Shown piece by piece: positions 1 through 64,000 of a stretch of 64,000 nucleotides of DNA; positions within the stretch are counted from its first letter, which is position 1, and every line of letters starts with the position of its first letter. Location: positions 1 to 64,000 of the forward strand of contig JAHQIW010000777.1 of assembly GCA_019055375.1 (NCBI GenBank), given 5' to 3'. Under the pieces are notes generated by a model that saw only the letters and a list, made by a program, of their open reading frames with translations, made no database searches and had not been told where the DNA came from. The DNA is from Parelaphostrongylus tenuis (taxonomy: Eukaryota > Nematoda > Chromadorea > Rhabditida > Metastrongylidae). The position numbers were made by a program, and so were the translations under genes.

Positions 1-2000
1 CCACACGGGGCAGCTTGGAGAGTATAGGGACGGCGGAAAAAGCAGGTTTCACATTGGGGGGGGGCGAAAGAGGAAATCTTTGCGGGAGGGAAAGGGCGAT
101 CTGGGGAAACGTTGTGAAGCAAAGTGGGGGGATGAACTCGTTTTGTTTGTTGGTGGAAGGAACACGTTGAAAGGTATGAATGGTGGATTGAAGGAAAGCA
201 TCCGCGCATGCTGAATGCATTGTGTAATTCAACGACATGGTTCAGGCGTTAATGTTATGATTAACTATTAGGTATAGTGATGTGTGGCGCCCAGTGGTGT
301 TTTGTGTGAAAACTGAAAGGGTACGTGGGAAGTGAACATTGTAGATGTTGGGTTGTTTTATGAACGAATGAAAGCGTTGGGAGCAGAGTTGCGCTGGCGA
401 CTTGGCGGGGAGGGTGTGCCGTGGGGAATGCCAGCTAGTAGTGCGGTTGCGGCGCGACCTTTTGGGGGGGCAATGAGACGTGTGGATGAATGAAGGGAGG
501 GGGAAGCGGGGAGGGGCGGAAGGGGTGGGCTCGGTCCTTGGGGGGGAGCGCTTGAAGGGGGAATTGGGAAAAGAGAGCAAGGGAAAGGTGTGGGAAAACG
601 GGAGGGTGGGGGGAAAACGGAGAAAAAAGGGCGAAGGGGGGGGCTTAGGGGAGCGCTGGGCCTCTTTTTTGGGGGCAGGGCGGGAAGGTCGGGTTAGACG
701 CTCTTATCTTGGGGAAGGGGAGAAATGCGAATAGGAAAGTTATACGGTGATGGGTAGTAAAGCCCTCTCATCAATGAGTTATTTGATGGAATGGTGAGTT
801 TTATTGGGCTTTGGGAGGGACAAGGGGGAACCGTTGATTGGGGGAGTTGAATGGAATGTGGGTCGATGGGAAAGTTTGATGATATTTTGAATTGGCAATG
901 GAGTGGAAATTGGAGATGATTTGCGAAGGAGCATATGGAAAGGCGATCGAAAAAAACTGTTGTTGGAATGCGCCATGTGTGTGAGATAATGGATTCTGTT
1001 GGCAAAATGCGACATCGTCTGAATTTTGGTTGGAGGGGGATGGTGCGGATACGAGTGGGGAGCTATGAAGAATGCGCAGCGCCATTCGAATGGTAGGAAC
1101 AGGAACAAGAACAACAAACCGGACCAAAGAACATAGGGAGGAACAGGGACAAACAAAAGAACATGGCTGAGGAACTATCAGGAAGCAAAAACAGGGCAGA
1201 GTAGGAACGGAATGGTAGGAGGGAATAGGTGTAGGGAAAGCAGGGAATGAATGGTTTAGGAAGGTGTTAGGAAACAGTATGTTCGAGATGAGAGCATGCC
1301 AGGGTCAGGTTGTACTGTTGTGAGTAATGAATGGGACTGGGATGAGAAGTGATTGATAAACGTTGATGAATTTTGAAGAAATGGATTGATGGGATGGATG
1401 AAGGTGAGGTTGGGTGATGAAAGCATGTCGATAAATGGTAGTGAAAAAAGTGTGTCAGAGGGGAGGAACAGGACAGGAGAAATAATACATGAATACGTAC
1501 AATTCGAATGCATTATTAAATGAACAAGAGTTAGTTTAATATGGTGGGTGTGTTGTGTTTTGATTAGTGCAGAGGGTGAAGTGAAAGTGTAGGTTAGTAC
1601 GGAATTTGAGGGGGCGGAGGAGGGGAAAACGTGGTGATCGAAGCAGAGGGCGTTGTGAACAAGGCAGAGGGATATTTGCTGTGTGGGGCATTGAGACAAG
1701 CCAGTCGATGTGGGTTAAGCATGATGTGGTAGGTTAGCAGCGAAAATAAAGGAAACAGGACAAGGATAAGGAGACGTATTCCGGGTAGTGTCCTAGGCTA
1801 GAGGAGTAACAGGAATACAACGACTGGGACAGCTTAGAGTGGGAGAACAGTTATTTTTTTTTTCCATTGAATAGCGCAGGATTCCCGGAAATTACCTAGT
1901 ATATGGGGTCTAAGGGAACACAGGAACGAGGAAGGTGTACGGATTAGGAATAAACAGGACCCCCAAAAGGAAAGGTACCCCCCCCCCCCAAAAGATACAT
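1..2000. other. G/A-rich, cytosine-poor low-complexity region
   Basis: The + strand is strikingly rich in G and A and poor in C for about 2 kb, with many runs of three to nine G between positions 480 and 710. Open frames here look artefactual: they are rich in G, R, K and E on one strand and P, S, H and F on the other. I see no protein family, splice pattern or tandem unit. Several G-runs lie close enough to form G-quadruplexes. It could be degenerate simple repeat or poorly assembled sequence at a contig edge. Confidence 0.6.
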
Positions 2001-3169
2001 TTCGACTTCTCATGGTAGTGTTCTTCGATGGAAAGAGTTCATGGTTTTAAGTTTAGTTGGTCGTTTTATGTAGATGTTTGAAGAGCATCGAATATGGTAG
2101 GTGTTTTGGAAGGATAACAGTTGAAATTGATTGTGGAATTGGAATTTGAGTTGGGAAAAGCATCGATAATTGGTGTAGAGGAAACCAGGACCAAGCCAAA
2201 GAAACAATCGAGCTGCACACGGTATGACATACATTTCTTGACTCTAGCTGTTGTAGTGCCCACCTTTGTTTCGACTCTCTAACGGACCTCCGACGGAGGT
2301 TTTTTCCTCTTCCTCAGCGCGGTACCTCACGCTGACGTAGACGCCGCATGGCAGAAGGAAGAGAGAAGAAGAAGAGAAAGATAAGAAACCTGCTCGCTTA
2401 GGTTTGAGGGCAGCTTGAGAGCAAGGATGTTGATAAGTAAAGGATCACTTGTGGCGCCAGTTGTCGCGTTTTGGCGTTTTTTATTGAGTAGAGAAGGACG
2501 CGCAGTTGAGCTTGAAAAGTGCTGCCCGCAGTGATAAAGGGTAAGAGTTGGAGTCTAGGATAAGGTCTTTCGAATGCAGGCGTTTGAGGGAGGGAGTGGT
2601 CAATGGAGTCGATTGACAATCCCCGATGCTGACAGCGAGTTGGCTTTCAAAAGGGGTTTTGTTAAGAGTTTAGGTTGTGGTAATGTAAGGACGTTGGTTA
2701 TTTCGGCCAAGTTTCGGAGTAAAGTTTTTGAAAGGTTGACGAAGGTCGATCGCTGCTACGAATGCTATGAATGCTAGGAGTCAGATAGTGTTAGTGGAGT
2801 TTTTAAGGGTTAGGAGTATAATGGATTGCTCATGTGCTTAGGTTAAAAATTGGAGTTTTAAGTGATCGAATGCTTTAGGAGAGAGGAAGGGAGTTAGAGG
2901 TGAGGAGTGTGTTTTATATGTTGTTTTTTTTTTTGAAAAAAGGCAGGTGAATTGTAACCCCGGGCGCGGTAGTTGTTTAGTTGAAAAGGCCGATTTCCGA
3001 TATTACGTCAGTTGAGCAAGGGTTAAGCAAAGGGGTCGGATGCTTTATAGGAGTTATCATTGCTAAGGAGTGAGGGTGAGGAGTATTCCCGTGATTTACG
3101 CGCAGTAAATGTGAATAAAGAAATGAGACAAAATGAGGGAGCACAAGGATCGCACAAAAGTGTCATAGT
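2001..3169. other. No recognised gene
   Basis: Ordinary mixed-composition sequence. It holds a GC-rich patch near 2270-2400 with a short perfect hairpin followed by T residues (2286-2306), and an A/T homopolymer near 2930. No coding exon or known repeat was recognised until the RTE tail that follows. Confidence 0.4.
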
Positions 3170-3835
3170 ACGCAGTTCCCGACCTACGTCCAACGATCGA
3201 AAGTCAGAGGACGCCGTTCTACACTCCAGGATATCAAAAATAATGGCCTGGGCCGGGAAACTGTGCGGTTACAGCAACCGGAGGAGAGCACAGACCGTGG
3301 GACAGGGCGAAGGAGGACACGCCTGCTGGAGACAGGACAAGGACACGTCCGTGGACACCGGAGCCACAGTGATGGCTTTGCCGCTTCAGAGCGACTAACC
3401 GATGCTGGGTACAGACCGGGGATACGGAGACCCACCGAGGAGGAGCGTTACCGAGCGGCCTGGATATATCTGGCATATTTCCTCGGAGCCGTCTAAGGCA
3501 CGCGCGCTAAAGGAAAGAAAAGACCACTGACCCGTTTGGTCCGACTTCTTCACGAAAAAGCGATTCGCAAGAGAGATGTAGCAAGCGATTTTAGCAAACA
3601 GAGAGGAGATGTGGATGCCTCAGCTAAATCCCGTAGAGCAAGGATGGGACCCATTGGGCTACCCACATTTGGGCTACTCTTGCACGCGGATGCGCGATAG
3701 GGAAAGAAAAAAGGTAAAAAAAAAAAAAAAAAAATGGCAAAGAGTTGCTGGTAGCACGGAGTTCGAATCATCCTGGGCGACAATGGGGACGACAGGTGAT
3801 TCTCAGGCTGATGTTTTTGAAGGGAGAATCACTGC
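3170..3835 (+). mobile_element. RTE-type LINE, decayed 3' tail
   Basis: This is the C-terminal end of an RTE-class retrotransposon polyprotein, a non-LTR element that copies itself by target-primed reverse transcription. The frame shows the family's tail signature, DAVLHSRISKI then a W-A-G block, which matches the tail at 22580-22640 (DAVLHARISKIRWAGHVM). Further on, the arginine/proline-rich RPLTRL and LLHEK segments correspond to the RPPTRWSDFF region of intact RTEs but sit in other frames. A poly-A stretch at 3715-3734 interrupts it. Nothing upstream of the tail is preserved, so it is a 5'-truncated, frameshifted copy. Confidence 0.65.
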
Positions 3836-4300
3836 GGTGGTATCAATTGACATCTTGGAGCAAACTTGAAACTTTCGATGTGGAGGTTTGATAACTTCTT
3901 CTTCCATTCTGGATGAAATCGCTGCAACGCATGCACTTGATCTACTAAGAGCAACGCGCATGTTGGTGTTGTGTTGAAAATTTATCTCATCTGTTGCGAA
4001 AGAAAATGTCTAGATCTACTCCAATACCCTGATACACACGATTGCCTCTACATGCCCATCGCCCTTTGATGAATATACTATCTACTATGGGCGAAAGAGA
4101 ACTGTGTAAATTAAATGTGATTTTTTTTTAGCTTTAGCAGCCCCCTATAAAATAAAACTTTTCTCAGCAAAAATGGTTCTAGAATTAGTTACCTTATTTC
4201 GAGTGCGTTTATTAAGTACACGCTCAAATTTCAATAAATCCTTTCGTTATTATTTGAGCCAACACTTGTCATGTGGTCTGGTAAGTGCTTTTGTACCAGC

Positions 4301-4343
4301 CCGTATACACGTGTTTCGTCCTTACAGACTCGTCAGTCGGCGC
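4301..4343 (-). ncRNA. Hammerhead ribozyme, A left arm (decayed)
   Basis: Read on the - strand, the core is CUGACGA (4330-4336), stem II GUC/GAC, GAAA (4314-4317), then the palindromic stem III CAC/GUG (4308-4313) followed by UA. All conserved core bases are present. Stem I is damaged: the strand after the cleavage site starts UACGGG and the opposing strand is GCGCCGA, so only about four pairs form around a bulge. Self-cleavage is probably weak or lost. Confidence 0.65.
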
Positions 4344-4439
4344 AAAGCCCGTCGTCTTTCGATCTTTTTATTATCAGTTCTCTCGCGAGCCTGCTTTTCC
4401 TGCAGAGAGATATCGAAGATTGAAAGATGACGGTATTCT

Positions 4440-4485
4440 GCCCGACTGACGAGTCTGTGTGAGACGAAACACGTGTGTATCGGGC
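4440..4485 (+). ncRNA. Hammerhead ribozyme, A right arm
   Basis: A complete type I hammerhead. Stem I is GCCCGA (4440-4445) with UCGGGC (4480-4485). The core is CUGACGA (4446-4452), stem II GUC/GAC (4453-4455 with 4463-4465), GAAA (4466-4469), stem III CAC/GUG with a two-base GU loop (4470-4477), and UA (4478-4479). Cleavage is predicted after A4479. Of the six copies in the window this one has the most complete core and stem I. Confidence 0.8.
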
Positions 4486-4592
4486 TGTACAAGAGCCCTT
4501 ATCAGGCCATATGGCAAGTTGGCTCAAAAATGATGAAAGGATCTATTGAAAACTTGAGCGGCGGTCTTAATATAGCACTCGATATAAGGTAA

Positions 4593-6875
4593 AAACAAGG
4601 TCGAGTTTTACAAATTCGGTGAGCTTGGGTTACTTGCTAATTACACTTCAGGACAAGACGATTGATCACAATGGCCTAAAGTGTGTATACATGTGGAATG
4701 CAACTAGTTCTTCAATTGGAAATTTTTTTCCGTTTTGGAAGAGACTCCCAGATGAAACCGATTGACTCAGTTACTACAAAATTTCTTTACACTTCATATG
4801 TTGTTCGCACTTCCGAGGAGTTGTGCGCATGATAAAAATTGAAGACACGTTGCGATGTAAAATATAAATTAATTTTGAATTTTACAGTTTATAAAGTGAC
4901 TGTTTTGGAAAAGCAGGCCACTTACGGTTGTAGCCGAAGACTAAGTCTTCCGAATGATTGCTTTACACTCCTCTGAAAAAATCCCTGTTCATGTGAATGG
5001 GGCAGATTATTTATTCGTCGCCGTCTAACAAAATGAGCCTCTTATTCCATATACAGCTTATTGCAGTTGACAGAATGCCCACAAAATCTATAATCGCGTG
5101 ATGAGAGGGAGCTTTTTAGTCGCAAATCAGAGTTACATTGCACTAAAAGCATACAGAAGTTTAGAGGAAATCGAGAAGTGTAGGAGCATTACAAGAAACC
5201 CAGAATTATCTCTAGAATGGAAAATAAAGGTTATCAAACAACGAAGATGGCACTCCGTGCTGCCAATCACCCTGAGCGCGTGGATTTTTAACTGCAGACC
5301 CCGAAAGGGATAAAACAGCACTACTTAAGCTTACTCGAGACACGTTACTGAGGATTGTTTTCTGCTCCACAAATAGGATACTAAGACAGTCCTCTCACAC
5401 GGCGATTTCCGCACTCTCTTTTCAAGTCCTCTGATCGCACTAAGCTTCAATGAGCGCTTGAAATGCTACGAAAAGTTAAAGGCCCGCCTTACGACAATCT
5501 GACAACTGGACCACTGGCATTAAAGGTGTAAAGATTTGGTCAGGAAATGTAGACAACCGCTGACTATACGTACTTTTTCAATTTTTAAGCTCTCTCGTCA
5601 AAAATGTTTTTTCATCATCTGCCATTCACCAACCTGTTTGTCTCACAGCAAGTTTTGAAAAAAAACAAAGTGGTAGATCTACGTACTGTAACATAAACCT
5701 GAAAAATCAAATGATTAACGATACAGCTGAATTGTCGATTTATTGATCAGGCGGACACATCGGTCATTGACGTGGTTATCGATGCAAAAGTCATGTGTAT
5801 ACGACATCGAAAAATTTCATGTGACGAGTGGTCGATAATCTCGCGTAATTCCGGCTACTGTGGTATTCTCAGTCAGTCGCCATCCTCATGTACATCACTG
5901 TGGTCTTCGCCTGCTTCATCATGTTCATATTTTCTTTTCCTCTCAATATGTAATTTTCGTCCTTTGCACACAATGTCTTCAGGTTATATACACTTTAATT
6001 GATATTAATTTCAATTGACGGTGTTCATCTCCCATTAGAAACTTTCTTGCAGAAAACCCCTCTTTCTTTGGGACTGCGAAATAAGTTTCAGAGCTTCTCA
6101 AAAACTTGTTCTTGTTTTTTAATGGCAGAGAGAGCAGTGTATGGCAGCGGATGCTTTGCCCACACTGAGTTAAGAGAAAATAATGGCACTTTAGGTTTCT
6201 TCATGAATTAGCCGTTGGAAGTTGGGACCACAGGTTAGAAAAGGTCGTGAGTCAACAATATAGACGATTTAGCTTCTGAACGAAGAACACTCAGCTGTGT
6301 TTTTACCTTTTCGCTCCACGATCCTTCCTATTATGACACAGGAGTTGGACAAATACTAGTGTACGCAAGGGTGAAAGACTGCTCACAGCCACAGTCACGC
6401 TAACGCGGATAATTTTGTCTCTCATGTGGATTATACCACTAAGTTCATTCCATCTCTGAAAATCCGAGGAAAACATCAAAATACACGTTTTGTCATTTTT
6501 TTTACGACGAGCGTTTTTTGTTCATTGCCCGACATCTTGTAATATGTCTTACGCCCATAAATAAAGAAAGATCAACATTTTTAGGAGTGTGGTGAAATCC
6601 AATGCAACACAAAACCTGAGCTGTTACGACGTGATGATTCATCGCTAATAATGAGTGCATGTGGCGAACTGACTAGAAGTGTTTCACCAATGAAAACATG
6701 TGCTTTATTCAATGCTTAATGGGTCAACAAAGTCACAGTCTCTCCGGCATCAGCAAATTGTGCTCAACTAATTTTGAATGCTTTATTAGCATACTACATG
6801 GGCCGAGCAAGCATTAAAAATACACCTTCTCTGAAGAAGCATAATGTAAAGCAGTTATAAAGTAAATTAACTCCG
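4593..6875. other. No recognised gene
   Basis: About 2.3 kb between hammerhead element A and the PLE. I recognise no repeat family. One open stretch at 5116-5313 (+) has balanced amino acid content (a segment reads LKAYRSLEEIEKCRSITRN), but there is no convincing splice site or homology, so it is not called as a gene. Confidence 0.4.
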
Positions 6876-7439
6876 CGATTTTCCTTGGCTTCAGCAAACA
6901 CGAGATTTTTAATACAAGTTTATTTTGTGCAATGGTAGTATTATAGAGATCGTATACGTAGCTATCGTATCGGCATTCTTGCCTTCTTCGGAGCCTGACC
7001 TGAAAGAGTCTGACTGATCTGCATCAATTTAGTCAAACAGTTCCACAACCGAAACAGAAAGGAAAGGAAAGAGAAAAAAGAAAAAAATATTCAAGCAATT
7101 TTGAATCGTTAAATAATCAGCTAGATTTGACTCACATTTTCCGTTTGTTATGGTGTCCACCATATATGTAGACCAAGCCGCACTGAGTCTTACCATGGAC
7201 GAGGTGTGTGCCTGACTCAGACCGTAAGCTCGATCCACGATATGGAGCGAATCATGAGTGATTATGAGCGCTCATCTTTGCGATCATATCGGTGGTTTTT
7301 TGAAACGGATTCATTAACCACATCAGGGACTTTGCGCGCTATGGGTCACAAACGTTCTGGCGTAAGGATATTTACTTTTACATCACAAATCAACTCCCTC
7401 ATGTATCTGTGGCCCCGTGCGTACCTAGTGCGGTATTTG

Positions 7440-7640
7440 GTCTAGAATTACGTTTATCGGCTAGGTGTTCTTTTATAGACATATGAGTGGCCCTACGCGT
7501 TCGGCCAATGTACTTGCTGTCGCACGCCCTGCAACGAATCTGTTCGAGTAATCTGTGCCCTTACTCATGCAGTCACCGTCTTTACCGTTAGGACAAATTA
7601 TGCACTTTTTTGTTGTACATAGGCGATCGTACAAGCGATT
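7440..7640 (-). pseudogene. PLE GIY-YIG endonuclease fragment
   Basis: On the - strand this encodes CIICPNGKDGDCMSKG, the cysteine-rich lead-in typical of PLE nucleases. After a frameshift it continues CRACDSKYIG, which holds the YIG half of the active-site motif, and EHLADKRNSRPNTALGTH. In intact PLEs this nuclease nicks target DNA to prime reverse transcription. The frameshift between the two halves and stops downstream make it inactive. It is homologous to the + strand copy at 10690-11100. Confidence 0.7.
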
Positions 7641-8061
7641 GCGGAGTAGTCGGACGCCTCAAGATGTTTTCGGCGGTATCTCAATCATCGTAACCGATTC
7701 ATCCAAGCCTGCCCTTTTCAAACCACCGTCCAATGGCTATACATATTTTCATTTGTAAAAAAGGAAAGCACAAACGGGACCTTATTTTCAGCGGAGTTAT
7801 TTTTGTGGGGCACGTGATTTTCTCTAAACTTATCCCGGTGGACCACATTTTCGATAGCCATTCTGAATGGCTATTTGCGGAGCCATTCTACGGATTCCAC
7901 CTTTTGTTCTCTCTTGCTACACACGTAGGCAGCTGTACGGAAAATGTTTTTTATGAGCTCCTTTTTGAACGTGAGGGGTTAGATAAGAGATAGTGAACCA
8001 AAATGTTTTTGTTTGCTTGGCTTTGGATACCATACGTTAATGTAACCGCATTCAGATAGTT

Positions 8062-9120
8062 TTACTCGAAAGTTAGAAAAGGGAGCCAATTTTGAGGAGT
8101 CTCACGGGTGAATCTTATGTACTCTGACTGTTCGTTCATCAATTCAAGAAATCTGTCCATCTCTTCTTGTATGGAACAGATAACAAAGCAGTCAATGTAT
8201 CTACAGTAGAGTATTTGCTTGAGACTTATTACGGGAGCTGCCACGTTAGACATGAAAGCAATAGCAAGAACCGGTCCCAGTCGCTGAACCCTTGGCCTGT
8301 CTTTTTTTTCGCGAAATAATTTCCAGACCATCTGAAGATCGAACAATTTAGACGCTCCTTTAGGAGAACCATCAGCTGTTCAATAGACAAGTCAAACATG
8401 TTTAGTACTCATTGCTGCTGAATGAGGTGTTTTGCGAACGGCTTGTAATGCGGAGTCCATTAGATAAGCTCATATAAAAAGGCGCTAACGTCGAAAGACT
8501 CCTTTGCGTACGAGCTATTTGGACGCCCGTTCCTTAGGTGATCCAAGATGATTTGAGCATCAGTGAGGTGGACTGGATTGTGTCTTAACAACTTGTATAT
8601 TATTGGAACAAGAAAACCTCCTATTCTACTCGTAGGTTCGCATACACAACTAATGATGGGTCTGACCTTGAATATTGACAGATCCTTAGTAATAAGATCA
8701 TCATCACGCACTAACTTATGGGTTTTTATGGGCAAATATAAGGCAGGACACGTTGGTAAGTCAACTTTTGAATAAGAAATAATAGGTGATTTCAGATCAG
8801 CCGCTTTTTGCTACTCTAAGCCACTCATCATTTAAAGTTTGGTATTGCTTTATAAATTTTGTGAAGACGGTCGATAGTGTGTGACATAATTAAGATATTT
8901 TTTCGCTATATCAATATCTAAGTGATGAGGAATTACCACAAACTCCCCACTTTTATCACTAACGAAAAGTCCAATGTTTTTGGATTTTATCAAGTCCCGA
9001 ACCTTCCGCATTCCATGTTTTTGTAGTTCTGTAAGGTTGAAGCGGAACTTCCTCTGGCGATAGTGATTGAGTTCTTTGAAGGTATCGTTCGCAAATATCC
9101 GAAATTTCGTATTTATTTCA
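8062..9120 (-). pseudogene. PLE reverse transcriptase, copy 1 fragments
   Basis: Two long open segments (8735-8460 and 8346-8062) carry the PLE reverse transcriptase. The first has KVRPIISCVCEPTSR and FDVSAFLYELI, matching RT motifs 2 and 3. The second has LAIAFMSNVAAPVISL and then RYIDCFVICS, matching motifs 4 and 5. The catalytic box reads YID-C, where a second aspartate is expected (YIDD). The N-terminal part lies at about 9120-8770. Frameshifts separate the pieces. The same YID-C change occurs in both + strand copies. Confidence 0.75.
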
Positions 9121-9374
9121 TTGTTAGGGTCTTACTGTATATATAATTGTTGTGGAAATGGTGGTGACAATAATGCCCTTGCTTGTTGTTGTTAACTCTT
9201 ATTATGTTCTTCATCGTTAGTTTTTTTTACGGAGTCTGTCTTGAAGCTTTTGGAAACTGCACGCGACGTGCGCAAGACTACCTCAGAAATTGGCTAAGAC
9301 TGTAAAAAACTGAGACTCAATTCTAATACCTAACAAGCACTGCCAGACATAGCACTTTTTATACGAACGTGTCG

Positions 9375-9890
9375 AATGACTCTGCAGTACAAGCCATTCG
9401 CGAGTTCCTCATTCAGCAGCAAGGAGCAATAAACCTGCAGGGCTTGTCTATCCAACACCTGATGATTTTACTGAAGGAGTGCTTAAGTTGCTCGGTCTTT
9501 AGATGGTCTGGAAACTACTTCGCATAAAAGAGAGGGTTGGTAATGGGTCAGCAATTGGCACTGGTCCTTGCTATTGCTTTCATGTCCAAATTGGAAGCCC
9601 CCGTAATTAGTCTCAAGAAAATACTCTGCATTGATTGTTTTGTTATCTGTTCCACAAAAGAGATGGACAGATGTTCTGAGTCGCTAAACGAACAGTCAGA
9701 GTACATAGGATTCACCTGCGAGACTCCTGAAAAAATTGGTTTCTCTTCCTTAACGTCCAAGTAAAACTATCTGCACTCGACTACATCACTAAGTGGTACC
9801 GAAAGCCAAGGTACAAAAATATTCTGGTTCATTACCTCTCATCTCACCTTCCATATACAGAAAAGGCGCTCATAAAGAGTAACTCCGCCT
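9375..9890 (+). mobile_element. Penelope-like element, copy 2 (partial)
   Basis: About 515 bp covering only the C-terminal reverse transcriptase. The open segment 9537-9764 encodes LALVLAIAFMSKLEAPVISL, then CIDCFVICS (YIDD box altered to CID-C) and EQSEYIGFTCETPE. It starts at a boundary that repeats 505 bp later, where copy 3 starts, so copies 2 and 3 look like a partial tandem array. The copy is truncated on both sides and frameshifted. Confidence 0.75.
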
Positions 9891-11440
9891 TACAAGCCCT
9901 TCGCGAGCTCCTCATTCAACAGCAAGGAGTAATAAACATGTTCGGCTTGTCTAAGGCTCCTAAAGGAGCGGCTCCTAAGAAACGCCTAAATTGTTCGATC
10001 TTCAGATGGTCTGGAAATTATCTCGCGCAAAAAAGAGACTTGGCCAAGGGTCCAGCGACTTGGACCAGTTCTTGCTATTGCTTTTATGTCAAACGTGGAA
10101 GCTCCCGTCATTACTCTCAAGAAAATACTCTACTGTAGATATATTGACTGCTTTGTTATCTGTTCCATACAAGAAGAGATGGACAGATGCTTTGAATTGA
10201 TGAACGAACAGTCAGAGTACATAAGATTCACCCGTGAGACTCCTCAAAATTTGGCTCCCTTTTCTTAACTTCCAAGTAAAGCTGTCTGCATGCGGCTACA
10301 TTACCAAGTGGTATCCAAAGCCAAGCAACAAAAATATTTTTGGTTCAATATCTCTTATCTCACCCCTCACGTGTAAAAAAGGCGCTCAAAAAAAATTTTC
10401 CGTACACCTGCCTATGTGTACAGTTGGAGAGAGCAGAAGGTGGAATCCGTAGAATTGGCTCGGCAAATAGCCATTTAGAATGGCTATAAAAATGTAGTAA
10501 GCCGGGATAAGTTTAGAGGAAATCACGTGCCCCTCAACAAAACTTCACTGAAAATGAGAACCTGTTTGTGCATCCCTTTTTTTACAAATGAAAGAAGTAT
10601 AGCTAGTAGACGGTGTTACAAAAGGGCAGGCTTGGATGAATTGGCTGCAACGATTGAGATACCGCCGAATAATCTTAAGTGCCAGCTAATCCTCAATCGC
10701 TTGTACGATCGTCTTTGTACAATAAAAAAGTGCATAATTTGTCTTAACGGTAAGGACAGTGACTGCATTAGTAATGGTGCAGATTACTCGATCTCTTGCA
10801 AGGTATGCGGCAGCGAGTTCATTGGCGAAACGGGTAGGCCACTCTATGTCTATAAAAGAACACCTAGCCGATAAACGTAATTCTAGACCAAATACCCCAC
10901 TGGGTACGCACTGGACACAGATACATGAAGGAGATGATTTTGATGTAAAGTAAATAGCCTTGCGCAAGAACGTAAGACCTCACCGCGCAAAGTTTTTGAG
11001 GCTTTTGTGGTCCATTTCAAAAACCTCGATATGAATCGTAAAGATGAGTGCCTCGTTCAAGCGTGATTTCGCGCCATATCTTGGATCGATCTTTACGGAT
11101 CTGAGTCAGGCACACACCTCATCCATGTAGGACTCAGTGTGGCTGGTCTACATATATGGTGGATACCATAGCAACTAAACGGTGAATTAAATCTAGCTTG
11201 TTATTCTACGATGTAATTTGTCTAAATGTTTGTTTTCCTTTTTTTCTCATTTCTTCCATTTCTGCTTTGATAATGGAAGTCTTTGACTAAATTTATGTAG
11301 ATCAGTCAGACTCTTTCAGGTCAGGCTCTGAGGAAGGCAGGACGCTGAAACGATAGCCAGGGGTACGATCTCTATTGTACTACTTTGTACAAAATAAACT
11401 TATGTTAAAAGTCTCGTGTTTGCCGAAGCAAGGAAATTGG
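9885..11440 (+). mobile_element. Penelope-like element, copy 3 (5'-truncated)
   Basis: This copy holds the C-terminal RT (frames at 10086-10268 with RYIDCFVICSIQEEMD and EQSEYIRFTRETPQ), the linker, the GIY-YIG nuclease (10690-11100) and the 3' untranslated region. The 3' end at about 11300-11440 matches the - strand copy at 6880-7020. It starts at the same internal point as copy 2, so it never contained the N-terminal half. Stops and frameshifts break the frame. Confidence 0.8.
10690..11100 (+). pseudogene. PLE GIY-YIG endonuclease, copy 3
   Basis: The frame reads CIICLNGKDSDCISNGADY, then ISCKVCGSEFIGETGRPL, giving the PLE-type cysteine lead-in and a degenerate GIY-YIG pair (the second half is FIG). 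A one-base shift leads into EHLADKRNSRPNTPLGTH. Further on, FEAF and DMNRKDEC correspond to the conserved glutamate and asparagine region of the domain. Several indels inactivate it. In family members this domain makes the target nick. Confidence 0.75.
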
Positions 11441-12785
11441 CGGAATATTTCAGTCAATGTCGAGGTTAATCAATAGTCGGTCTTGGGAAGTAAAATAAGT
11501 GTTGAATATTGTTTCAAAGATCCACCTTGTGAAACAAAATTGACGACAACATGTTTCGTAAACATCGAGACCTCTTAGATGTTAGATGAGTAGTACTAAT
11601 GGCGTCTACTCTATCATAGTGTGATTGATATGAAAACAAAACGAGCACAAAATATCCAGAAATTAATTTCGCGATTGAATGTCAACTACGATTGACCATG
11701 ATCGCAGTACTTTAACAGTTCACAGGTGCAAAAGTCACGGTTGGTGTTAGAATTTCCACGCCTTGCCAATGATCTCCTCATAGTTTCGAATCCCTGCTAC
11801 ACCTCGCCTCTCTATCATCACAATTGATTGAAATCCCTGCCTCTATGTAACCGATGGTTCTTCAGTCAATACAATGGTAATTTGGCAACACAGTCATGAA
11901 GATTGGATTCACCTAAAATAGAATCGTTTTGAGATTACGGAGTGATTTCGTCTTTACTCCTTTGCTACACAACATCTCTTTGGAAGAATATCAGACGAAC
12001 AGAAGCGTACAATGCCTTGCTATTGGAGAATACCATAGGACTACTTATTCTGATCACGATGCCACAGAATGCATTAAAAACGATGAAAGACCGACAATAG
12101 CTTAAAAATTCTTGCACTAATCTTATACACGTTTTTCAAAGCTGTAATAAAAGTACGGCATTCACAACAAGGCCCCAAATCATCATGTCCCGCAAAAATT
12201 ACCTCTGATTCAAACTCTGCATGACGAATTTGCAAAAAGCTCGACAAAGCCGAGAAAACGAGTGGTGAGAAAAAAGAAGAAGGCAGTGATTCATTCAATT
12301 ATGGCATGAAACTGCTGCTTTGCCAGTGAAATGCTAATAATGCGGCTGTGGATAATTCGGAAAGAATTTGCAGTATTATCTGGTGAGTAATTTCTCCTTA
12401 CTCTTGAGCTCGAAAATCACCTACGCTACATGTATAAGATAAAATTTGACTATTCTCACACTTGAATAAAGGCGATATAAGCAGTGAATTGAGTGGTGAC
12501 GACGTTCTCGCGTGCTTGAAACAGAGTGGTAAGCGTTCCTGTATTTCTGAAGTTTGGCGATTTCAGGTGTCATTCGGTGCAAAAGAAATGTCAGTTTATG
12601 CATTATTAAAATTTTCGTTTGGTATTTGAGTAAACTCTTGAAAAAGGTGACTATGTTATATATCGTTCTAATGTGCATTTGTGGATCTGTGTTTTGTTAC
12701 TAATGACGCTTTACTTGCTTAAACAATGGAAGGCATGTTGGTTGGTGCATAGGTAATTGAGCTTCAAGGTGTGAGTACGAAACGT
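11441..12785. other. No recognised gene
   Basis: About 1.3 kb of AT-rich sequence after the PLE. A - strand segment ending near 12212 (reads SALSSFLQIRHAEFESE before a GTAATT donor-like site) is the only hint of an exon and has no clear acceptor, so it is not called. Confidence 0.35.
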
Positions 12786-13560
12786 CTACTATTCCACTTT
12801 GTCATGTACATCACCTGTATCACCTGACGTCCCGTTGATCATCGAGTGACTCGATTGGGTAAGAGCAACTCTTCCATTTTTCCCTATCGCGTGCAAGAGT
12901 AGCCCAGTGGGTCCTCCTCGCTCGAAAAGGTGGGCACGGAGTCGGATGTTCTGCGTCCTCTTCACTACATCTTCGATGCTCTCAAACGTTCCCCAGGCCG
13001 CTCGTTTCCTCCTGCTCAACTCTGGAGATAGGTCGTTCATCATGTTGATTTCACGACCTAGATAGACGTTACTGGAGCATTCGGAGATTGTCGTTTCGTT
13101 GAGCGTGAATGGGGCATTCGAAACCCACCCGTTCCTTATGAACATCGTTTTGTTAAATTTAGTTGAAGACCTCTCTTTCCACAGGCGCTTTCGAAATCGG
13201 TCAACATTCGTTCCGCTTGGCTGATGTTTGGTGTTATGAGAACGATATCACCAGCAAAGCGAAGATGGTTTAATTGTCGACCGTCAATCTTCACTCCCAT
13301 ATTGTTCCGATTAATGTTCGAATGACGTTTTGTAAGGTTGTAGTGGATAATTTTGGCGAAATCGTATCGCTTGTCAAACCCCTCTTCTTACGTCAAGGTG
13401 ATATTGTTGTGGAATGGAAATGCTTTGATCGTGAAATTCTATAAAGCTCACAAATGATCATTATGTACCGATTAGGGACGCACTGGTTATCCAGAGCCTC
13501 TATAACCGCTTCTGTTTCCACTGAATCAAAGGCTTTCTTCAGATAAGTGAGACAGAGTGG
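12786..13560 (-). mobile_element. RTE-type LINE fragment (reverse transcriptase)
   Basis: On the - strand this carries the RT region of an RTE element. It starts near 13560 with LKKAFDSVETEAVIEALDNQ, a hallmark of this group, then passes through several stops. From 13145 it encodes FIRNGWVSNAPFTLNETTIS, SSNVYLGREINMMND and LSRRKRAAWGTFESIEDVVK. It is the same family as 21640-22990 and 55610-57010 but in the opposite orientation. Both ends are truncated and it contains stops and frameshifts. Confidence 0.75.
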
Positions 13561-16345
13561 TTGTTTGTACTCTCGTAAAACTTCAACTTCAAATCACGCA
13601 CGTACTGTTCAAGATTTCATGGGTACTGTACCGCGCCAACGCGGAAAATATCCAGTTCCTCATGCTCAAGACGGCCATCTACGTCAGCTATCTGGAACGA
13701 CCTAATCCTCCTACCCCAAGATCTAGCCACGTCCTCGAAAAGGCGTCTCCTAGAAAGCCTAAACGCTGCATCGAGTGCTATAGAATAAAAACGCGGTGAA
13801 TAAGAATTCAGGTTATAGTTGTGTTGAAAAAAGATCATGCTAAAAAACACGTACTAGGTGTAGTCAGTGTAAAGCCACTTTTATTGGGAATGTTCTAATG
13901 CTACTCATGAAATTTGTGATCTCAAACGTTTTGAAGATAAATAAACTATTTGAAAAGTATTGTATTTTTATTGAGTCAAATTATTGTGTTACTGTTGTTA
14001 TATGTTATATGTTTATGTGACATTCGTATATGTGGCACATGTGTTTGTACATGAATGCAAGTGAATAGAACCACACAATCCACAACAATCCACACAATTT
14101 TTGATGGTCAGAGAAGATTTGAGATACCTGGGAGTTGTTTCTACTAAAAGTACGTTTATAGAAATCTCTCTGACGATGAAATATCTTTTCTAGTAATATG
14201 CTTGGCATTCAATCAAAATTTATTGCTAGGAAAGATAGTAAAAAACTCCATTGCAAAGTCGAAACAAGGCATCGTGAGGGCGAAACGTCAGTCTACTCCT
14301 TCAGTATAACGTAGTACTGAGGTTCTTTCAGAAATCAGGCTTGTTATCAAGACGGCGTTATTCACGTTGTCGATTGACTAATAAAAACATCAACAAATCA
14401 GGAAGAGATGTTATATGGAATCAAAAAAAAAATGTTTTTCTCTGTAGAAAGAGGTCTTTTCGTCGAAACATAGAAAATTTAATTAGCATCCTCTTTACTA
14501 TAAGCCCTTTATAGCAACCTTCTCTATAACATTTTTTTTTATTTTGCATTACAATTATTATTCTGTACCGGTAGTCAACTTGGAACGAAAATTTACTTTG
14601 TAATGCCAAGAAATACCTTGTGAAGTTGATAAACAACAAACTCTGACTGTAAAACGTGTTCTTTTTTTGTGGTAGAACGGGCTATGACAGTCTTTTCACA
14701 AATCAAACATAATGGAAGATAGAAAAGCATGGCTGAACAGGAAAGAAACAAAGTTATATAACAGCTGGAAATATGTGTCCTTTCGCAATAATTGCTTTTC
14801 CCGTTGAAAACTTGAATGAATCTTTGATACATGGGCATTTGTTTAGAATATGAAACTTTTATCGATTTATCTCTTGTTATATTTCATCATTTCATTACGA
14901 TAATAACTTCTCAGTACCTCAGATTATCAATAAACTACCATATTTCCATTGCAAACCGTGATAGTACAGACTCCCTACACACACGGCGTGCGACAAGTGT
15001 CGAAATCGACCCTTGCCAACGTGTTTTATACTCACTAGATGATAACGTTTTGTTGATTCCTTCTCACGTTCCTTATCACTTGCTGATCATTTAGCAAGGT
15101 GAATTGTCAACTCTCGCTAAAACCTGTCAACTCGAATATTTCTTGTACAATCGTCTTTTTGACTCGTCAAATAACGCAATATACGGGTGATAAGTGCCGA
15201 TAATCACATGATAAGGAACGTAGAGGAAGACACCAAATTTTATCAGATAGTCGGTATTCTAGGACATGCACGGTAATTATTCGAAGAAGAATAAAATAAA
15301 AATGGACAGGTTTCTTTACTCCGCTGTATTACTCACTCCGAATAAGAGCACTAAGCATCTAGTAACCTTATTAACTTCTGTACAAGCGATACTGACAGTT
15401 TCAGGAGCAATTCAAGTGCAACCAAAGGAAAAGGAACCACACCACTGGCCACAGGCCCGTTGGTCGGTCATGAAAGATGGGCCATCGGGCCACGGAAAAG
15501 CTGACGTGAGAAAAACATTTAGAGGGCCACAACTTTAAGAGGGATTCGAAATAAGTATGGGATGGCTGTATTCTCACCGACATTCCGATCAAAAATATCC
15601 TGCAGTTCGAGCAAATACACGGAAAATTCTTCAGCTTGTGATGAATGTGCTGGAAGTGTCACCATTGGACCTCGACTCGTTCTTCTCCTAAGCACTTTTC
15701 TTCAGTAAACTTTCCGTTACTGATATTGATGACAACGAACAATTTTATTGGCCTCTGATAGAAAATATGATGCTAAGAAAGGAGCTTGAAAGGTGGCAGA
15801 CGAGTACATTTCAGAATGATTACTAAAATTTGATAATGAGCCGACACTCAATCAAATAATCAGAAGAGAAGGCTCACGCTACCATTTCCTATAAAAAAAT
15901 GTGGTTTTTCACTGTTTAGAATTGAATATAAATTGTGAGCTTCCTATGTTCCTTTTGTGTAGACAAATTAGCCCGCCACCAGTCTTAAATCTAAGCATAA
16001 AGAGCCTAAACTATGCACCTAATGGACGTGATCGTGTGAAGGAAATCCTAGAGTACCAACTCTTCTTGACGGCAGCTATTGTATAAAGCCATTGGTATTG
16101 AACATTCTTATGTGAATAAAGTCTCGTGTTCTAAAATGATCAGTTGACTGATGTGATGCTGGAGTTTTCGTTGTCATCTTATCCAACACAAGTGAAATGG
16201 TGGCAATCTGAATTACACTGCTTGATTTTCAGGAAAAATAATTCTATACCCACTGCTCAACATTTTCGGGAGAATAAAACTTATCGAATGAATGGCAGGA
16301 TTAATAATGCAACAATACTCGGATTTGTTTGAAGCAAGGCCGCAT
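13561..16345. other. No confirmed gene; one GC-rich open segment
   Basis: About 2.8 kb. The segment 13625-13800 is GC-richer than its surroundings and open in three frames. One + frame reads STSAIWNDLILLPQDLATSS and the - frame reads RSWGRRIRSFQIADVDGRLE. I cannot decide whether it is an exon or a transposon remnant. Near 14270-14300 a GCGAAACGTCAG motif resembles the end of other PLE-like repeats. Nothing else was recognised. Confidence 0.35.
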
Positions 16346-16588
16346 TCAATGCGCAATTGGGTAATCATCAGTGACTGAAATTAGTCGTGCAGTTTCAACA
16401 TCTTTTGAACTATATTTTGCCCAGATTCTTCCACTGGAATCTTTTCCTTCAATGAAGAAATACAAGGCCGTTATTAGACACACTCGCTGACGTAACGGTG
16501 CTTTCGTCTTTCTCAGAGCCTGAAGACTACGTCGACAATCCGCGTAGGGCCACTCGCGCACAAATGAGAGATCATTTGGTACGGCAAC
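16346..16588 (-). CDS. Candidate exon, unknown function
   Basis: An 81-codon open segment, ending in TGA at 16346-16348, with coding-like composition. Parts read SLQALRKTKAPLRQRVCLI, ALYFFIEGKDSSGRIWAKYS and DVETARLISVTDDYP. Codons are GC-richer than the flanks. Upstream is a possible acceptor (TTAATTCAG about 20 bp before the open stretch). No Met start and no recognised domain. It could be a terminal exon of a - strand gene or a transposon remnant; the amino acid pattern alone supports it. Confidence 0.35.
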   Translation of the reverse strand, partial: VAVPNDLSFVREWPYADCRRSLQALRKTKAPLRQRVCLITALYFFIEGKDSSGRIWAKYSSKDVETARLISVTDDYPIAH

Positions 16589-17610
16589 TTAGATCAACAC
16601 TGAATTAAGTACAAGGCACAAAAAAGAGAGAAGAATGTAAAGAATCCCAATCTCCTGAACGATTCCCAAAAATCTGAAAATGATCGGCAAACAGGAGTGC
16701 CTAATCACGGCGTGTGACTTCACTATAAGACACATTCCTCTTTTTATTCGATCATAGTAGCCTTTGTATTCCTTTGAAATAGTGTTGAGGGAAAGGCGAA
16801 AGAAACTGAAGCAGAAAAAAATTTTTTGATGAAAAAGCGATGCTTCATGTGCAGACGCAGCAGTCGAAAGCTCAACGTTGCTTTGGAGAACATCATCGAT
16901 TTAACGGACGAAATTCCACTTACTGAGTCGTTTCATGTTCAAACATGCAAACCACACCATGAACCAGGATAAATTACGTCTTCGTATAACCCTTCAGAAT
17001 ATCGGAAACCCTCTATTGGTATTACAAGAAAAGTCGTAATCCATAGAAAAGCATCACTGAACACTGACTGCATTAATAATTCATAGATGGTTTGTTGTAT
17101 TTGTTCAACCTTAAAAGCAACAACTACACTACCGCGACAACGTTTAACTCAGGTACATCCTGCATGACAAATTCGGATCATTCATAGTGAAATACGCTAC
17201 AGCATATGGAAGTACGGTAACTGTGGCTCTTCAGAATTATTTTCAAGCCCCATGACTCTTTTCAATTGCTCGTCCCATTTTATGAACTGAGATCGATATC
17301 CAAAAATTTCCAAAGTGTGGACGCTTATTGATTCTGAAATCAAAAATGATTTTAATGGGAAGATTTTACTAAATCACACGTATTGAGTCTAGTATAATAG
17401 ACCATCAGCTTATGCTGTGTGCGTTAAATATAAGAGAGGAAAAAAAGAGGAGTATACAGCAATGATCAGTGAGGCAGTAACACTTCTGCATCTAAGCTCC
17501 TAGGAGCCTTAGACGGCTATTTTAGAACTTCGAACAGGATCATCTTCCACCATTATCCTGCGACATTGATAATTGGGGTGAAGTCCCAGACAGCATCCGA
17601 AGTAACAAAC
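16589..17610. other. No recognised gene
   Basis: About 1 kb of AT-rich sequence leading to the target-site duplication of hammerhead element B. No exon or repeat was recognised. Confidence 0.4.
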
Positions 17611-17724
17611 AGAATCTTGAAATTATACCTTTATCTCGAGTGCTTTGTTTAAACCACGCTCAAATTTCAATATATCCTTTCATCATTATTCGAGCCAACA
17701 TGTCATGTGGTCTGGTAAGGGCTC

Positions 17725-17756
17725 TGTTTCGTCCTTACAGACTCATCAGCCGGGCA
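17725..17756 (-). ncRNA. Hammerhead ribozyme, B left arm (deleted)
   Basis: On the - strand CUGAUGA (17743-17749), stem II and GAAA (17727-17730) are intact. The roughly 21 bases that should follow, holding stem III, the cleavage site and the 3' strand of stem I, are missing: GAAAC runs straight into AGAGCCC. The ribozyme cannot cleave. Confidence 0.75.
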
Positions 17757-18174
17757 GAACCCGTCGTTTGTCGATCTTTTCATAGCCAGTTCTCTCGGGA
17801 GCGTCACACTCCTTATATATAGTTATCGACGACGTTCGCTTTACACTCTATGTCAGGTGAAACATTCACCTAACACCGAGTGTTGTGCACTCGATTGCTC
17901 ATTGCACTCGAAGAGGTATAATTATGACAAAAGTACCAGCCAATGAGCAAAGGATATATTGAAATTTGAGCGTGGTCTAAACAAAGCACTCGAGATAAAG
18001 GTATAATTATGACAAAAGTACCAGCCAATGAGCAATCGAGTGCACAACACTCGGTGTTAGGTGAATGTTTCACCTGACATAGAGTGTAAAGCGAACGTCG
18101 TCGATAACTATATATAAGAAGTGTGACGCTCCCGAGAGAACTGGCTATGAAAAGATCGACAGACGACGGGTTCT

Positions 18175-18217
18175 GCCCGGCTGATGAGTCTGTAAGGACG
18201 AAACACGTGTTTCGGGC
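18175..18217 (+). ncRNA. Hammerhead ribozyme, B right arm
   Basis: Stem I is GCCCGG (18175-18180) with UCGGGC (18212-18217), one G-U pair. The core is CUGAUGA (18181-18187), stem II GUC/GAC with a six-base loop (18188-18199), GAAA (18200-18203), stem III CAC/GUG with no loop (18204-18209), U18210 and U18211 at the cleavage position. GUU sites usually cleave less well than GUC or GUA. The loopless palindromic stem III suggests activity as a dimer, as described for PLE hammerheads. Confidence 0.8.
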
Positions 18218-18283
18218 TGTACAAGAGCCCTTACCAGACCACATGACATGTTGGCCCAAATAATGATGAAAAGAATCTTGAAA

Positions 18284-18985
18284 CTTTGTGATAGAGGGGA
18301 GAGGGTTGTCATAAGTTTTTCAATAGGTAGTAAATGATAAGGATTCTCGCATACCGTATCAAAAAGCAACAACCCTTTGTCAGTAGTTGTGAAGAGGAGG
18401 ACGCACTTCCGTCAGTCGCGTCACTCGTGTGTAACGATCGACACTACGCCAGCACTGTACATGATATTATTTCTAGAAATCATTCTTGTTCAATTCAATC
18501 TTAGTGGATCATTTGACTCACAAAAACCAAACCTCAAGAAACGCTTAAGAAAGCGAGCGCAAAGGACTTCGGAAAGCAGACTAATGATAGACATTCATTC
18601 TTTCTAACCAAAGCTCTTTGTTCATCAATGCATTGTAATTGAGGTTTTGCGTCATTGTCAATCTTCGCATACAGTATAGAGATGAAGTGGGGCGAAGGTC
18701 GACGTGTAATAGAGATCTAGAGTGCTTTTACCAACTCTCCAGTCAGAGTGACCTGCATAGTCGCCATCAGAACAAAGTTGATAAGCACTGGATCAAACAA
18801 CAGATCAGAGTTTAGGGAATATTAGTGGTATTTCGTGTGTGAGAAGTGGTTAACAAATTTGTATATGTTGATTATTTGTTTTTGATGAGCATGCAGCATG
18901 TTTTCAAATGTTGCTTGCAGCTTAACACATTCATTCTCCTAGGCAACTGAGCTGTTATGGTCACCATGATTTTGCGTACTTGACT
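18284..18985. other. No recognised gene
   Basis: About 700 bp between hammerhead element B and the start of the large duplication. No repeat or exon was recognised. Confidence 0.35.
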
Positions 18986-19379
18986 GCGTACTTGCTGCGA
19001 CTTTTTGGCCTTCAGGTCGATTTAGAAAGAGCCTCTAAAGGCTTGTTCCGTTTGAAGTGGGCATTCGACATTCTTGGGTAACGCGAATCGTAGGGATAAA
19101 ATACTGCACAAGATGCATTAGTTTTGTGAGGGATGATCACACTACTTTATCTTTTAATCTCTTGATTTCCTCACAAACTCACGCGATGTCGTTGCAAATC
19201 TCATTTCATCCATCCGACCTTATCTCAAGCAGAGACTACACTGAAGAATTTGAGTTGACTCGGTTAGAGGACTCACGGATCACAATGAACAATGAATTCT
19301 GTATACGCTTGAGTGGCGCGAATTTAATGCTAAAGAACGCGACAGAGACGAATCGTTAAACGTCATAAGGTTTTATAGT

Positions 19380-20240
19380 TAGTTCTTTCTGTTAGACGGA
19401 AATGAGTAAAGAAATACTTCCATTTTCTGAACAGAAGCTTTTCAAAAAAGTGCTAGTGATTATTCGAAAGCTCAAGTCACTGTATACCGGAAAGCTAGAC
19501 AGTTTTTCGAGAAAGCCTTTACGACGCTGAAACATACCACATAGAATTATCTTTTGAGTATTAATATGTTAAGCGACGATGAATTTGAACCGATCCTATT
19601 TGCTGGAGAGAAACTTTTCATAGAAGTGTTAATAATCATTCGAAAGCTTAAATCTCTGGCTGCAACACCATTTTGCTATTTTTTTAACAGCCTTCTATAG
19701 CGCTGTAAGATTCAAAATAAAATAATGCTTCACGCTTCATTTTAGCTTTCATTTTTATCACACCGCTGGAAACACAAGAAGCATATCGGCGTGTAGAGAG
19801 TTTTCCGTACTATCAGAATCATATGCGTTTTATCTAAAGTGTGCGTATAACAATAGTTGCCACCGTTTTATCTCAGAGTGTGGTAGATTACTATCGAGCT
19901 ACGCGGTAGATCAGGCGACTTCCTTACCAACAAGTCTCGTCGCTGTGGTTTTTCATTCACATTGCCCTGAACTATGCTTCTCGTGCTTTCAGAGAGTTTT
20001 ACGCTTAATAAAAATGAAGGCGGAAGGCGAGTGTGAAACAAAATCTCTTTTCTGGATGTTACAGCGTTATAAAAGAGTGTTTTGGGAAAGCGACAACGTG
20101 GCTAGGCAGAGATTTGAGCTTTCGAATAATTTCTAACACTATTGAGAAAAGTTCCCCCCCCAGCGGGCGATATCAGTTCAAAAATTTGTTGTCTTCTAAC
20201 ATATAAGTACCATGCTTTGCACCGGTCGCTCGCTTTCACT
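19380..20240. repeat. Satellite-like repeat units (about 175 bp), mixed orientation
   Basis: Diverged copies of a unit with anchors TTACAGCGTTATAAAA, AGATTTGAGCTTTCGAAT and CTAACATATAAGTAC. Two units at 19430-19720 lie on the - strand about 175 bp apart. Another on the + strand starts near 20060. They belong to a family found in many places in this window (30.5-32.6, 34.8-35.1, 38.8-39.8, 43.9-44.5, 47.4-49.1 and 52.4-55.0 kb). No coding capacity. Confidence 0.6.
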
Positions 20241-20929
20241 AAGACTTCGCTTTAGCTTCGAAACGGATGTGAACGTGTCGAGGAATCTTGGGTATCAGAG
20301 TTGCAAGTTTCACCTAGAGTTTCCTTGAATTCGGAGAAAAAATCTTGAATCAAATAACAAAAATTACACGGCACATGCGGGTGTCGCCAAAGCGATCAAT
20401 CGATTTATCGCGGAAAGCCGTGTCGAATTCACGGCTAACAGGTGCCCAGCCCACACACTAGCTAACAAAAAATCAGCCGCGAATGTGGAACTTGATTCTA
20501 CCTTTCCTGATACACTTCAACGGAACTGTCTTTCCGGAAAATAAGCACAAGATTGAATCCACACAAACTTGCGTTATCAGTAGATCACCTATAACGAGGA
20601 AAGATTTGCGTCCTGAGAGAAACATGAGTGCCTGTGAAACACAAATCTTTTCGTTACAGTGTTGTAAAAGCTTTTCAAACAAGAATCTACATATTGCAGT
20701 ACTCAGGGGTTTAAGCTTTGAATTAATACTGAAACTGCATGAATATCGTCCATCAAAAGGGGTCGTTTCTTCATTGCGCCGTGTGAGGAAATGTACTCTA
20801 CTTTTTTTCTATTATGAAAAACCAAGCTATTCGTGTAGCATGAGCAGGATGGATTTACCCGTGAAGCGTTTCGCTATATTTCAGCACTCTGTTGGGCTCG
20901 CTTCAGCTTTCGTGAATTATGTTTTTACA

Positions 20930-21461
20930 TCCTTTTTTGCTCTCGCAATTCATCAACTGCCGCTCGAAAAAAACTTTTGATCTTCGTATACTCGATTATG
21001 TTGTTTTCCAACCTGTTTTTGCCCTTCACCTTTCTATGTACATCTTGCAGTTCTGCTATCACCTCCATCACCGACGCGGAAATGGTTAAACACAGCAGTT
21101 TAGCTGCGATACAAGAACCGTGACTTAGGAGAACCAAAAGCAAAACTTCTTATCGTTATTTATGGCTTTATGCGGCATTTTAAGTAATCTATAGGCAATT
21201 TTAAAGCAGATATTCGCTGAGAACAAGGAATGAAACAATGAGGTCGAACTATTGTACTGCGTATTTGTGTCATAGGAAGGCGCCGATTGGGTCACTCATA
21301 TCAAAAAGGAACAAGAATAAACATTTCTGCGTGTCCACATCGTACCTTAGCTTCGAACTCGTGAGCAAATTCGGCGTGGAATTGAGCGAATCCTTTAAGT
21401 CAATCAGTGACGTTACAGATTCATCACGCTCTGATTGCAATTTTTCACGTTCATTTTCTGC
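20930..21461 (-). pseudogene. Coiled-coil gene remnant, copy 1
   Basis: Two exon-like segments on the - strand. The upstream one (21461-21346, 116 nt) follows a TTGTTCAG acceptor and ends at a GTACGA donor. It reads AENEREKLQSERDESVTSLI, a heptad-rich sequence. The second (about 21085-20930) reads AELQDVHRKV and KNRLENNIIEY, with a frameshift before AAVDELREQKRM. The duplicated copy at 55220-55440 keeps the same features with different lesions, so a real coding ancestor is likely. The protein family is unknown; coiled-coil is inferred from composition. Confidence 0.45.
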
Positions 21462-21639
21462 CTGAACAAGTAGAGCACAGATATTGTTGGCGCTTTTGAA
21501 TGTTCCTACATCACTATACCTAATCCCACACTGAATAAGTGGTTGAAGACTAGATGCTCGTAGATCGGTTGCCCTTGAGACTTACTTAGACACTACTTAT
21601 TTGGGTCCTAATGTTATCACATATCTGACGACACATGCA

Positions 21640-22990
21640 CTTATCGCCCAACCTGCCTGCTGTCCGTTGTCTAAAAACTCTTCACTGGAGTCATCCTAAA
21701 CAGAATTGACAGAACAGGCAGCCATGGGAAAAGCAGAGTTCCGAAAAGGACTTAGTACCATAGACCACATCCTCACAATCACAAGACTCACTAAAGTTTC
21801 GCGAGAGCAAAATTTCCGCTCTGTCTCACTTTCATGATTTGAAGAAGGCCTTTAATTCACTGGAAATAGAAGCGGCTACAGAGGCTCTGGACGATCAGGG
21901 CGTCCCTACTCGGTACATAACGATCCTTCGCGAGCTATGTAAAGATTTCATGGCCAAAACATTACCATTCTACAACAATATCTTTTTCGACGTAAGAAGA
22001 GCAGTTCGACATGGCAATACAATATTGCCAAAATTATTCACTATCACGCTCCAAAGCGTCATGCGAACATTAGAATGAGACAATATGAGAGTGAAAATTG
22101 ACGATAGGCAAGCAGAAAGAATGTGAGCGATTTCGACAGCGCCTGTGAAAGGTTGGCCTTCAACCAAATCTGACAAAAGCCATGTTCACAAGGAACGGAT
22201 GGATCTTGAATGCTTTATTTACGCTCAACGAAGCGATATTTCCGAATGCTCCAGTTACGTCCATCTAGGCCGTGAAATTAACGTGATGAACGATCTAGCT
22301 GCAAAGTTGAGCAGGAGGAAAAAAGAGGCTTGGAGCGCGTTTAAGAGCATCGGGGGTGTAGTTAAGAGGACAAAGAACATACGACTCCGTGCACAACTCT
22401 TCGACTCGACGATTATCCCGACCTAATGTATACTGCAGAAACATGGTAGCTACGTAAGGAAGATGAAAGATCACCTGACGTTATTGAACGCGCACTCGAA
22501 AGGTCGATGCTAAGAGTATTCCTTTGCTCGCATATGAGAGAAAGGATCGAAGTTGCGACCTAATCGAGAGTCAGCGATCGAGAACCAGAGACGCCGTTCT
22601 ACACGCTCGGATATCGAAAATAAGGTGGGCTGGACACGTGATGCACTTCAACGACAACCAATGGACTAGAGCCGTTACCGATTGGATTCCTCGAGATATC
22701 AGGCGCTTCATAAGAAGACCACCGACCCAATAGTCCGATTTCTCCACGAAAGGCCTAGATGACACATATGTTGCCCAGCAAACCAATAGAGCGAGGAGTA
22801 TCTACTGGACCACTCTTGCACGCGATAGGAAGAAAGGGAAGTGATACTGGAGTCCGCTCGAATCACACGGCGATCAGCGGGACGACAGGTGATGCAGGTG
22901 ATGACCATGTTTGCTTTGCACTATGCAAGAAGAGGCAGTCGTGTTCTGACAAAACCAAGGACTGACTGCAGCCTGAGATCTGTGCAAGAA
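21640..22990 (+). mobile_element. RTE-type LINE fragment within duplication copy 1
   Basis: RT and C-terminal region of an RTE retrotransposon. The frame at 21839 encodes KKAFNSLEIEAATEALDDQG and the block ending VRHGNTILPKLFTITLQ. Later come SSYVHLGREINVMND, KEAWSAFKSIGGVVKRTKN and DAVLHARISKIRWAGHVM. About 60 bp containing the catalytic FADD box are missing between 22108 and 22109, compared with the paralogous copy at 56090. Stops and frameshifts also break the frame. The 5' half, including the endonuclease, is absent. Confidence 0.8.
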
Positions 22991-23099
22991 TGATCGTCAA
23001 ATGAAGGCCTGCTCTGGAATATGAACCATTTGGCAATTCAATGAGTCTACTGCCACAAAAGTGCCACTTTTCACAGTGAAGATTGATCTAATTCACTCG

Positions 23100-23440
23100 C
23101 TTGCCTCTTATATCCGTTTTTCGTTTCTTTTCGGACCAAAAGTTAGACAATAATTAATTGAAGTTCAGAAAATTTCTTCATAAACAGTTTCACCGTGTTC
23201 AGTTGTACAAACTATCTATTTGAATTCGTTGTGAATACTTAATTAAACATCTGGTGGAAGGATTTGAGGCAAGCAAGATTGTGGAAATAGACGAGTCGTT
23301 GTTCTGGAAGAGAAAAAGATGGTTATGTTGAAACCTCAACAATGGAACGTTTGACGGAAAGTCGTCAAAAAAGGCAATGCTTCCTGGTTTAGTTTCAGAT
23401 CGTGAAGCATTGATCCTACTGACTCAAAAACAGCAATGTC
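23100..23440 (+). pseudogene. Merlin-like transposase fragment, copy 1
   Basis: A degenerate copy of the open segment at 57115-57453. The recognisable core is KIVEIDESLFWKRKRW, followed by a stop and frameshift, then SDREALILLTQKQQ. The EIDE(S/T)LF-KRK block is the first catalytic region of the DDE transposase domain of IS1595/ISXO2-like and Merlin elements. Copy 1 continues into about 740 bp (23434-24176) that copy 2 lacks. Confidence 0.6.
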
Positions 23441-24335
23441 GAATTTTTGACGATTCGATGAGATTGTTGAAAATGTGACAGAACGGACGATGTTCAAAAG
23501 GTAAGTTTCTAACACACAAGGATAACCACCCACCATTTTATGGATCAGCACACAAACAATAAAATTTTATTATTGCTTAATGCAAGTGGCATATATGCGC
23601 AATATTCGGTCTTCGAGGCAGTGTGTCAACTACCTTATTTTGAGTATGTGGAACCGGCCTGTGTTGCATTGGTATTTTGCGATAGTTCCATGTGAATAGC
23701 TCTATTTAATAGAGGTTCGACGGAAAGAAAATGCAGAAAATGCAATTTTTTGTCGGTTTTGTTGTTGTGTTCTTCTAAAGAATGTGCCGTTTGGAGTCCA
23801 TTGATTCACGTCAAACAAATTATTTACATGAACACTGCCTTGACTTCGTAGGTGGCTAATATGCCTACCAAATTTGTCAAGCGGACCGCTTTTTATTTAT
23901 GCATCAAGTGACGCTTATACTATAGTGCTCTAGAAAGTAATCATAGAATTCCTTTGAGGCAGTCGTTCGACGAGTTTTCACTTTCTCCTTTGCTATAATA
24001 AGCTTCATAGGGATTATGAAGATGTGGTCTTTAAGACAGAAGAGCGTGCTGATTCTTTTTGGCACTGAGTGGCCTGAAATCTAAGACTGCGCAGTTATAT
24101 AAAAGAGCAATCGATTATCTCTCTTCGTAGCAACTCTCCAGCTGTGAAGAAGGTTTGCCTACAGCCAAAAATGGTATGATTAGAGTTGTGTGTATTCGAT
24201 TACTGTTTCATAGAATGAGAGGCTCATCAAAGTGCCTACACACTTATTACTCATTTTGCCTTCTTGCTATATTATTGATTTTCTGTTTTTTATATTAATA
24301 ATTAGCGTAGGAAGAGTGGTGTCAAAACCAAATTT

Positions 24336-24440
24336 GGCGTCGGTAGCGCAAAGGTTCAGCACGCGCCACCGGATAGGGTGAAGCGTGCATTCGAACCTAG
24401 CTGACGTTAATGGTTTTACACATCACTCTTTATCATTGGG
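24336..24440 (+). repeat. tRNA-derived SINE (family GCGCYGGTAG), duplication copy 1
   Basis: Contains a Pol III A-box-like CGGTAGCGCAAAGGTT and a B-box-like GCATTCGAACC, followed by the family tail CTGACGTTAA and ACATCACTCTTT. It aligns with 57608-57715, 46321-46430 and 27808-27905. There is no acceptor stem pairing, so it is not a functional tRNA gene. Confidence 0.6.
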
Positions 24441-26403
24441 TCAATTATTTTCTTTTATTTTGTTCGTAATCCGAAGGTAAATTTTCTTTTATTCAGAAAA
24501 GCATGACAATATTTTGACACTTCATATGTGAGTAATGGGATCCCATTCAACGCTTTAGGAGTTGCACATCACTCAACAATATTGGATAAATATTTTTATT
24601 ACCATACCATAGCTGAGAGAGGATAACAAAAAGAACTCAAGATGATAATACTTTATTACATCGTTCTAAGATATGTAAGATGGTACTGGTGCATGCGCAC
24701 AATTTGTGCAATTAAAGCTTAACTGATCAAACATTTATACCAAAATTTATAACATAAATAACAGATCCGAGGTAGGAGATTACATTTTGTGCCAGTTTTA
24801 GAAAATCGCTTTCTTTTAAAGTTGACAACTTTTCTTCCTTGCCAAGAACAGTAAAATATTTAGAGTTGGATGCGGTGGCTTGCTTTTGCGCAAAATTTAA
24901 AGCAATAGAGGCATTAGTGTGTTAAAACCCTTCAGTTTGCTTCATCGGATTCTATTTCGTTTACTCGCATTGATCAACTCTCAAATCTAACGTTAAGAGT
25001 TAGTTTTCTGGAAATGCGAGTTAAAATCGATTATTTTTGCCGACATGAAAAGCTCAGATACACACTCATTCTGAGCATTCCGGTCAAATCTGTAGACCTC
25101 AATGTGAAACTCATCAGGCTTTCTCCTCAGTTTTATTTATGCTATAGATTTTTCAGTTATTAACTTGAGCCTATGGTCTTTTCAGCAGAATTACTCCAAG
25201 CTCTCTTGTAACACTTCAACTTCATTCCTCACTTGGTGGATTGAAATAGAGGTAAGCCACTGAGAGATAAAGTCTGAGATTGCTTTGGCGCCCAGTCGTA
25301 GCGAATATCCAATGGGTTTCTATAAGCGGGTCAATGGGCTTTGTACACACAAGAAAGGTGATTGAATGTGGAACTGAATGCTCTACTTCGGTGGCGGATC
25401 GAGCATGGCTCATTGTAAAGCTCCACTACATGATGGACACCTCCACTCCACTACAACACAGGCCTTAACTCGACGGCAACTCAGCACCCACCGCCAAAGG
25501 TTCGACCACCTCAATGGTGAAAATGCATAAATGATAACTATGGGTCATTAAATTTTGACGTGGCGGATGCTTGACACGCGGAGCTTTCTCCGTAAAACTA
25601 CCAAGAACCCAACTGAAACATTTGTATTATAATTCCTAAATGGTCGACGCTATTGCCATGGCAGTCAAGAACTGGAAAAGTGAAAAACAGCAACAAAATT
25701 GTGCGAGAGTTGCCATACTGCCAAACCTTTCTCTTGTGTAGTGACAAAGGATGTTAGCTTAGGAACACCAAAAGAGAGAAGCTCAAGGATAACAAATTTT
25801 AACAAATCAAACTAATTCTAAGATTAGACGCAATTTCACTACACTTCAAACAAACAAGCTTTCCATCTGCTTCCCTGGGATCAAGTTGTAGCAGTAATTT
25901 CAAAAACATATGATTTTGCCATAGCGTAGGATGAACTGACAGCATGGACAGATTCTTCACTTTTGTAGTTTTTACATTTGTGGGAACTACCTAAACACGC
26001 AATTTCATTTTTTGACAGTTCCCCTATTGCGTTCGCATAGAGCAAATCAAGTGCATCCAGAAAATTTTTGATATATCTACGATATACTATCACAGCATTT
26101 CGAGGCCTTCACGAATGTTCTTCAAATTTTGTTCACGCCGTCTTCCATGAGCACCAGAGCGATCCGTCAAGTTTGACATTGCCAGCGGGTACGAGATGAA
26201 ACATGATCTTCGCGTGATTCTAAAATGTCTAGCTGTCATGGAAGATTGAGGTTAGAAAAGGAATTGTGAAGAAAATGGAAAGCGTCATTTGCTTCAGAAG
26301 GACATGATCAGATAAGGATTGGTGTACACAAAGAGCGCTTGAACAATAGCACTTACTGAAACGTACATGACATACAAGATATAAGAAGTCGGACAAAATA
26401 AAT

Positions 26404-26530
26404 GAAATCTTCATAATATCTCACCAGAAATCTTTCAGGGAATATAGGTGGCACGGAGTGGCCAGAAATATGTGGGAAAGGTTGAGAACAGGTATACGAA
26501 GGAACCAACAAACAGCATTTTAAAGCAGAA
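26404..26530. repeat. Single copy of the 172-bp unit triplicated in copy 2
   Basis: This block, starting GAAATCTTCATAATATCTCACC shortened to its first 20 bases GAAATCTTCATAATATCTCA, aligns with the tandemly triplicated unit at 61696-62180. Here it occurs once, giving the pre-expansion state. Confidence 0.65.
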
Positions 26531-26559
26531 TCGCGGCCTACTACTTAATTAGAAGGATG

Positions 26560-26850
26560 AGCGAAAGTAACTATAAACCACGATAGCCTCGCCCCTTCCG
26601 TTTGGGACGATAACCCAGGCACCCAATCTCCCGGGTGCGTGGATCAGAGCAATTGAAGAGACAACAAGTGACATAGAGGGTGCTGTCCCGAATGCCTCTG
26701 CTTCTATGACCTGACATTACTTGTTGGTTCACGGCACTCTCAAAAAACTGTGAAGTAGCTTTTGGATTACAAACGAAGCGATTACTTGGAAGGCACCGTG
26801 GTCGAGTGGTTATGATGCTAGTCGCGGCGCGCAGGGCCGAGCTCCACATC
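26560..26850 (+). repeat. SINE-like block with Leu/Ser-type tRNA head, copy 1
   Basis: The sequence CCGTGGTCGAGTGGTTATGA (26797 onward) resembles the D-arm region of Leu or Ser tRNAs, followed by a GC-rich stretch GTCGCGGCGCGCAGGGCC. The adjoining 26571-26780 is conserved with 62240-62430. On the - strand both copies show a similar open frame (CCLFNCSDPR and CCLFGCSDPR), which I take as repeat sequence, not a gene. No intact B box. Confidence 0.4.
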
Positions 26851-27807
26851 ACCTCTCCCTCCCCAACACTCTGCGGTAGTCAACAATTAACACTCTATAA
26901 AACGCCATAGACAGCGATGTTCTTATATCTATCCCTATATCTATCCATATCCTATAATCCTAAGCTATCCTCAAGGTTTCAAGGAGAGTCGCTCAACAAC
27001 TGTTATAAAACGTCCAAGAGGAAGGCGTGAAACGAGCTAAATGCTAGAACTATTGTTGTTCGCACAGTGAAAAAGCACTGCGAAGACGGATCAATAAAAC
27101 GTCAAATTTCACTTGAAAGTAGCTATAATCTTCATAAGGTTCAAGCGATGAGAATTTTTTGGGCTCGACAAGAAATCTTTCTTTTTGCTCTTAAAGTGCT
27201 CTGTAGAAATTGTATACCTTAATTGCTACAACGCTGTAAGAAAGGCTTTCTGAAAGCAAGTACACTGTCAAATTCGTTCAAATCAGGTTTCAAATAGAGA
27301 CTAAAGATTTGAGAGAAAAATTGTCTAGTGATAAACGCCTCTAGACAACCGTGTAACAGCACAGGTAGGTGCCGTCTCGGGCAGGTTACCTTTATTTACT
27401 GCCCGGTAGTATGGGTTTAGTTCAATGCACACTACCATTCTATCCTAGTGCTTCAAACATTGTCACACTTGTCAGCCACGTAAATTTAGGACTAAGCGTG
27501 AGTAGAGTGCAATAGTGTCACTATTAGTGTTCATACTGTACAAAGTACAACTTCCCCTTGGTGCCGCCGAAATATGTCATCATCTGTCAAAGAAAATTCA
27601 ATGACATCGTCTCCACATCAAAGTAATAAATGCATACCTCATTTTCTTCATATGAAATATACGTCGCTTTCGGTGACGGAGTGTTGTTAACTTCCGCTGC
27701 GATCCCCAGACGACATCGAAAGTAAACATTGATAACGTTTTGTACACCAATTACAACCACATCAGAACACATACTATGTCAAGTGAGGAGGGCTGTTGAC
27801 AAAACAG

Positions 27808-27905
27808 GCATCGGTAGTGCAACGAACAAGAGCACACGCTCTTGTATGAGGTGAAATGCGGGTTCGAGTTCCAACTGACGCAAGAGTTTCGCACTTCACC
27901 CAATG
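27808..27905 (+). repeat. tRNA-derived SINE (family GCGCYGGTAG)
   Basis: A-box-like TCGGTAGTGCAACGAACAAG and B-box-like GGGTTCGAGTTCC followed by CAACTGACGCAAGAGTTT, the family's tail. Same family as 24336, 46321 and 57608. Confidence 0.6.
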
Positions 27906-28051
27906 TCATGAGGTATATGTGATATGTCAGTAGTAGCCGTCAAAGATCACTAAGAATGTGGATAATCTTGAGGCAAAATCAAATGGTTGTGTTTATATAC
28001 TTTATTTCCATCATGACTAACGTCTATTGCTTAGTTGCAGCGTGACTACGA

Positions 28052-28390
28052 TGAGTGAAAGTCGAGGAGTAAACAACGAAGAACGACAAGTTCGTAATTT
28101 GACGCTCTTTTTTTCAGTGACCACTTAAATGACTTAATGAGCACGTTATAAGAAACAGCGAGTCACCTGCTGAAAAGGATGTGTCTGAAGCACAGAATAC
28201 ATGCAACCGTCGAGATCAAATGCTATTGTTGAATGCTATGGAAATTGTAACATCAGTGAGACAAGAACGGCGATTGCAAGAGTTTCACTGTCAAGTGAAT
28301 GCCATATATAATTTCCTGCAGAAAAAAACAGTGCAACCTAAAGCTAATCCAATAGAAGACAGATTTTTGCCTATGCCCATTAAAGAGGGG
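28052..28390 (+). CDS. Candidate gene fragment, interrupted by a SINE
   Basis: A TTAGTTGCAG acceptor precedes a short frame starting ATG at 28051 (reads MSESRGVNNEERQ). After a strong TTTTTTTCAG acceptor at 28117 a second segment has one apparent frameshift near 28130, then reads LLLNAMEIVTSVRQERRLQE and NAIYNFLQKKTVQPKANPIE up to LPMPIKEG. At that point the SINE at 28390 begins, so the exon is cut. The two segments are only 28 bp apart, too short for an intron. The final LP-PIK pattern is faintly like DUF4806 proteins, but that is weak. Probably a broken gene. Confidence 0.35.
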
Positions 28391-28692
28391 AGCATATGGC
28401 ACAGTGATTAGAGGCGCCCTCCGTCGCACACAAGGTTAATGGTTCTATTTTGCGCTTATGGCTCACCAAGCTAGCAATCCCTGCGTGGTCGGTAAATTGG
28501 TAACAGACAGATCTCAGACTTGCCTGGGAGGGTAAGCGCACTGACTTGCTACAGCGAAAGGCCATGGCGAGTCATTGTAGAGGCCCAATATGCATTCAAT
28601 CACCTCAAAGATGTTGAAAATTGACGACGAATGCATGGCGCATCTCTCAGGGATGATCAACGCCCAGAGCTTTATCCTTTATCTTTTTATGT
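28390..28692 (+). repeat. tRNA-derived SINE (about 300 bp), copy A
   Basis: Head GCATATGGCACAGTGATTAG has a degenerate A box; a B-box-like GGTTAATGGTTCTA follows. The body contains GGTCGGTAAATTGGTA and CAGACTTGCCTGGGAGG, and the tail ends GAGCTTTATCCTTTATC. It aligns end to end with the - strand copy at 63250-63555, whose A and B boxes are much better kept (TGGCGCAGTGG and GGTTCGATCTC). Confidence 0.8.
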
Positions 28693-29400
28693 CCTGTAAT
28701 AAAGAAAAACTAACACTCGGATACTGGACTGCCACCAAAAGCGTTGCTGGCCCTCGAAGTGAGCGAAGTCATCTGGTGCGCGATGCAAATGGATTGCGAT
28801 TGAAGCGCGCCAGTCCAATCCAAGCGCGGTTCTTGCGTGGAAACTGTCTTCATAATGTCAATATCTAACAAAATTCTACATCTTCTTGAACGAGATAGAA
28901 AATGTGGCTTCTAAATTTAGACCAATTCAGCTTTGGACTGTTCACTCTATAACATGAAGCTTTTTCCTGCCTAGGAGGAAATCGAACGAGATACTATGTC
29001 TGTATTGCAAGTAACCTCCAGCGTTGCGCTTTACTTTTGCCCGATTTGATGTTTATACATGAAACAACAGATCTGATAATAAAATTAACAAATTGATTGG
29101 CTACTCAGATCTCCGTGATTGTAAACTGTCAAACTGCTCCGTTGCCTCTTGGCAATGTCTTCAGTAAATCTTTCGTATCAATTACTTCCCCTCACTCTAG
29201 CACATGAGCTCATTTATTTTTTAACTAGCAAAAGGCTTCGTGATGATAGCTCAAAGTGTCCCATTGTGGAAATCGGACATACTCACTTATATCTTTCCAG
29301 GAGCTGATGTGAGCTTATCACTTCAACATACTATCACATAAATCATTCAGCTGATTTGATTGTGACCTCTTAAAAGAATCGTTATGCTGGATAGCACATA

Positions 29401-29540
29401 TCTCATATATATGTACATATAATCACATATATATATGTGCATATATATATACACGTATTTACATATACATATATGTACATATATATATATGTATATATAT
29501 AATATATATATGTATATTTTATATATATATATATACTTAT
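29401..29540. repeat. TA-rich microsatellite
   Basis: Alternating AT with embedded GTACAT and GTGCAT variants. The duplicated counterpart is 63556-63662. It likely folds as a long hairpin. In copy 2 a SINE has inserted at its edge; here that site is empty. Confidence 0.85.
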
Positions 29541-29850
29541 TTGGATGAACGGACGGTCCGCTTCAAGAATTGTGAGAAACTCTGCACATTTTTAATTGTT
29601 TCTTATTTTCGCAATTGACGTCCATAATGGTAGATTGATTCGAGTATGGCGGGTGGCGAGAGTTCCACGTTGTGATTTGTAAATTATCGACACCCGCGAG
29701 TGCAGCTGATTAATTCTTCAAACGAAAACGTCTTCCCAACGTGATGGTAGTCATCCCTGAGGTCGTGTGTCAGTTCGTTTCGTCCATCGGTCGTCAGATC
29801 TTCTTACTACATAACCGACCCATCTGTTCCGCTGTTTATGTAGATTCTTC

Positions 29851-30002
29851 CTAATTGAAAAATTGAGATGAGTTTTGAAGACTATGATGCACAAGTCGGC
29901 TGCATAGTGTGAGTGTCAACTAAATCTTAGGAGAGATTATTTGTAGCCTATGTCTCTGATGCATCACAGAGCGCTAAGCGAACTGCCTAATCGAAAAGAT
30001 GA
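29851..30002. other. No recognised feature
   Basis: Short spacer between the end of detectable duplication homology and the inverted repeat at 30003. Confidence 0.3.
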
Positions 30003-30240
30003 GAGCGTGATTTTTGGTCCGTTTTCTGCTCGGTGGTTTCTGAAAGGCACGACTACGCCGCTCTCTCTCCTCTGTGAGGTTTCCTCTTTATGTAATTCTC
30101 CCTGCTCACTGAAAGCCTAAGGTACATGTAAAAGGTGGTCTCTGTAAGCGGAGAACCATCTACTATGAGTTGTCTCTCACCGCACCGTTGGTTTTTATTT
30201 TCTAGCCGATCCAGTGATTTATTTCATTTGATGTGGCGTG
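30003..30240 (+). repeat. Inverted repeat, left copy
   Basis: About 240 bp that reappears as its reverse complement at 33430-33675. Shared blocks include TGCTCGGTGGTTTCTGAAAG, TCTGTAAGCGGAGAACCATC and CTACTATGAGTTGTC. The pair encloses about 3.2 kb that includes hammerhead element C. I recognise no coding content, so it may be the ends of an unknown element or two dispersed copies. Confidence 0.75.
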
Positions 30241-30499
30241 TAAATCGTGCGTCCGCGCTCTTTTTAAGTAGGGGGATAAAGACATCTCTGAGAGGATTAC
30301 GTGACCATGGTATACGTGATAAAAAAGAATAAAAGTTGAAACGTAAGCGTCATAATTTCGCTTGCTCATTTATAATAACGGTACTTTTCGTTATCCGCAA
30401 CTTGTTTCAACCCCTCAGAAAAAACAGTATTCAGGATTTCTTGAAATTTCGTAATTGCTCGATAGCTCGGTTCAACGAAAATTGAAAAGTGCATGTTAA

Positions 30500-32560
30500 T
30501 TTCAAAATGGCTCCATGATTATGCTGAAACAGGAAAAATTAACTTTCGTTCCTCCCTCAAATTTTTCAGTAGGCAATGTGAGCTTTTCAGACTTTTGGTA
30601 ATTGATCGGTACATCAAACCTTAGAAATCTCAATAATGTAGATGCTATTTGATACGACAGCCTGCTCATGGAAGTAGCAACGTCTCCCTTCATCAGGTCA
30701 AGATTGTGCACTGTATATGCACACATTGTCATCCCATCTTGAAGCGCCTGATAGTTTAGATCTAGACTCAGAACAAAACTCAGGCATATCATCTGATTTC
30801 TCGATATTTGGTGTATACAACTAATCTTGTTATGCTGATGCATACCTGAACTTCTAGATAATGCTCGAAATGAAATTCTGATTCACCTAGTGATTGTGTC
30901 ACGTCTATCAACGTTCACATCTGCTGAAAAATCATTCATTGGGTAAGACTCATGATGTCTCGAAACAATCAATGTATAAAGTACATTAGTCCGAAAAAGT
31001 AACACAGACAGATAGACCCAATCGTCGCTAGACCTATAACCTCTGAAGAACGACGTGTACGAGCTGAGGTAAACTGTTGTTTGAAGCCCTTTCTCGCTGC
31101 ACACAAGCGTTCTCTCAGATTTGCCAACCATTAAAAAGCATAAACCTCTGCGATTTCAATGATCTGTTCGAACTTAGAAAAAGACTTTTTATTACGCTGC
31201 GGCAGGAAAAATAAGATTATGTTTCACACTCAATTTTCTTCCTTTATTCGGCTGGGGCTTCAATATCTCTCTCCACTAAAGCTATTTCTGTCATCATATA
31301 GCTCAGATCTCGAGCATCCTAATGACAAATATATTCTTTGAGTGGCTATCATAAGACGCTGTAAGAGAGAAAAGAAGACCACGTTCCACAACTATAGTGT
31401 TACCCCGCCGCTGGAACGTTATAAGTGGTTTATTGGTGATTATAGGTAGAGCTTATATGTCAGATGTATCTCACCGTTACATAAAGGATGGAATGCCACG
31501 AACGAGCCTTTCACAAAGGCTTTCTCTATTAAGAGTGATTACTCCTTTTAAAATCCTCCATTTTTCTGCAGTGATACCACGTTTTCTTGAAGAAGTAAAC
31601 AAACTTTTAACCCCCATTGTGCATCTGTATCGTCTGTCTTGCGTGGACGCAGCTTGAAAGCACATCTTCTACAACGAAACGTTTCCAATAGAGGTCTATG
31701 TGAAGGTATTTTTAATAGGTAGCTCGAGTAAGTGTAGGAAAAGCGCGCACTCATCATTGCGTATGATATGGCATTTCCCCCATCAGCACTAATGTTCCGA
31801 ACAAACATAATTCTCTCTCTTTTCAGACATTTTAGTAGGTATCCTAAATCAATATCCCAAATCCCGAAAATTTGAAAGGTGTACTTTATTTTTTGAATGG
31901 TCTCTATAGTACACTGTGGCAGGAAAAAGAATATATTATTCAACTCTTGAGCATCTTTCGTTGAGCAAAGCTTTTCCCTCAAAAAAATCCAGCAGTTTTT
32001 CGATAAAACAAATCTCGGCAAACTACATAGCATTCTTGGTTTTCCAAGAAATCTCTTTATTGCACTGCAACACTGAAATTAGGATTGCATTTCAGATGCG
32101 GATGTATACCTCCACCGGTATGTGGATAGATATTGCAGCAGCAACGTCAAGCCGTCACTGTCCAATAATCAGTCGATTGCTTAAATATCGAGAATATTAT
32201 TGATGATATCAATTACTTTTGAGAAAAAAATCTCTTTGCGAGCTGTAGCAGCAAGAAAAAACCTTGTTACACATCTGAATATTTTTCGCTAAAACAGCTT
32301 TTCTCCTAAGCTTTTCACACGCATTCGGCAGAGCAAATCTTAAAAATTTTAAGGATATGCTCAGCCTTTGAAAGAGGCTTCTTAGTACGTCGTTACAGCT
32401 AATGAAATATTGAATTTTACACACGGCGCGCACCGCGCCCACATGTAAATTGCGCTGGGCGACCGACACAGCGGCAAGTGCGAAAGTCAATAATCTTTTA
32501 GCTGTATAACACATTAGAACCTACCTTTCAAAAACCAAGCTTATCATTGGATTCGCTGAG
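30500..32560. repeat. Satellite-like repeat region, mostly - strand
   Basis: Several diverged units of the TTACAGCGTTATAAAA family, mainly in - orientation, with the associated GTGAAAC and AGATTTGAGC anchors weakly visible. The open frames that cross it (for example 31548-32033 on the - strand) are by-products of the repeat and have no domain. No exon was recognised. Confidence 0.4.
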
Positions 32561-32728
32561 TTTGTGCTACCGAATGGTGGCAGAAAGTCCGACTGAAAAC
32601 TTCTATTCAGCTATAATGCTTGAGTGTGAAAAGAAAATTGATACTTATACAGATCCTTTTATATTGAGCCTTTTATATTTTATTATTTGAGCCAACTTGT
32701 CATGTGGTCTGGTAAGGGCTCTTGTAGA

Positions 32729-32771
32729 GTCCGATACACGTATTTCGTCCTTACAGACTCGTCAGTCGAGC
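32729..32771 (-). ncRNA. Hammerhead ribozyme, C left arm
   Basis: On the - strand: CUGACGA (32759-32765), stem II GUC/GAC, GAAA (32743-32746), stem III UAC/GUG without a loop (32737-32742), then UA with cleavage predicted after it (between 32735 and 32734). Stem I is GCUCGA with UCGGAC, containing one mismatch and one G-U pair. The core is complete, so it may still cleave slowly. Confidence 0.75.
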
Positions 32772-33131
32772 AGAACATCGTCTTTCGATATCTTTATAGT
32801 CAGTTCCCTCGAGAGCTCCATTCCCTTATAGAGAGTCGTTGAAGACGAACGTTTTACACTCTATGTCAAGTGAAATTTTTACCTGACACAAAGTGGCACT
32901 CGGCTGCTCATTAGCTGGTATTTTTATCATATTATACCTTTATTTTGAGTGTATATTTATTTAATATAATATAAATACCAGCCTACGAGCAATCGAGTGC
33001 GAAAACACTTTGTGTTAGGTGAAAATTTCTCTTGACATAGAGTGTAAAACGTTCGTCTTAGACGACTCTCTATAAGGGAGTAGAGCACCCGAGAGAACTG
33101 GCTATAAAAATATTGAAAGACGATGGGTTCT

Positions 33132-33173
33132 GCCCGACTGACGATCTGTGAGGACGAAACACGTGTATCGGGC
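33132..33173 (+). ncRNA. Hammerhead ribozyme, C right arm
   Basis: Stem I GCCCGA/UCGGGC is perfect (33132-33137 with 33168-33173). CUGACGA (33138-33144), GAAA (33156-33159), stem III CAC/GUG and the GUA cleavage site (after A33167) are intact. The first base of stem II, the conserved G after CUGACGA, is missing, which breaks the G10.1-C11.1 pair and probably reduces activity. Confidence 0.75.
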
Positions 33174-33429
33174 TGTACAAGAGCCCTCACCAGACCACAT
33201 GACAAGTTGGCTCAAATAATAATGAAAGGATCCATTGAAATTTAAGCGTAGTCTTAATAAAGCACTCGAAACAAAGGTATAATATGATACTTATATGTTA
33301 GGCGGCGACAAATATTCAAGCCAATTTCATTTGCTGAACAGGAAATTTTTATAAGAGTATCTGTGCTTATTCGAAAGCTTAAATCTCTGCCTCTAGAAGA
33401 TTCAAGTATGCATCAGCATAACAAGATTA

Positions 33430-33675
33430 TGTCTCCCTAAGTCAAATGAAATAAACCACTCGATCGGCTAGAAAATAAAATCCAACGGTGCGGTGAGGGA
33501 CAACTCATAGTAGATGGTTTTCCGCTTACAGAAACCACCTTTTACGTGTACCTTAGGCGTTCAGTGAGCAGGGAGAATCACACAAAGAGGAAACTTCATG
33601 GAGGAAAAAGGGCGACGTGGTCGGGGCCTTTCAGAAGCCACCGAGCAGAAAACGGAAAAGCGTGAATTTCACGGT
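33430..33675 (-). repeat. Inverted repeat, right copy
   Basis: Reverse complement of 30003-30240 with moderate divergence and small indels. Shared blocks include GACAACTCATAGTAGATGGT and TTCAGTGAGCAGGGAGAAT. Confidence 0.75.
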
Positions 33676-34278
33676 TCTTTCCGTTTAACAGTGAAAGAGT
33701 GAGTGTTAGGTGCTCGTCTCAGAGGAGCTGTGCTATTGTGATGCAGATAGTCAACCAACCTGTCACGCGGTTTATCAATAAGTACAGCAAGAATAAAAAC
33801 AACCTAAAATAAACAATAACTATATATAATACATCAAAACCCGTCAACCACTGCAATTGACGGATCAACAATCATATCACGCAATGATCAATAAATCAGA
33901 GTTCGATTAGCAACAAATTCGTAACATGAATGATATGTCAACATGGTTAAACTCATGAGGAAGAAGAGCGAGAACTGATTGACAATACACGAGAAAGTAT
34001 TCTGCTTACATAAAGTGTTTGCAAACCTCAATCAGGAGACGGGGGCCTAGGGAGCTGTCATGGCTGACTCGGAAAGAAGAATCCTCGGGGTGATAAGCCG
34101 GGTCGATGGCGTGGGAGTATTATTGGCGTATAAGTCATATAAGTCTCACAATGTCTGTTTTAAATCGGCTTACGAGCTGGCTACCCATCCACCTGGGGTG
34201 AGTCGCCTATGACACCCACCACTGGGCTCGTCTCCGTGATATGGGTGTGCAATTACAATCCTTAGTGCAACATCGAGC

Positions 34279-34527
34279 GATCGATAATCAAGTGGTAAAC
34301 AACCCTATGTCTTATGTGGCATGAGTCAGCGGTTAGCAATCAATGTTCTATTCAGCGAGGCTACATCGAGTCGCAAACATCCTTGATTCAGTACGAATAG
34401 ACAATGAAGAGAAGGAGAACGTCAAGTGATCGATAATCAGGATCGAAGTGGTGGACAACTCAAACTTATGTGGTATGAGTTAGTGGTCAGCAAACAATGT
34501 TCTATTCAACGAGCTCATCTCGAGTCG
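34279..34527 (+). repeat. Direct repeat of about 95 bp
   Basis: Two copies, 34279-34373 and 34428-34527, offset by 149 bp. Both contain ATCGATAATCA, the TATGTGG-ATGAGT block, CAATGTTCTATTCA and the ending CGAGTCG. Just upstream a 50-codon frame (34060-34212) with no known homology is present. The whole 34.0-34.7 kb stretch is GC-richer than its flanks and may be one unclassified repeat element. Confidence 0.65.
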
Positions 34528-34799
34528 GCGATCGCTAAGCTATAAGGAGAAGGAAGCGAATAGGAAGAGGAAAGGTAACCAGGCGGCCGCATGGGCCAGC
34601 TGAAGGCGCTCGACTGCCACCGCTGTCGGCCCACTGCCCGCATATCTCCACTGTGTATCCGTCCTCCCGTACCGCAACCAACGTCTCTCGTCTTTTAAAG
34701 TCACCTTAACAATCGAGCACGTTATCTTGGCACTTACATGAGAAAGGTTATAAGAAAATGGCAATGAATGTTGCATGAGTTGCTATATACAGCGCATTA

Positions 34800-35060
34800 T
34801 GACAGCTGTTCAAAAAAACCCAACTGCATCATCAAAATACTTCGCATTTGGGCTTTCGAATATTTGATGAAATTTCGGTGAAGAGCCATATCGAAGCCGC
34901 AGTCAAGCAAATGAAGCAAATTGAGTGTAAAACATAATTTCATTTTCGTTACTACAATGTTATAAAAGGTTCTCAAAAAATCAAACATGACGTTGAAATC
35001 GCCGAAATTTATGCCCATGAAAATGATTAAATGTCTAAGAAAAAACTTTCATCCACCAAT
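34800..35060 (+). repeat. Satellite-like repeat units
   Basis: A unit with GTTACTACAATGTTATAAAA near 34950 followed by TCAAAAAATCAAACATGACG; a close relative is at 48940-49060 (GCTACCACGCATCAAAAATA, ATCAAACATATTTCTGG). Family as at 19380. Confidence 0.5.
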
Positions 35061-35990
35061 AAAGGCCTCAAAACAACCGCGTTTCGCTTTTGATACGCGT
35101 CGTCCCTTGCAGGTTAATCTGGTTTTCGGAAAAGCTTCCACAGCCTAGTGTAGGGCGAATATAAATTTACATTCCACTTTCGGAGCTTTGTTCATACTTA
35201 TGATTCAAATATGCATAAAAAGTATACAAAGATGTGAAGAAAATTTTGTTTCATGAAAGTAGTACACAAAACTTAGAGTATTTTCTAAAGCAAAGAAAAA
35301 GATTTTTGTTGAAGAGCGAAAATCGCGCGCTACTAACATTGTCGATTATGTTGCCTCCCGCAGAGGGTTACAATAGTCTGATGATCGACTTTTCTTTGAT
35401 TTCGAGATTGCTAGTCAATTTTTTGAGAACGAAGACCAAACTCACACAAACCTCACCCAAATAAATTCGTATTATAACAACATAGTTATAACAAAATCAG
35501 CTCAGTCATGAAAGAAGATATAAATTATTAGTAGGCAAAGCTGAAGTAAAGCGGTCATAATATCATTAGCCGTAATAGCCTGCAAACAGAATTAATAGCA
35601 TCTATACCTCATAAAGGCTGAATGACGTTCTTTTTGAGAAGGATTGAAAGCTGCAAAGATCAGGAAACGAAGCCCCAGAATCGCCGTAAATCTGGAATTA
35701 GTCAGAGAAATGAGAATTTCTATCAAGGCGCCGTTCTTGATATCAGTGAAAATAACGATCACTTTATTCAACTATCTGAAAAGACATTGAATATTACGCC
35801 ATTACTGAATCGGACAAGGCATAATCATTAGCCAACTCATGTCCGAACTTATGAAGTAATTCAGTTCAATCTACTGCAGAAAAGCGATAAAAGTGACCGT
35901 AACTCTAAGCTTTAACTCCGAAACACATCGTTGAGATGCTTGAGTGAATAGCCGTGATGTACGTCGTGCCGTCACCTAACTACGCAACGA
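35060..35990. other. No recognised gene
   Basis: About 900 bp of AT-rich sequence before the mariner fragment. Open frames at 35234-35464 and 35622-35831 are lysine- and asparagine-rich and have no domain or splice support. Confidence 0.35.
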
Positions 35991-36025
35991 GGTTTGTCAT
36001 TTACTTTTTTTAGCAGTAACATGAT

Positions 36026-36320
36026 AATATCAGGCCGTTCCATAAGTTTTGAGATTAGGGCAAGAAACACCAAACTTACCAAAAAAAGTATCGAAAACTG
36101 CAAGGTTCTAGGATTATTCAATCGCGCATTTTCTTGTGAATATTCTGGCATGCAATTTGCCTATATTTGCTTGAAGATGGAGTTGTCTCGTGAACAGGTT
36201 CGCTTGCTACTCATGCACGAATGGCGCATAGGAGAAAATGCTAATCAAGCGGCGCCAAAATTGATAGAGGTTCCTCTGGACCTCGCCAGCGACTTATCCT
36301 CCTAACTGTTCTCTCCAGCT
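36026..36320 (+). mobile_element. mariner-family transposon, N-terminal fragment
   Basis: Starts with a mariner-like terminal stretch, TATCAGGCCGTTCCATAAGT. Downstream an open frame reads MELSREQVRLLLMHEWRIGE then NANQAAPKL, the N-terminal helix-turn-helix of mariner transposases of the SETMAR type. After that homology is lost (EVPLDLASD), consistent with an internal deletion. No matching right inverted terminal repeat was found. Different sequence from the mariner at 59886. Confidence 0.7.
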
Positions 36321-36342
36321 TTGGACTTCGCGTACTTAATAA

Positions 36343-36450
36343 ATTTCAGCATCATAGTGTAAAAACCTTTGGAATAACCTAACAAAACCACAGATTTAAT
36401 AATCTCTGTTTCTTTTAATATTATTGCTTTCCGTACTATGATGCTGAAAT
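36343..36450. repeat. Short element with perfect 16-bp inverted ends
   Basis: ATTTCAGCATCATAGT at 36343-36358 is exactly reverse-complemented at 36435-36450. The 76-bp interior is AT-rich and includes a second small inverted pair (ACAGATT and AATCTCTGT). It could be a tiny MITE or a stem-loop RNA. It lies immediately after the mariner fragment. Confidence 0.6.
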
Positions 36451-36686
36451 ATGCACTTAAACAAATTGAGAGATAAGCAAAAACTCGATCTCAGTCGGTA
36501 ATCAAACACGCGTTTCGCCTTTACGGTGGCGCCTGCTGCCACTCTAGCACTAGCACGTCAAGACCACCGCTTAACGGCCACTCTTTCTCCACCGCCGGTG
36601 AAGGCGAAATACGGGATAGACTCAAGCCTGAGGTGGAATTTTTACGCACCATTCAATTTCACAAATCTAGTAATGTTGAGTTATAT

Positions 36687-36722
36687 TCAAAACTCTGGTA
36701 GATGGAGGATCATTAGCTTGCA
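36687..36722 (-). CDS. Candidate terminal exon of coiled-coil gene
   Basis: A strong TACTCTTTCTGCAG acceptor precedes TGCAAGCTAATG. In phase 0, matching the end of the exon at 36942-37063, it reads CKLMILHLPEF then TGA (36687-36689). In another phase the same acceptor gives an 18-codon frame ending in TAG at 36667. Phase compatibility favours the first reading. The intervening intron would be 219 bp. Confidence 0.4.
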   Translation of the reverse strand, partial: CKLMILHLPEF

Positions 36723-36941
36723 CTGCAGAAAGAGTAAAAGAAGAAAAAGAGCGCCAGCAGAGCAACTTTTCAGCACTCACCTTTTGTGAGGTTTGACGCC
36801 GCGCGGCTACGGTATGAAACGCACCGTCTAGTCCTCAAAAGGTTAAACTGCCAATAATTTGTAGCCAGATATATTAGAAACAGTAGAGATATGGTGCCAT
36901 CACCACTCTGTGATGCTCGCTAAAAAAGTTCGACGACGCAC

Positions 36942-37063
36942 CTGACTAACTTGTAACTGATTTTCGAGGTCCCGAATAACGATTCTCTGGTCTTGGATCA
37001 GATTTTCCATTCTTGTGGATTTTCGTTTCAGATTAGAATTTTCTTCGACGAGCCTCTCATAAT
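36942..37063 (-). CDS. Candidate coiled-coil exon
   Basis: A 122-nt - strand segment bounded by a CTATCTTAG acceptor and an AGTCAG/GTGCGT donor. After two bases that complete an upstream codon it encodes 40 residues: YERLVEENSNLKRK, MENLIQDQRIVIRDL and ENQLQVSQ. Hydrophobic residues fall at heptad spacing, giving a convincing coiled coil. Splice sites at both ends and a fully open frame make this one of the best host exons in the window. Upstream exons were not identified. It may belong with other coiled-coil remnants at 21.0-21.5 kb, but that is speculation. Confidence 0.6.
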
Positions 37064-37555
37064 CTAAGATAGGAAGAAGGATATGACGGCAACGACCTCT
37101 GCGACCGAAAAAAAATCGTTATTACCAAAATCGTTAATAAATTGTTTAGCAAGTAGCACTCGGAGCTGGCTTTTTAACATATGAACGCAACTTACTGACA
37201 ACTCTAAAGTGATTAAGATGGTGTAATTTCATAGAAGTGCAGCAGGGAATTTGCTCTATGGCATCAATCGCATATGAAATTCGTGCAAAATCAACATTCT
37301 TGATTCTGAGTACGTTTAGAGGCAAAATTCGCGGAAAGATTGAAGACGAAAATAACATGGAAACGCGCAATGTTACCACGTCAACGTTAAGAGAAAAATA
37401 GGAGTCCAGCCGAAGAGTCATATGAAGAAGAAAATTTTTTAACTTTAAAGGACTAGAATACCATTCTCGAACAAATGAAGGCGAAAAATGAATAAAAAGG
37501 AAAAATTGTCAGAACGTTACCAATCTATGGCACACTATCTCTGATTGATTTCCAG

Positions 37556-37657
37556 TCTGAGTATCAGCTGACACCATGCTCGACTTGCTCTACTACCATG
37601 GTGGAGGAAGTCCAGACGTCATCTTACGAAAAGATCATAGGCCGCCATTATACGTGA
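37556..37657 (+). CDS. Candidate terminal exon, unknown protein
   Basis: A TGATTGATTTCCAG acceptor ends at 37555, followed by 33 codons and TGA (37655-37657). It reads SEYQLTPCSTCSTTMVEEVQ and SSYEKIIGRHYT. Serine/threonine-rich, like a disordered C-terminus. It lies on the strand opposite to the coiled-coil exon 500 bp away. No family recognised. Confidence 0.4.
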   Translation, partial: SEYQLTPCSTCSTTMVEEVQTSSYEKIIGRHYT

Positions 37658-37682
37658 TAACGCGGTATTTCCCTTAAGTGAA

Positions 37683-37708
37683 TCACGTTTACATATACGT
37701 AAACGTGA
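37683..37708. repeat. Perfect 10-bp-arm palindrome
   Basis: TCACGTTTAC and GTAAACGTGA flank a six-base ATATAC spacer. It could bind a homodimeric transcription factor or be chance. Confidence 0.5.
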
Positions 37709-38205
37709 AGCTATATTTGTAATATAAAAAATCGACTAACTATTCGAATAAGCTCACTAAGATATGTTCAGGGTTTGAGGGAGGTGGACACGCCGAAACG
37801 TCGGCCGTTGATTTGAAATAAGAGATTTCAATCTTACACAAACTCTGAATAAAGATTAGTCCTCAAGTTAATAGAGTATCACTTAGGTAGATCACGGTCG
37901 TGATGTACAGAAACGAACAGATCACAAAGATCTCCTATCACTTTCTGTTCCGTTTCCTCGCTCGCGAGAGACATCTCCTCCATAAAAACTTACTTACGTT
38001 GAAATCTGAGGAAGTGTCTCTGCAAGTTTACTGCTTGGACGCAGTCCGATATCCATATTCTTCTAGATTTTGCTTGAAGCTTCGCTTCGGATAGGGGTAA
38101 CCAATGACAAACAGTTGGCAAAAATTGAGTCTCAGGCTTCTGACGGCGGGTTGAGACCTCGCTTGTGGGTTTGCTCAGCGGGTTTCCGGCTGACGGCGTT
38201 TTGCT

Positions 38206-38328
38206 TCAGGCATCGTGAAAACTTTCAAACCATCTCATGCCGAAAAGTGCAGTCGAATCTAAATGGACGAGATCTTCGCAGAACTCGTATATCCCTTTGC
38301 GGACGATGAGGGCCAGTATGAATCTCTG
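38206..38328 (-). CDS. Ambiguous open segment
   Basis: After a weak CACCTAG acceptor the - strand is open for 40 codons to TGA (38206-38208). It reads QRFILALIVRKGIYEFCEDL and STALFGMRWFESFHDA. The + strand is also open across 38070-38309, so strand assignment is uncertain. No domain recognised. Confidence 0.25.
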   Translation of the reverse strand, partial: QRFILALIVRKGIYEFCEDLVHLDSTALFGMRWFESFHDA

Positions 38329-38759
38329 CTAGGTGCGCCGTTCGGACGTGCTACAAAGAGTGGTGTGTGTTCCATCAGAAATCGGGGTTAATAAAGCTCT
38401 CAGAGGAACGTTGTCATCAAAAAACGATAAAATATCACCGATGAGGGTATATGAACGACTTTAGCGAGAATAACGCTAATGCTTTCCGAAATCTTGACTT
38501 TTCAAAGAGAAAGGCCACATTGTTGCTAAAAGAATTAATTTCCAACAGTTATTAAACACTTTCTCCTATCTTCCTGATGTTTTTGTGATCAATCAACAGC
38601 TGGAAAAGATTTGACTCTAATACCAAGCTTGTTGTTTGAAAATAATGCCACAGTAGTTCACATGAAAATTGAAAGATGGCGCTTTGCAAGATGCATCCTT
38701 CTAATTGTAAGCGGGTTTTTTAGGATTGTATAGCCAGTTTTCAATTCTTATCGACTCCC

Positions 38760-39760
38760 ATGCTGAGAATAATTCAAATTATCAATGAAAAAGCTTTCGT
38801 AAAGGATTTTTGAAGAGAATAGCGCTCAACTTCTTGAAAGTCCCTACTTTCCGAAATAACTTCTGTCGTAGGCAACCGTATTTCATGTATTACTCTTGTG
38901 AGCCTTTGTTTTTTTCTAGAAAAGACATATTCCACTACATTATTAGTCTTTATCCGATAGCTGAAATCAAGCGTATTTGAACGGTGTATTTTGTTCCTCA
39001 AATAAGTTGTTTTATTGCACTGTAATAGTCGAAATAATATTTGTTGCACACTCAACGTTTTCTCGCCGGATAGAGTTTTTTCTATGAACAATCAATAACC
39101 ATTCGATAGTGTAAATCTCAAAAATTTGAAAGACGTGGTTTAATTCTAGAGAGGACTCCTCAGAGAGGTGTAACAGTCAAAAGAAGATTGCGTTTCGCAC
39201 TTCAAAGAGTGGGATTTCGCGATGGCTCCAAATCACCTACTTTAGCAACATATCAAGTAAGTGCGAAACGTAACCTTCTTTTGACTGCAAAAGTACAATA
39301 AAGAGTTCTTCTCAAAAACGAAGTTATTGAGTAGATCGTCGAGATCTGAGCTATCGAAGAAGTTAACTATTAGAAGTCCAGCGGAAAAGCTAGCTTCAGT
39401 GGGAAAGATAATTTGATTTTCAATGTCAAAGCGCACTAAGAAAGCCATTTAGAAAATGAAGCATGTCATCGAGATTTTCTAGGGAAAAAAAATCAGAGAA
39501 CGCGTTTTTCCCAAAAGCTCAAAGCAGGATGCGTCCATCTAAAATTATGCAAATTTGGGAAATCTAATCTTCTTTTGACTGTTACAGCACTCCGAAAAGT
39601 CCTTTCCAAAAAACAGATAAAATGTCAAAATTGCTAGGATTTGCCATATCTAATGATTACCAACTGCTTATGGGAAAACCTTTATCCTGCGAGAAATAAT
39701 TGAATGTGGAACAAAGTTTCTTTCAAGTGCTACAGCGATGAGAACAGGCCATTTAAAGAA
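38760..39760. repeat. Satellite-like repeat cluster with an inversion point
   Basis: Units on the - strand (38780-39200) meet units on the + strand (39250 onward). The junction is a 29-bp near-perfect inverted repeat (39174-39202 and 39259-39287). On the + side, TGACTGTTACAGCACTCC (39556) and GTGCTACAGCGATGAG (39727) are about 165 bp apart. No coding capacity. Confidence 0.55.
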
Positions 39761-40389
39761 TAACATACGCCGATCAATTTACTTGATTTTGGCTAGCGAA
39801 TGACTATTGAAACATTCTTAAAAATTAAAAATACATTGTGCCAACGGGCTCAAAGAGGGTAGAGGTAACGAGAAGGAATTTCTACACCTTTATCTCTTCT
39901 TTGCATACAGTAGATATGAATTAAGAATTTGAATGAAATTACGCAATGATCTGAGAAGTAGGAATCTGCAGTGCACCATTAATCAAAAAAAAAAATACTG
40001 AGAACAATTGATAAAGTGGGATCGAATGCAATAAACAGCGCTATTTTTGACGAACTATTGATTGTTTTCCAGTTTCCAGCCAGTATGACGATTTTATCTA
40101 CTTTAAGTAATAAAGTATATGAAAACTGAAAGAAATAAAAGAGAAATTTGAATGAATTGTGGACAAGTATGAATGAAATATTGCAGAAATGTTTCTTTAA
40201 AGCTTCTTAATGCAGTCTTTATGTTAATATTCGGTTTTTCCCTTGCAAAGTGTACATTCTGAATGGAGCGATTACGATATTCTAGTAGATGGAACCTTAT
40301 GAAGTCTGTTCTATCATATATGACCATTCACTACTACAGAACTCTCAATTGTTGATAAAAAATATAGATTTCATTAGAAAAATACGACA
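39760..40389. other. No recognised gene
   Basis: AT-rich spacer with no exon, repeat family or strong composition signal. Confidence 0.35.
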
Positions 40390-40669
40390 TTAGCCTTGAA
40401 GCAGGCGCCGGCAGACCTTCTTTGTACGCGGTCCAAACCGCCTGCCAGCCAAAAATGGCGCCGTCCGCAAAGGGGATATTGCTGAAGACGGCAACGATAG
40501 ATCACGCACCAATATGAGTCGAAACAGCACTGACATTATTGAGAAAACGGAAAACATCGGCAGAAAGTTACTAATATCACAATAGTGGTTCGATGAGATG
40601 CATTTATAATCGACATCCAACGGGATCTATCTGAGTCGTAAACCGTTCATAGACAGTATACGAGAATGA

Positions 40670-41000
40670 AAAAAGTGGGAAGGAATGAAGAAAGAAAGAA
40701 GAAAGGAAGGAAGAAAGAATGAAAGAAAGAAAGAAAGAAAGAAAGGAGAAAAAAGGAAAGAAACAGGGAAGAAAGGAAAGAAAGAGAGAAGGAAGGAAGG
40801 AAAGGAAAGAAAGGAAAGAAAGGAAAGGAACAAAGATAGAAAGGAAAGAAGGAAGATAGAAAGGAAAGACAGGAAAGAAAGGAGAGAAAAAAGAAAGAAG
40901 AGAAAGAAAGAAAGAAAGAAAGAAAGAGAGGAAAGAAGGAAAGAATGATTGTAAGAAATGATTGAAAGAAAGAGAAAGAAAGGAAAGAAAGAAAGAGGAA
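40670..41000 (+). repeat. Polypurine GAAA/GGAAA microsatellite
   Basis: Some 330 bp consisting almost only of A and G on the + strand, mostly GAAA and GGAAA units. The K/E/R-rich frame across it (40685-40948) is an artefact. Mirror-symmetric stretches could form triplex DNA. Confidence 0.9.
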
Positions 41001-42590
41001 TAATAAACCTTTTCAGTTATAAGTATTACTCAATACGTAACTTAACAAATTGACTGACCTTGGTGGCTCACTCGAAGAATGCTTAGTGGCAACGGGCGTC
41101 TATCCAATGCACCAACATGAGAAGCAAAGATCTTCTCAAAACGGAGGTCCAGCTCGGTTGAGCTCCTGATGGGCGTCGGTATCAAAATGCTTGTGCGAGT
41201 GTAATGGCGCGTTTATATACACGATCAGTGGAGGTGGGCCGCTATACTAACACCTACGCTGCGGTAGAGAAGCAGAGACGACAGACATAGCGTGCAGATA
41301 AGTGGAGTGTGCCAGACATAGGCCCCTTTCCTGATACTGGCTGTCGATTGATGACATTTTTGTCGCTGTCGAGAATCCATTTTGTAGCAATTGGTACTAG
41401 AATGACCACAACATTCTATCTGATAATTCGACAAGTCCTAGAAACGGTCTTTGACGCCAAGATATTTTTATGAAAAACTTTCATGATTGCTTGTGGTGCA
41501 GATCACAATGCTAACAAGCGTACATGCAGTCTCCAAATGGCAATAAATTGATCAACCAGCAACAAATTCGTTAGAATGCTTAGCACACTCTCCTGTTGAC
41601 GATATGGGCTGAAGAATATTCGGTCATCAATAATTGGGTCGTCGACTTCTTAAATGATAGATAAGATATGCCATGGACCGAAATGGCCACGTCGCAAAGG
41701 AGAATTCTTGATATTTCCCTTTTCAAAAAATATCTCGACTCAAATGACAAAAGGAATGTAAATTTACGCAAAAGAATCCATAGTAAATTTATCCTCAGTT
41801 AACATAAACGTACTTCAGTTAGAGTAGAAGTATCAAAGCGCTATAATTAATCTATATAATGAGTTGAAGCTAGATAAGGGGCAAGCAAAATCAAGGAAGT
41901 GGCTCTTTTTGTTCACAAACCATTAGTGGACCTGAGATGAAACTTGGTTTACGCCAAAAAATTCATACTTCCACGAAGAGTATGTAGTCGCCCAAGGAAG
42001 GGAGCAATAACTTTGTCTTGAAGATGAGGTCACACCATTTCTCGTAGGCCTTAGAAACACCTCCGTAATGAAGAACTACAGATAACGTACTAGAGTTATT
42101 TCAAATATCTAGAAAGAATCAACTCGATTAACATTCGAGGACACCTTTGACGAAGAGATATCCCATAAGTGGCAGCTATAAAACATGTAAACGTGGCGAA
42201 AAACCAGTTATACAAATAAATCATGATATTTCGAATCATGTAAGTTGAGGTGGTGCAGTGACAATACTAGTTTTGGAAGGAAAACAAGACATTGGTTGAG
42301 TAACTCACAGACACAGACAAAGTGAATATAAGGCGCTCTTGAGACAAAAGACGCTTGGAACACTTATGAAGTCCTCTATGATACCCAAAAACAGTAGTTA
42401 AAGCAGCAGGTTAGGTAGTTGATAGAATAAATAAACAACCGGAATAAGAGCTGCGGTGGGACTAGCGGAAACTCAAAAACTGTAGAATTGAATCGGAAAA
42501 AGAGAAAGAGTGCCTAAAAGTACAGGTAGGGCCATTCACCTGAGGTATGTAAGATATTATAGGAAACTCTTGGGAGTTTTTTTCAAATGA
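41000..42590. other. No recognised gene
   Basis: About 1.6 kb. A possible tRNA-like head near 41060 (CCTTGGTGGCTCACTCG) lacks a B box. Nothing else was identified before the mariner remnant. Confidence 0.35.
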
Positions 42591-42599
42591 GCTAACTAA

Positions 42600-42850
42600 T
42601 AGCATTAACTATTCTTCAACATGTGGACCATCATTGTTCACGATTCTATCTATCGTCCTTCAAGATTCCTGATCTACTCCAACTACCTATCCGGCTCTTT
42701 TGAACCAAAGACTCTTGAAATGCTTTTCAAACTTCGTTGAATTATTTAAGTTGACGGCATTGCAAAAAGTTGCATGATTGAAGGAGGCCATAATCGAATG
42801 AAGCAATGTCCGGACTGTAGGCGGGGCGCGAAAGGAGCTTCGACGACACC
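42600..42850 (-). mobile_element. mariner transposase C-terminal remnant
   Basis: On the - strand (about 42850 downward) the frame reads RPAYSPDIASFDYGLLQSCN, the conserved PYSPDLAPSDYHLF region that carries a catalytic aspartate in mariner transposases. After a stop it continues with SGILKDDR and a stop-broken tryptophan motif that aligns with the family's C-terminal RWQKVIDNNG. Several stops make it inactive. Terminal repeats were not found. Confidence 0.65.
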
Positions 42851-43584
42851 GTCTCACCCATCGTACTTATCCTTAGTTTTCTTGTCCGCATTCTTATCTT
42901 CATCGATGCTTAACATATTGAATTTCAATACAATTTTCAAACTACCAATGAAAAACAACACAAAGATGTCAAAAAAACGCAACATTCTGGAATTTTCCTG
43001 AGAGCTTTTATTAACCTGATCATAAATGAAAGTGAGATGAAATGTGAAACGGTATCAAAAGTGGAATGGACGGCAGCGATCATTGATATCACCACTAATA
43101 ATGTTTTGTTTACGTAAATCGTCAAATAGTCTTTGGAATAGCTCTACAGGAGCCGAAGCAAAAAATACTTGACAATTTATCTACTTAGACATTATTCTAT
43201 CACACTATTTGTGTGTTCATAGATAAGCTTGCAGTGGCACTCCTCAACAGAGCAGGCAATGCAGCAGGGATTTATGCACTTTCAACTAACGGTAATCGTT
43301 TCTAATCCTTTGAGGGCAAAAGGTTTTCTGCTTTCTCAGAGCGCTAGTATTTTATAGCTCAAGTGCTTGACAATTTCGGTGCTGTATCTTATTTCCTTAA
43401 TGCTCGCTTGAATATGCTTTGGCATTTGAAATGAAAAAATTCCCTACTCCAAGAGTGCCTCTGAATTTCTCACTGGGCAGAAGCAAGTTAACGTAATAGT
43501 CTTCTGATTCCAGCGCTTGTGCGTATATCCTGAAAATAACTGTTGCTTTGCAACGTAGCACGATAAAATAACTTAAATTTGCAG

Positions 43585-43821
43585 GTGCAACTAAGGGGGT
43601 CTTTCAGCCAATTTAGTGCGGCTGGGCGGGTCACGTGTGCCGGCGCGTTGATTGGTAGTCTTCGCACCGATTCCACGACATCCGCCGGTGCACGTGGCCA
43701 CCTCAGCCAGCTCGCACGTGAATTGGTCAAAGGACCACCTTGGTCTCACATGCGATCTCAGAATATTTCACCTGCTACGTCACAGAGAACTGGTTCTTCT
43801 CAAGACATAACGCAGCATTGA
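43585..43821 (+). CDS. Candidate terminal exon, GC-rich
   Basis: An ACTTAAATTTGCAG acceptor ends at 43584, then 78 codons run to TGA (43819-43821). The protein starts VQLRGSFSQFSAAGRVTCAG and later reads GHLSQLARELVKGPPW and QNISPATSQRTGSSQDITQH, a polar C-terminal tail. Clearly GC-richer than its surroundings. The opposite strand is also open, but only this strand has a good acceptor. It contains three ACGTG sequences. No protein family recognised. Confidence 0.45.
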   Translation: MQLRGSFSQFSAAGRVTCAGALIGSLRTDSTTSAGARGHLSQLARELVKGPPWSHMRSQNISPATSQRTGSSQDITQH

Positions 43822-43909
43822 ATGACGCGATCACGCTATCGAATGGTTACTAATAGTAGAAAGAAAGAGCTCTATTGAGTGAAAAATATGCACGTCTGAG
43901 ACACAGTGT

Positions 43910-44500
43910 TGTGTGGATTTTAGCAGCGTTATAGAGAGGCGTTTTGAAAAACCGATAGCGTGAGGTTGTAGCTGATGTCTCAGCTTTCGAATGTCTACTG
44001 ACAGTCCTATGAAATGTCCCTCTTCTGTGATTGAGGTCGATTTTTTACTTGTCCCTTTATTCCCACTAAGTACCTGTGATAGACAATTTTATTTTTATTG
44101 TTAGAACGCATTGAAAAGGTCTTTCTGATGGTAAAGTTTGCTTTCAAAGTTGCCGATATTTTAGCTATCGAATGAATATCGAATTTCTGGAAAAAAGCCG
44201 AAAATCCGTTTTTTCCATGAGGTCAAATCAGGATGCGAACAACGATAGTGGTTCTTGTGAGGCCTAATCTTCCTTTGACTGTTAAAGCGTTCTAAAAGGT
44301 GCTTTCCAAAAAACTAATGCACCATTGGAATTGCTAAGATTTGCGGCATCTAATGAATACTGGCTGCTTATGAAAAAAAAAAACTTGATTCGGTGAGAAT
44401 GCTAGAATGTGAAATAAAAGTTTATTTTCACTACTACAGTAAAAAAAAGCAGGTCAACTAAGAAGTAGGATACATCGTTCAAATTCATTTGATCTTAGCT
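43910..44500 (+). repeat. Tandem array of the satellite-like unit
   Basis: The regular example of the family. Anchors occur at 43926 (AGCAGCGTTATAGA), 44101 (TTAGAACGCATTG), 44281 (TTAAAGCGTTCTA) and 44445 (CTACAGTAAAA), spacings of about 175, 180 and 165 bp. Between them sit GCTTTCGAATG and GGAATTGCTAAGATTTG segments. Confidence 0.65.
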
Positions 44501-45540
44501 ATCCAATGGCTACCATATCGCTTTACAAAAGCACAAAATCTTTACAACAAAACACTCAAAAAGGATGGAGACAACGGAAAATACCGAAGAATAAAATCTT
44601 AACTAACAGCCAGATACATGAGCAGAAATTGGAAGGCCTTCTCAAAAGTCACGGGTGAGCGAAAACGAATTGAATAGGAAAAATTCTGAAAGCTCCACAT
44701 CACATGAAATCATATAATACTGAAAAAGAATGCTTGGCAGTTATACGTGCAGTATTCTGCACTTCAACTGTGCATCACATCTCGAACATAACGTGGACCT
44801 TATAGAAAGTTTGCCTATATGATTAATTTCTCCACAGTGTGATATAAAGACAGTTTCACAGTTATGCTATCATGTATGGAAACAGAAGCTATCGAAACAA
44901 CAGGAAAAGAATTAAGGAAAATTAGCTTCGCTTTCCGGCCTGAAACTTTACAACGAATCATTCATATATAAAATGAATTATTAGAGCATTGCGGAAACCC
45001 CTGTCAGTGTGTCAGACCAACTATTTTCTTCGCATCTTCAATTTATTTTATGAGAAACAAGTCAACATATTCGACTGGCACAATGTAAACTGGATGGATA
45101 ACAAATCAGCATGATTGAAAATCTGTGTTTCTCACAGTCGGCTCAGAGTTTTGCTCTATACTCTCACAGATACAAAAAGTATGTCTGATCAACACAGAAA
45201 TTTCGACGTCATTATTTTTGGAGAACTCGGAGCGTGCAAAATGAGAAGATTCGTCTTTTCCCTTTGCAAACAAGGAATTCAATTGAGCGGTTGTACGCGA
45301 AACTAGATTATACATATCTGAAGTAACAACTTCAGTTGATATCGGCAAACACTATGATTTTTGAACTGTGGTTAAGCCCAATGACCACTACCCCAGCTAA
45401 GCGCATTTATCAAGATTTACCAAAAGCAACTGCTACCACTAAAACAAAATGCTGGTTTCACTACGGAGTGCAATTAATTGCCTGCCTCCACCGTAATTTG
45501 ATAGGTGTGTCGATTTCCGCGGTTTTCAAATGCCTATTCA
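44500..45540. other. No recognised gene
   Basis: AT-rich sequence. Open frames at 45106-45348 (-) and 45115-45306 (+) overlap each other and have no splice or domain support. Confidence 0.35.
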
Positions 45541-45544
45541 ATTA

Positions 45545-45627
45545 CTATCGAAGTGATGATTTAACTACGTCCTCATCATCGTCCTCAGAGTCCTCTGCTG
45601 ACTTATGTTTCTGCATTTTCCTTGCCA
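45545..45627 (-). CDS. Candidate terminal exon with acidic tail
   Basis: A CTTTTACTACAG acceptor, two bases completing a codon, then 26 codons to TAG (45545-45547). It reads ARKMQKHKSAEDSEDDDEDV then VKSSLR. The lysine-then-acidic pattern is typical of protein C-termini. The phase requires an upstream exon ending one base into a codon, and I found no partner. The long + strand frame over it is probably a shadow. Confidence 0.35.
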
Positions 45628-46079
45628 CTGTAGTAAAAGATATCCATCGCTGGAGATGTCCACGCAAACCGCTTATACATTGTCATTCACGACGCACAGA
45701 GAGCGCATCTGCAACGAAGATAATGGATGGAGAGCTCGCGGTGAAGGAGTCATGAGGCCTAAAAGGTTTTTAGGTTTGAGATGGAGAGATCAAGATCTTC
45801 CATGACAAAAATTTGGCCAACTGTTATGGTGTTATTCTTCGTTTAGAATTTCAAATATAAGTGACGTTGTGCACTCATTACCTATTGCGTCAGACAAAAT
45901 TAAATGCCATTTTTTTACCGTGTCAAAACCTAAAAACAATCACGACTTCTCTAATTAAAGAGCACAAAGGTGGCGTAATCATTAGTGTTTGAAGATCGAA
46001 ACTTTCATAGCATGGGCGACTATCGCTCAATGCAGGTGTTGTCTGTCATCTATGAACTTCCACTCAAATCGTTCTAAGC

Positions 46080-46145
46080 AATTTTCGGTTCGAATCTCAG
46101 CTGGCGCAAATGTTTTTGCGCACTCTACATTGTAGAGTTTACTAT
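46080..46145 (+). repeat. tRNA-derived SINE, 3' half only
   Basis: B-box-like GGTTCGAATCTC followed by AGCTGGCGCAAATGTTTTTG, the family's tail. The A-box half is missing. Confidence 0.5.
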
Positions 46146-46320
46146 AACATCATACCACCGCAATAAGTGGTCATATAAAATTAATTCTGACTGACTACTG
46201 AAACGCACTATCTGCTGACATAAATGGGTTTAATGTCGATTGTGACTGCACATGCCAGACTGCAGACGGTTGGCTGGTGACAGATAGCACGTTGTAGCGC
46301 AAAAAGAGTGATGTCGAAAA

Positions 46321-46430
46321 CGAGCGCCGGTAGTGCAAACGCCTCAGCACGTGCTCCCGGAAACAGTGAAATCTGGGTTTGAATCTCAGCTGACGCAAGT
46401 GTTTTTGCACACCACTGCACATTATTGGGT
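46321..46430 (+). repeat. tRNA-derived SINE (family GCGCYGGTAG)
   Basis: A-box-like GCCGGTAGTGCAAACG and B-box-like GGGTTTGAATCTC, then AGCTGACGCAAGTGTTTTTG and CACACCACTGC. One of the better-preserved copies of this family. Confidence 0.65.
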
Positions 46431-46439
46431 TTATTAAAA

Positions 46440-47430
46440 TAAATAGTCCCAGTGCGAGCCCCAGTAGCAATATGATAATGGAAATAAATCATCATTTTGG
46501 TTATGATAACAGTGGAAATTGAAATGATAACAATAATAAACAAAATGGGAAAGAAGGGATAGGAAGATAAGAATAATATGGGAAGGAAGTGAAGATGAAT
46601 GCTCGCAACTTGCTTCCACCGAGAAGCTATTCATTCAAAACGCCTTACGACCAAAGCAGGGGTGACCAATAGACCAGAAAAAACTGTGCTAATGAGGTGA
46701 AAGATTACGGCTGCTTGGTTGCTTTTTCACATAGCCAGATGCACGCAAGCAGATTAAGTAGTACAGTTAGTGATAAAACATCTAACGGCTAAGGGAGCGC
46801 CATAGAGATCGATGTGCGCACCGCGAATTGCAAAATTTCCGTTTCTTGATTAAAACTTTACACTCCATTCAGCAGAAATTATTGGATTCCTGTATCATTT
46901 TGATAGATCAAGATTTTCTTCAATCGCTCATATGCTTTTGGTTTGGATATACGTGTCGTGAATAGAGCAAAACGCTGATTTACCAGGCAATAACACTGAA
47001 TTTGGCAGTCAATGAATTGTTTCAGATTGTACAAAGGATATTATATCAAAAATCTTTAGTTTCGACCATGTGCAGCTTTACACAAGACCGAGTCATCATA
47101 GTAAGTAGAAATTAGAAAACCATGAGTAACTTATCAAAAATGGTGATGCATGCTGTATATGGTACCAGTTCATTGGTGACTCTCACTGAAGCTAAGTTTA
47201 TATGTCATTGGTCTCATCAAAATTTTTGAGAATTCACGTATGTGAATAAAATTTGAGAACTTATGGACAGTGGGAGGAATCTGAGAGTGAAAGGAAAATC
47301 GTGTTTGAGTAAAAAGCTTGGAAAATCGGCATTATACAGGCTGTTGATTAGAAATATGTGTTTCCAGAAGTATCCTCGATAGTTTTGCCCAATCCGCACT
47401 CATAATCAAAAAAACGCATTTTTTACTCCT
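46440..47430. other. No recognised gene
   Basis: AT-rich spacer following the SINE pair. No exon or known repeat. Confidence 0.35.
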
Positions 47431-47439
47431 CTTTAACGT

Positions 47440-49130
47440 TATATTAATTATTCGACTAGGTGAATATCCAGAACTTAAAGGATGTATTTTATTCTTCAAA
47501 TGGCTTCCATATAATACTGTAGAACCGAAAGAAGAATTGATTCACACCTAAGCATACTACGCCGGACAAGCTTTTCATTTAGACTTTCAATAATCATTCC
47601 GTAGCAGGAATCTCAATGATTTCGATAGTATGCCTTATTTTCAAGAAAAACCTTAGTGCCTTTTCACAACTAAACGAATATCGGGATTTGCACTCGGTGC
47701 CGTGTCGATCTGGCAACTCAATTCGCATGTGACGTACGATGTACGTCGAGTGGAAAACACAATATTCTTTTAGCTGTAACAACGTACTAAAAAGTTTTTT
47801 TTTAAACCAAACGCTTTATTGGAATCGTTAAAATTTACGCTCTCGAACGGGTATATAAGTCTAAGAGAGATGCCGTGTCCAACGATGAGTACTCAAATGC
47901 GCAACACAATTATATCCTTGCTGCTACAACTTTCTTGGAGGCTCCTTTTCAGAGGACAAGCAGACCATTGGAATTCCTGAACTTTGAACTACCGACTGAT
48001 CATTGAAAAGCGATGGCTTCTTGGCTGTGTTGCAAAATCCATCCACATATCCGTGCAAGGTATGCGCGTCGTATGTGAAATGGAATCTCAATGGTGTCAC
48101 AGCGCAATAAAAAGTTTTTCTTTGAGAAAGCGAAAAGGTTATTATTGTCGGAATTTGCGCCCAAGCGAACACTGAACATTTTGACGAAAAGCTTTACTCA
48201 TCAAAGGATGCTTAAGTGTAAAACAACATCTTGTTCTTATTGCGATAACCTAATATGAAGTCCTTTCTAAAACAAAGTATACCATTTGAATTCTCGAGAT
48301 CCAAGCAGACTAATGATTGCTAGAATGTCAAAAAATATAATAAATACGTTTTTTTGAATATGGGTGCGGACAGGGGAGAAATACCAGATATTCTCCTCAA
48401 TGACGAACGCGCGCTCTTCCAACACTTCCTCTAGCTACATACTACATTAACCTGCACATAAACCTCTGTCAGAGATGTATAGTTGTGAAAGATGTGCTTT
48501 CAAGCTACGTTCTCGAAAGAAAGGCAATACAAATGCACAATCAGGTTTGAAGTTTTTTTTATTTCTTTACAAGACGTGGTATTACCGTTAAAAATGAAGC
48601 ATCTCAAGAGAAGTAGTCGCTCTCTACATCAAAAACCCTTTATAATTGGTTCGTTCGTGATGTTCCGCTTTTTACGTAACGATAAGATACCTCTGACGAA
48701 CAGACTTCACCTATAATTACCAATAAACTACCACCTATGACGTCCAAGCGTGGCATAACATTTTAGGCGTGAAATGTAATCATTTTTTTCGCTCTGACAG
48801 CGTTATATGATGAACTTTCAAAAAAAAAACCCATCACATCATCGAAATCCTTGAAATTGGGGTATACAATGACCAGTAAATGTTTGATGAAAAGCCATAT
48901 CGTAGCCCCAATCGAGCAAATGAAACAAATTGAGTTTGAGACAAATTTTTTTATTTCCTCTGCTACCACGCATCAAAAATAAAGTTTTTTCTCCAAAATC
49001 AAACATATTTCTGGAATTGCAGAGATTTAGGAGTTTGAATGGTTACCAATTGTCTGAGAAAAAATTTTTATGTGGCGGGAATTCCTTCAAACAGTCGTGC
49101 ATCATATTTGATACACGTCGTCTTTTAGGG
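47440..49130. repeat. Satellite-like repeat cluster, both orientations
   Basis: Units include TAACAACGTACTAAAAAG (47777), AAGTGTAAAACAACATCTTG (48210), CTGACAGCGTTATATGATG (48796) and the 48930-49060 unit. Orientation varies. No coding domain, although several frames are open by chance. Confidence 0.5.
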
Positions 49131-49186
49131 GTTAAGAATAAATATTTATTTTGCTTTGACGTTGGGAAGCACAGATGGCATATTAC

Positions 49187-49384
49187 CAGTCTGATGTTGG
49201 ACGGAACGCCTTTCGCCTTTATTCTGCCAAAAGAGAAGTGAAGTGGTGACAACTTCTTGTCCCTCCAGTAAATCTGAGCGCGTTTGCGTAGTGCGTAGAG
49301 ACTTCGCCATTTCGGTATGACCACGACCATGCCAAGCTTCGTGTCCTTGACGTGGCGTAGTGTAGGTCGATTTTCCATGATTGC
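49187..49384 (-). CDS. Candidate 66-codon exon, unknown protein
   Basis: Bounded by a TTTAATTCCAG acceptor (exon starts 49384) and an AGACTG/GTAATA donor (exon ends 49187). It is exactly 198 nt, 66 codons, phase 0 at both ends. It reads AIMENRPTLRHVKDTKLGMV, PKWRSLYALRKRAQIYWRD and FSFGRIKAKGVPSNIRL. Codon use is GC-rich compared with the flanks. Basic, with no domain I recognise. The frame continues beyond the donor into satellite-like sequence, so the donor choice is supported by composition change. Confidence 0.5.
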
Positions 49385-49657
49385 CTGGAATTAAATTAAT
49401 AGTGAAGGCTCTTGCTATATCTCAAAGAGACTTGTCCACTGTTAAAGCGATTTTACAATACCTGTACACACTCTAAATTTCTAGTAGTGATAAGATATTC
49501 AAGAATATCGAATTTTAAACGATTTCGCAATAAAATTAGTGAATTGATCTACAATCAGTTTAAATTGGATGGGATCGAGGGTATATGCCTACAATGCGGT
49601 CTAGTGCATTTGTGTATTAGTGAATATTATCGCCTTTTGAAAATAAAGTCAATGTGA

Positions 49658-50061
49658 CGAAATTGAACATGAGATGACATCGACAAATGGTCTAAAAAGC
49701 AAGACTTGTTTTTCTTCGGTATGCCCAAAGATCCATGATAGCTGAACAATTTTTTACATGAATTCATAAGTCCCGTTGAACTACAAATCAACTTGCCACT
49801 TCCTTACCGCTTTTCACTGCTGATGGACATTTATCGATGTTAGATCGACGCTCTTCCAAGGTTCACAGTGCCGAAAAGCGAACGTGAAACAATCGAGTTC
49901 AAATCTTATTTACTCCAAAGCTGTGTACGGAATTTAGTGTTTTAACCGAGATTCTGTATACCGTTTTCATCTGTAATCTTTCTATAGAATGGTTTGAAAG
50001 ATCACCATTCAAGCTGTAGTTTCCTAATATGAGAAAAAGTACAGAAAAACAAAGAGCATAG
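49658..50061. other. No recognised gene
   Basis: AT-rich spacer between two candidate - strand exons. Confidence 0.3.
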
Positions 50062-50181
50062 CTTTGATTGTTGTCTAAAAGATGTCCGTTTCATCAGACT
50101 TCGTTCACATGTGGCCAGTTCCATAACTAATCTACACAGTGACTCACGGGAGCCTGCCGGAAAGTCGAATATTTTTTTGCC
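50062..50181 (-). CDS. Candidate coding segment, unknown
   Basis: After a GCTTTGTCTTGTAG acceptor the - strand is open for at least 40 codons: GKKIFDFPAGSRESLCRLVM and ELATCERSLMKRTSF. The 3' boundary is unclear. A consensus GTGAGT donor lies only 34 bases in, while the open frame continues well beyond. No family recognised. Confidence 0.3.
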
Positions 50182-50770
50182 CTACAAGACAAAGCTCACA
50201 CCAACTTCTACCCCCTTAGTGATGAAAACGACGGAGAGACTTGTGCATGGGAACGGAACAGAGACCGATCCTTGCTTGCATTACTGGCCACCTCTAAACC
50301 ATGTATGTCACGCGTCTTATCATTTCGAATTCTATTAACGTACTCCTTGCACATGTCAAAATCTCATCGGATTACCTTCTAATTCCAACTGTGATTTCTG
50401 ACTCAATGGCTGAATAATATGATATGTGAACGCTTTCGATGAAGTGAACAACTGATGAGATTATGATAGCTCAAATGACTTTCCACTTTCTTCTGCTTTA
50501 CAGAGTTATGATTGTGCTTAAAAAACTTTTCCATGTTTAATAACTCGAAATACGCATCTGAAGTAGTGGATCTGGGAAGTGAAAGCCATTTCTATCTCTT
50601 TCTAAAGATTTATAAATATCATCTCAAGCCATATTATACTACTTTTTACTTCATTAAACTTACTTTCGTGCCTTCGATGCTTCCGTGATGCCTTTTTGAG
50701 CGTCCCGCTACTTCTAGTGGCACCATTTCCTAAAACTCAATCACGTCAAACTTGTTTGACATTCATAATG

Positions 50771-50835
50771 CATGTAGCGCAGTCGTAAGAGGCACCGCAC
50801 AATACGAGGTGTTTGGCTCGATCCCACAACGCCAA
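50771..50835 (+). repeat. tRNA-like SINE head
   Basis: CATGTAGCGCAGTCGTAAGA (A-box-like) and GGCTCGATCCC (B-box-like) at tRNA spacing. Acceptor-stem pairing is absent, so it is a SINE or tRNA pseudogene. Confidence 0.45.
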
Positions 50836-51330
50836 ACACACTCTAAGCGTTCACAGTCGGTAAAGACCTGGCTGCTAATGTGTCTGATCGGACAAGAACA
50901 CTGCCGTAAAGAAGAAATGTTTGAAAAATGAAGGGACTAACTTCTTCATGTTCTTTAGTTCCACTTCACGGTCTTACTGGTCTTTTCATGCACCTTGGCT
51001 TTGTCTGGTTTCAAACACTGAAATAATGGATACGTGGCATTTATTAAAATCATAATCTTTTTGCTTGCAAGTGTTCTATGTGTATCCATCAGGTATCTGA
51101 CATAATGTGTATCATAAGTAACGGAATATTAAAGCACTTCAAGTCCTACAAACGGTATAGGAGAGAATGAGAGAATTCATTCACAACTTTTTGTTACCGA
51201 AAAAAAGCAGGTCAAAATACTTTAGGTTCAATGAAGGAAATAGATTGATCTTCTTGTTCATGAAAAAGTAATTTATGAAGGATTAACATGTTTATAGAAA
51301 AAACAAATATAGTACTGCTCCACAAACTAC

Positions 51331-51463
51331 CTAGCCTTTATCAACTGCGTCATGAAGTGCTATTCTTCCCTGTCTATCGCGTGTATGAACGAGATCCTGA
51401 GCACACTCGCAGAGCACCGTAATGGTGTCCTCGCCCGCATGTCGCTCATCACAGCTCGTGGAT
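51331..51463 (-). CDS. Candidate exon with an ankyrin-like repeat
   Basis: An ATTTAGTTATGCAG acceptor opens a 133-nt segment reading EDTITVLCECAQDLVHTRDR then QGRIALHDAVDKG. The last part fits the ankyrin consensus (D-x-x-GRTALH-A-x-x-G), which forms helix-turn-helix protein-binding repeats. The frame meets TAG at 51331-51333, immediately followed by GTAGTT, so the exon either ends the protein or has a nonsense mutation beside the donor. Another frame of the same DNA (51360-51569) is also open and hydrophobic; I favour the ankyrin frame because of the motif. Confidence 0.45.
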
Positions 51464-52479
51464 CTGCATAACTAAATCCATAAATCATGTAGAGCAGAGC
51501 CAACAGTATCACTCGCAAAAAAAGGCGTCCACAATAACACTTTAGCAGTTGCAAGATTCTTACGCTCAAATCACATTTTCTAACGTAGAAAACAAAAACT
51601 CACAGAAAGAAAATGCAAAATCAACAGCGATAAATGAAGCTACTTCGAAAATACTAAATTTGTCCTCGGTGGCACAAAATATATACCGTATCAAACTAGC
51701 CAGATGCAAATACTACGATGTCGCACCACAACAAAAAATTTTTCGGAAATCGATGACACTGTTGTATTAATAGAAATTTGCGCTACCGATTAGCTACTGG
51801 GTTCTTCATAGAAAAGCTTTCAGCGAAAGATGCTTGAGCGCGAAATAAATGTGTTGAGCTGTTGTAGTATTTATGACTTTTACAAACCATGCTGTGACTT
51901 TTTAGGATTTAAGGTCGGATTTAGAAACAACCTCCGAAAACTGGTTTTATATAAAATGATGGACATTCGACATTCTTTGCGTCGCATATCTTAGGGACAA
52001 ATAACTGCACAAGATACAGCAATTCTATAAGCGATTACCATACTGAATTAACACTTAATGTCTTGGTTTCCCTATAAACTCACGCAATGTTGTTCGTTTC
52101 GAATCTTGTTGCATCCATCCTTTCAACCACTGTGCCTAGAGTCAAGCAGCAACTACACTGGGGAATTTGAGTCAATGTGGTCAGACTCACAGATTGCAGC
52201 GAGATTAGAGAGGATCCACAGATTACAACGATTAATAAGTTTCTCTGAACGTTTGACTGACGCGAATTTATTGTTAAAAGAGCGATAGAACAGAATCGTT
52301 AACCGCTATAAGGTTTTATAGTTGATTCTTCTCTCTTAGACGGAAGCAACTTAAGAAATAACCTCGTTTTCTCAACATGAACTTTTCAAAAGAATGCCAG
52401 TAATCATTCAAATGCTTGAGTCTCTGAATGCCAGAAAATTAGTCCTTTGTGGAAAAAGCCTTTTGTGACGCTGTAGCAT

Positions 52480-55020
52480 ACAAAATAGAATTATGTTTTG
52501 GCTACTTATATGTTAGACGGCGACAAATTTCTAAACCGATCTCATTTTGGACAGGAATTTTTCACAGGAGTTTAATGATTATTTGAAAGCTAGAACCTCT
52601 GGCTATGGCACCTTTTTGTTGGCTTTTTTAAAACGCTCTTCTCTAACGGTATAAGATTCAAAATAAAATATGTTTAACACTTGCCCTTCGCCTTCATTTT
52701 TATTACACTTTGGAATCGCCGGAAACACGAAAAGCAAACCAGGGTGTAGAGAATTTACCGTGTTATCAAAATCACATGTTCTTATATAGAGTTTCAGTCG
52801 ATGCGGTGAAGAAATTCTCAATAAAATTACAACAGTTGCCGACGTTCCATTGCATAATGCGGTAGGTCATTATCGAGCTATGCGGTAAATCACGCGATAG
52901 TCTTGCCAACATGTCGTCGCTGTGGTTTCCCTTCACATTTTACCCACCTATGAACATTTTTACTTTGGCACAGACTGAAGAAGAAACAACTTGGCAGAAT
53001 TTATGTGGCACCAAATGATCACAGGCAATAGTTTTTTGGCTTTCAGCCTCATAGTCTCAGCGCAATTTTTGTTTATGATTGGGTGATGATGCCATGAAAT
53101 CAGTATTGGAAGAAACTAGGACCTTCTGGCCTCTTGAATTTCGTTAAATTGATCATAGTGATCATAGTGTTGACTGATTCAATTATTCCTATTCTTAGCG
53201 ATTTTTAGCACAATAATAAACATTCCATGGTTGTGCCTATTTTCTGGTAATATCGTTGGAGGGCTAATTAGATCGAATTTTACATTTTCGGAGATCTTGT
53301 TTATCGGCCAACTCAGGGAACGGAGCGAGGCAGGGGCGAGGTGATTGATAGCGTTTAAAATTTTGTTATACAGCTGAGGATTAGTGTAACCACATCGACA
53401 AACTTCAGATAGCAACAAAGGTTCTGATAGTACGGAAAATTCTCCACACGCTGACGTGCTTTTCGTGTTTCCAGCGAAGTATACGTATGATATAAATAAA
53501 TGGACGAGCGAGTGTGAAACAAAATTTTTTTGGTACTGTTCTATTATGGCGGCGCCAATTGAGCCCTTCAGTAAAAGCGTATTTTTTGCTTTTGCAAGAC
53601 TTCCTTGTAGTTTATCGATAGCACAATTCAAGTGGATTTTGACGACATGTTTAATTTCTCAGATAGCTTGTTTTTGGCGCAGTGCGAGTCAAGATAAGTT
53701 TGTTTCTCATTCGAAGCAATGCGTGGTGCCCCGGTGCCGTCATTTCATTGCGCGCCCTACTCTATTACAGCTTACAAAGAAACCCTTTCGAAAAATCGAA
53801 GATATCGCTGGAATCAGTAGACTTCGACTATCCAGTGGTCTTAAAAGTCTGAGGGAAATGCTCTCTTCGACGAAAGACGCGTTGAAACGTCTTAAGTGTA
53901 AAACACACTTTTATTTGGTTGTTAAAACGAACTGAAAGGTTTCCTTCAGAACCCAAATATATCGCTGGAATTGTCTGGATTTGAGCTATTGATTAAGCTG
54001 GGAAGTTATTTCTGAAGGGGTGCGGAAAACAGCGATCTTTCAAGTGTGTGAAACCAACTCTTCTTGTGCGAATGTGGAGCCCTAAATAAGTTTTTCTAAA
54101 GAGCAAACAAATTTTCTTAATTAGAAAGATTTGCTCCATCTAATTGTCAAAAATTTCACATAAAAAACTTTTACGAGGCAAGAAATCTTCAAATGTGAAA
54201 GAAATATTGCTTTGACTGGTACGGCGTTAAAACCAAGCAATATGAAAAATCAAATACCTTAAAAAATCACTTAGTTTGAACTATTACATAATCACACATT
54301 TGTCACGCTTTTACCGAAGGTCTCAAATGGCGCCGCCATAAATGAATAGTGCCATTTTTTCTGGATGCTACAGCGTTATAAAAAAGTGTTTTGGGAAAAC
54401 GGTGACGTAGTGTTATAGCTAGAGATGTGAGCATACTAAAATAACAAAATTAGCACTTCTATGAAAGTTCCTGTCTAACGAATGAGATTGGTCTGAAACT
54501 TTATCGCCTCTAGCACATAAGTATTATGCTCTACATCGGTCGGTCGCTCTTACTAGGACTGCGCTGGAAGCACGAAGAGCATGTAAACGTGTCAAGGAAT
54601 CTCTCGGCATCAGAGTCACAAGCTTTCCCGAAAGCTTCTTGAATGCGAAGAAAAAGTCTCAATTCAAATAACAAAAATTGTGCGCACATGTAAGTTTCTC
54701 CAACGCAATCGATCGTTTGGTCGAGGAAGGCCGTGCCGAATCCACGGCCAACAGACACCCAGCCCACACGCTAGCCAATATAAAAATGAGCTGCAAATGT
54801 GAGACTGGATCCGACTCTTCTTGATACATTGCAGCGAAACGCTCTATCCGGAAAATAAGGACAGCGTTGAGTTGTAGAAACCTCCTCTATCGAAAGGTCA
54901 CTTATAACGAGGAAGGAGTTGTGTTGGGCGAGAATTATGCGTGTGTGAAACACAAAGGCTTTCGTTCAGCTACAGCGTTATAAAAGACTTTAAAAAAAGG
55001 TTACGTAGCGCAGTAATCAG
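52480..55020. repeat. Satellite-like units in duplication copy 2
   Basis: Units at 52500-52650 (-), 53900-54050, 54210 and 54361-54540 (+; CTACAGCGTTATAAAAAAGT), and 54965 (+; CTACAGCGTTATAAAAGACT). The 52.5 kb unit preserves ACTTATATGTTAGACGGCGA, the uninterrupted form of the site into which hammerhead element C inserted. Frames such as 53179-53631 (-) and 53456-53935 (+) overlap each other and show no domain. Confidence 0.55.
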
Positions 55021-55219
55021 AAATTCAAGCCATTGATCGAATGCTATAAATGCGTGAAAATTCCAAACAGTAAAAAGAGTTGTTTCGTCTTGCCGTGACG
55101 CCTAACTGAAAAGCACTCTCCTTTTCCACGAAAAAAAAAAAACAAAGTAGCTTGTATAAAGGAGCAGGATAGAATTACCCATGAGGCGGCTTCAATTCGG
55201 CACTCCGTTGAGCTCGTTT

Positions 55220-55440
55220 AGCGTTCGTACATTATCTCTCTACATTCTCTTTTTCCTCTCTCTGTTCATCAACTGTCGCTCGTAGCTCTTCCTCGTACAC
55301 TCGATAATGTTGTTTATTCAACCTGTTTTTGCTCTTTCACAACCAAATTCAGCTTTCTACGTGATCTTGTAGTGTGACGTTACATTCATGAAGTTCTGCT
55401 CGTAACTTCTCACCTTCACTTCTGCCCGAACAAGTAGAGC
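55220..55440 (-). pseudogene. Coiled-coil gene remnant, copy 2
   Basis: On the - strand, reading from about 55435: RSEGEKLRAELHECNVTLQD, then HVES and a stop. After a frameshift follows KNRLNKQHYRVYEEELRATV, then DEQREEKENVER and a stop. It matches 20930-21461 but with different lesions; the acceptor AG is changed to GG here. Together the two copies imply a heptad-rich ancestral protein. Confidence 0.45.
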
Positions 55441-55609
55441 ACAGATCTTGTTGGCATTTCTAAATGTTAATACATCACAATGCCTACTACTACATGACTG
55501 AACAAGTTGTTGAAGACTAGATGCTCGTAGATCAGTTGTCCCTAAGACATACATAAACACTGCTTATTTGGCTGTAAATATCATCACAAATCTGACGACA
55601 TAGGCAATT

Positions 55610-57010
55610 ATCACACAGCCTGTTTGTTGTCCGTTGTTTATAAACTCTTCACACGAGTCATCCTGAACTGAATTGACAGAACACTGGACGAAGAGTGTCC
55701 ATGCAAACAAGCAGGGTTCCGAAAAGGATTTAGTACCATAGCCCACACCCACACAAGCACAAGACTCATTAAACCTTCATGGGAGTAAAACTATCGCTCT
55801 ATCTTACTTTCACCGACTTGAGGAGATCCCTTGATTCACTGGAAACAGAAGTGGTTATAGAGACTCTGGACAATCAGGGCGTCTCTACTCAGTACATAAC
55901 GATCCTTCGCGAGCTACATAAAGATTTCAGGACCAAAATATCGCCATTCTACAACGATATCATTATCGACGTAAGAAGAGCAGTTCAACATGGCAATGCA
56001 ATTTTGCCAAAATTATTCACTGCTACCCTCCAACTCGTCATGTGAGCAATAGAATTAGACGATATGATAGTGAAAGATCACGGTAGGCATTTAAACCATC
56101 TTCACCTCGCTGATGGTATCATCCTCAAAACACCAAGCATCACCCAAGTGGAACGAATGTTGACGGATTTTGACAGCACATGTAATCTTACGAAAGCGAT
56201 GTTCATGAAGGGCGGATGGGTTCTGCATACCCCATTCACGCTCAATGAAACGATCATTTCCCAATGCTCCAGCTACGTCGATCTAGGTTGTGAAATAAGC
56301 ATGACGAACGACCTAGCTCCATAGTTGAGCAGGAGGAAACGAATGGCTTGGCGAGCGCTCGAGAGCATAGAGGATGTAGTGAACAGAACAAACAATATCC
56401 GACTCCTTGTTCACTTTTTTGATTCGGCAATAATCCCTGCTCTAACGTATGCAGCAAAAACCTGGTCGCTACGTAAGTGAGATGAAAGATCACTTGGTGT
56501 TAGTGAACGCGCAAATGAAAGGTCAGTGCTGAGTGTATCCCGTATCTTTGAAATGAGAGGAAGGCTTTGAAGCTACGACCTAAGTCAACGATAGATGATC
56601 AAAGACGCCGTTCTATACGCCGATATATCGAAAATAAGGTGTGTTAGACACCTGATGAGCTTCAACGATAACCGATAGAGGAGAACCGTTACTGACTGGA
56701 TTCCTCGGGATATCAAGCGCTCTACAGGAAGACCCCCGAGCCAGTGGTGAGATATTTCCAAGAAAAACCTAGATGATAGATATGATGCCCAACGAATCCA
56801 TGGAGCGAGGAGGAACTACTGGGCTACTCTTACACGCGGTAGGAAGAAATGGAAGTGACGCTGGAGCCCGTTTGAGTCACTAGACGATCAACGGAACGAC
56901 AGGTGATGCAGGTGATAATAATATTTACTTTACAACATACAAGGAAAAGGCAGTCGTGTTCTTACACAACCAAGGATTGACTGCAGCCGAAGGTCTGTAC
57001 AAGAAAGGTT
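55610..57010 (+). mobile_element. RTE-type LINE fragment within duplication copy 2
   Basis: Paralogue of 21640-22990. It encodes RSLDSLETEVVIETLDNQGV, then after a stop HLHLADGIILKTPSITQVER, where the catalytic FADD box has become LADG. It then reads MFMKGGWVLHTPFTLNETII and SSYVDLGCEISMTNDLAP. Stops follow. This copy keeps the RT box region that the other lost. 5' half missing. Confidence 0.8.
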
Positions 57011-57114
57011 GTCAAATAAAGGCCCGCTTGGATTACGAACTATTTGGCAATTCAATAAGTCTATTGTCACAAAAGTACCAATTTTCACGATGGAGACTGA
57101 TCTAATTCACTCGC

Positions 57115-57453
57115 TTGCCTTTTATATCCGTTTTTCGCTTCTTTTCCGATCAAAAGTCAGACGATAATTCAAAAAAGGAACTCTTTAAAAACCGTTGTAC
57201 AGCGCTTAAATGTAAAAACTACCAATGTGAGCTCGCTGTGATACTTAATTCAACACCTGGTAGAAAGATTTGTGGCAATGACAAGATTGTGGAAATAGAT
57301 GAGTCGTTGTTCACGAAGAGAAAGAGTGGTTATGTAAAACCTCAACCATGGAACTTCCAGGGGAAACCCGTCAAACAATGTCAGTGTATCCTGGTGATGG
57401 TTTTGGATCGTGAAGCATTAATCTTACTGGCTCAAAAACAGCACCCGAAATGA
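57115..57453 (+). pseudogene. Merlin-like (IS1595/ISXO2-type) transposase fragment
   Basis: A 112-codon open segment. Residues about 30-40 read CTALKCKNYQC, resembling the zinc-ribbon lead-in of these transposases. Residues 60-73 read IVEIDESLFTKRKS, the first DDE block, followed by WNFQG and CILVMVLDREALILL. The full enzyme is about three times longer, and the remaining DDE residues are missing after a junction at 57450, where copy 1 has 740 bp more. Probably a dead remnant of a cut-and-paste element. Confidence 0.65.
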
Positions 57454-57607
57454 GATAATTAGAGTTGTGTGTATTCGATTGCTGTCTTATAGTTTGAGAG
57501 GCACATCAAAGTGACTGCACATTTATTCCTCGTTTGCCCTCTTGCCATATCAATAGTTGTCTAAGTTTTTATTTTGATAATTAGCGTAAAAAGAATGGTG
57601 TGAAAAC

Positions 57608-57715
57608 GGGCGTTGGTAGCGCAACGGTTCATCACGCGCCCCCGGATAGGGTAAAATATGGGTCTGAATCCCCAATTGACGCAAATGTTTTTGCACATCA
57701 CTCTTTATCCTTGGG
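57608..57715 (+). repeat. tRNA-derived SINE (family GCGCYGGTAG), duplication copy 2
   Basis: GCGTTGGTAGCGCAACGGTT (A box) and GGGTCTGAATCCC (B box), then CAATTGACGCAAATGTTTTT and CACATCACTCTTTATC. Orthologous within the duplication to 24336-24440, so it inserted before the duplication. Confidence 0.65.
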
Positions 57716-59483
57716 TATTTTGATTTTTTATTTTGCTGGTAATTGTAGGGTAAATCTGTTTTGATTCAGAAAGGTATGACAATATTTTGACACTTCATAC
57801 CCGAGCAACGGGATCCCATTCAACGTTTTACAGTTGCACATCATTCACGGTATTGGATAAATATCTGCAACACTATACCACAACTGAAAGAGGCTAACAG
57901 AAAGAATTCCAGTTGACAATATTTCAGTATATCGTTCAAAGGTATTTGAGATGGTACTAGTGCATGTGCACGAGTTGTGCAATTCAAGCTTGAGTAATCA
58001 AACCTTTATATTGAAATTTTTAACATAGATAACAGAACTAGGGATTGCAATTGTGCGAGTTTTAATCGTTTTAATCGTTTTCTTTTGAAGTTGACACTTT
58101 CTGTCCCTGTCATTCAGTGAGATATTTAGAGTTGGAAGCTATGGCTTGCTTTCGTGTAGGTAAAAACCTTCAGTTTGCTTCATCCCATTCTATTTCGTGC
58201 ATTCACATTGATCAACTTTAAAATCGAACGTTGAGAGCTAGGTTTCTGATTGCGAGTCAAAATCGATTGTCCTTGCCGGCATGATAGGCTCAGATACACA
58301 CTCATTCCGAGGGCTCCAGTCCAATCTGTAGACGCCAGTGTGAAACTCATCAGGCTTTCTCCTCAGTTTTATTTATGTATAGATTATTCAGTTATTAACT
58401 TGAGCCTATGGTCCTTTTCAGCAGAATTACTTCAAGCTCTCTTATAACACTTCAACTTCGTTTTCTTCACAGCTTGATGTCGTTGCTTAGCTGGCGAGAA
58501 TTGTCAAATCCTATTCTGATACACATCTCTTCAAATGTAAATATGTGTACGAATTTTCAGGACAAAAACATTATCTGGGCCGAATTCGTATTGACGAAAA
58601 CGCCGATGCCTTCGAGCCCTTGTAACCGCATTCTGCGCGAAAAGAAGCAAATTATATGATACGGGATTGAACTTAAAGTTCACACATTATTTACAACATG
58701 GAACAAAATTATGTATGCAGCCTGTGTGCTGGGTTTTTAGAAATAATAAAGTCGTCGAGGGCAATTTCACCTAGAGTTTGATTCGTGAGGCAAATCTCAC
58801 ACGCAAGGTTATCGGCATGCAAAAACGATAGTTTGCGTGAGGTGGGTTAGACAAAATGCTGAACGAGACAAACCTCATAAGGCAACGCACTCAGATGCTT
58901 AATACTATAGCGTACGACCAGTGGCTGTTGTGAGAAAGGTTTCTTTCAATTGACTATAGATGAATTGCCGTTGAATCTCTTGATGTGCTTCATCGATATT
59001 AGAGGCACTTCTCCGCTGTATCGATCTATTTAGAATGCTTTGGTGGTTAAAGGTTAACCTTTTGAGCGATAAAGTCAGAGATTGCTTTGGCAATCAATTG
59101 TATTCCGAGCACTCAGCAGACCGCCGCTGAAAGATCATGGCCCAGTTAAAGCTAACATTGGTGCTTGTGTTTAGCCCCACCTATATGAGTTCTCGTGGTG
59201 ACTCTGTTGACGAACCGACTGAGTTGCAATTTTGTGGTCCGCTAGTAGTTGTGCTGCTCTCTGTATCGGGCGTTGTGTTTGGACCGATAGTATCGATCAG
59301 CTTTGATCACGCAGGACTTAGATTGGCGGTATCATCAGGAATGCTGATTATTAGTTTATAACGAACAGCAACAATGAATATCCCATTCAATGAACAATGA
59401 GTTTGTTTAAGCGAACGAGCTAAAAAAGGGAATATTACAATAACTTTATATTCCTAAGAGAATTGAGTGATGGACAAAAATAC

Positions 59484-59520
59484 GGCCTCAGGCGGGAATC
59501 GAACTCACGTTTTATCCTAT
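59484..59520 (-). repeat. tRNA-like B-box fragment
   Basis: The - strand reads GAGTTCGATTCCCGCC, a near-perfect Pol III B box, with no A box within tRNA distance. It is followed by a TGTAACATC-AACA-TGCGAAAAA block that recurs at 59815-59850, so the two lie in related repeats. Confidence 0.45.
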
Positions 59521-59707
59521 CATCCTATATGTAACATCTTAACATTGCGAAAAACGCAGTAAAAATACTGAAATTTCGGTAGTATTAGATCTAACAGTGG
59601 CCGTCAGCTCAACTTGGTTTATAAAGCGAAATCGCATACCCGACCAAACCTGCTAAAGTTTGATGGTTGAGAGCTCAGATGTTGAAGAATGAGCGGTTGG
59701 GCAAATG

Positions 59708-59785
59708 TGCCTCTGTGGTGTAGTGGTAAAGCACGCGCCCTCGAATAGGATGTAACGCGGGATCGATTCCCCCTGAGAACGTGTT
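59708..59785 (+). repeat. tRNA-like SINE head
   Basis: A box TGGTGTAGTGGTAAAGC and B box GGGATCGATTCCCC at tRNA spacing. 5' and 3' ends do not form an acceptor stem, and the downstream repeat block is shared with 59520-59560. A SINE, not a tRNA gene. Confidence 0.55.
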
Positions 59786-59885
59786 TTTGTCTACCATTTG
59801 ATTCTATTAGGAATATATGTAACATCATAACACTGCGAAAAAAGCAGTAAAAATAGTATAATAACTTTATTTGAACAATAATATA

Positions 59886-60309
59886 TAATAGGTTGAAGAG
59901 AAAGTTTCTGGAATTTGCCCATAACTTTAACATGTTCGCATGTTTTATATGCGATTTTCACATGGTTTGAAAGCTCGTTTTCTTGCGCATCGATTGATAT
60001 ATAACTCTTCTATACTGCCGCAAGGTGGAACTGAACCGCGAACAGAAACGACTGTTGATGCTTCACGAGTACAAAGTGGGCACAAATGCCGCTGACACTG
60101 TTCGTCGAATCAATGAGGCATGGGGCGAAGGAACTGTTGGAAAGACAGCTGTCTACGATCACTTCAATGACTATTAAATTATTGACTATTAACTATTGAC
60201 TATTCATTATTGACTCACTGACTATTAAATTGTCTTTTGTTCGAACCTAATTGATGCATAAATAAAGTTTTTATAAGCAAATTCCGGGAACTTTTTCCTC
60301 AACCTATTA
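59886..60309 (+). mobile_element. mariner deletion derivative (MITE-like), 424 bp
   Basis: Terminal inverted repeats TAATAGGTTGA (left) and TCAACCTATTA (right), including the TA target duplication, with longer similarity to the AAGTTTCTGGAATTTGC and GCAAATTCCGGGAACTT segments inside. Between them lie the N-terminal transposase codons (60022-60177), then TATTGACTATT-type repeats (60178-60235) marking the deletion junction, and the right end. It needs a helper transposase to move. Confidence 0.85.
60022..60177 (+). pseudogene. mariner transposase N-terminus (truncated)
   Basis: 51 codons ending in TAA reading VELNREQKRLLMLHEYKVGT, ADTVRRINEAWGEGTVGKTA and VYDHFNDY. This is the DNA-binding helix-turn-helix start of a mariner transposase of about 340 residues; the catalytic domain is deleted. 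No ATG at the family's start position (a GTG is present). Confidence 0.85.
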
Positions 60310-61695
60310 AACAGTCATAACGCGATGTTATGTGACGATCAGGTAATACGAATGCGGAATAAGTTCTCTGGTGATGAATGAGTAGGACCCTAGTGTACTG
60401 GTTCAAGAGTGTTCTTTCTTTAGAAAGAAATAAGTGAAACAACAATACCTCGAGATCGATAAGGAAGAAATCTATAACAGAAGTAGAAGAGTAACAGGCC
60501 AGCAACAACAAGAAGTGAAAAAGCCACACCAGTACTAGCGGAAAGACGCCAAGACAAAAGCGTCGATGCTAAGTCATTTTCGAAAATTTCGAGAACCGTA
60601 GGTCAGTGGCCGTGGAGCACGACGTTCGGCAGCGAAGCGCTAAATATTGCCATGTGAGCGTTGAAATTGTATCGAGGGGAACATCAAATGTGGAATTGAA
60701 TGCTTTAAATCGGTGGCGGGCAGGGCTTTGCTCATTGTAAAGCTCCGCTGCGTGGTGTACGCCTCCACTGCACTACGGCACAAACCATAACCCCAACGAC
60801 AACGATGCAGAAATGCTCACTATGGGTCAACAAATTTCGTCGTGACGGACGCTTAACCACGCGCTGCTGTCTTTGTGATAAGACCGAGGAACCAAATTCG
60901 AATATTCGTATTATGATTCCTAAATGGTCGACGTTATTGACATGACATTCACGAACCGGAAAAGTGAAAAATAGCAAGAAAACAGTGCAAGAGTTGCCGT
61001 ACTACCAAAACTTTCTCTTGTGTAGTGACAAAGGGTTGGCTCAAGAGTAAAAGAAGAGAGAAGCCAAGGATAGTAAATAAGTATGACAAATCAAACTACC
61101 TTCAAGATTAGGAACAATTTCATTACACTCCAAGCAAACAAGTCTTCTGTCTGGTTCGCTGGGATCGAATCGTAGAAGTGATTTGAACATTATATGATTT
61201 TACCAGAGCGTAGGATAAACTGCAGCATGGTGAGCATGGCTAGATTCTTCACTTTCGCGATCTTTCCACTTGTCGAATTACCTAAACACGCAGTTGCATT
61301 TCTTGACAGTCCTTCTTAAATATTCGTATAAAAAAACCAAGTGCACCTCCAGAAAGTTTTCAATAAGTCTACGACGTACTATCACACTATCTTCGACCCC
61401 GTCACGAATACCTTAAAATTTTGTTTACGCCGACTTGCAGAAGTACCAGAGCGATCCGTCGAGTTTAAATTGCCGGGAGGTACGAGATGGCACATGACCT
61501 TCTCGCGATCCTAAAACTCGAGTTGTCATGGAACAGTATGGTTAGGAAAAGAATTGTGAAGAAAATGGAAAGTATCATCTTGTAGCAGACAAATATGATC
61601 AAATGAGGAACGGTGTAGACTAAGAGCGCTTGAACAATGAGCACTTATTAAAGCATACATGACGTAGAAGATATAAGAAGTCGGACGAAATAAAT

Positions 61696-62180
61696 GAAAT
61701 CATCAAAATATCTCACCAGAGATCTTTCAGGGAATGTAGCTGAAAACATGGAATAGCCATAAATATGTGGGAGAGGCTGAAATAGGTATGCCAATGAACA
61801 GACAAACAGCATTTGTAAAGAATAAAGCTGAATCGTAGTCTTAAAACGTTCAAAAAAGAAATAAATGAAATCATCAAAATATCTCACCAGAGATCTTTCA
61901 GGGAATGTAGCTGAAAACATGGAATAGCCACAAATATGTGGGATAGGCTGAAAACAGGTATGCCAATAAACAGACAAACAGCATTTGTAGAGAATAAAGC
62001 TAAATCATAGTCTAAAAGCATTTTAAAAAAAGATATATGAAATCGTCAAAATATCTCACCAGAGATATTGCGGGAAATGTTGTTGAAAACATGGAATAGC
62101 CAGAAATATGGGGGAGAGGCTGAAAACAGGTATGCCAATGAATCGACAAGCAGCTTTTGTAAAGAATAAAACTGAATCGA
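61696..62180. repeat. Tandem triplication, 172-bp period
   Basis: Units begin at 61696, 61867 and 62039 with GAAATCATCAAAATATCTCA (third: GAAATCGTC). Units 1 and 2 are nearly identical, and unit 3 is more diverged. The paralogous position in copy 1 (26404-26530) has a single unit. Confidence 0.85.
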
Positions 62181-62219
62181 AGGTCACTATTTAATTAGGA
62201 GGATGAGCAAAAGTAACTG

Positions 62220-62490
62220 TCGATAGCCTCGCCGCTCTCAGTTCGAAACGGCTCTCATAATATCCCAGGCGCGCGGGTCAGAGCAACCGAAGAGACAACA
62301 CGCGACATAGACGATGCTGTCTAGAGACGATGTCCTTGCGCTATGACCTTGTATCACCTGTTGGATTCGTGACACTTTCAAAAAACGGTAAAGTGGTTTC
62401 GCGATTACAAACGAAGCGACCACTTGGAGGGCGAGTCGTGATCGAGTGGTTGTGATGCCCGTCGCGGCGCGCGAAAGGCCGAACTTCACC
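62220..62490 (+). repeat. SINE-like block with Leu/Ser-type tRNA head, copy 2
   Basis: Counterpart of 26560-26850. ATCGAGTGGTTGTGATGCCC and GTCGCGGCGCGCGAAAGGCC are retained. The long - strand frame 62238-62771 spans this repeat and beyond; it shares CCLFGCSDPR with copy 1 but shows no domain. Confidence 0.4.
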
Positions 62491-63249
62491 GACCTCTCCC
62501 TCCCCAATCTGCGGCAGCCATCATTGAACACGCTATAGAACGCCATAGCCAAGCTATCCTCGAGGTTTCGAGGAGGAACGCTCAACCAGTAATCTACAAC
62601 CTTCAGGAGGACGAAAAAAAAGAATTGAATGCTAGAAGTACTGAGAACCGCACAGTAAAAAAAAACACTGTGGAGACTGCTCAAGCTAAGAAAAGACTGG
62701 CCCGTATACCATGCAATTAGTTCGCCACTGGAGCGCGCCAATCCAAAGCAAAGAGCGGTTCTTGTGTGCAAAAATATCTTTTTGATGTTAACATTTAATC
62801 AAATTGTTCATCTTCACAAACGAAATTGAAAATTGGGCTTCCTAAATTCAGACAAACTCAGCTTTGGTTTTCACTCAGGTAACATAGACGTCTTGTCCTG
62901 CCTAGGAAGAAATCAATCAAATTATTACGTCTGTCTCGCAGCAAACCTCCAGCGGTGCGCTATACTATTATCTGATTTCATGTCTATACAGAAAACATTA
63001 AATTTGGTAGTAAAACTAGCAAACTGATTGGCTACTCAGATCTCTGCAAATGTAAACTGTGAAATTGCTTCGTTGTCACTTGGCAATGTCTCCAGCAACC
63101 TTTTCGCATGAATTACTTCCGTTGACTTGACACGTTGACTGATGTGAGCTTATACTTTAACATGTTAGTACGCGCGTGATTCCATTGACTCGACTGTGAA
63201 CTTTTCAATGAATTGATGTGCTGGATAGCATAGATGCTCCCATGCGCGC

Positions 63250-63555
63250 GCATATATATAAAAGGATAAAGGATAAAGCTCTCGACGTTGATCAATCCCT
63301 GAGGGATACGCCATTCATTCGACTTCAATTTTTAACTTCGTTTGAGGTGGTGAATGCACATCTGGCCTTTACAATGACTCGCGGTGGCCTCCCGCTGAAC
63401 CGAGTCAGCGTTGCTTATCCTCCCAGACAAGTCTGAGACCTGTATGGTACCAATTTACCGACCCCGGAAGGATGTATGGCTTGGTGAGCCATGAGCGCGA
63501 GATCGAACCAGTGACGTGCGACGCAGGGCACCTCTAACCACTGCGCCACATGAGC
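63250..63555 (-). repeat. tRNA-derived SINE (about 300 bp), copy B
   Basis: On the - strand: GCTCATGTGGCGCAGTGG (A box), GGTTCGATCTCGCG (B box), body with CAGACTTGTCTGGGAGG, tail GAGCTTTATCCTTTATCC. It inserted at the edge of the TA microsatellite; the paralogous site in copy 1 (about 29400) is empty. Confidence 0.85.
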
Positions 63556-63633
63556 ATATATATACGTATACATATATATATATATATATATAAACTCATG
63601 TGTATATATACGAATATATATGTATATGCGTAC

Positions 63634-63662
<29 letters not shown>
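63556..63662. repeat. TA-rich microsatellite
   Basis: Alternating TA with GTATAC/GTATAT variants. Counterpart of 29401-29540. Confidence 0.85.
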
Positions 63663-63664
<2 letters not shown>

Positions 63665-64000
63665 TATTATGATAGTAGGACGGTCCGTTTCACAAATTCT
63701 GAGGACCTTAGCACATTTTCAATCGTCTCTTCTTTTCACGACTGTCGTGCATAATCGCGGACCGACTCGAGTATAGCGGGTGGCGTGAGTTGCATACCGT
63801 GATTTGTAAAATATCGGCAACTGCGTGTGCAGCTGATTATTTCTTCAAACGAGAACGTCTCGCCAACGTGAAAGCGGCCATCATCGGGGTTGAGTGTATT
63901 CTCCTAGAGTCCACTCCACTGATCGTTTTGTCCAACTGTCGTCAGACTTTCTTGCTACATAACCACCCTCTCTGTATTCTGATGTCAATGTTAACTCTTT

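Follow-up and report, generated by a model that had tools for sequence, protein, structure and literature searches.

Short non-coding elements that carry hammerhead ribozymes are known from animals and plants. Metazoan non-LTR retrozymes, as characterized in the excerpts of PMC7229834 used here, have a type I hammerhead in a non-coding unit of ~300 nt with low GC (below 45-50%), occur as direct tandem copies and are flanked by target duplications of >4 bp. A tertiary contact joining the loops of stems I and II, and circular RNA in the transcriptome, are further marks of the class. Plant LTR retrozymes are also non-autonomous and hammerhead-bearing (PMC4918200, in excerpt), with type III hammerheads, long terminal repeats and 4-bp duplications (features from the same excerpts of PMC7229834). 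According to the excerpted part of a 2020 review (PMC7761336), metazoan non-LTR retrozymes have no conserved motif that would reveal an autonomous mobiliser, and Penelope-like elements (PLEs) or Terminons are likely candidates. In the portion of PMC3846280 drawn on here, an inverted layout is typical for Penelope, and in PLEs with inverted pseudo-LTRs one inverted end is tailed. PLE target duplications measure 8-10 bp (PMC3846280, same portion), and the PLE hammerhead lies near the insertion end (PMC11167929). The Anolis PLE PAc acts on both strands, cutting and extending each, with starts at internal sites delimiting the 'tail' (PMC11167929). In the open-licence literature, inverted copies with an optional one-sided tail are known for PLEs and we found none for retrozymes; the words 'inverted', 'antisense' and 'nematod' are absent from the main text of PMC7229834.

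Here we analyze a family with three members (E1-E3) in a 64-kb window, by which we mean the whole stretch of DNA under study. It resembles metazoan non-LTR retrozymes in the hammerhead type, the unit length, the low GC, the lack of a coding part and the length of the target duplications, and some of its copies are direct tandems, but it differs from the excerpted description in that most copies examined are inverted dimers with asymmetric outer ends, on one side near unit position 320/1 (site A) and on the other near 277 (site B). With plant LTR retrozymes it has in common that it is non-autonomous and hammerhead-bearing. It is like PLEs in the inverted layout, in the tail on one inverted end, in having target duplications (about 10-16 bp here) and in the position of the hammerhead near the insertion end, and differs from them in having no reverse transcriptase or endonuclease frame and in its hammerhead, which is fuller and has a stem III that is palindromic. 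Our main reading, to which we give a probability of about 0.65, is that this is a metazoan retrozyme-like family, that a resident PLE supplies the protein which inserts its RNA, and that reverse transcription is primed from both target strands and begins at two fixed sites.

Three inverted dimers in the window

The initial annotation described E1-E3 as built from one unit of roughly 320 nt present in both orientations. Arm alignments confirm the inverted dimer in all three, and a direct tandem copy elsewhere in the genome puts the length of their common unit at 320 nt. E1 (4189..4592) has 5'-truncated arms, unit positions 320-130 on the minus strand and 154-320 on the plus strand, with 78% identity over 424 positions. 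Both of its outer ends are at site A, and a search for a target duplication found none. E2 (17623..18271) ends at A with a tail on the left and at B without a tail on the right. Its arms are 90% identical over 262 positions and 99% over a 180-nt core, the right arm contains a tandem unit junction, and a 12-bp target duplication, AGAATCTTGAAA, stands on either side (17611..17622 and 18272..18283, plus strand). E3 (32650..33284) has the mirror arrangement, with a slightly rearranged left end in the B zone without a tail and a right end at A with a tail; its arms are 85% identical over 553 positions and its 11-bp target duplication is TGATACTTATA (32639..32649 and 33285..33295, plus strand). The borders originally given for E2 and E3 coincide exactly with the interval between these duplications, and the absence of coding sequence from the elements is supported as well. 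GC content is 44.7% for the unit of L029 (a direct tandem copy), 39-46% for the arms of E1-E3 and 33% for one 67-nt piece.

Hammerhead motifs

Infernal with the Rfam models, the check proposed for the hammerheads, gave no hammerhead match in the window at gathering score, and both Hammerhead_1 and Hammerhead_3 in E-value mode. Against a Hammerhead_1 gathering score of 34 bits, type I hammerheads were matched in the right arm of E1 (4440..4485, plus strand, 28.5 bits, predicted cleavage after GUA), the right arm of E2 (18175..18217, plus strand, 31.0 bits, E = 0.0011 over the whole window, predicted cleavage after GUU) and the left arm of E3 (32729..32771, minus strand, 26.1 bits, predicted cleavage after GUA). 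The claim that every arm has a complete core is too broad, although hammerheads do lie on the arms. In the right arm of E3 (33132..33173, plus strand, Hammerhead_1, 19.7 bits) stem II is short by a 1-nt deletion, and the remaining two arms match Hammerhead_3 well below its gathering score: the E1 left arm (4308..4353, minus strand) has a cleavage side damaged by additional bases, and in the E2 left arm (17721..17760, minus strand) the cleavage side is deleted (~20 nt missing). Because the 8-nt stem III sequence, ACACGUGU, is palindromic, the stem is very short when formed as a single hairpin. Minimum-energy folding of three arms, each alone, did not yield a complete hammerhead. MicroRNA and other Rfam names were also matched, all below gathering score and several on palindromes.

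Younger copies elsewhere in the genome score higher. In the unit-bearing loci searched, 17 arms of nine loci (L009, L012, L025, L026, L027, L029, L033, L036 and L044) match RF00163 (Hammerhead_1) with 34.9-36.8 bits, at or above gathering, and in L009, L012, L026, L036 and L044 such matches lie on opposite strands inside one element. The strict full hammerhead pattern is retained in 47/72 arms. Most arms have UGUACA as a bulge in stem I and UGUAAG as loop II. Exact hammerhead patterns had 0 matches in viral and genome contig collections.

Copies across the genome

A first look at the 481-Mb genome returned 4694 candidate places, a large natural set of insertions from which the integration mechanism can be read. 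Of 40 distinct copies, 32 are inverted, seven direct (one of these a single unit) and one complex (L042), in a sample whose orientation and ends are not neutral in that 34/40 loci were found with the E2 query, itself inverted and A/B. With an orientation-neutral query, 5/6 copies are inverted, the six loci having been chosen irrespective of orientation from 24 new places. The inverted arrangement is thus common in the genome, and we reject the idea that it is a local accident. Loci L024 (equal to L023), L028 (equal to L027), L037 (equal to L036) and the mirrored second element of L023 were dropped as duplicates, and L046, an extra stretch that was fetched, has no unit match.

Direct copies with target duplications are L029, L033, L038 and probably L040. 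In L027, L029, L033, L035 and L040, all direct, a preferred 3' end is combined with variable 5' ends, and L029 and L035 have the unit in direct tandems of >2 copies with no intervening coding part. Target duplications were found in 20/36 loci (median 13.5 bp), to which those of E2 and E3 are additional, compared with 27/1260 mismatched flank pairs. These patterns bear on the proposal that the elements are palindromic DNA transposons (MITEs or foldback elements) that acquired a hammerhead-like sequence. Terminal inverted repeats and target duplications would both be expected of such transposons, but the duplications vary in length instead of being fixed, the ends are asymmetric, the direct copies have preferred 3' and variable 5' ends, and the hammerhead is conserved, so that we regard this origin as scarcely credible. 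Judged from sequence, the initial suggestion of a retrozyme-like family is supported.

Outer ends, junctions and arms

Sites A and B are preferred 3' ends ~50 nt apart. Among 37 scorable inverted elements, drawn largely with the A/B query, 30 are A/B, one is A/A (E1), one is B/B (L025) and five have one end elsewhere (L016, L019, L026, L097 and L101). This count includes L097, L098 and L099, which were chosen for opposite-strand pairs and stand outside the 40-locus orientation count; L103 overruns its stretch and was left unscored for ends. Where both ends are at A or B, 30/32 elements are A/B (p = 1.2e-7 under independent ends), and a query neutral to both ends and orientation gave A/B in 5/7 scorable inverted copies. 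Ends with a small rearrangement (L023, E3 and the PLE C4566) were assigned to A or B by eye. A candidate hairpin around site B has pairs that hardly vary, so covariation is uninformative there.

The initial annotation took the inverted dimer to be the mobile form. This is not supported as stated: direct copies with target duplications also occur, and the two different fixed ends of most inverted copies are more readily explained by two separate starts of reverse transcription during insertion than by movement of a preformed inverted dimer. In 14 inverted copies the central junction falls in a common zone, where unit positions of about 1-17 meet 232-268. Such sharing might be seen if the dimer itself replicated, by way of a hairpin transcript that is reinserted in one piece. 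The junction sequences nevertheless differ among those 14, other, younger copies have scattered junctions, and the same young family also has direct copies, which makes reinsertion of a hairpin RNA very improbable in our view. The shared zone is not necessarily expected from independent events either, and to that extent counts against our main explanation.

At 33 informative sites, opposite arms mismatch in 55/678 comparisons versus 20716/61567 between loci, the latter figure mixing subfamilies; pieces <100 nt and the second element of L011 were left out. Opposite arms therefore mostly share variants, suggesting that like RNA usually serves both. The same sharing of haplotypes would follow if the first cDNA folded and copied itself, so that a single start of reverse transcription gave the inverted dimer, and junction palindromes of rotifer Penelope have been interpreted as self-priming (PMC3846280, in the part used here). 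Snap-back of this kind predicts identical outer ends twice, whereas A plus B is observed in 30/37. Moreover, most junctions link distant unit positions, and the opposite arms of L017, L021 and L044 differ at 5-8 informative sites; the differences in L017 (8/29) and L021 (7/28) are hardly to be expected from a self-copied hairpin. We consider snap-back improbable. In a nearest-neighbour test, again without pieces <100 nt, the opposite arm was closest in only 10/66 comparisons, which counts against our main explanation.

Penelope-like elements of the same genome

The window also contains a decayed PLE (6871..11487), itself an inverted dimer with the endonuclease ends outward and a tail at the right end only. 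Its arms, at 6872-8456 (minus strand) and 9882-11444 (plus strand), are 83% identical over 1604 positions. A putative reverse transcriptase frame fragment (8460..8810, minus strand) aligns for 110 aa, at 61% identity, with residues 184-293 of the genomic PLE frame L074, a match that falls partly within the RVT_1 domain of L074 (244-410); alone, the fragment has no Pfam match. A putative GIY-YIG endonuclease frame fragment (10479..10874, plus strand) likewise has no GIY-YIG match alone, and its one relative, P0001, carries PF01541. By eye, target duplications with one mismatch can be read at 6860..6870 (AAGTAAATTAA) and 11488..11498 (AAGTAAAATAA, both plus strand); an automated search with slightly different borders returned none. 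A decayed minimal hammerhead motif of PLE type was recognized by eye against intact copies in the right arm (11324..11358, plus strand), with a counterpart in the left arm (6961..6995, minus strand); neither has an Rfam match. A search of solved structures with the PLE frame gave 0 matches.

The layout of the window copy recurs among the PLE loci examined, which are few of 10839 candidates. A tail on one side only was seen in 11/12 scored genome PLE copies and in the window copy (12/13, p = 0.0017), the scored pairs having been picked for opposite orientation; C1421 has a tail on both sides and the pair C2903 could not be scored. All 10/10 opposite-strand PLE pairs within 6 kb have their endonuclease ends outward, among 150 matches listed. 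An inverted layout, which had been called unusual, is so for retrozymes; it is typical for Penelope (PMC3846280, in the part used here), and the PLE in the window is arranged in the same way. That the E1-E3 family and the neighbouring PLE family have one end signature points to the mobilising machinery.

We rejected E1-E3 as pieces of the window PLE, the similarity consisting of short chance matches only. A resemblance between the end zone of the unit and that of the PLE was also rejected: similarity did not exceed chance (255/500 and 72/500 shuffles were equally good), so that the link between unit and PLE is one of layout only. The frame with reverse transcriptase and GIY-YIG endonuclease is found in separate elements; a unit of 320 nt could not accommodate it.

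These comparisons weigh on the strongest alternative, namely that there is no independent retrozyme family and that an autonomous PLE family, having lost its coding part, left the units behind as paired pseudo-LTRs. Rotifer Penelope with inverted pseudo-LTRs, an optional tail and solo pseudo-LTRs (PMC3846280, in the part used here) would be a precedent, and hammerheads are present in PLE pseudo-LTRs (PMC7761336, in excerpt). In a survey that was not exhaustive, however, 29/30 PLE stretches of ~3.4 kb had no unit match and L068 had two weak ones (E = 0.002), the PLEs examined bear a different, minimal hammerhead motif (by eye), and the direct tandems of >2 units in L029 and L035 have no coding part between them. 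We think a pseudo-LTR origin unlikely.

Proposed mechanism

Returning to insertion by a resident PLE protein, we propose that multimeric unit transcripts would self-cleave and that a PLE ribonucleoprotein would cut both target strands. Each target 3' end may then prime reverse transcription, one at A and one at B, and the two cDNAs would meet and be joined with little overlap or a short filler to give an inverted dimer; priming from one strand only would leave a direct copy. In the study of PAc the start site was equal between strands and hammerhead cleavage was dispensable in vitro (PMC11167929), which counts against this explanation. A stronger version, which we offer tentatively, is that the retrozymes here are obligate PLE parasites and that PLE integration is paired: a symmetric ribonucleoprotein would prime both strands, using A and B once each, with inverted dimers as the normal product and direct copies as the half-reaction.

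The PLE-like signature on the insertion products, an inverted pair with one tail, makes the guess of a PLE mobiliser testable. The unit also agrees with the young PLE L055 in the distance from the hammerhead cleavage site to the short end, 64 nt in each.

Inverted arrangement of the hammerhead-bearing unit

The elements at 4189-4592 (E1), 17623-18271 (E2) and 32650-33284 (E3) were initially annotated as inverted dimers, and comparison of their arms (the copies of one unit in each orientation) within the window bears this out. The unit measures 320 nt in L029, a direct tandem copy at another genomic locus. Target duplications of 12 bp and 11 bp exactly flank E2 and E3, respectively; a search for one around E1 found none.

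Genome copies were tabulated using two queries. With E2, 40 of 4694 candidate places were scored and 37 unit-bearing stretches taken, 34 once duplicates were removed. These comprise 27 inverted, 6 direct and 1 complex loci, in a sample biased toward inverted copies because E2 is itself inverted. The second query, a 131-nt hammerhead stretch of L029, is orientation-neutral (1170 candidate places, 40 scored). From its 24 new places we took 9, 6 irrespective of orientation and 3 chosen for opposite strands; the latter are all inverted and stand outside the tally. Pooled, 32/40 loci are inverted, 7/40 direct and 1/40 complex, 34 of them from the query favouring inverted copies. The inverted arrangement thus extends beyond the window, including in the orientation-neutral sample (5/6, the sixth being a single direct unit). 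Some insertions with the same flanks were seen twice, directly or mirrored (C2515 and C1526, C2217, C1119 and C2337 of G000), suggesting that the assembly contains haplotype contigs or large inverted duplications.

Conservation of the hammerhead

No match in the window reached the Rfam gathering score; in an E-value mode search, E1, E2 and E3 each have a match to RF00163 (Hammerhead_1) below it. Across nine unit-bearing loci of younger copies, RF00163 passes gathering (34) in 17 arms, at 34.9-36.8 bits, and on both strands in L009, L012, L026, L036 and L044. The sequences thus support the hammerheads proposed for these elements. The strict full pattern is found in 47/72 motif-spanning arms and CUGANGA is retained in 66/72, with core positions near-invariant (G8 in 75/75, A6 in 74/74). 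Pair changes are rare (G-U versus A-U at the stem I base, and in outer stem I one double change from C-G to U-A), so the evidence from covariation is weak. The predicted cleavage site is mostly GUC in the young family; the cleavage position is A in 18/83 arms, including arms of E1 and E3. Stem III contains the palindrome ACACGUGU, which we infer would permit dimeric hammerheads like those reported, in the portions of the sources available, for axolotl and Penelope-like elements (PLEs) (PMC7229834, PMC7761336).

Two further features lie in these loci. An extra Hammerhead_1 match outside the 320-nt unit (L012:785-832, plus strand; 32.8 bits, below gathering) is possibly another retrozyme family, and a short near-perfect hairpin matched on both strands (L009:3035-3158) is probably a palindromic DNA element.

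Outer ends of the copies

The unit has two preferred outer ends, A (about 315-320 plus the next unit's first bases, AAGGTATAAT) and B (about 266-289, GAAAGGAT). We assembled 38 inverted elements (the 27, E1-E3, L097-L099 and L101-L105), of which 37 were scorable: 30 are A/B, counting L023 and E3 despite a rearrangement at one end of each, one is A/A (E1), one is B/B (L025), and five have one end elsewhere (L016, L019, L026, L097, L101). Where both ends fall at A or B, A/B accounts for 30/32 (p 1.2e-7 if ends were independent); the end-neutral sample taken alone gives 5/7 scorable inverted copies. Direct copies have variable 5' ends, and their 3' end is at A in L027, L029, L035, L040 and L100 and near B in L033 and L038.

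Penelope-like elements

Within the window, a decayed PLE occupies 6871-11487. It, too, is an inverted dimer; its arms share 83% identity across 1604 positions, and their endonuclease ends face outward. The frame on its minus strand, at 8460-8810, matches a frame from a genome PLE at 61% identity across 110 residues. At the right end, 32 nt match the young-PLE tail, the extra stretch at one of two inverted ends (0/1000 shuffles as good); comparison of the left end gave no such match.

A genome search for the PLE endonuclease gave 10839 first-look candidates, 150 of them scored, with open stretches of up to 978 codons; both RVT_1 and GIY-YIG domains were found in one PLE locus (L074). The best named relatives of the protein are from Necator (60% identity), Ancylostoma (59%) and Haemonchus (54%), which makes a strongylid-like nematode the probable host. 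Among the matches listed, opposite-strand pairs within 6 kb have endonuclease ends outward in 10/10 cases, and two same-strand pairs are spaced at ~2985 bp. The tail is one-sided in 8/9 scorable inverted pairs of one set and 3/3 of another, or 12/13 with the window copy; C1421 has it on both sides, C2903 was unscorable, and C4566 was scored as tailed with an indel in its tail. Young PLEs have a minimal hammerhead motif by eye and no Rfam match to it; two PLE loci searched alongside the nine unit loci gave no passing RF00163 match. In the young PLE L055 the short end comes 64 nt beyond the predicted cleavage site, the same distance as in the unit.

A typical rotifer Penelope is described as having two pseudo-LTRs in direct orientation and an inverted one next to them; a 31-bp tail is optional on one of the inverted pseudo-LTRs, and duplications were 8-10 bp in the cases seen (PMC3846280). 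The Anolis PLE (PAc) cleaves and extends both strands, and two start sites delimit its tail (PMC11167929).

Origin of the inversion

The interpretation in the initial annotation is partly right: the family is retrozyme-like and mostly inverted within what was sampled, and the inversion itself is most plausibly a product of PLE-type insertion. Animal retrozymes are described as tandem repeats (PMC7229834), and among the open-licence papers listed, none reports retrozymes in inverted arrangement or from strongylid nematodes.

Several results count against PLE-type paired priming. The end zones of unit and PLE are no more alike in sequence than shuffles; the nearest neighbour of an arm is the opposite arm in 10/66 cases and the same-strand neighbour in 4/36; a central junction zone joining unit positions ~1-17 to 232-268, with differing junction sequences, recurs in 14 inverted copies (L009-L015, L017-L023); and the PAc start site in vitro is no different between strands (PMC11167929).

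Under PLE-type insertion, both target strands would prime reverse transcription, with one start per strand. Insertion ends occur 64 nt and ~112 nt beyond the predicted cleavage site, and unit junctions fall within arms in E2 and many other copies, which argues for a template of more than one unit or a circular one, with reverse transcription started internally. Where the arms meet at the centre, they overlap by 0-3 nt (by 18 nt in L025) or are separated by at most 35 nt of filler. Opposite arms of one element mostly carry the same variants as each other, so like RNA would usually serve both. Template change also happens, since a 98% unit is joined to 85-88% units in L034 and opposite arms differ in L017, L021 and L044.

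Elsewhere in the window, much of an ~11-12-kb block is duplicated in direct orientation (18993-29744 and 51890-63871, pieces at ~72-87% identity), and a tandem repeat of period 172 bp occupies 61688-62178 (2.9 copies, 89% matches).
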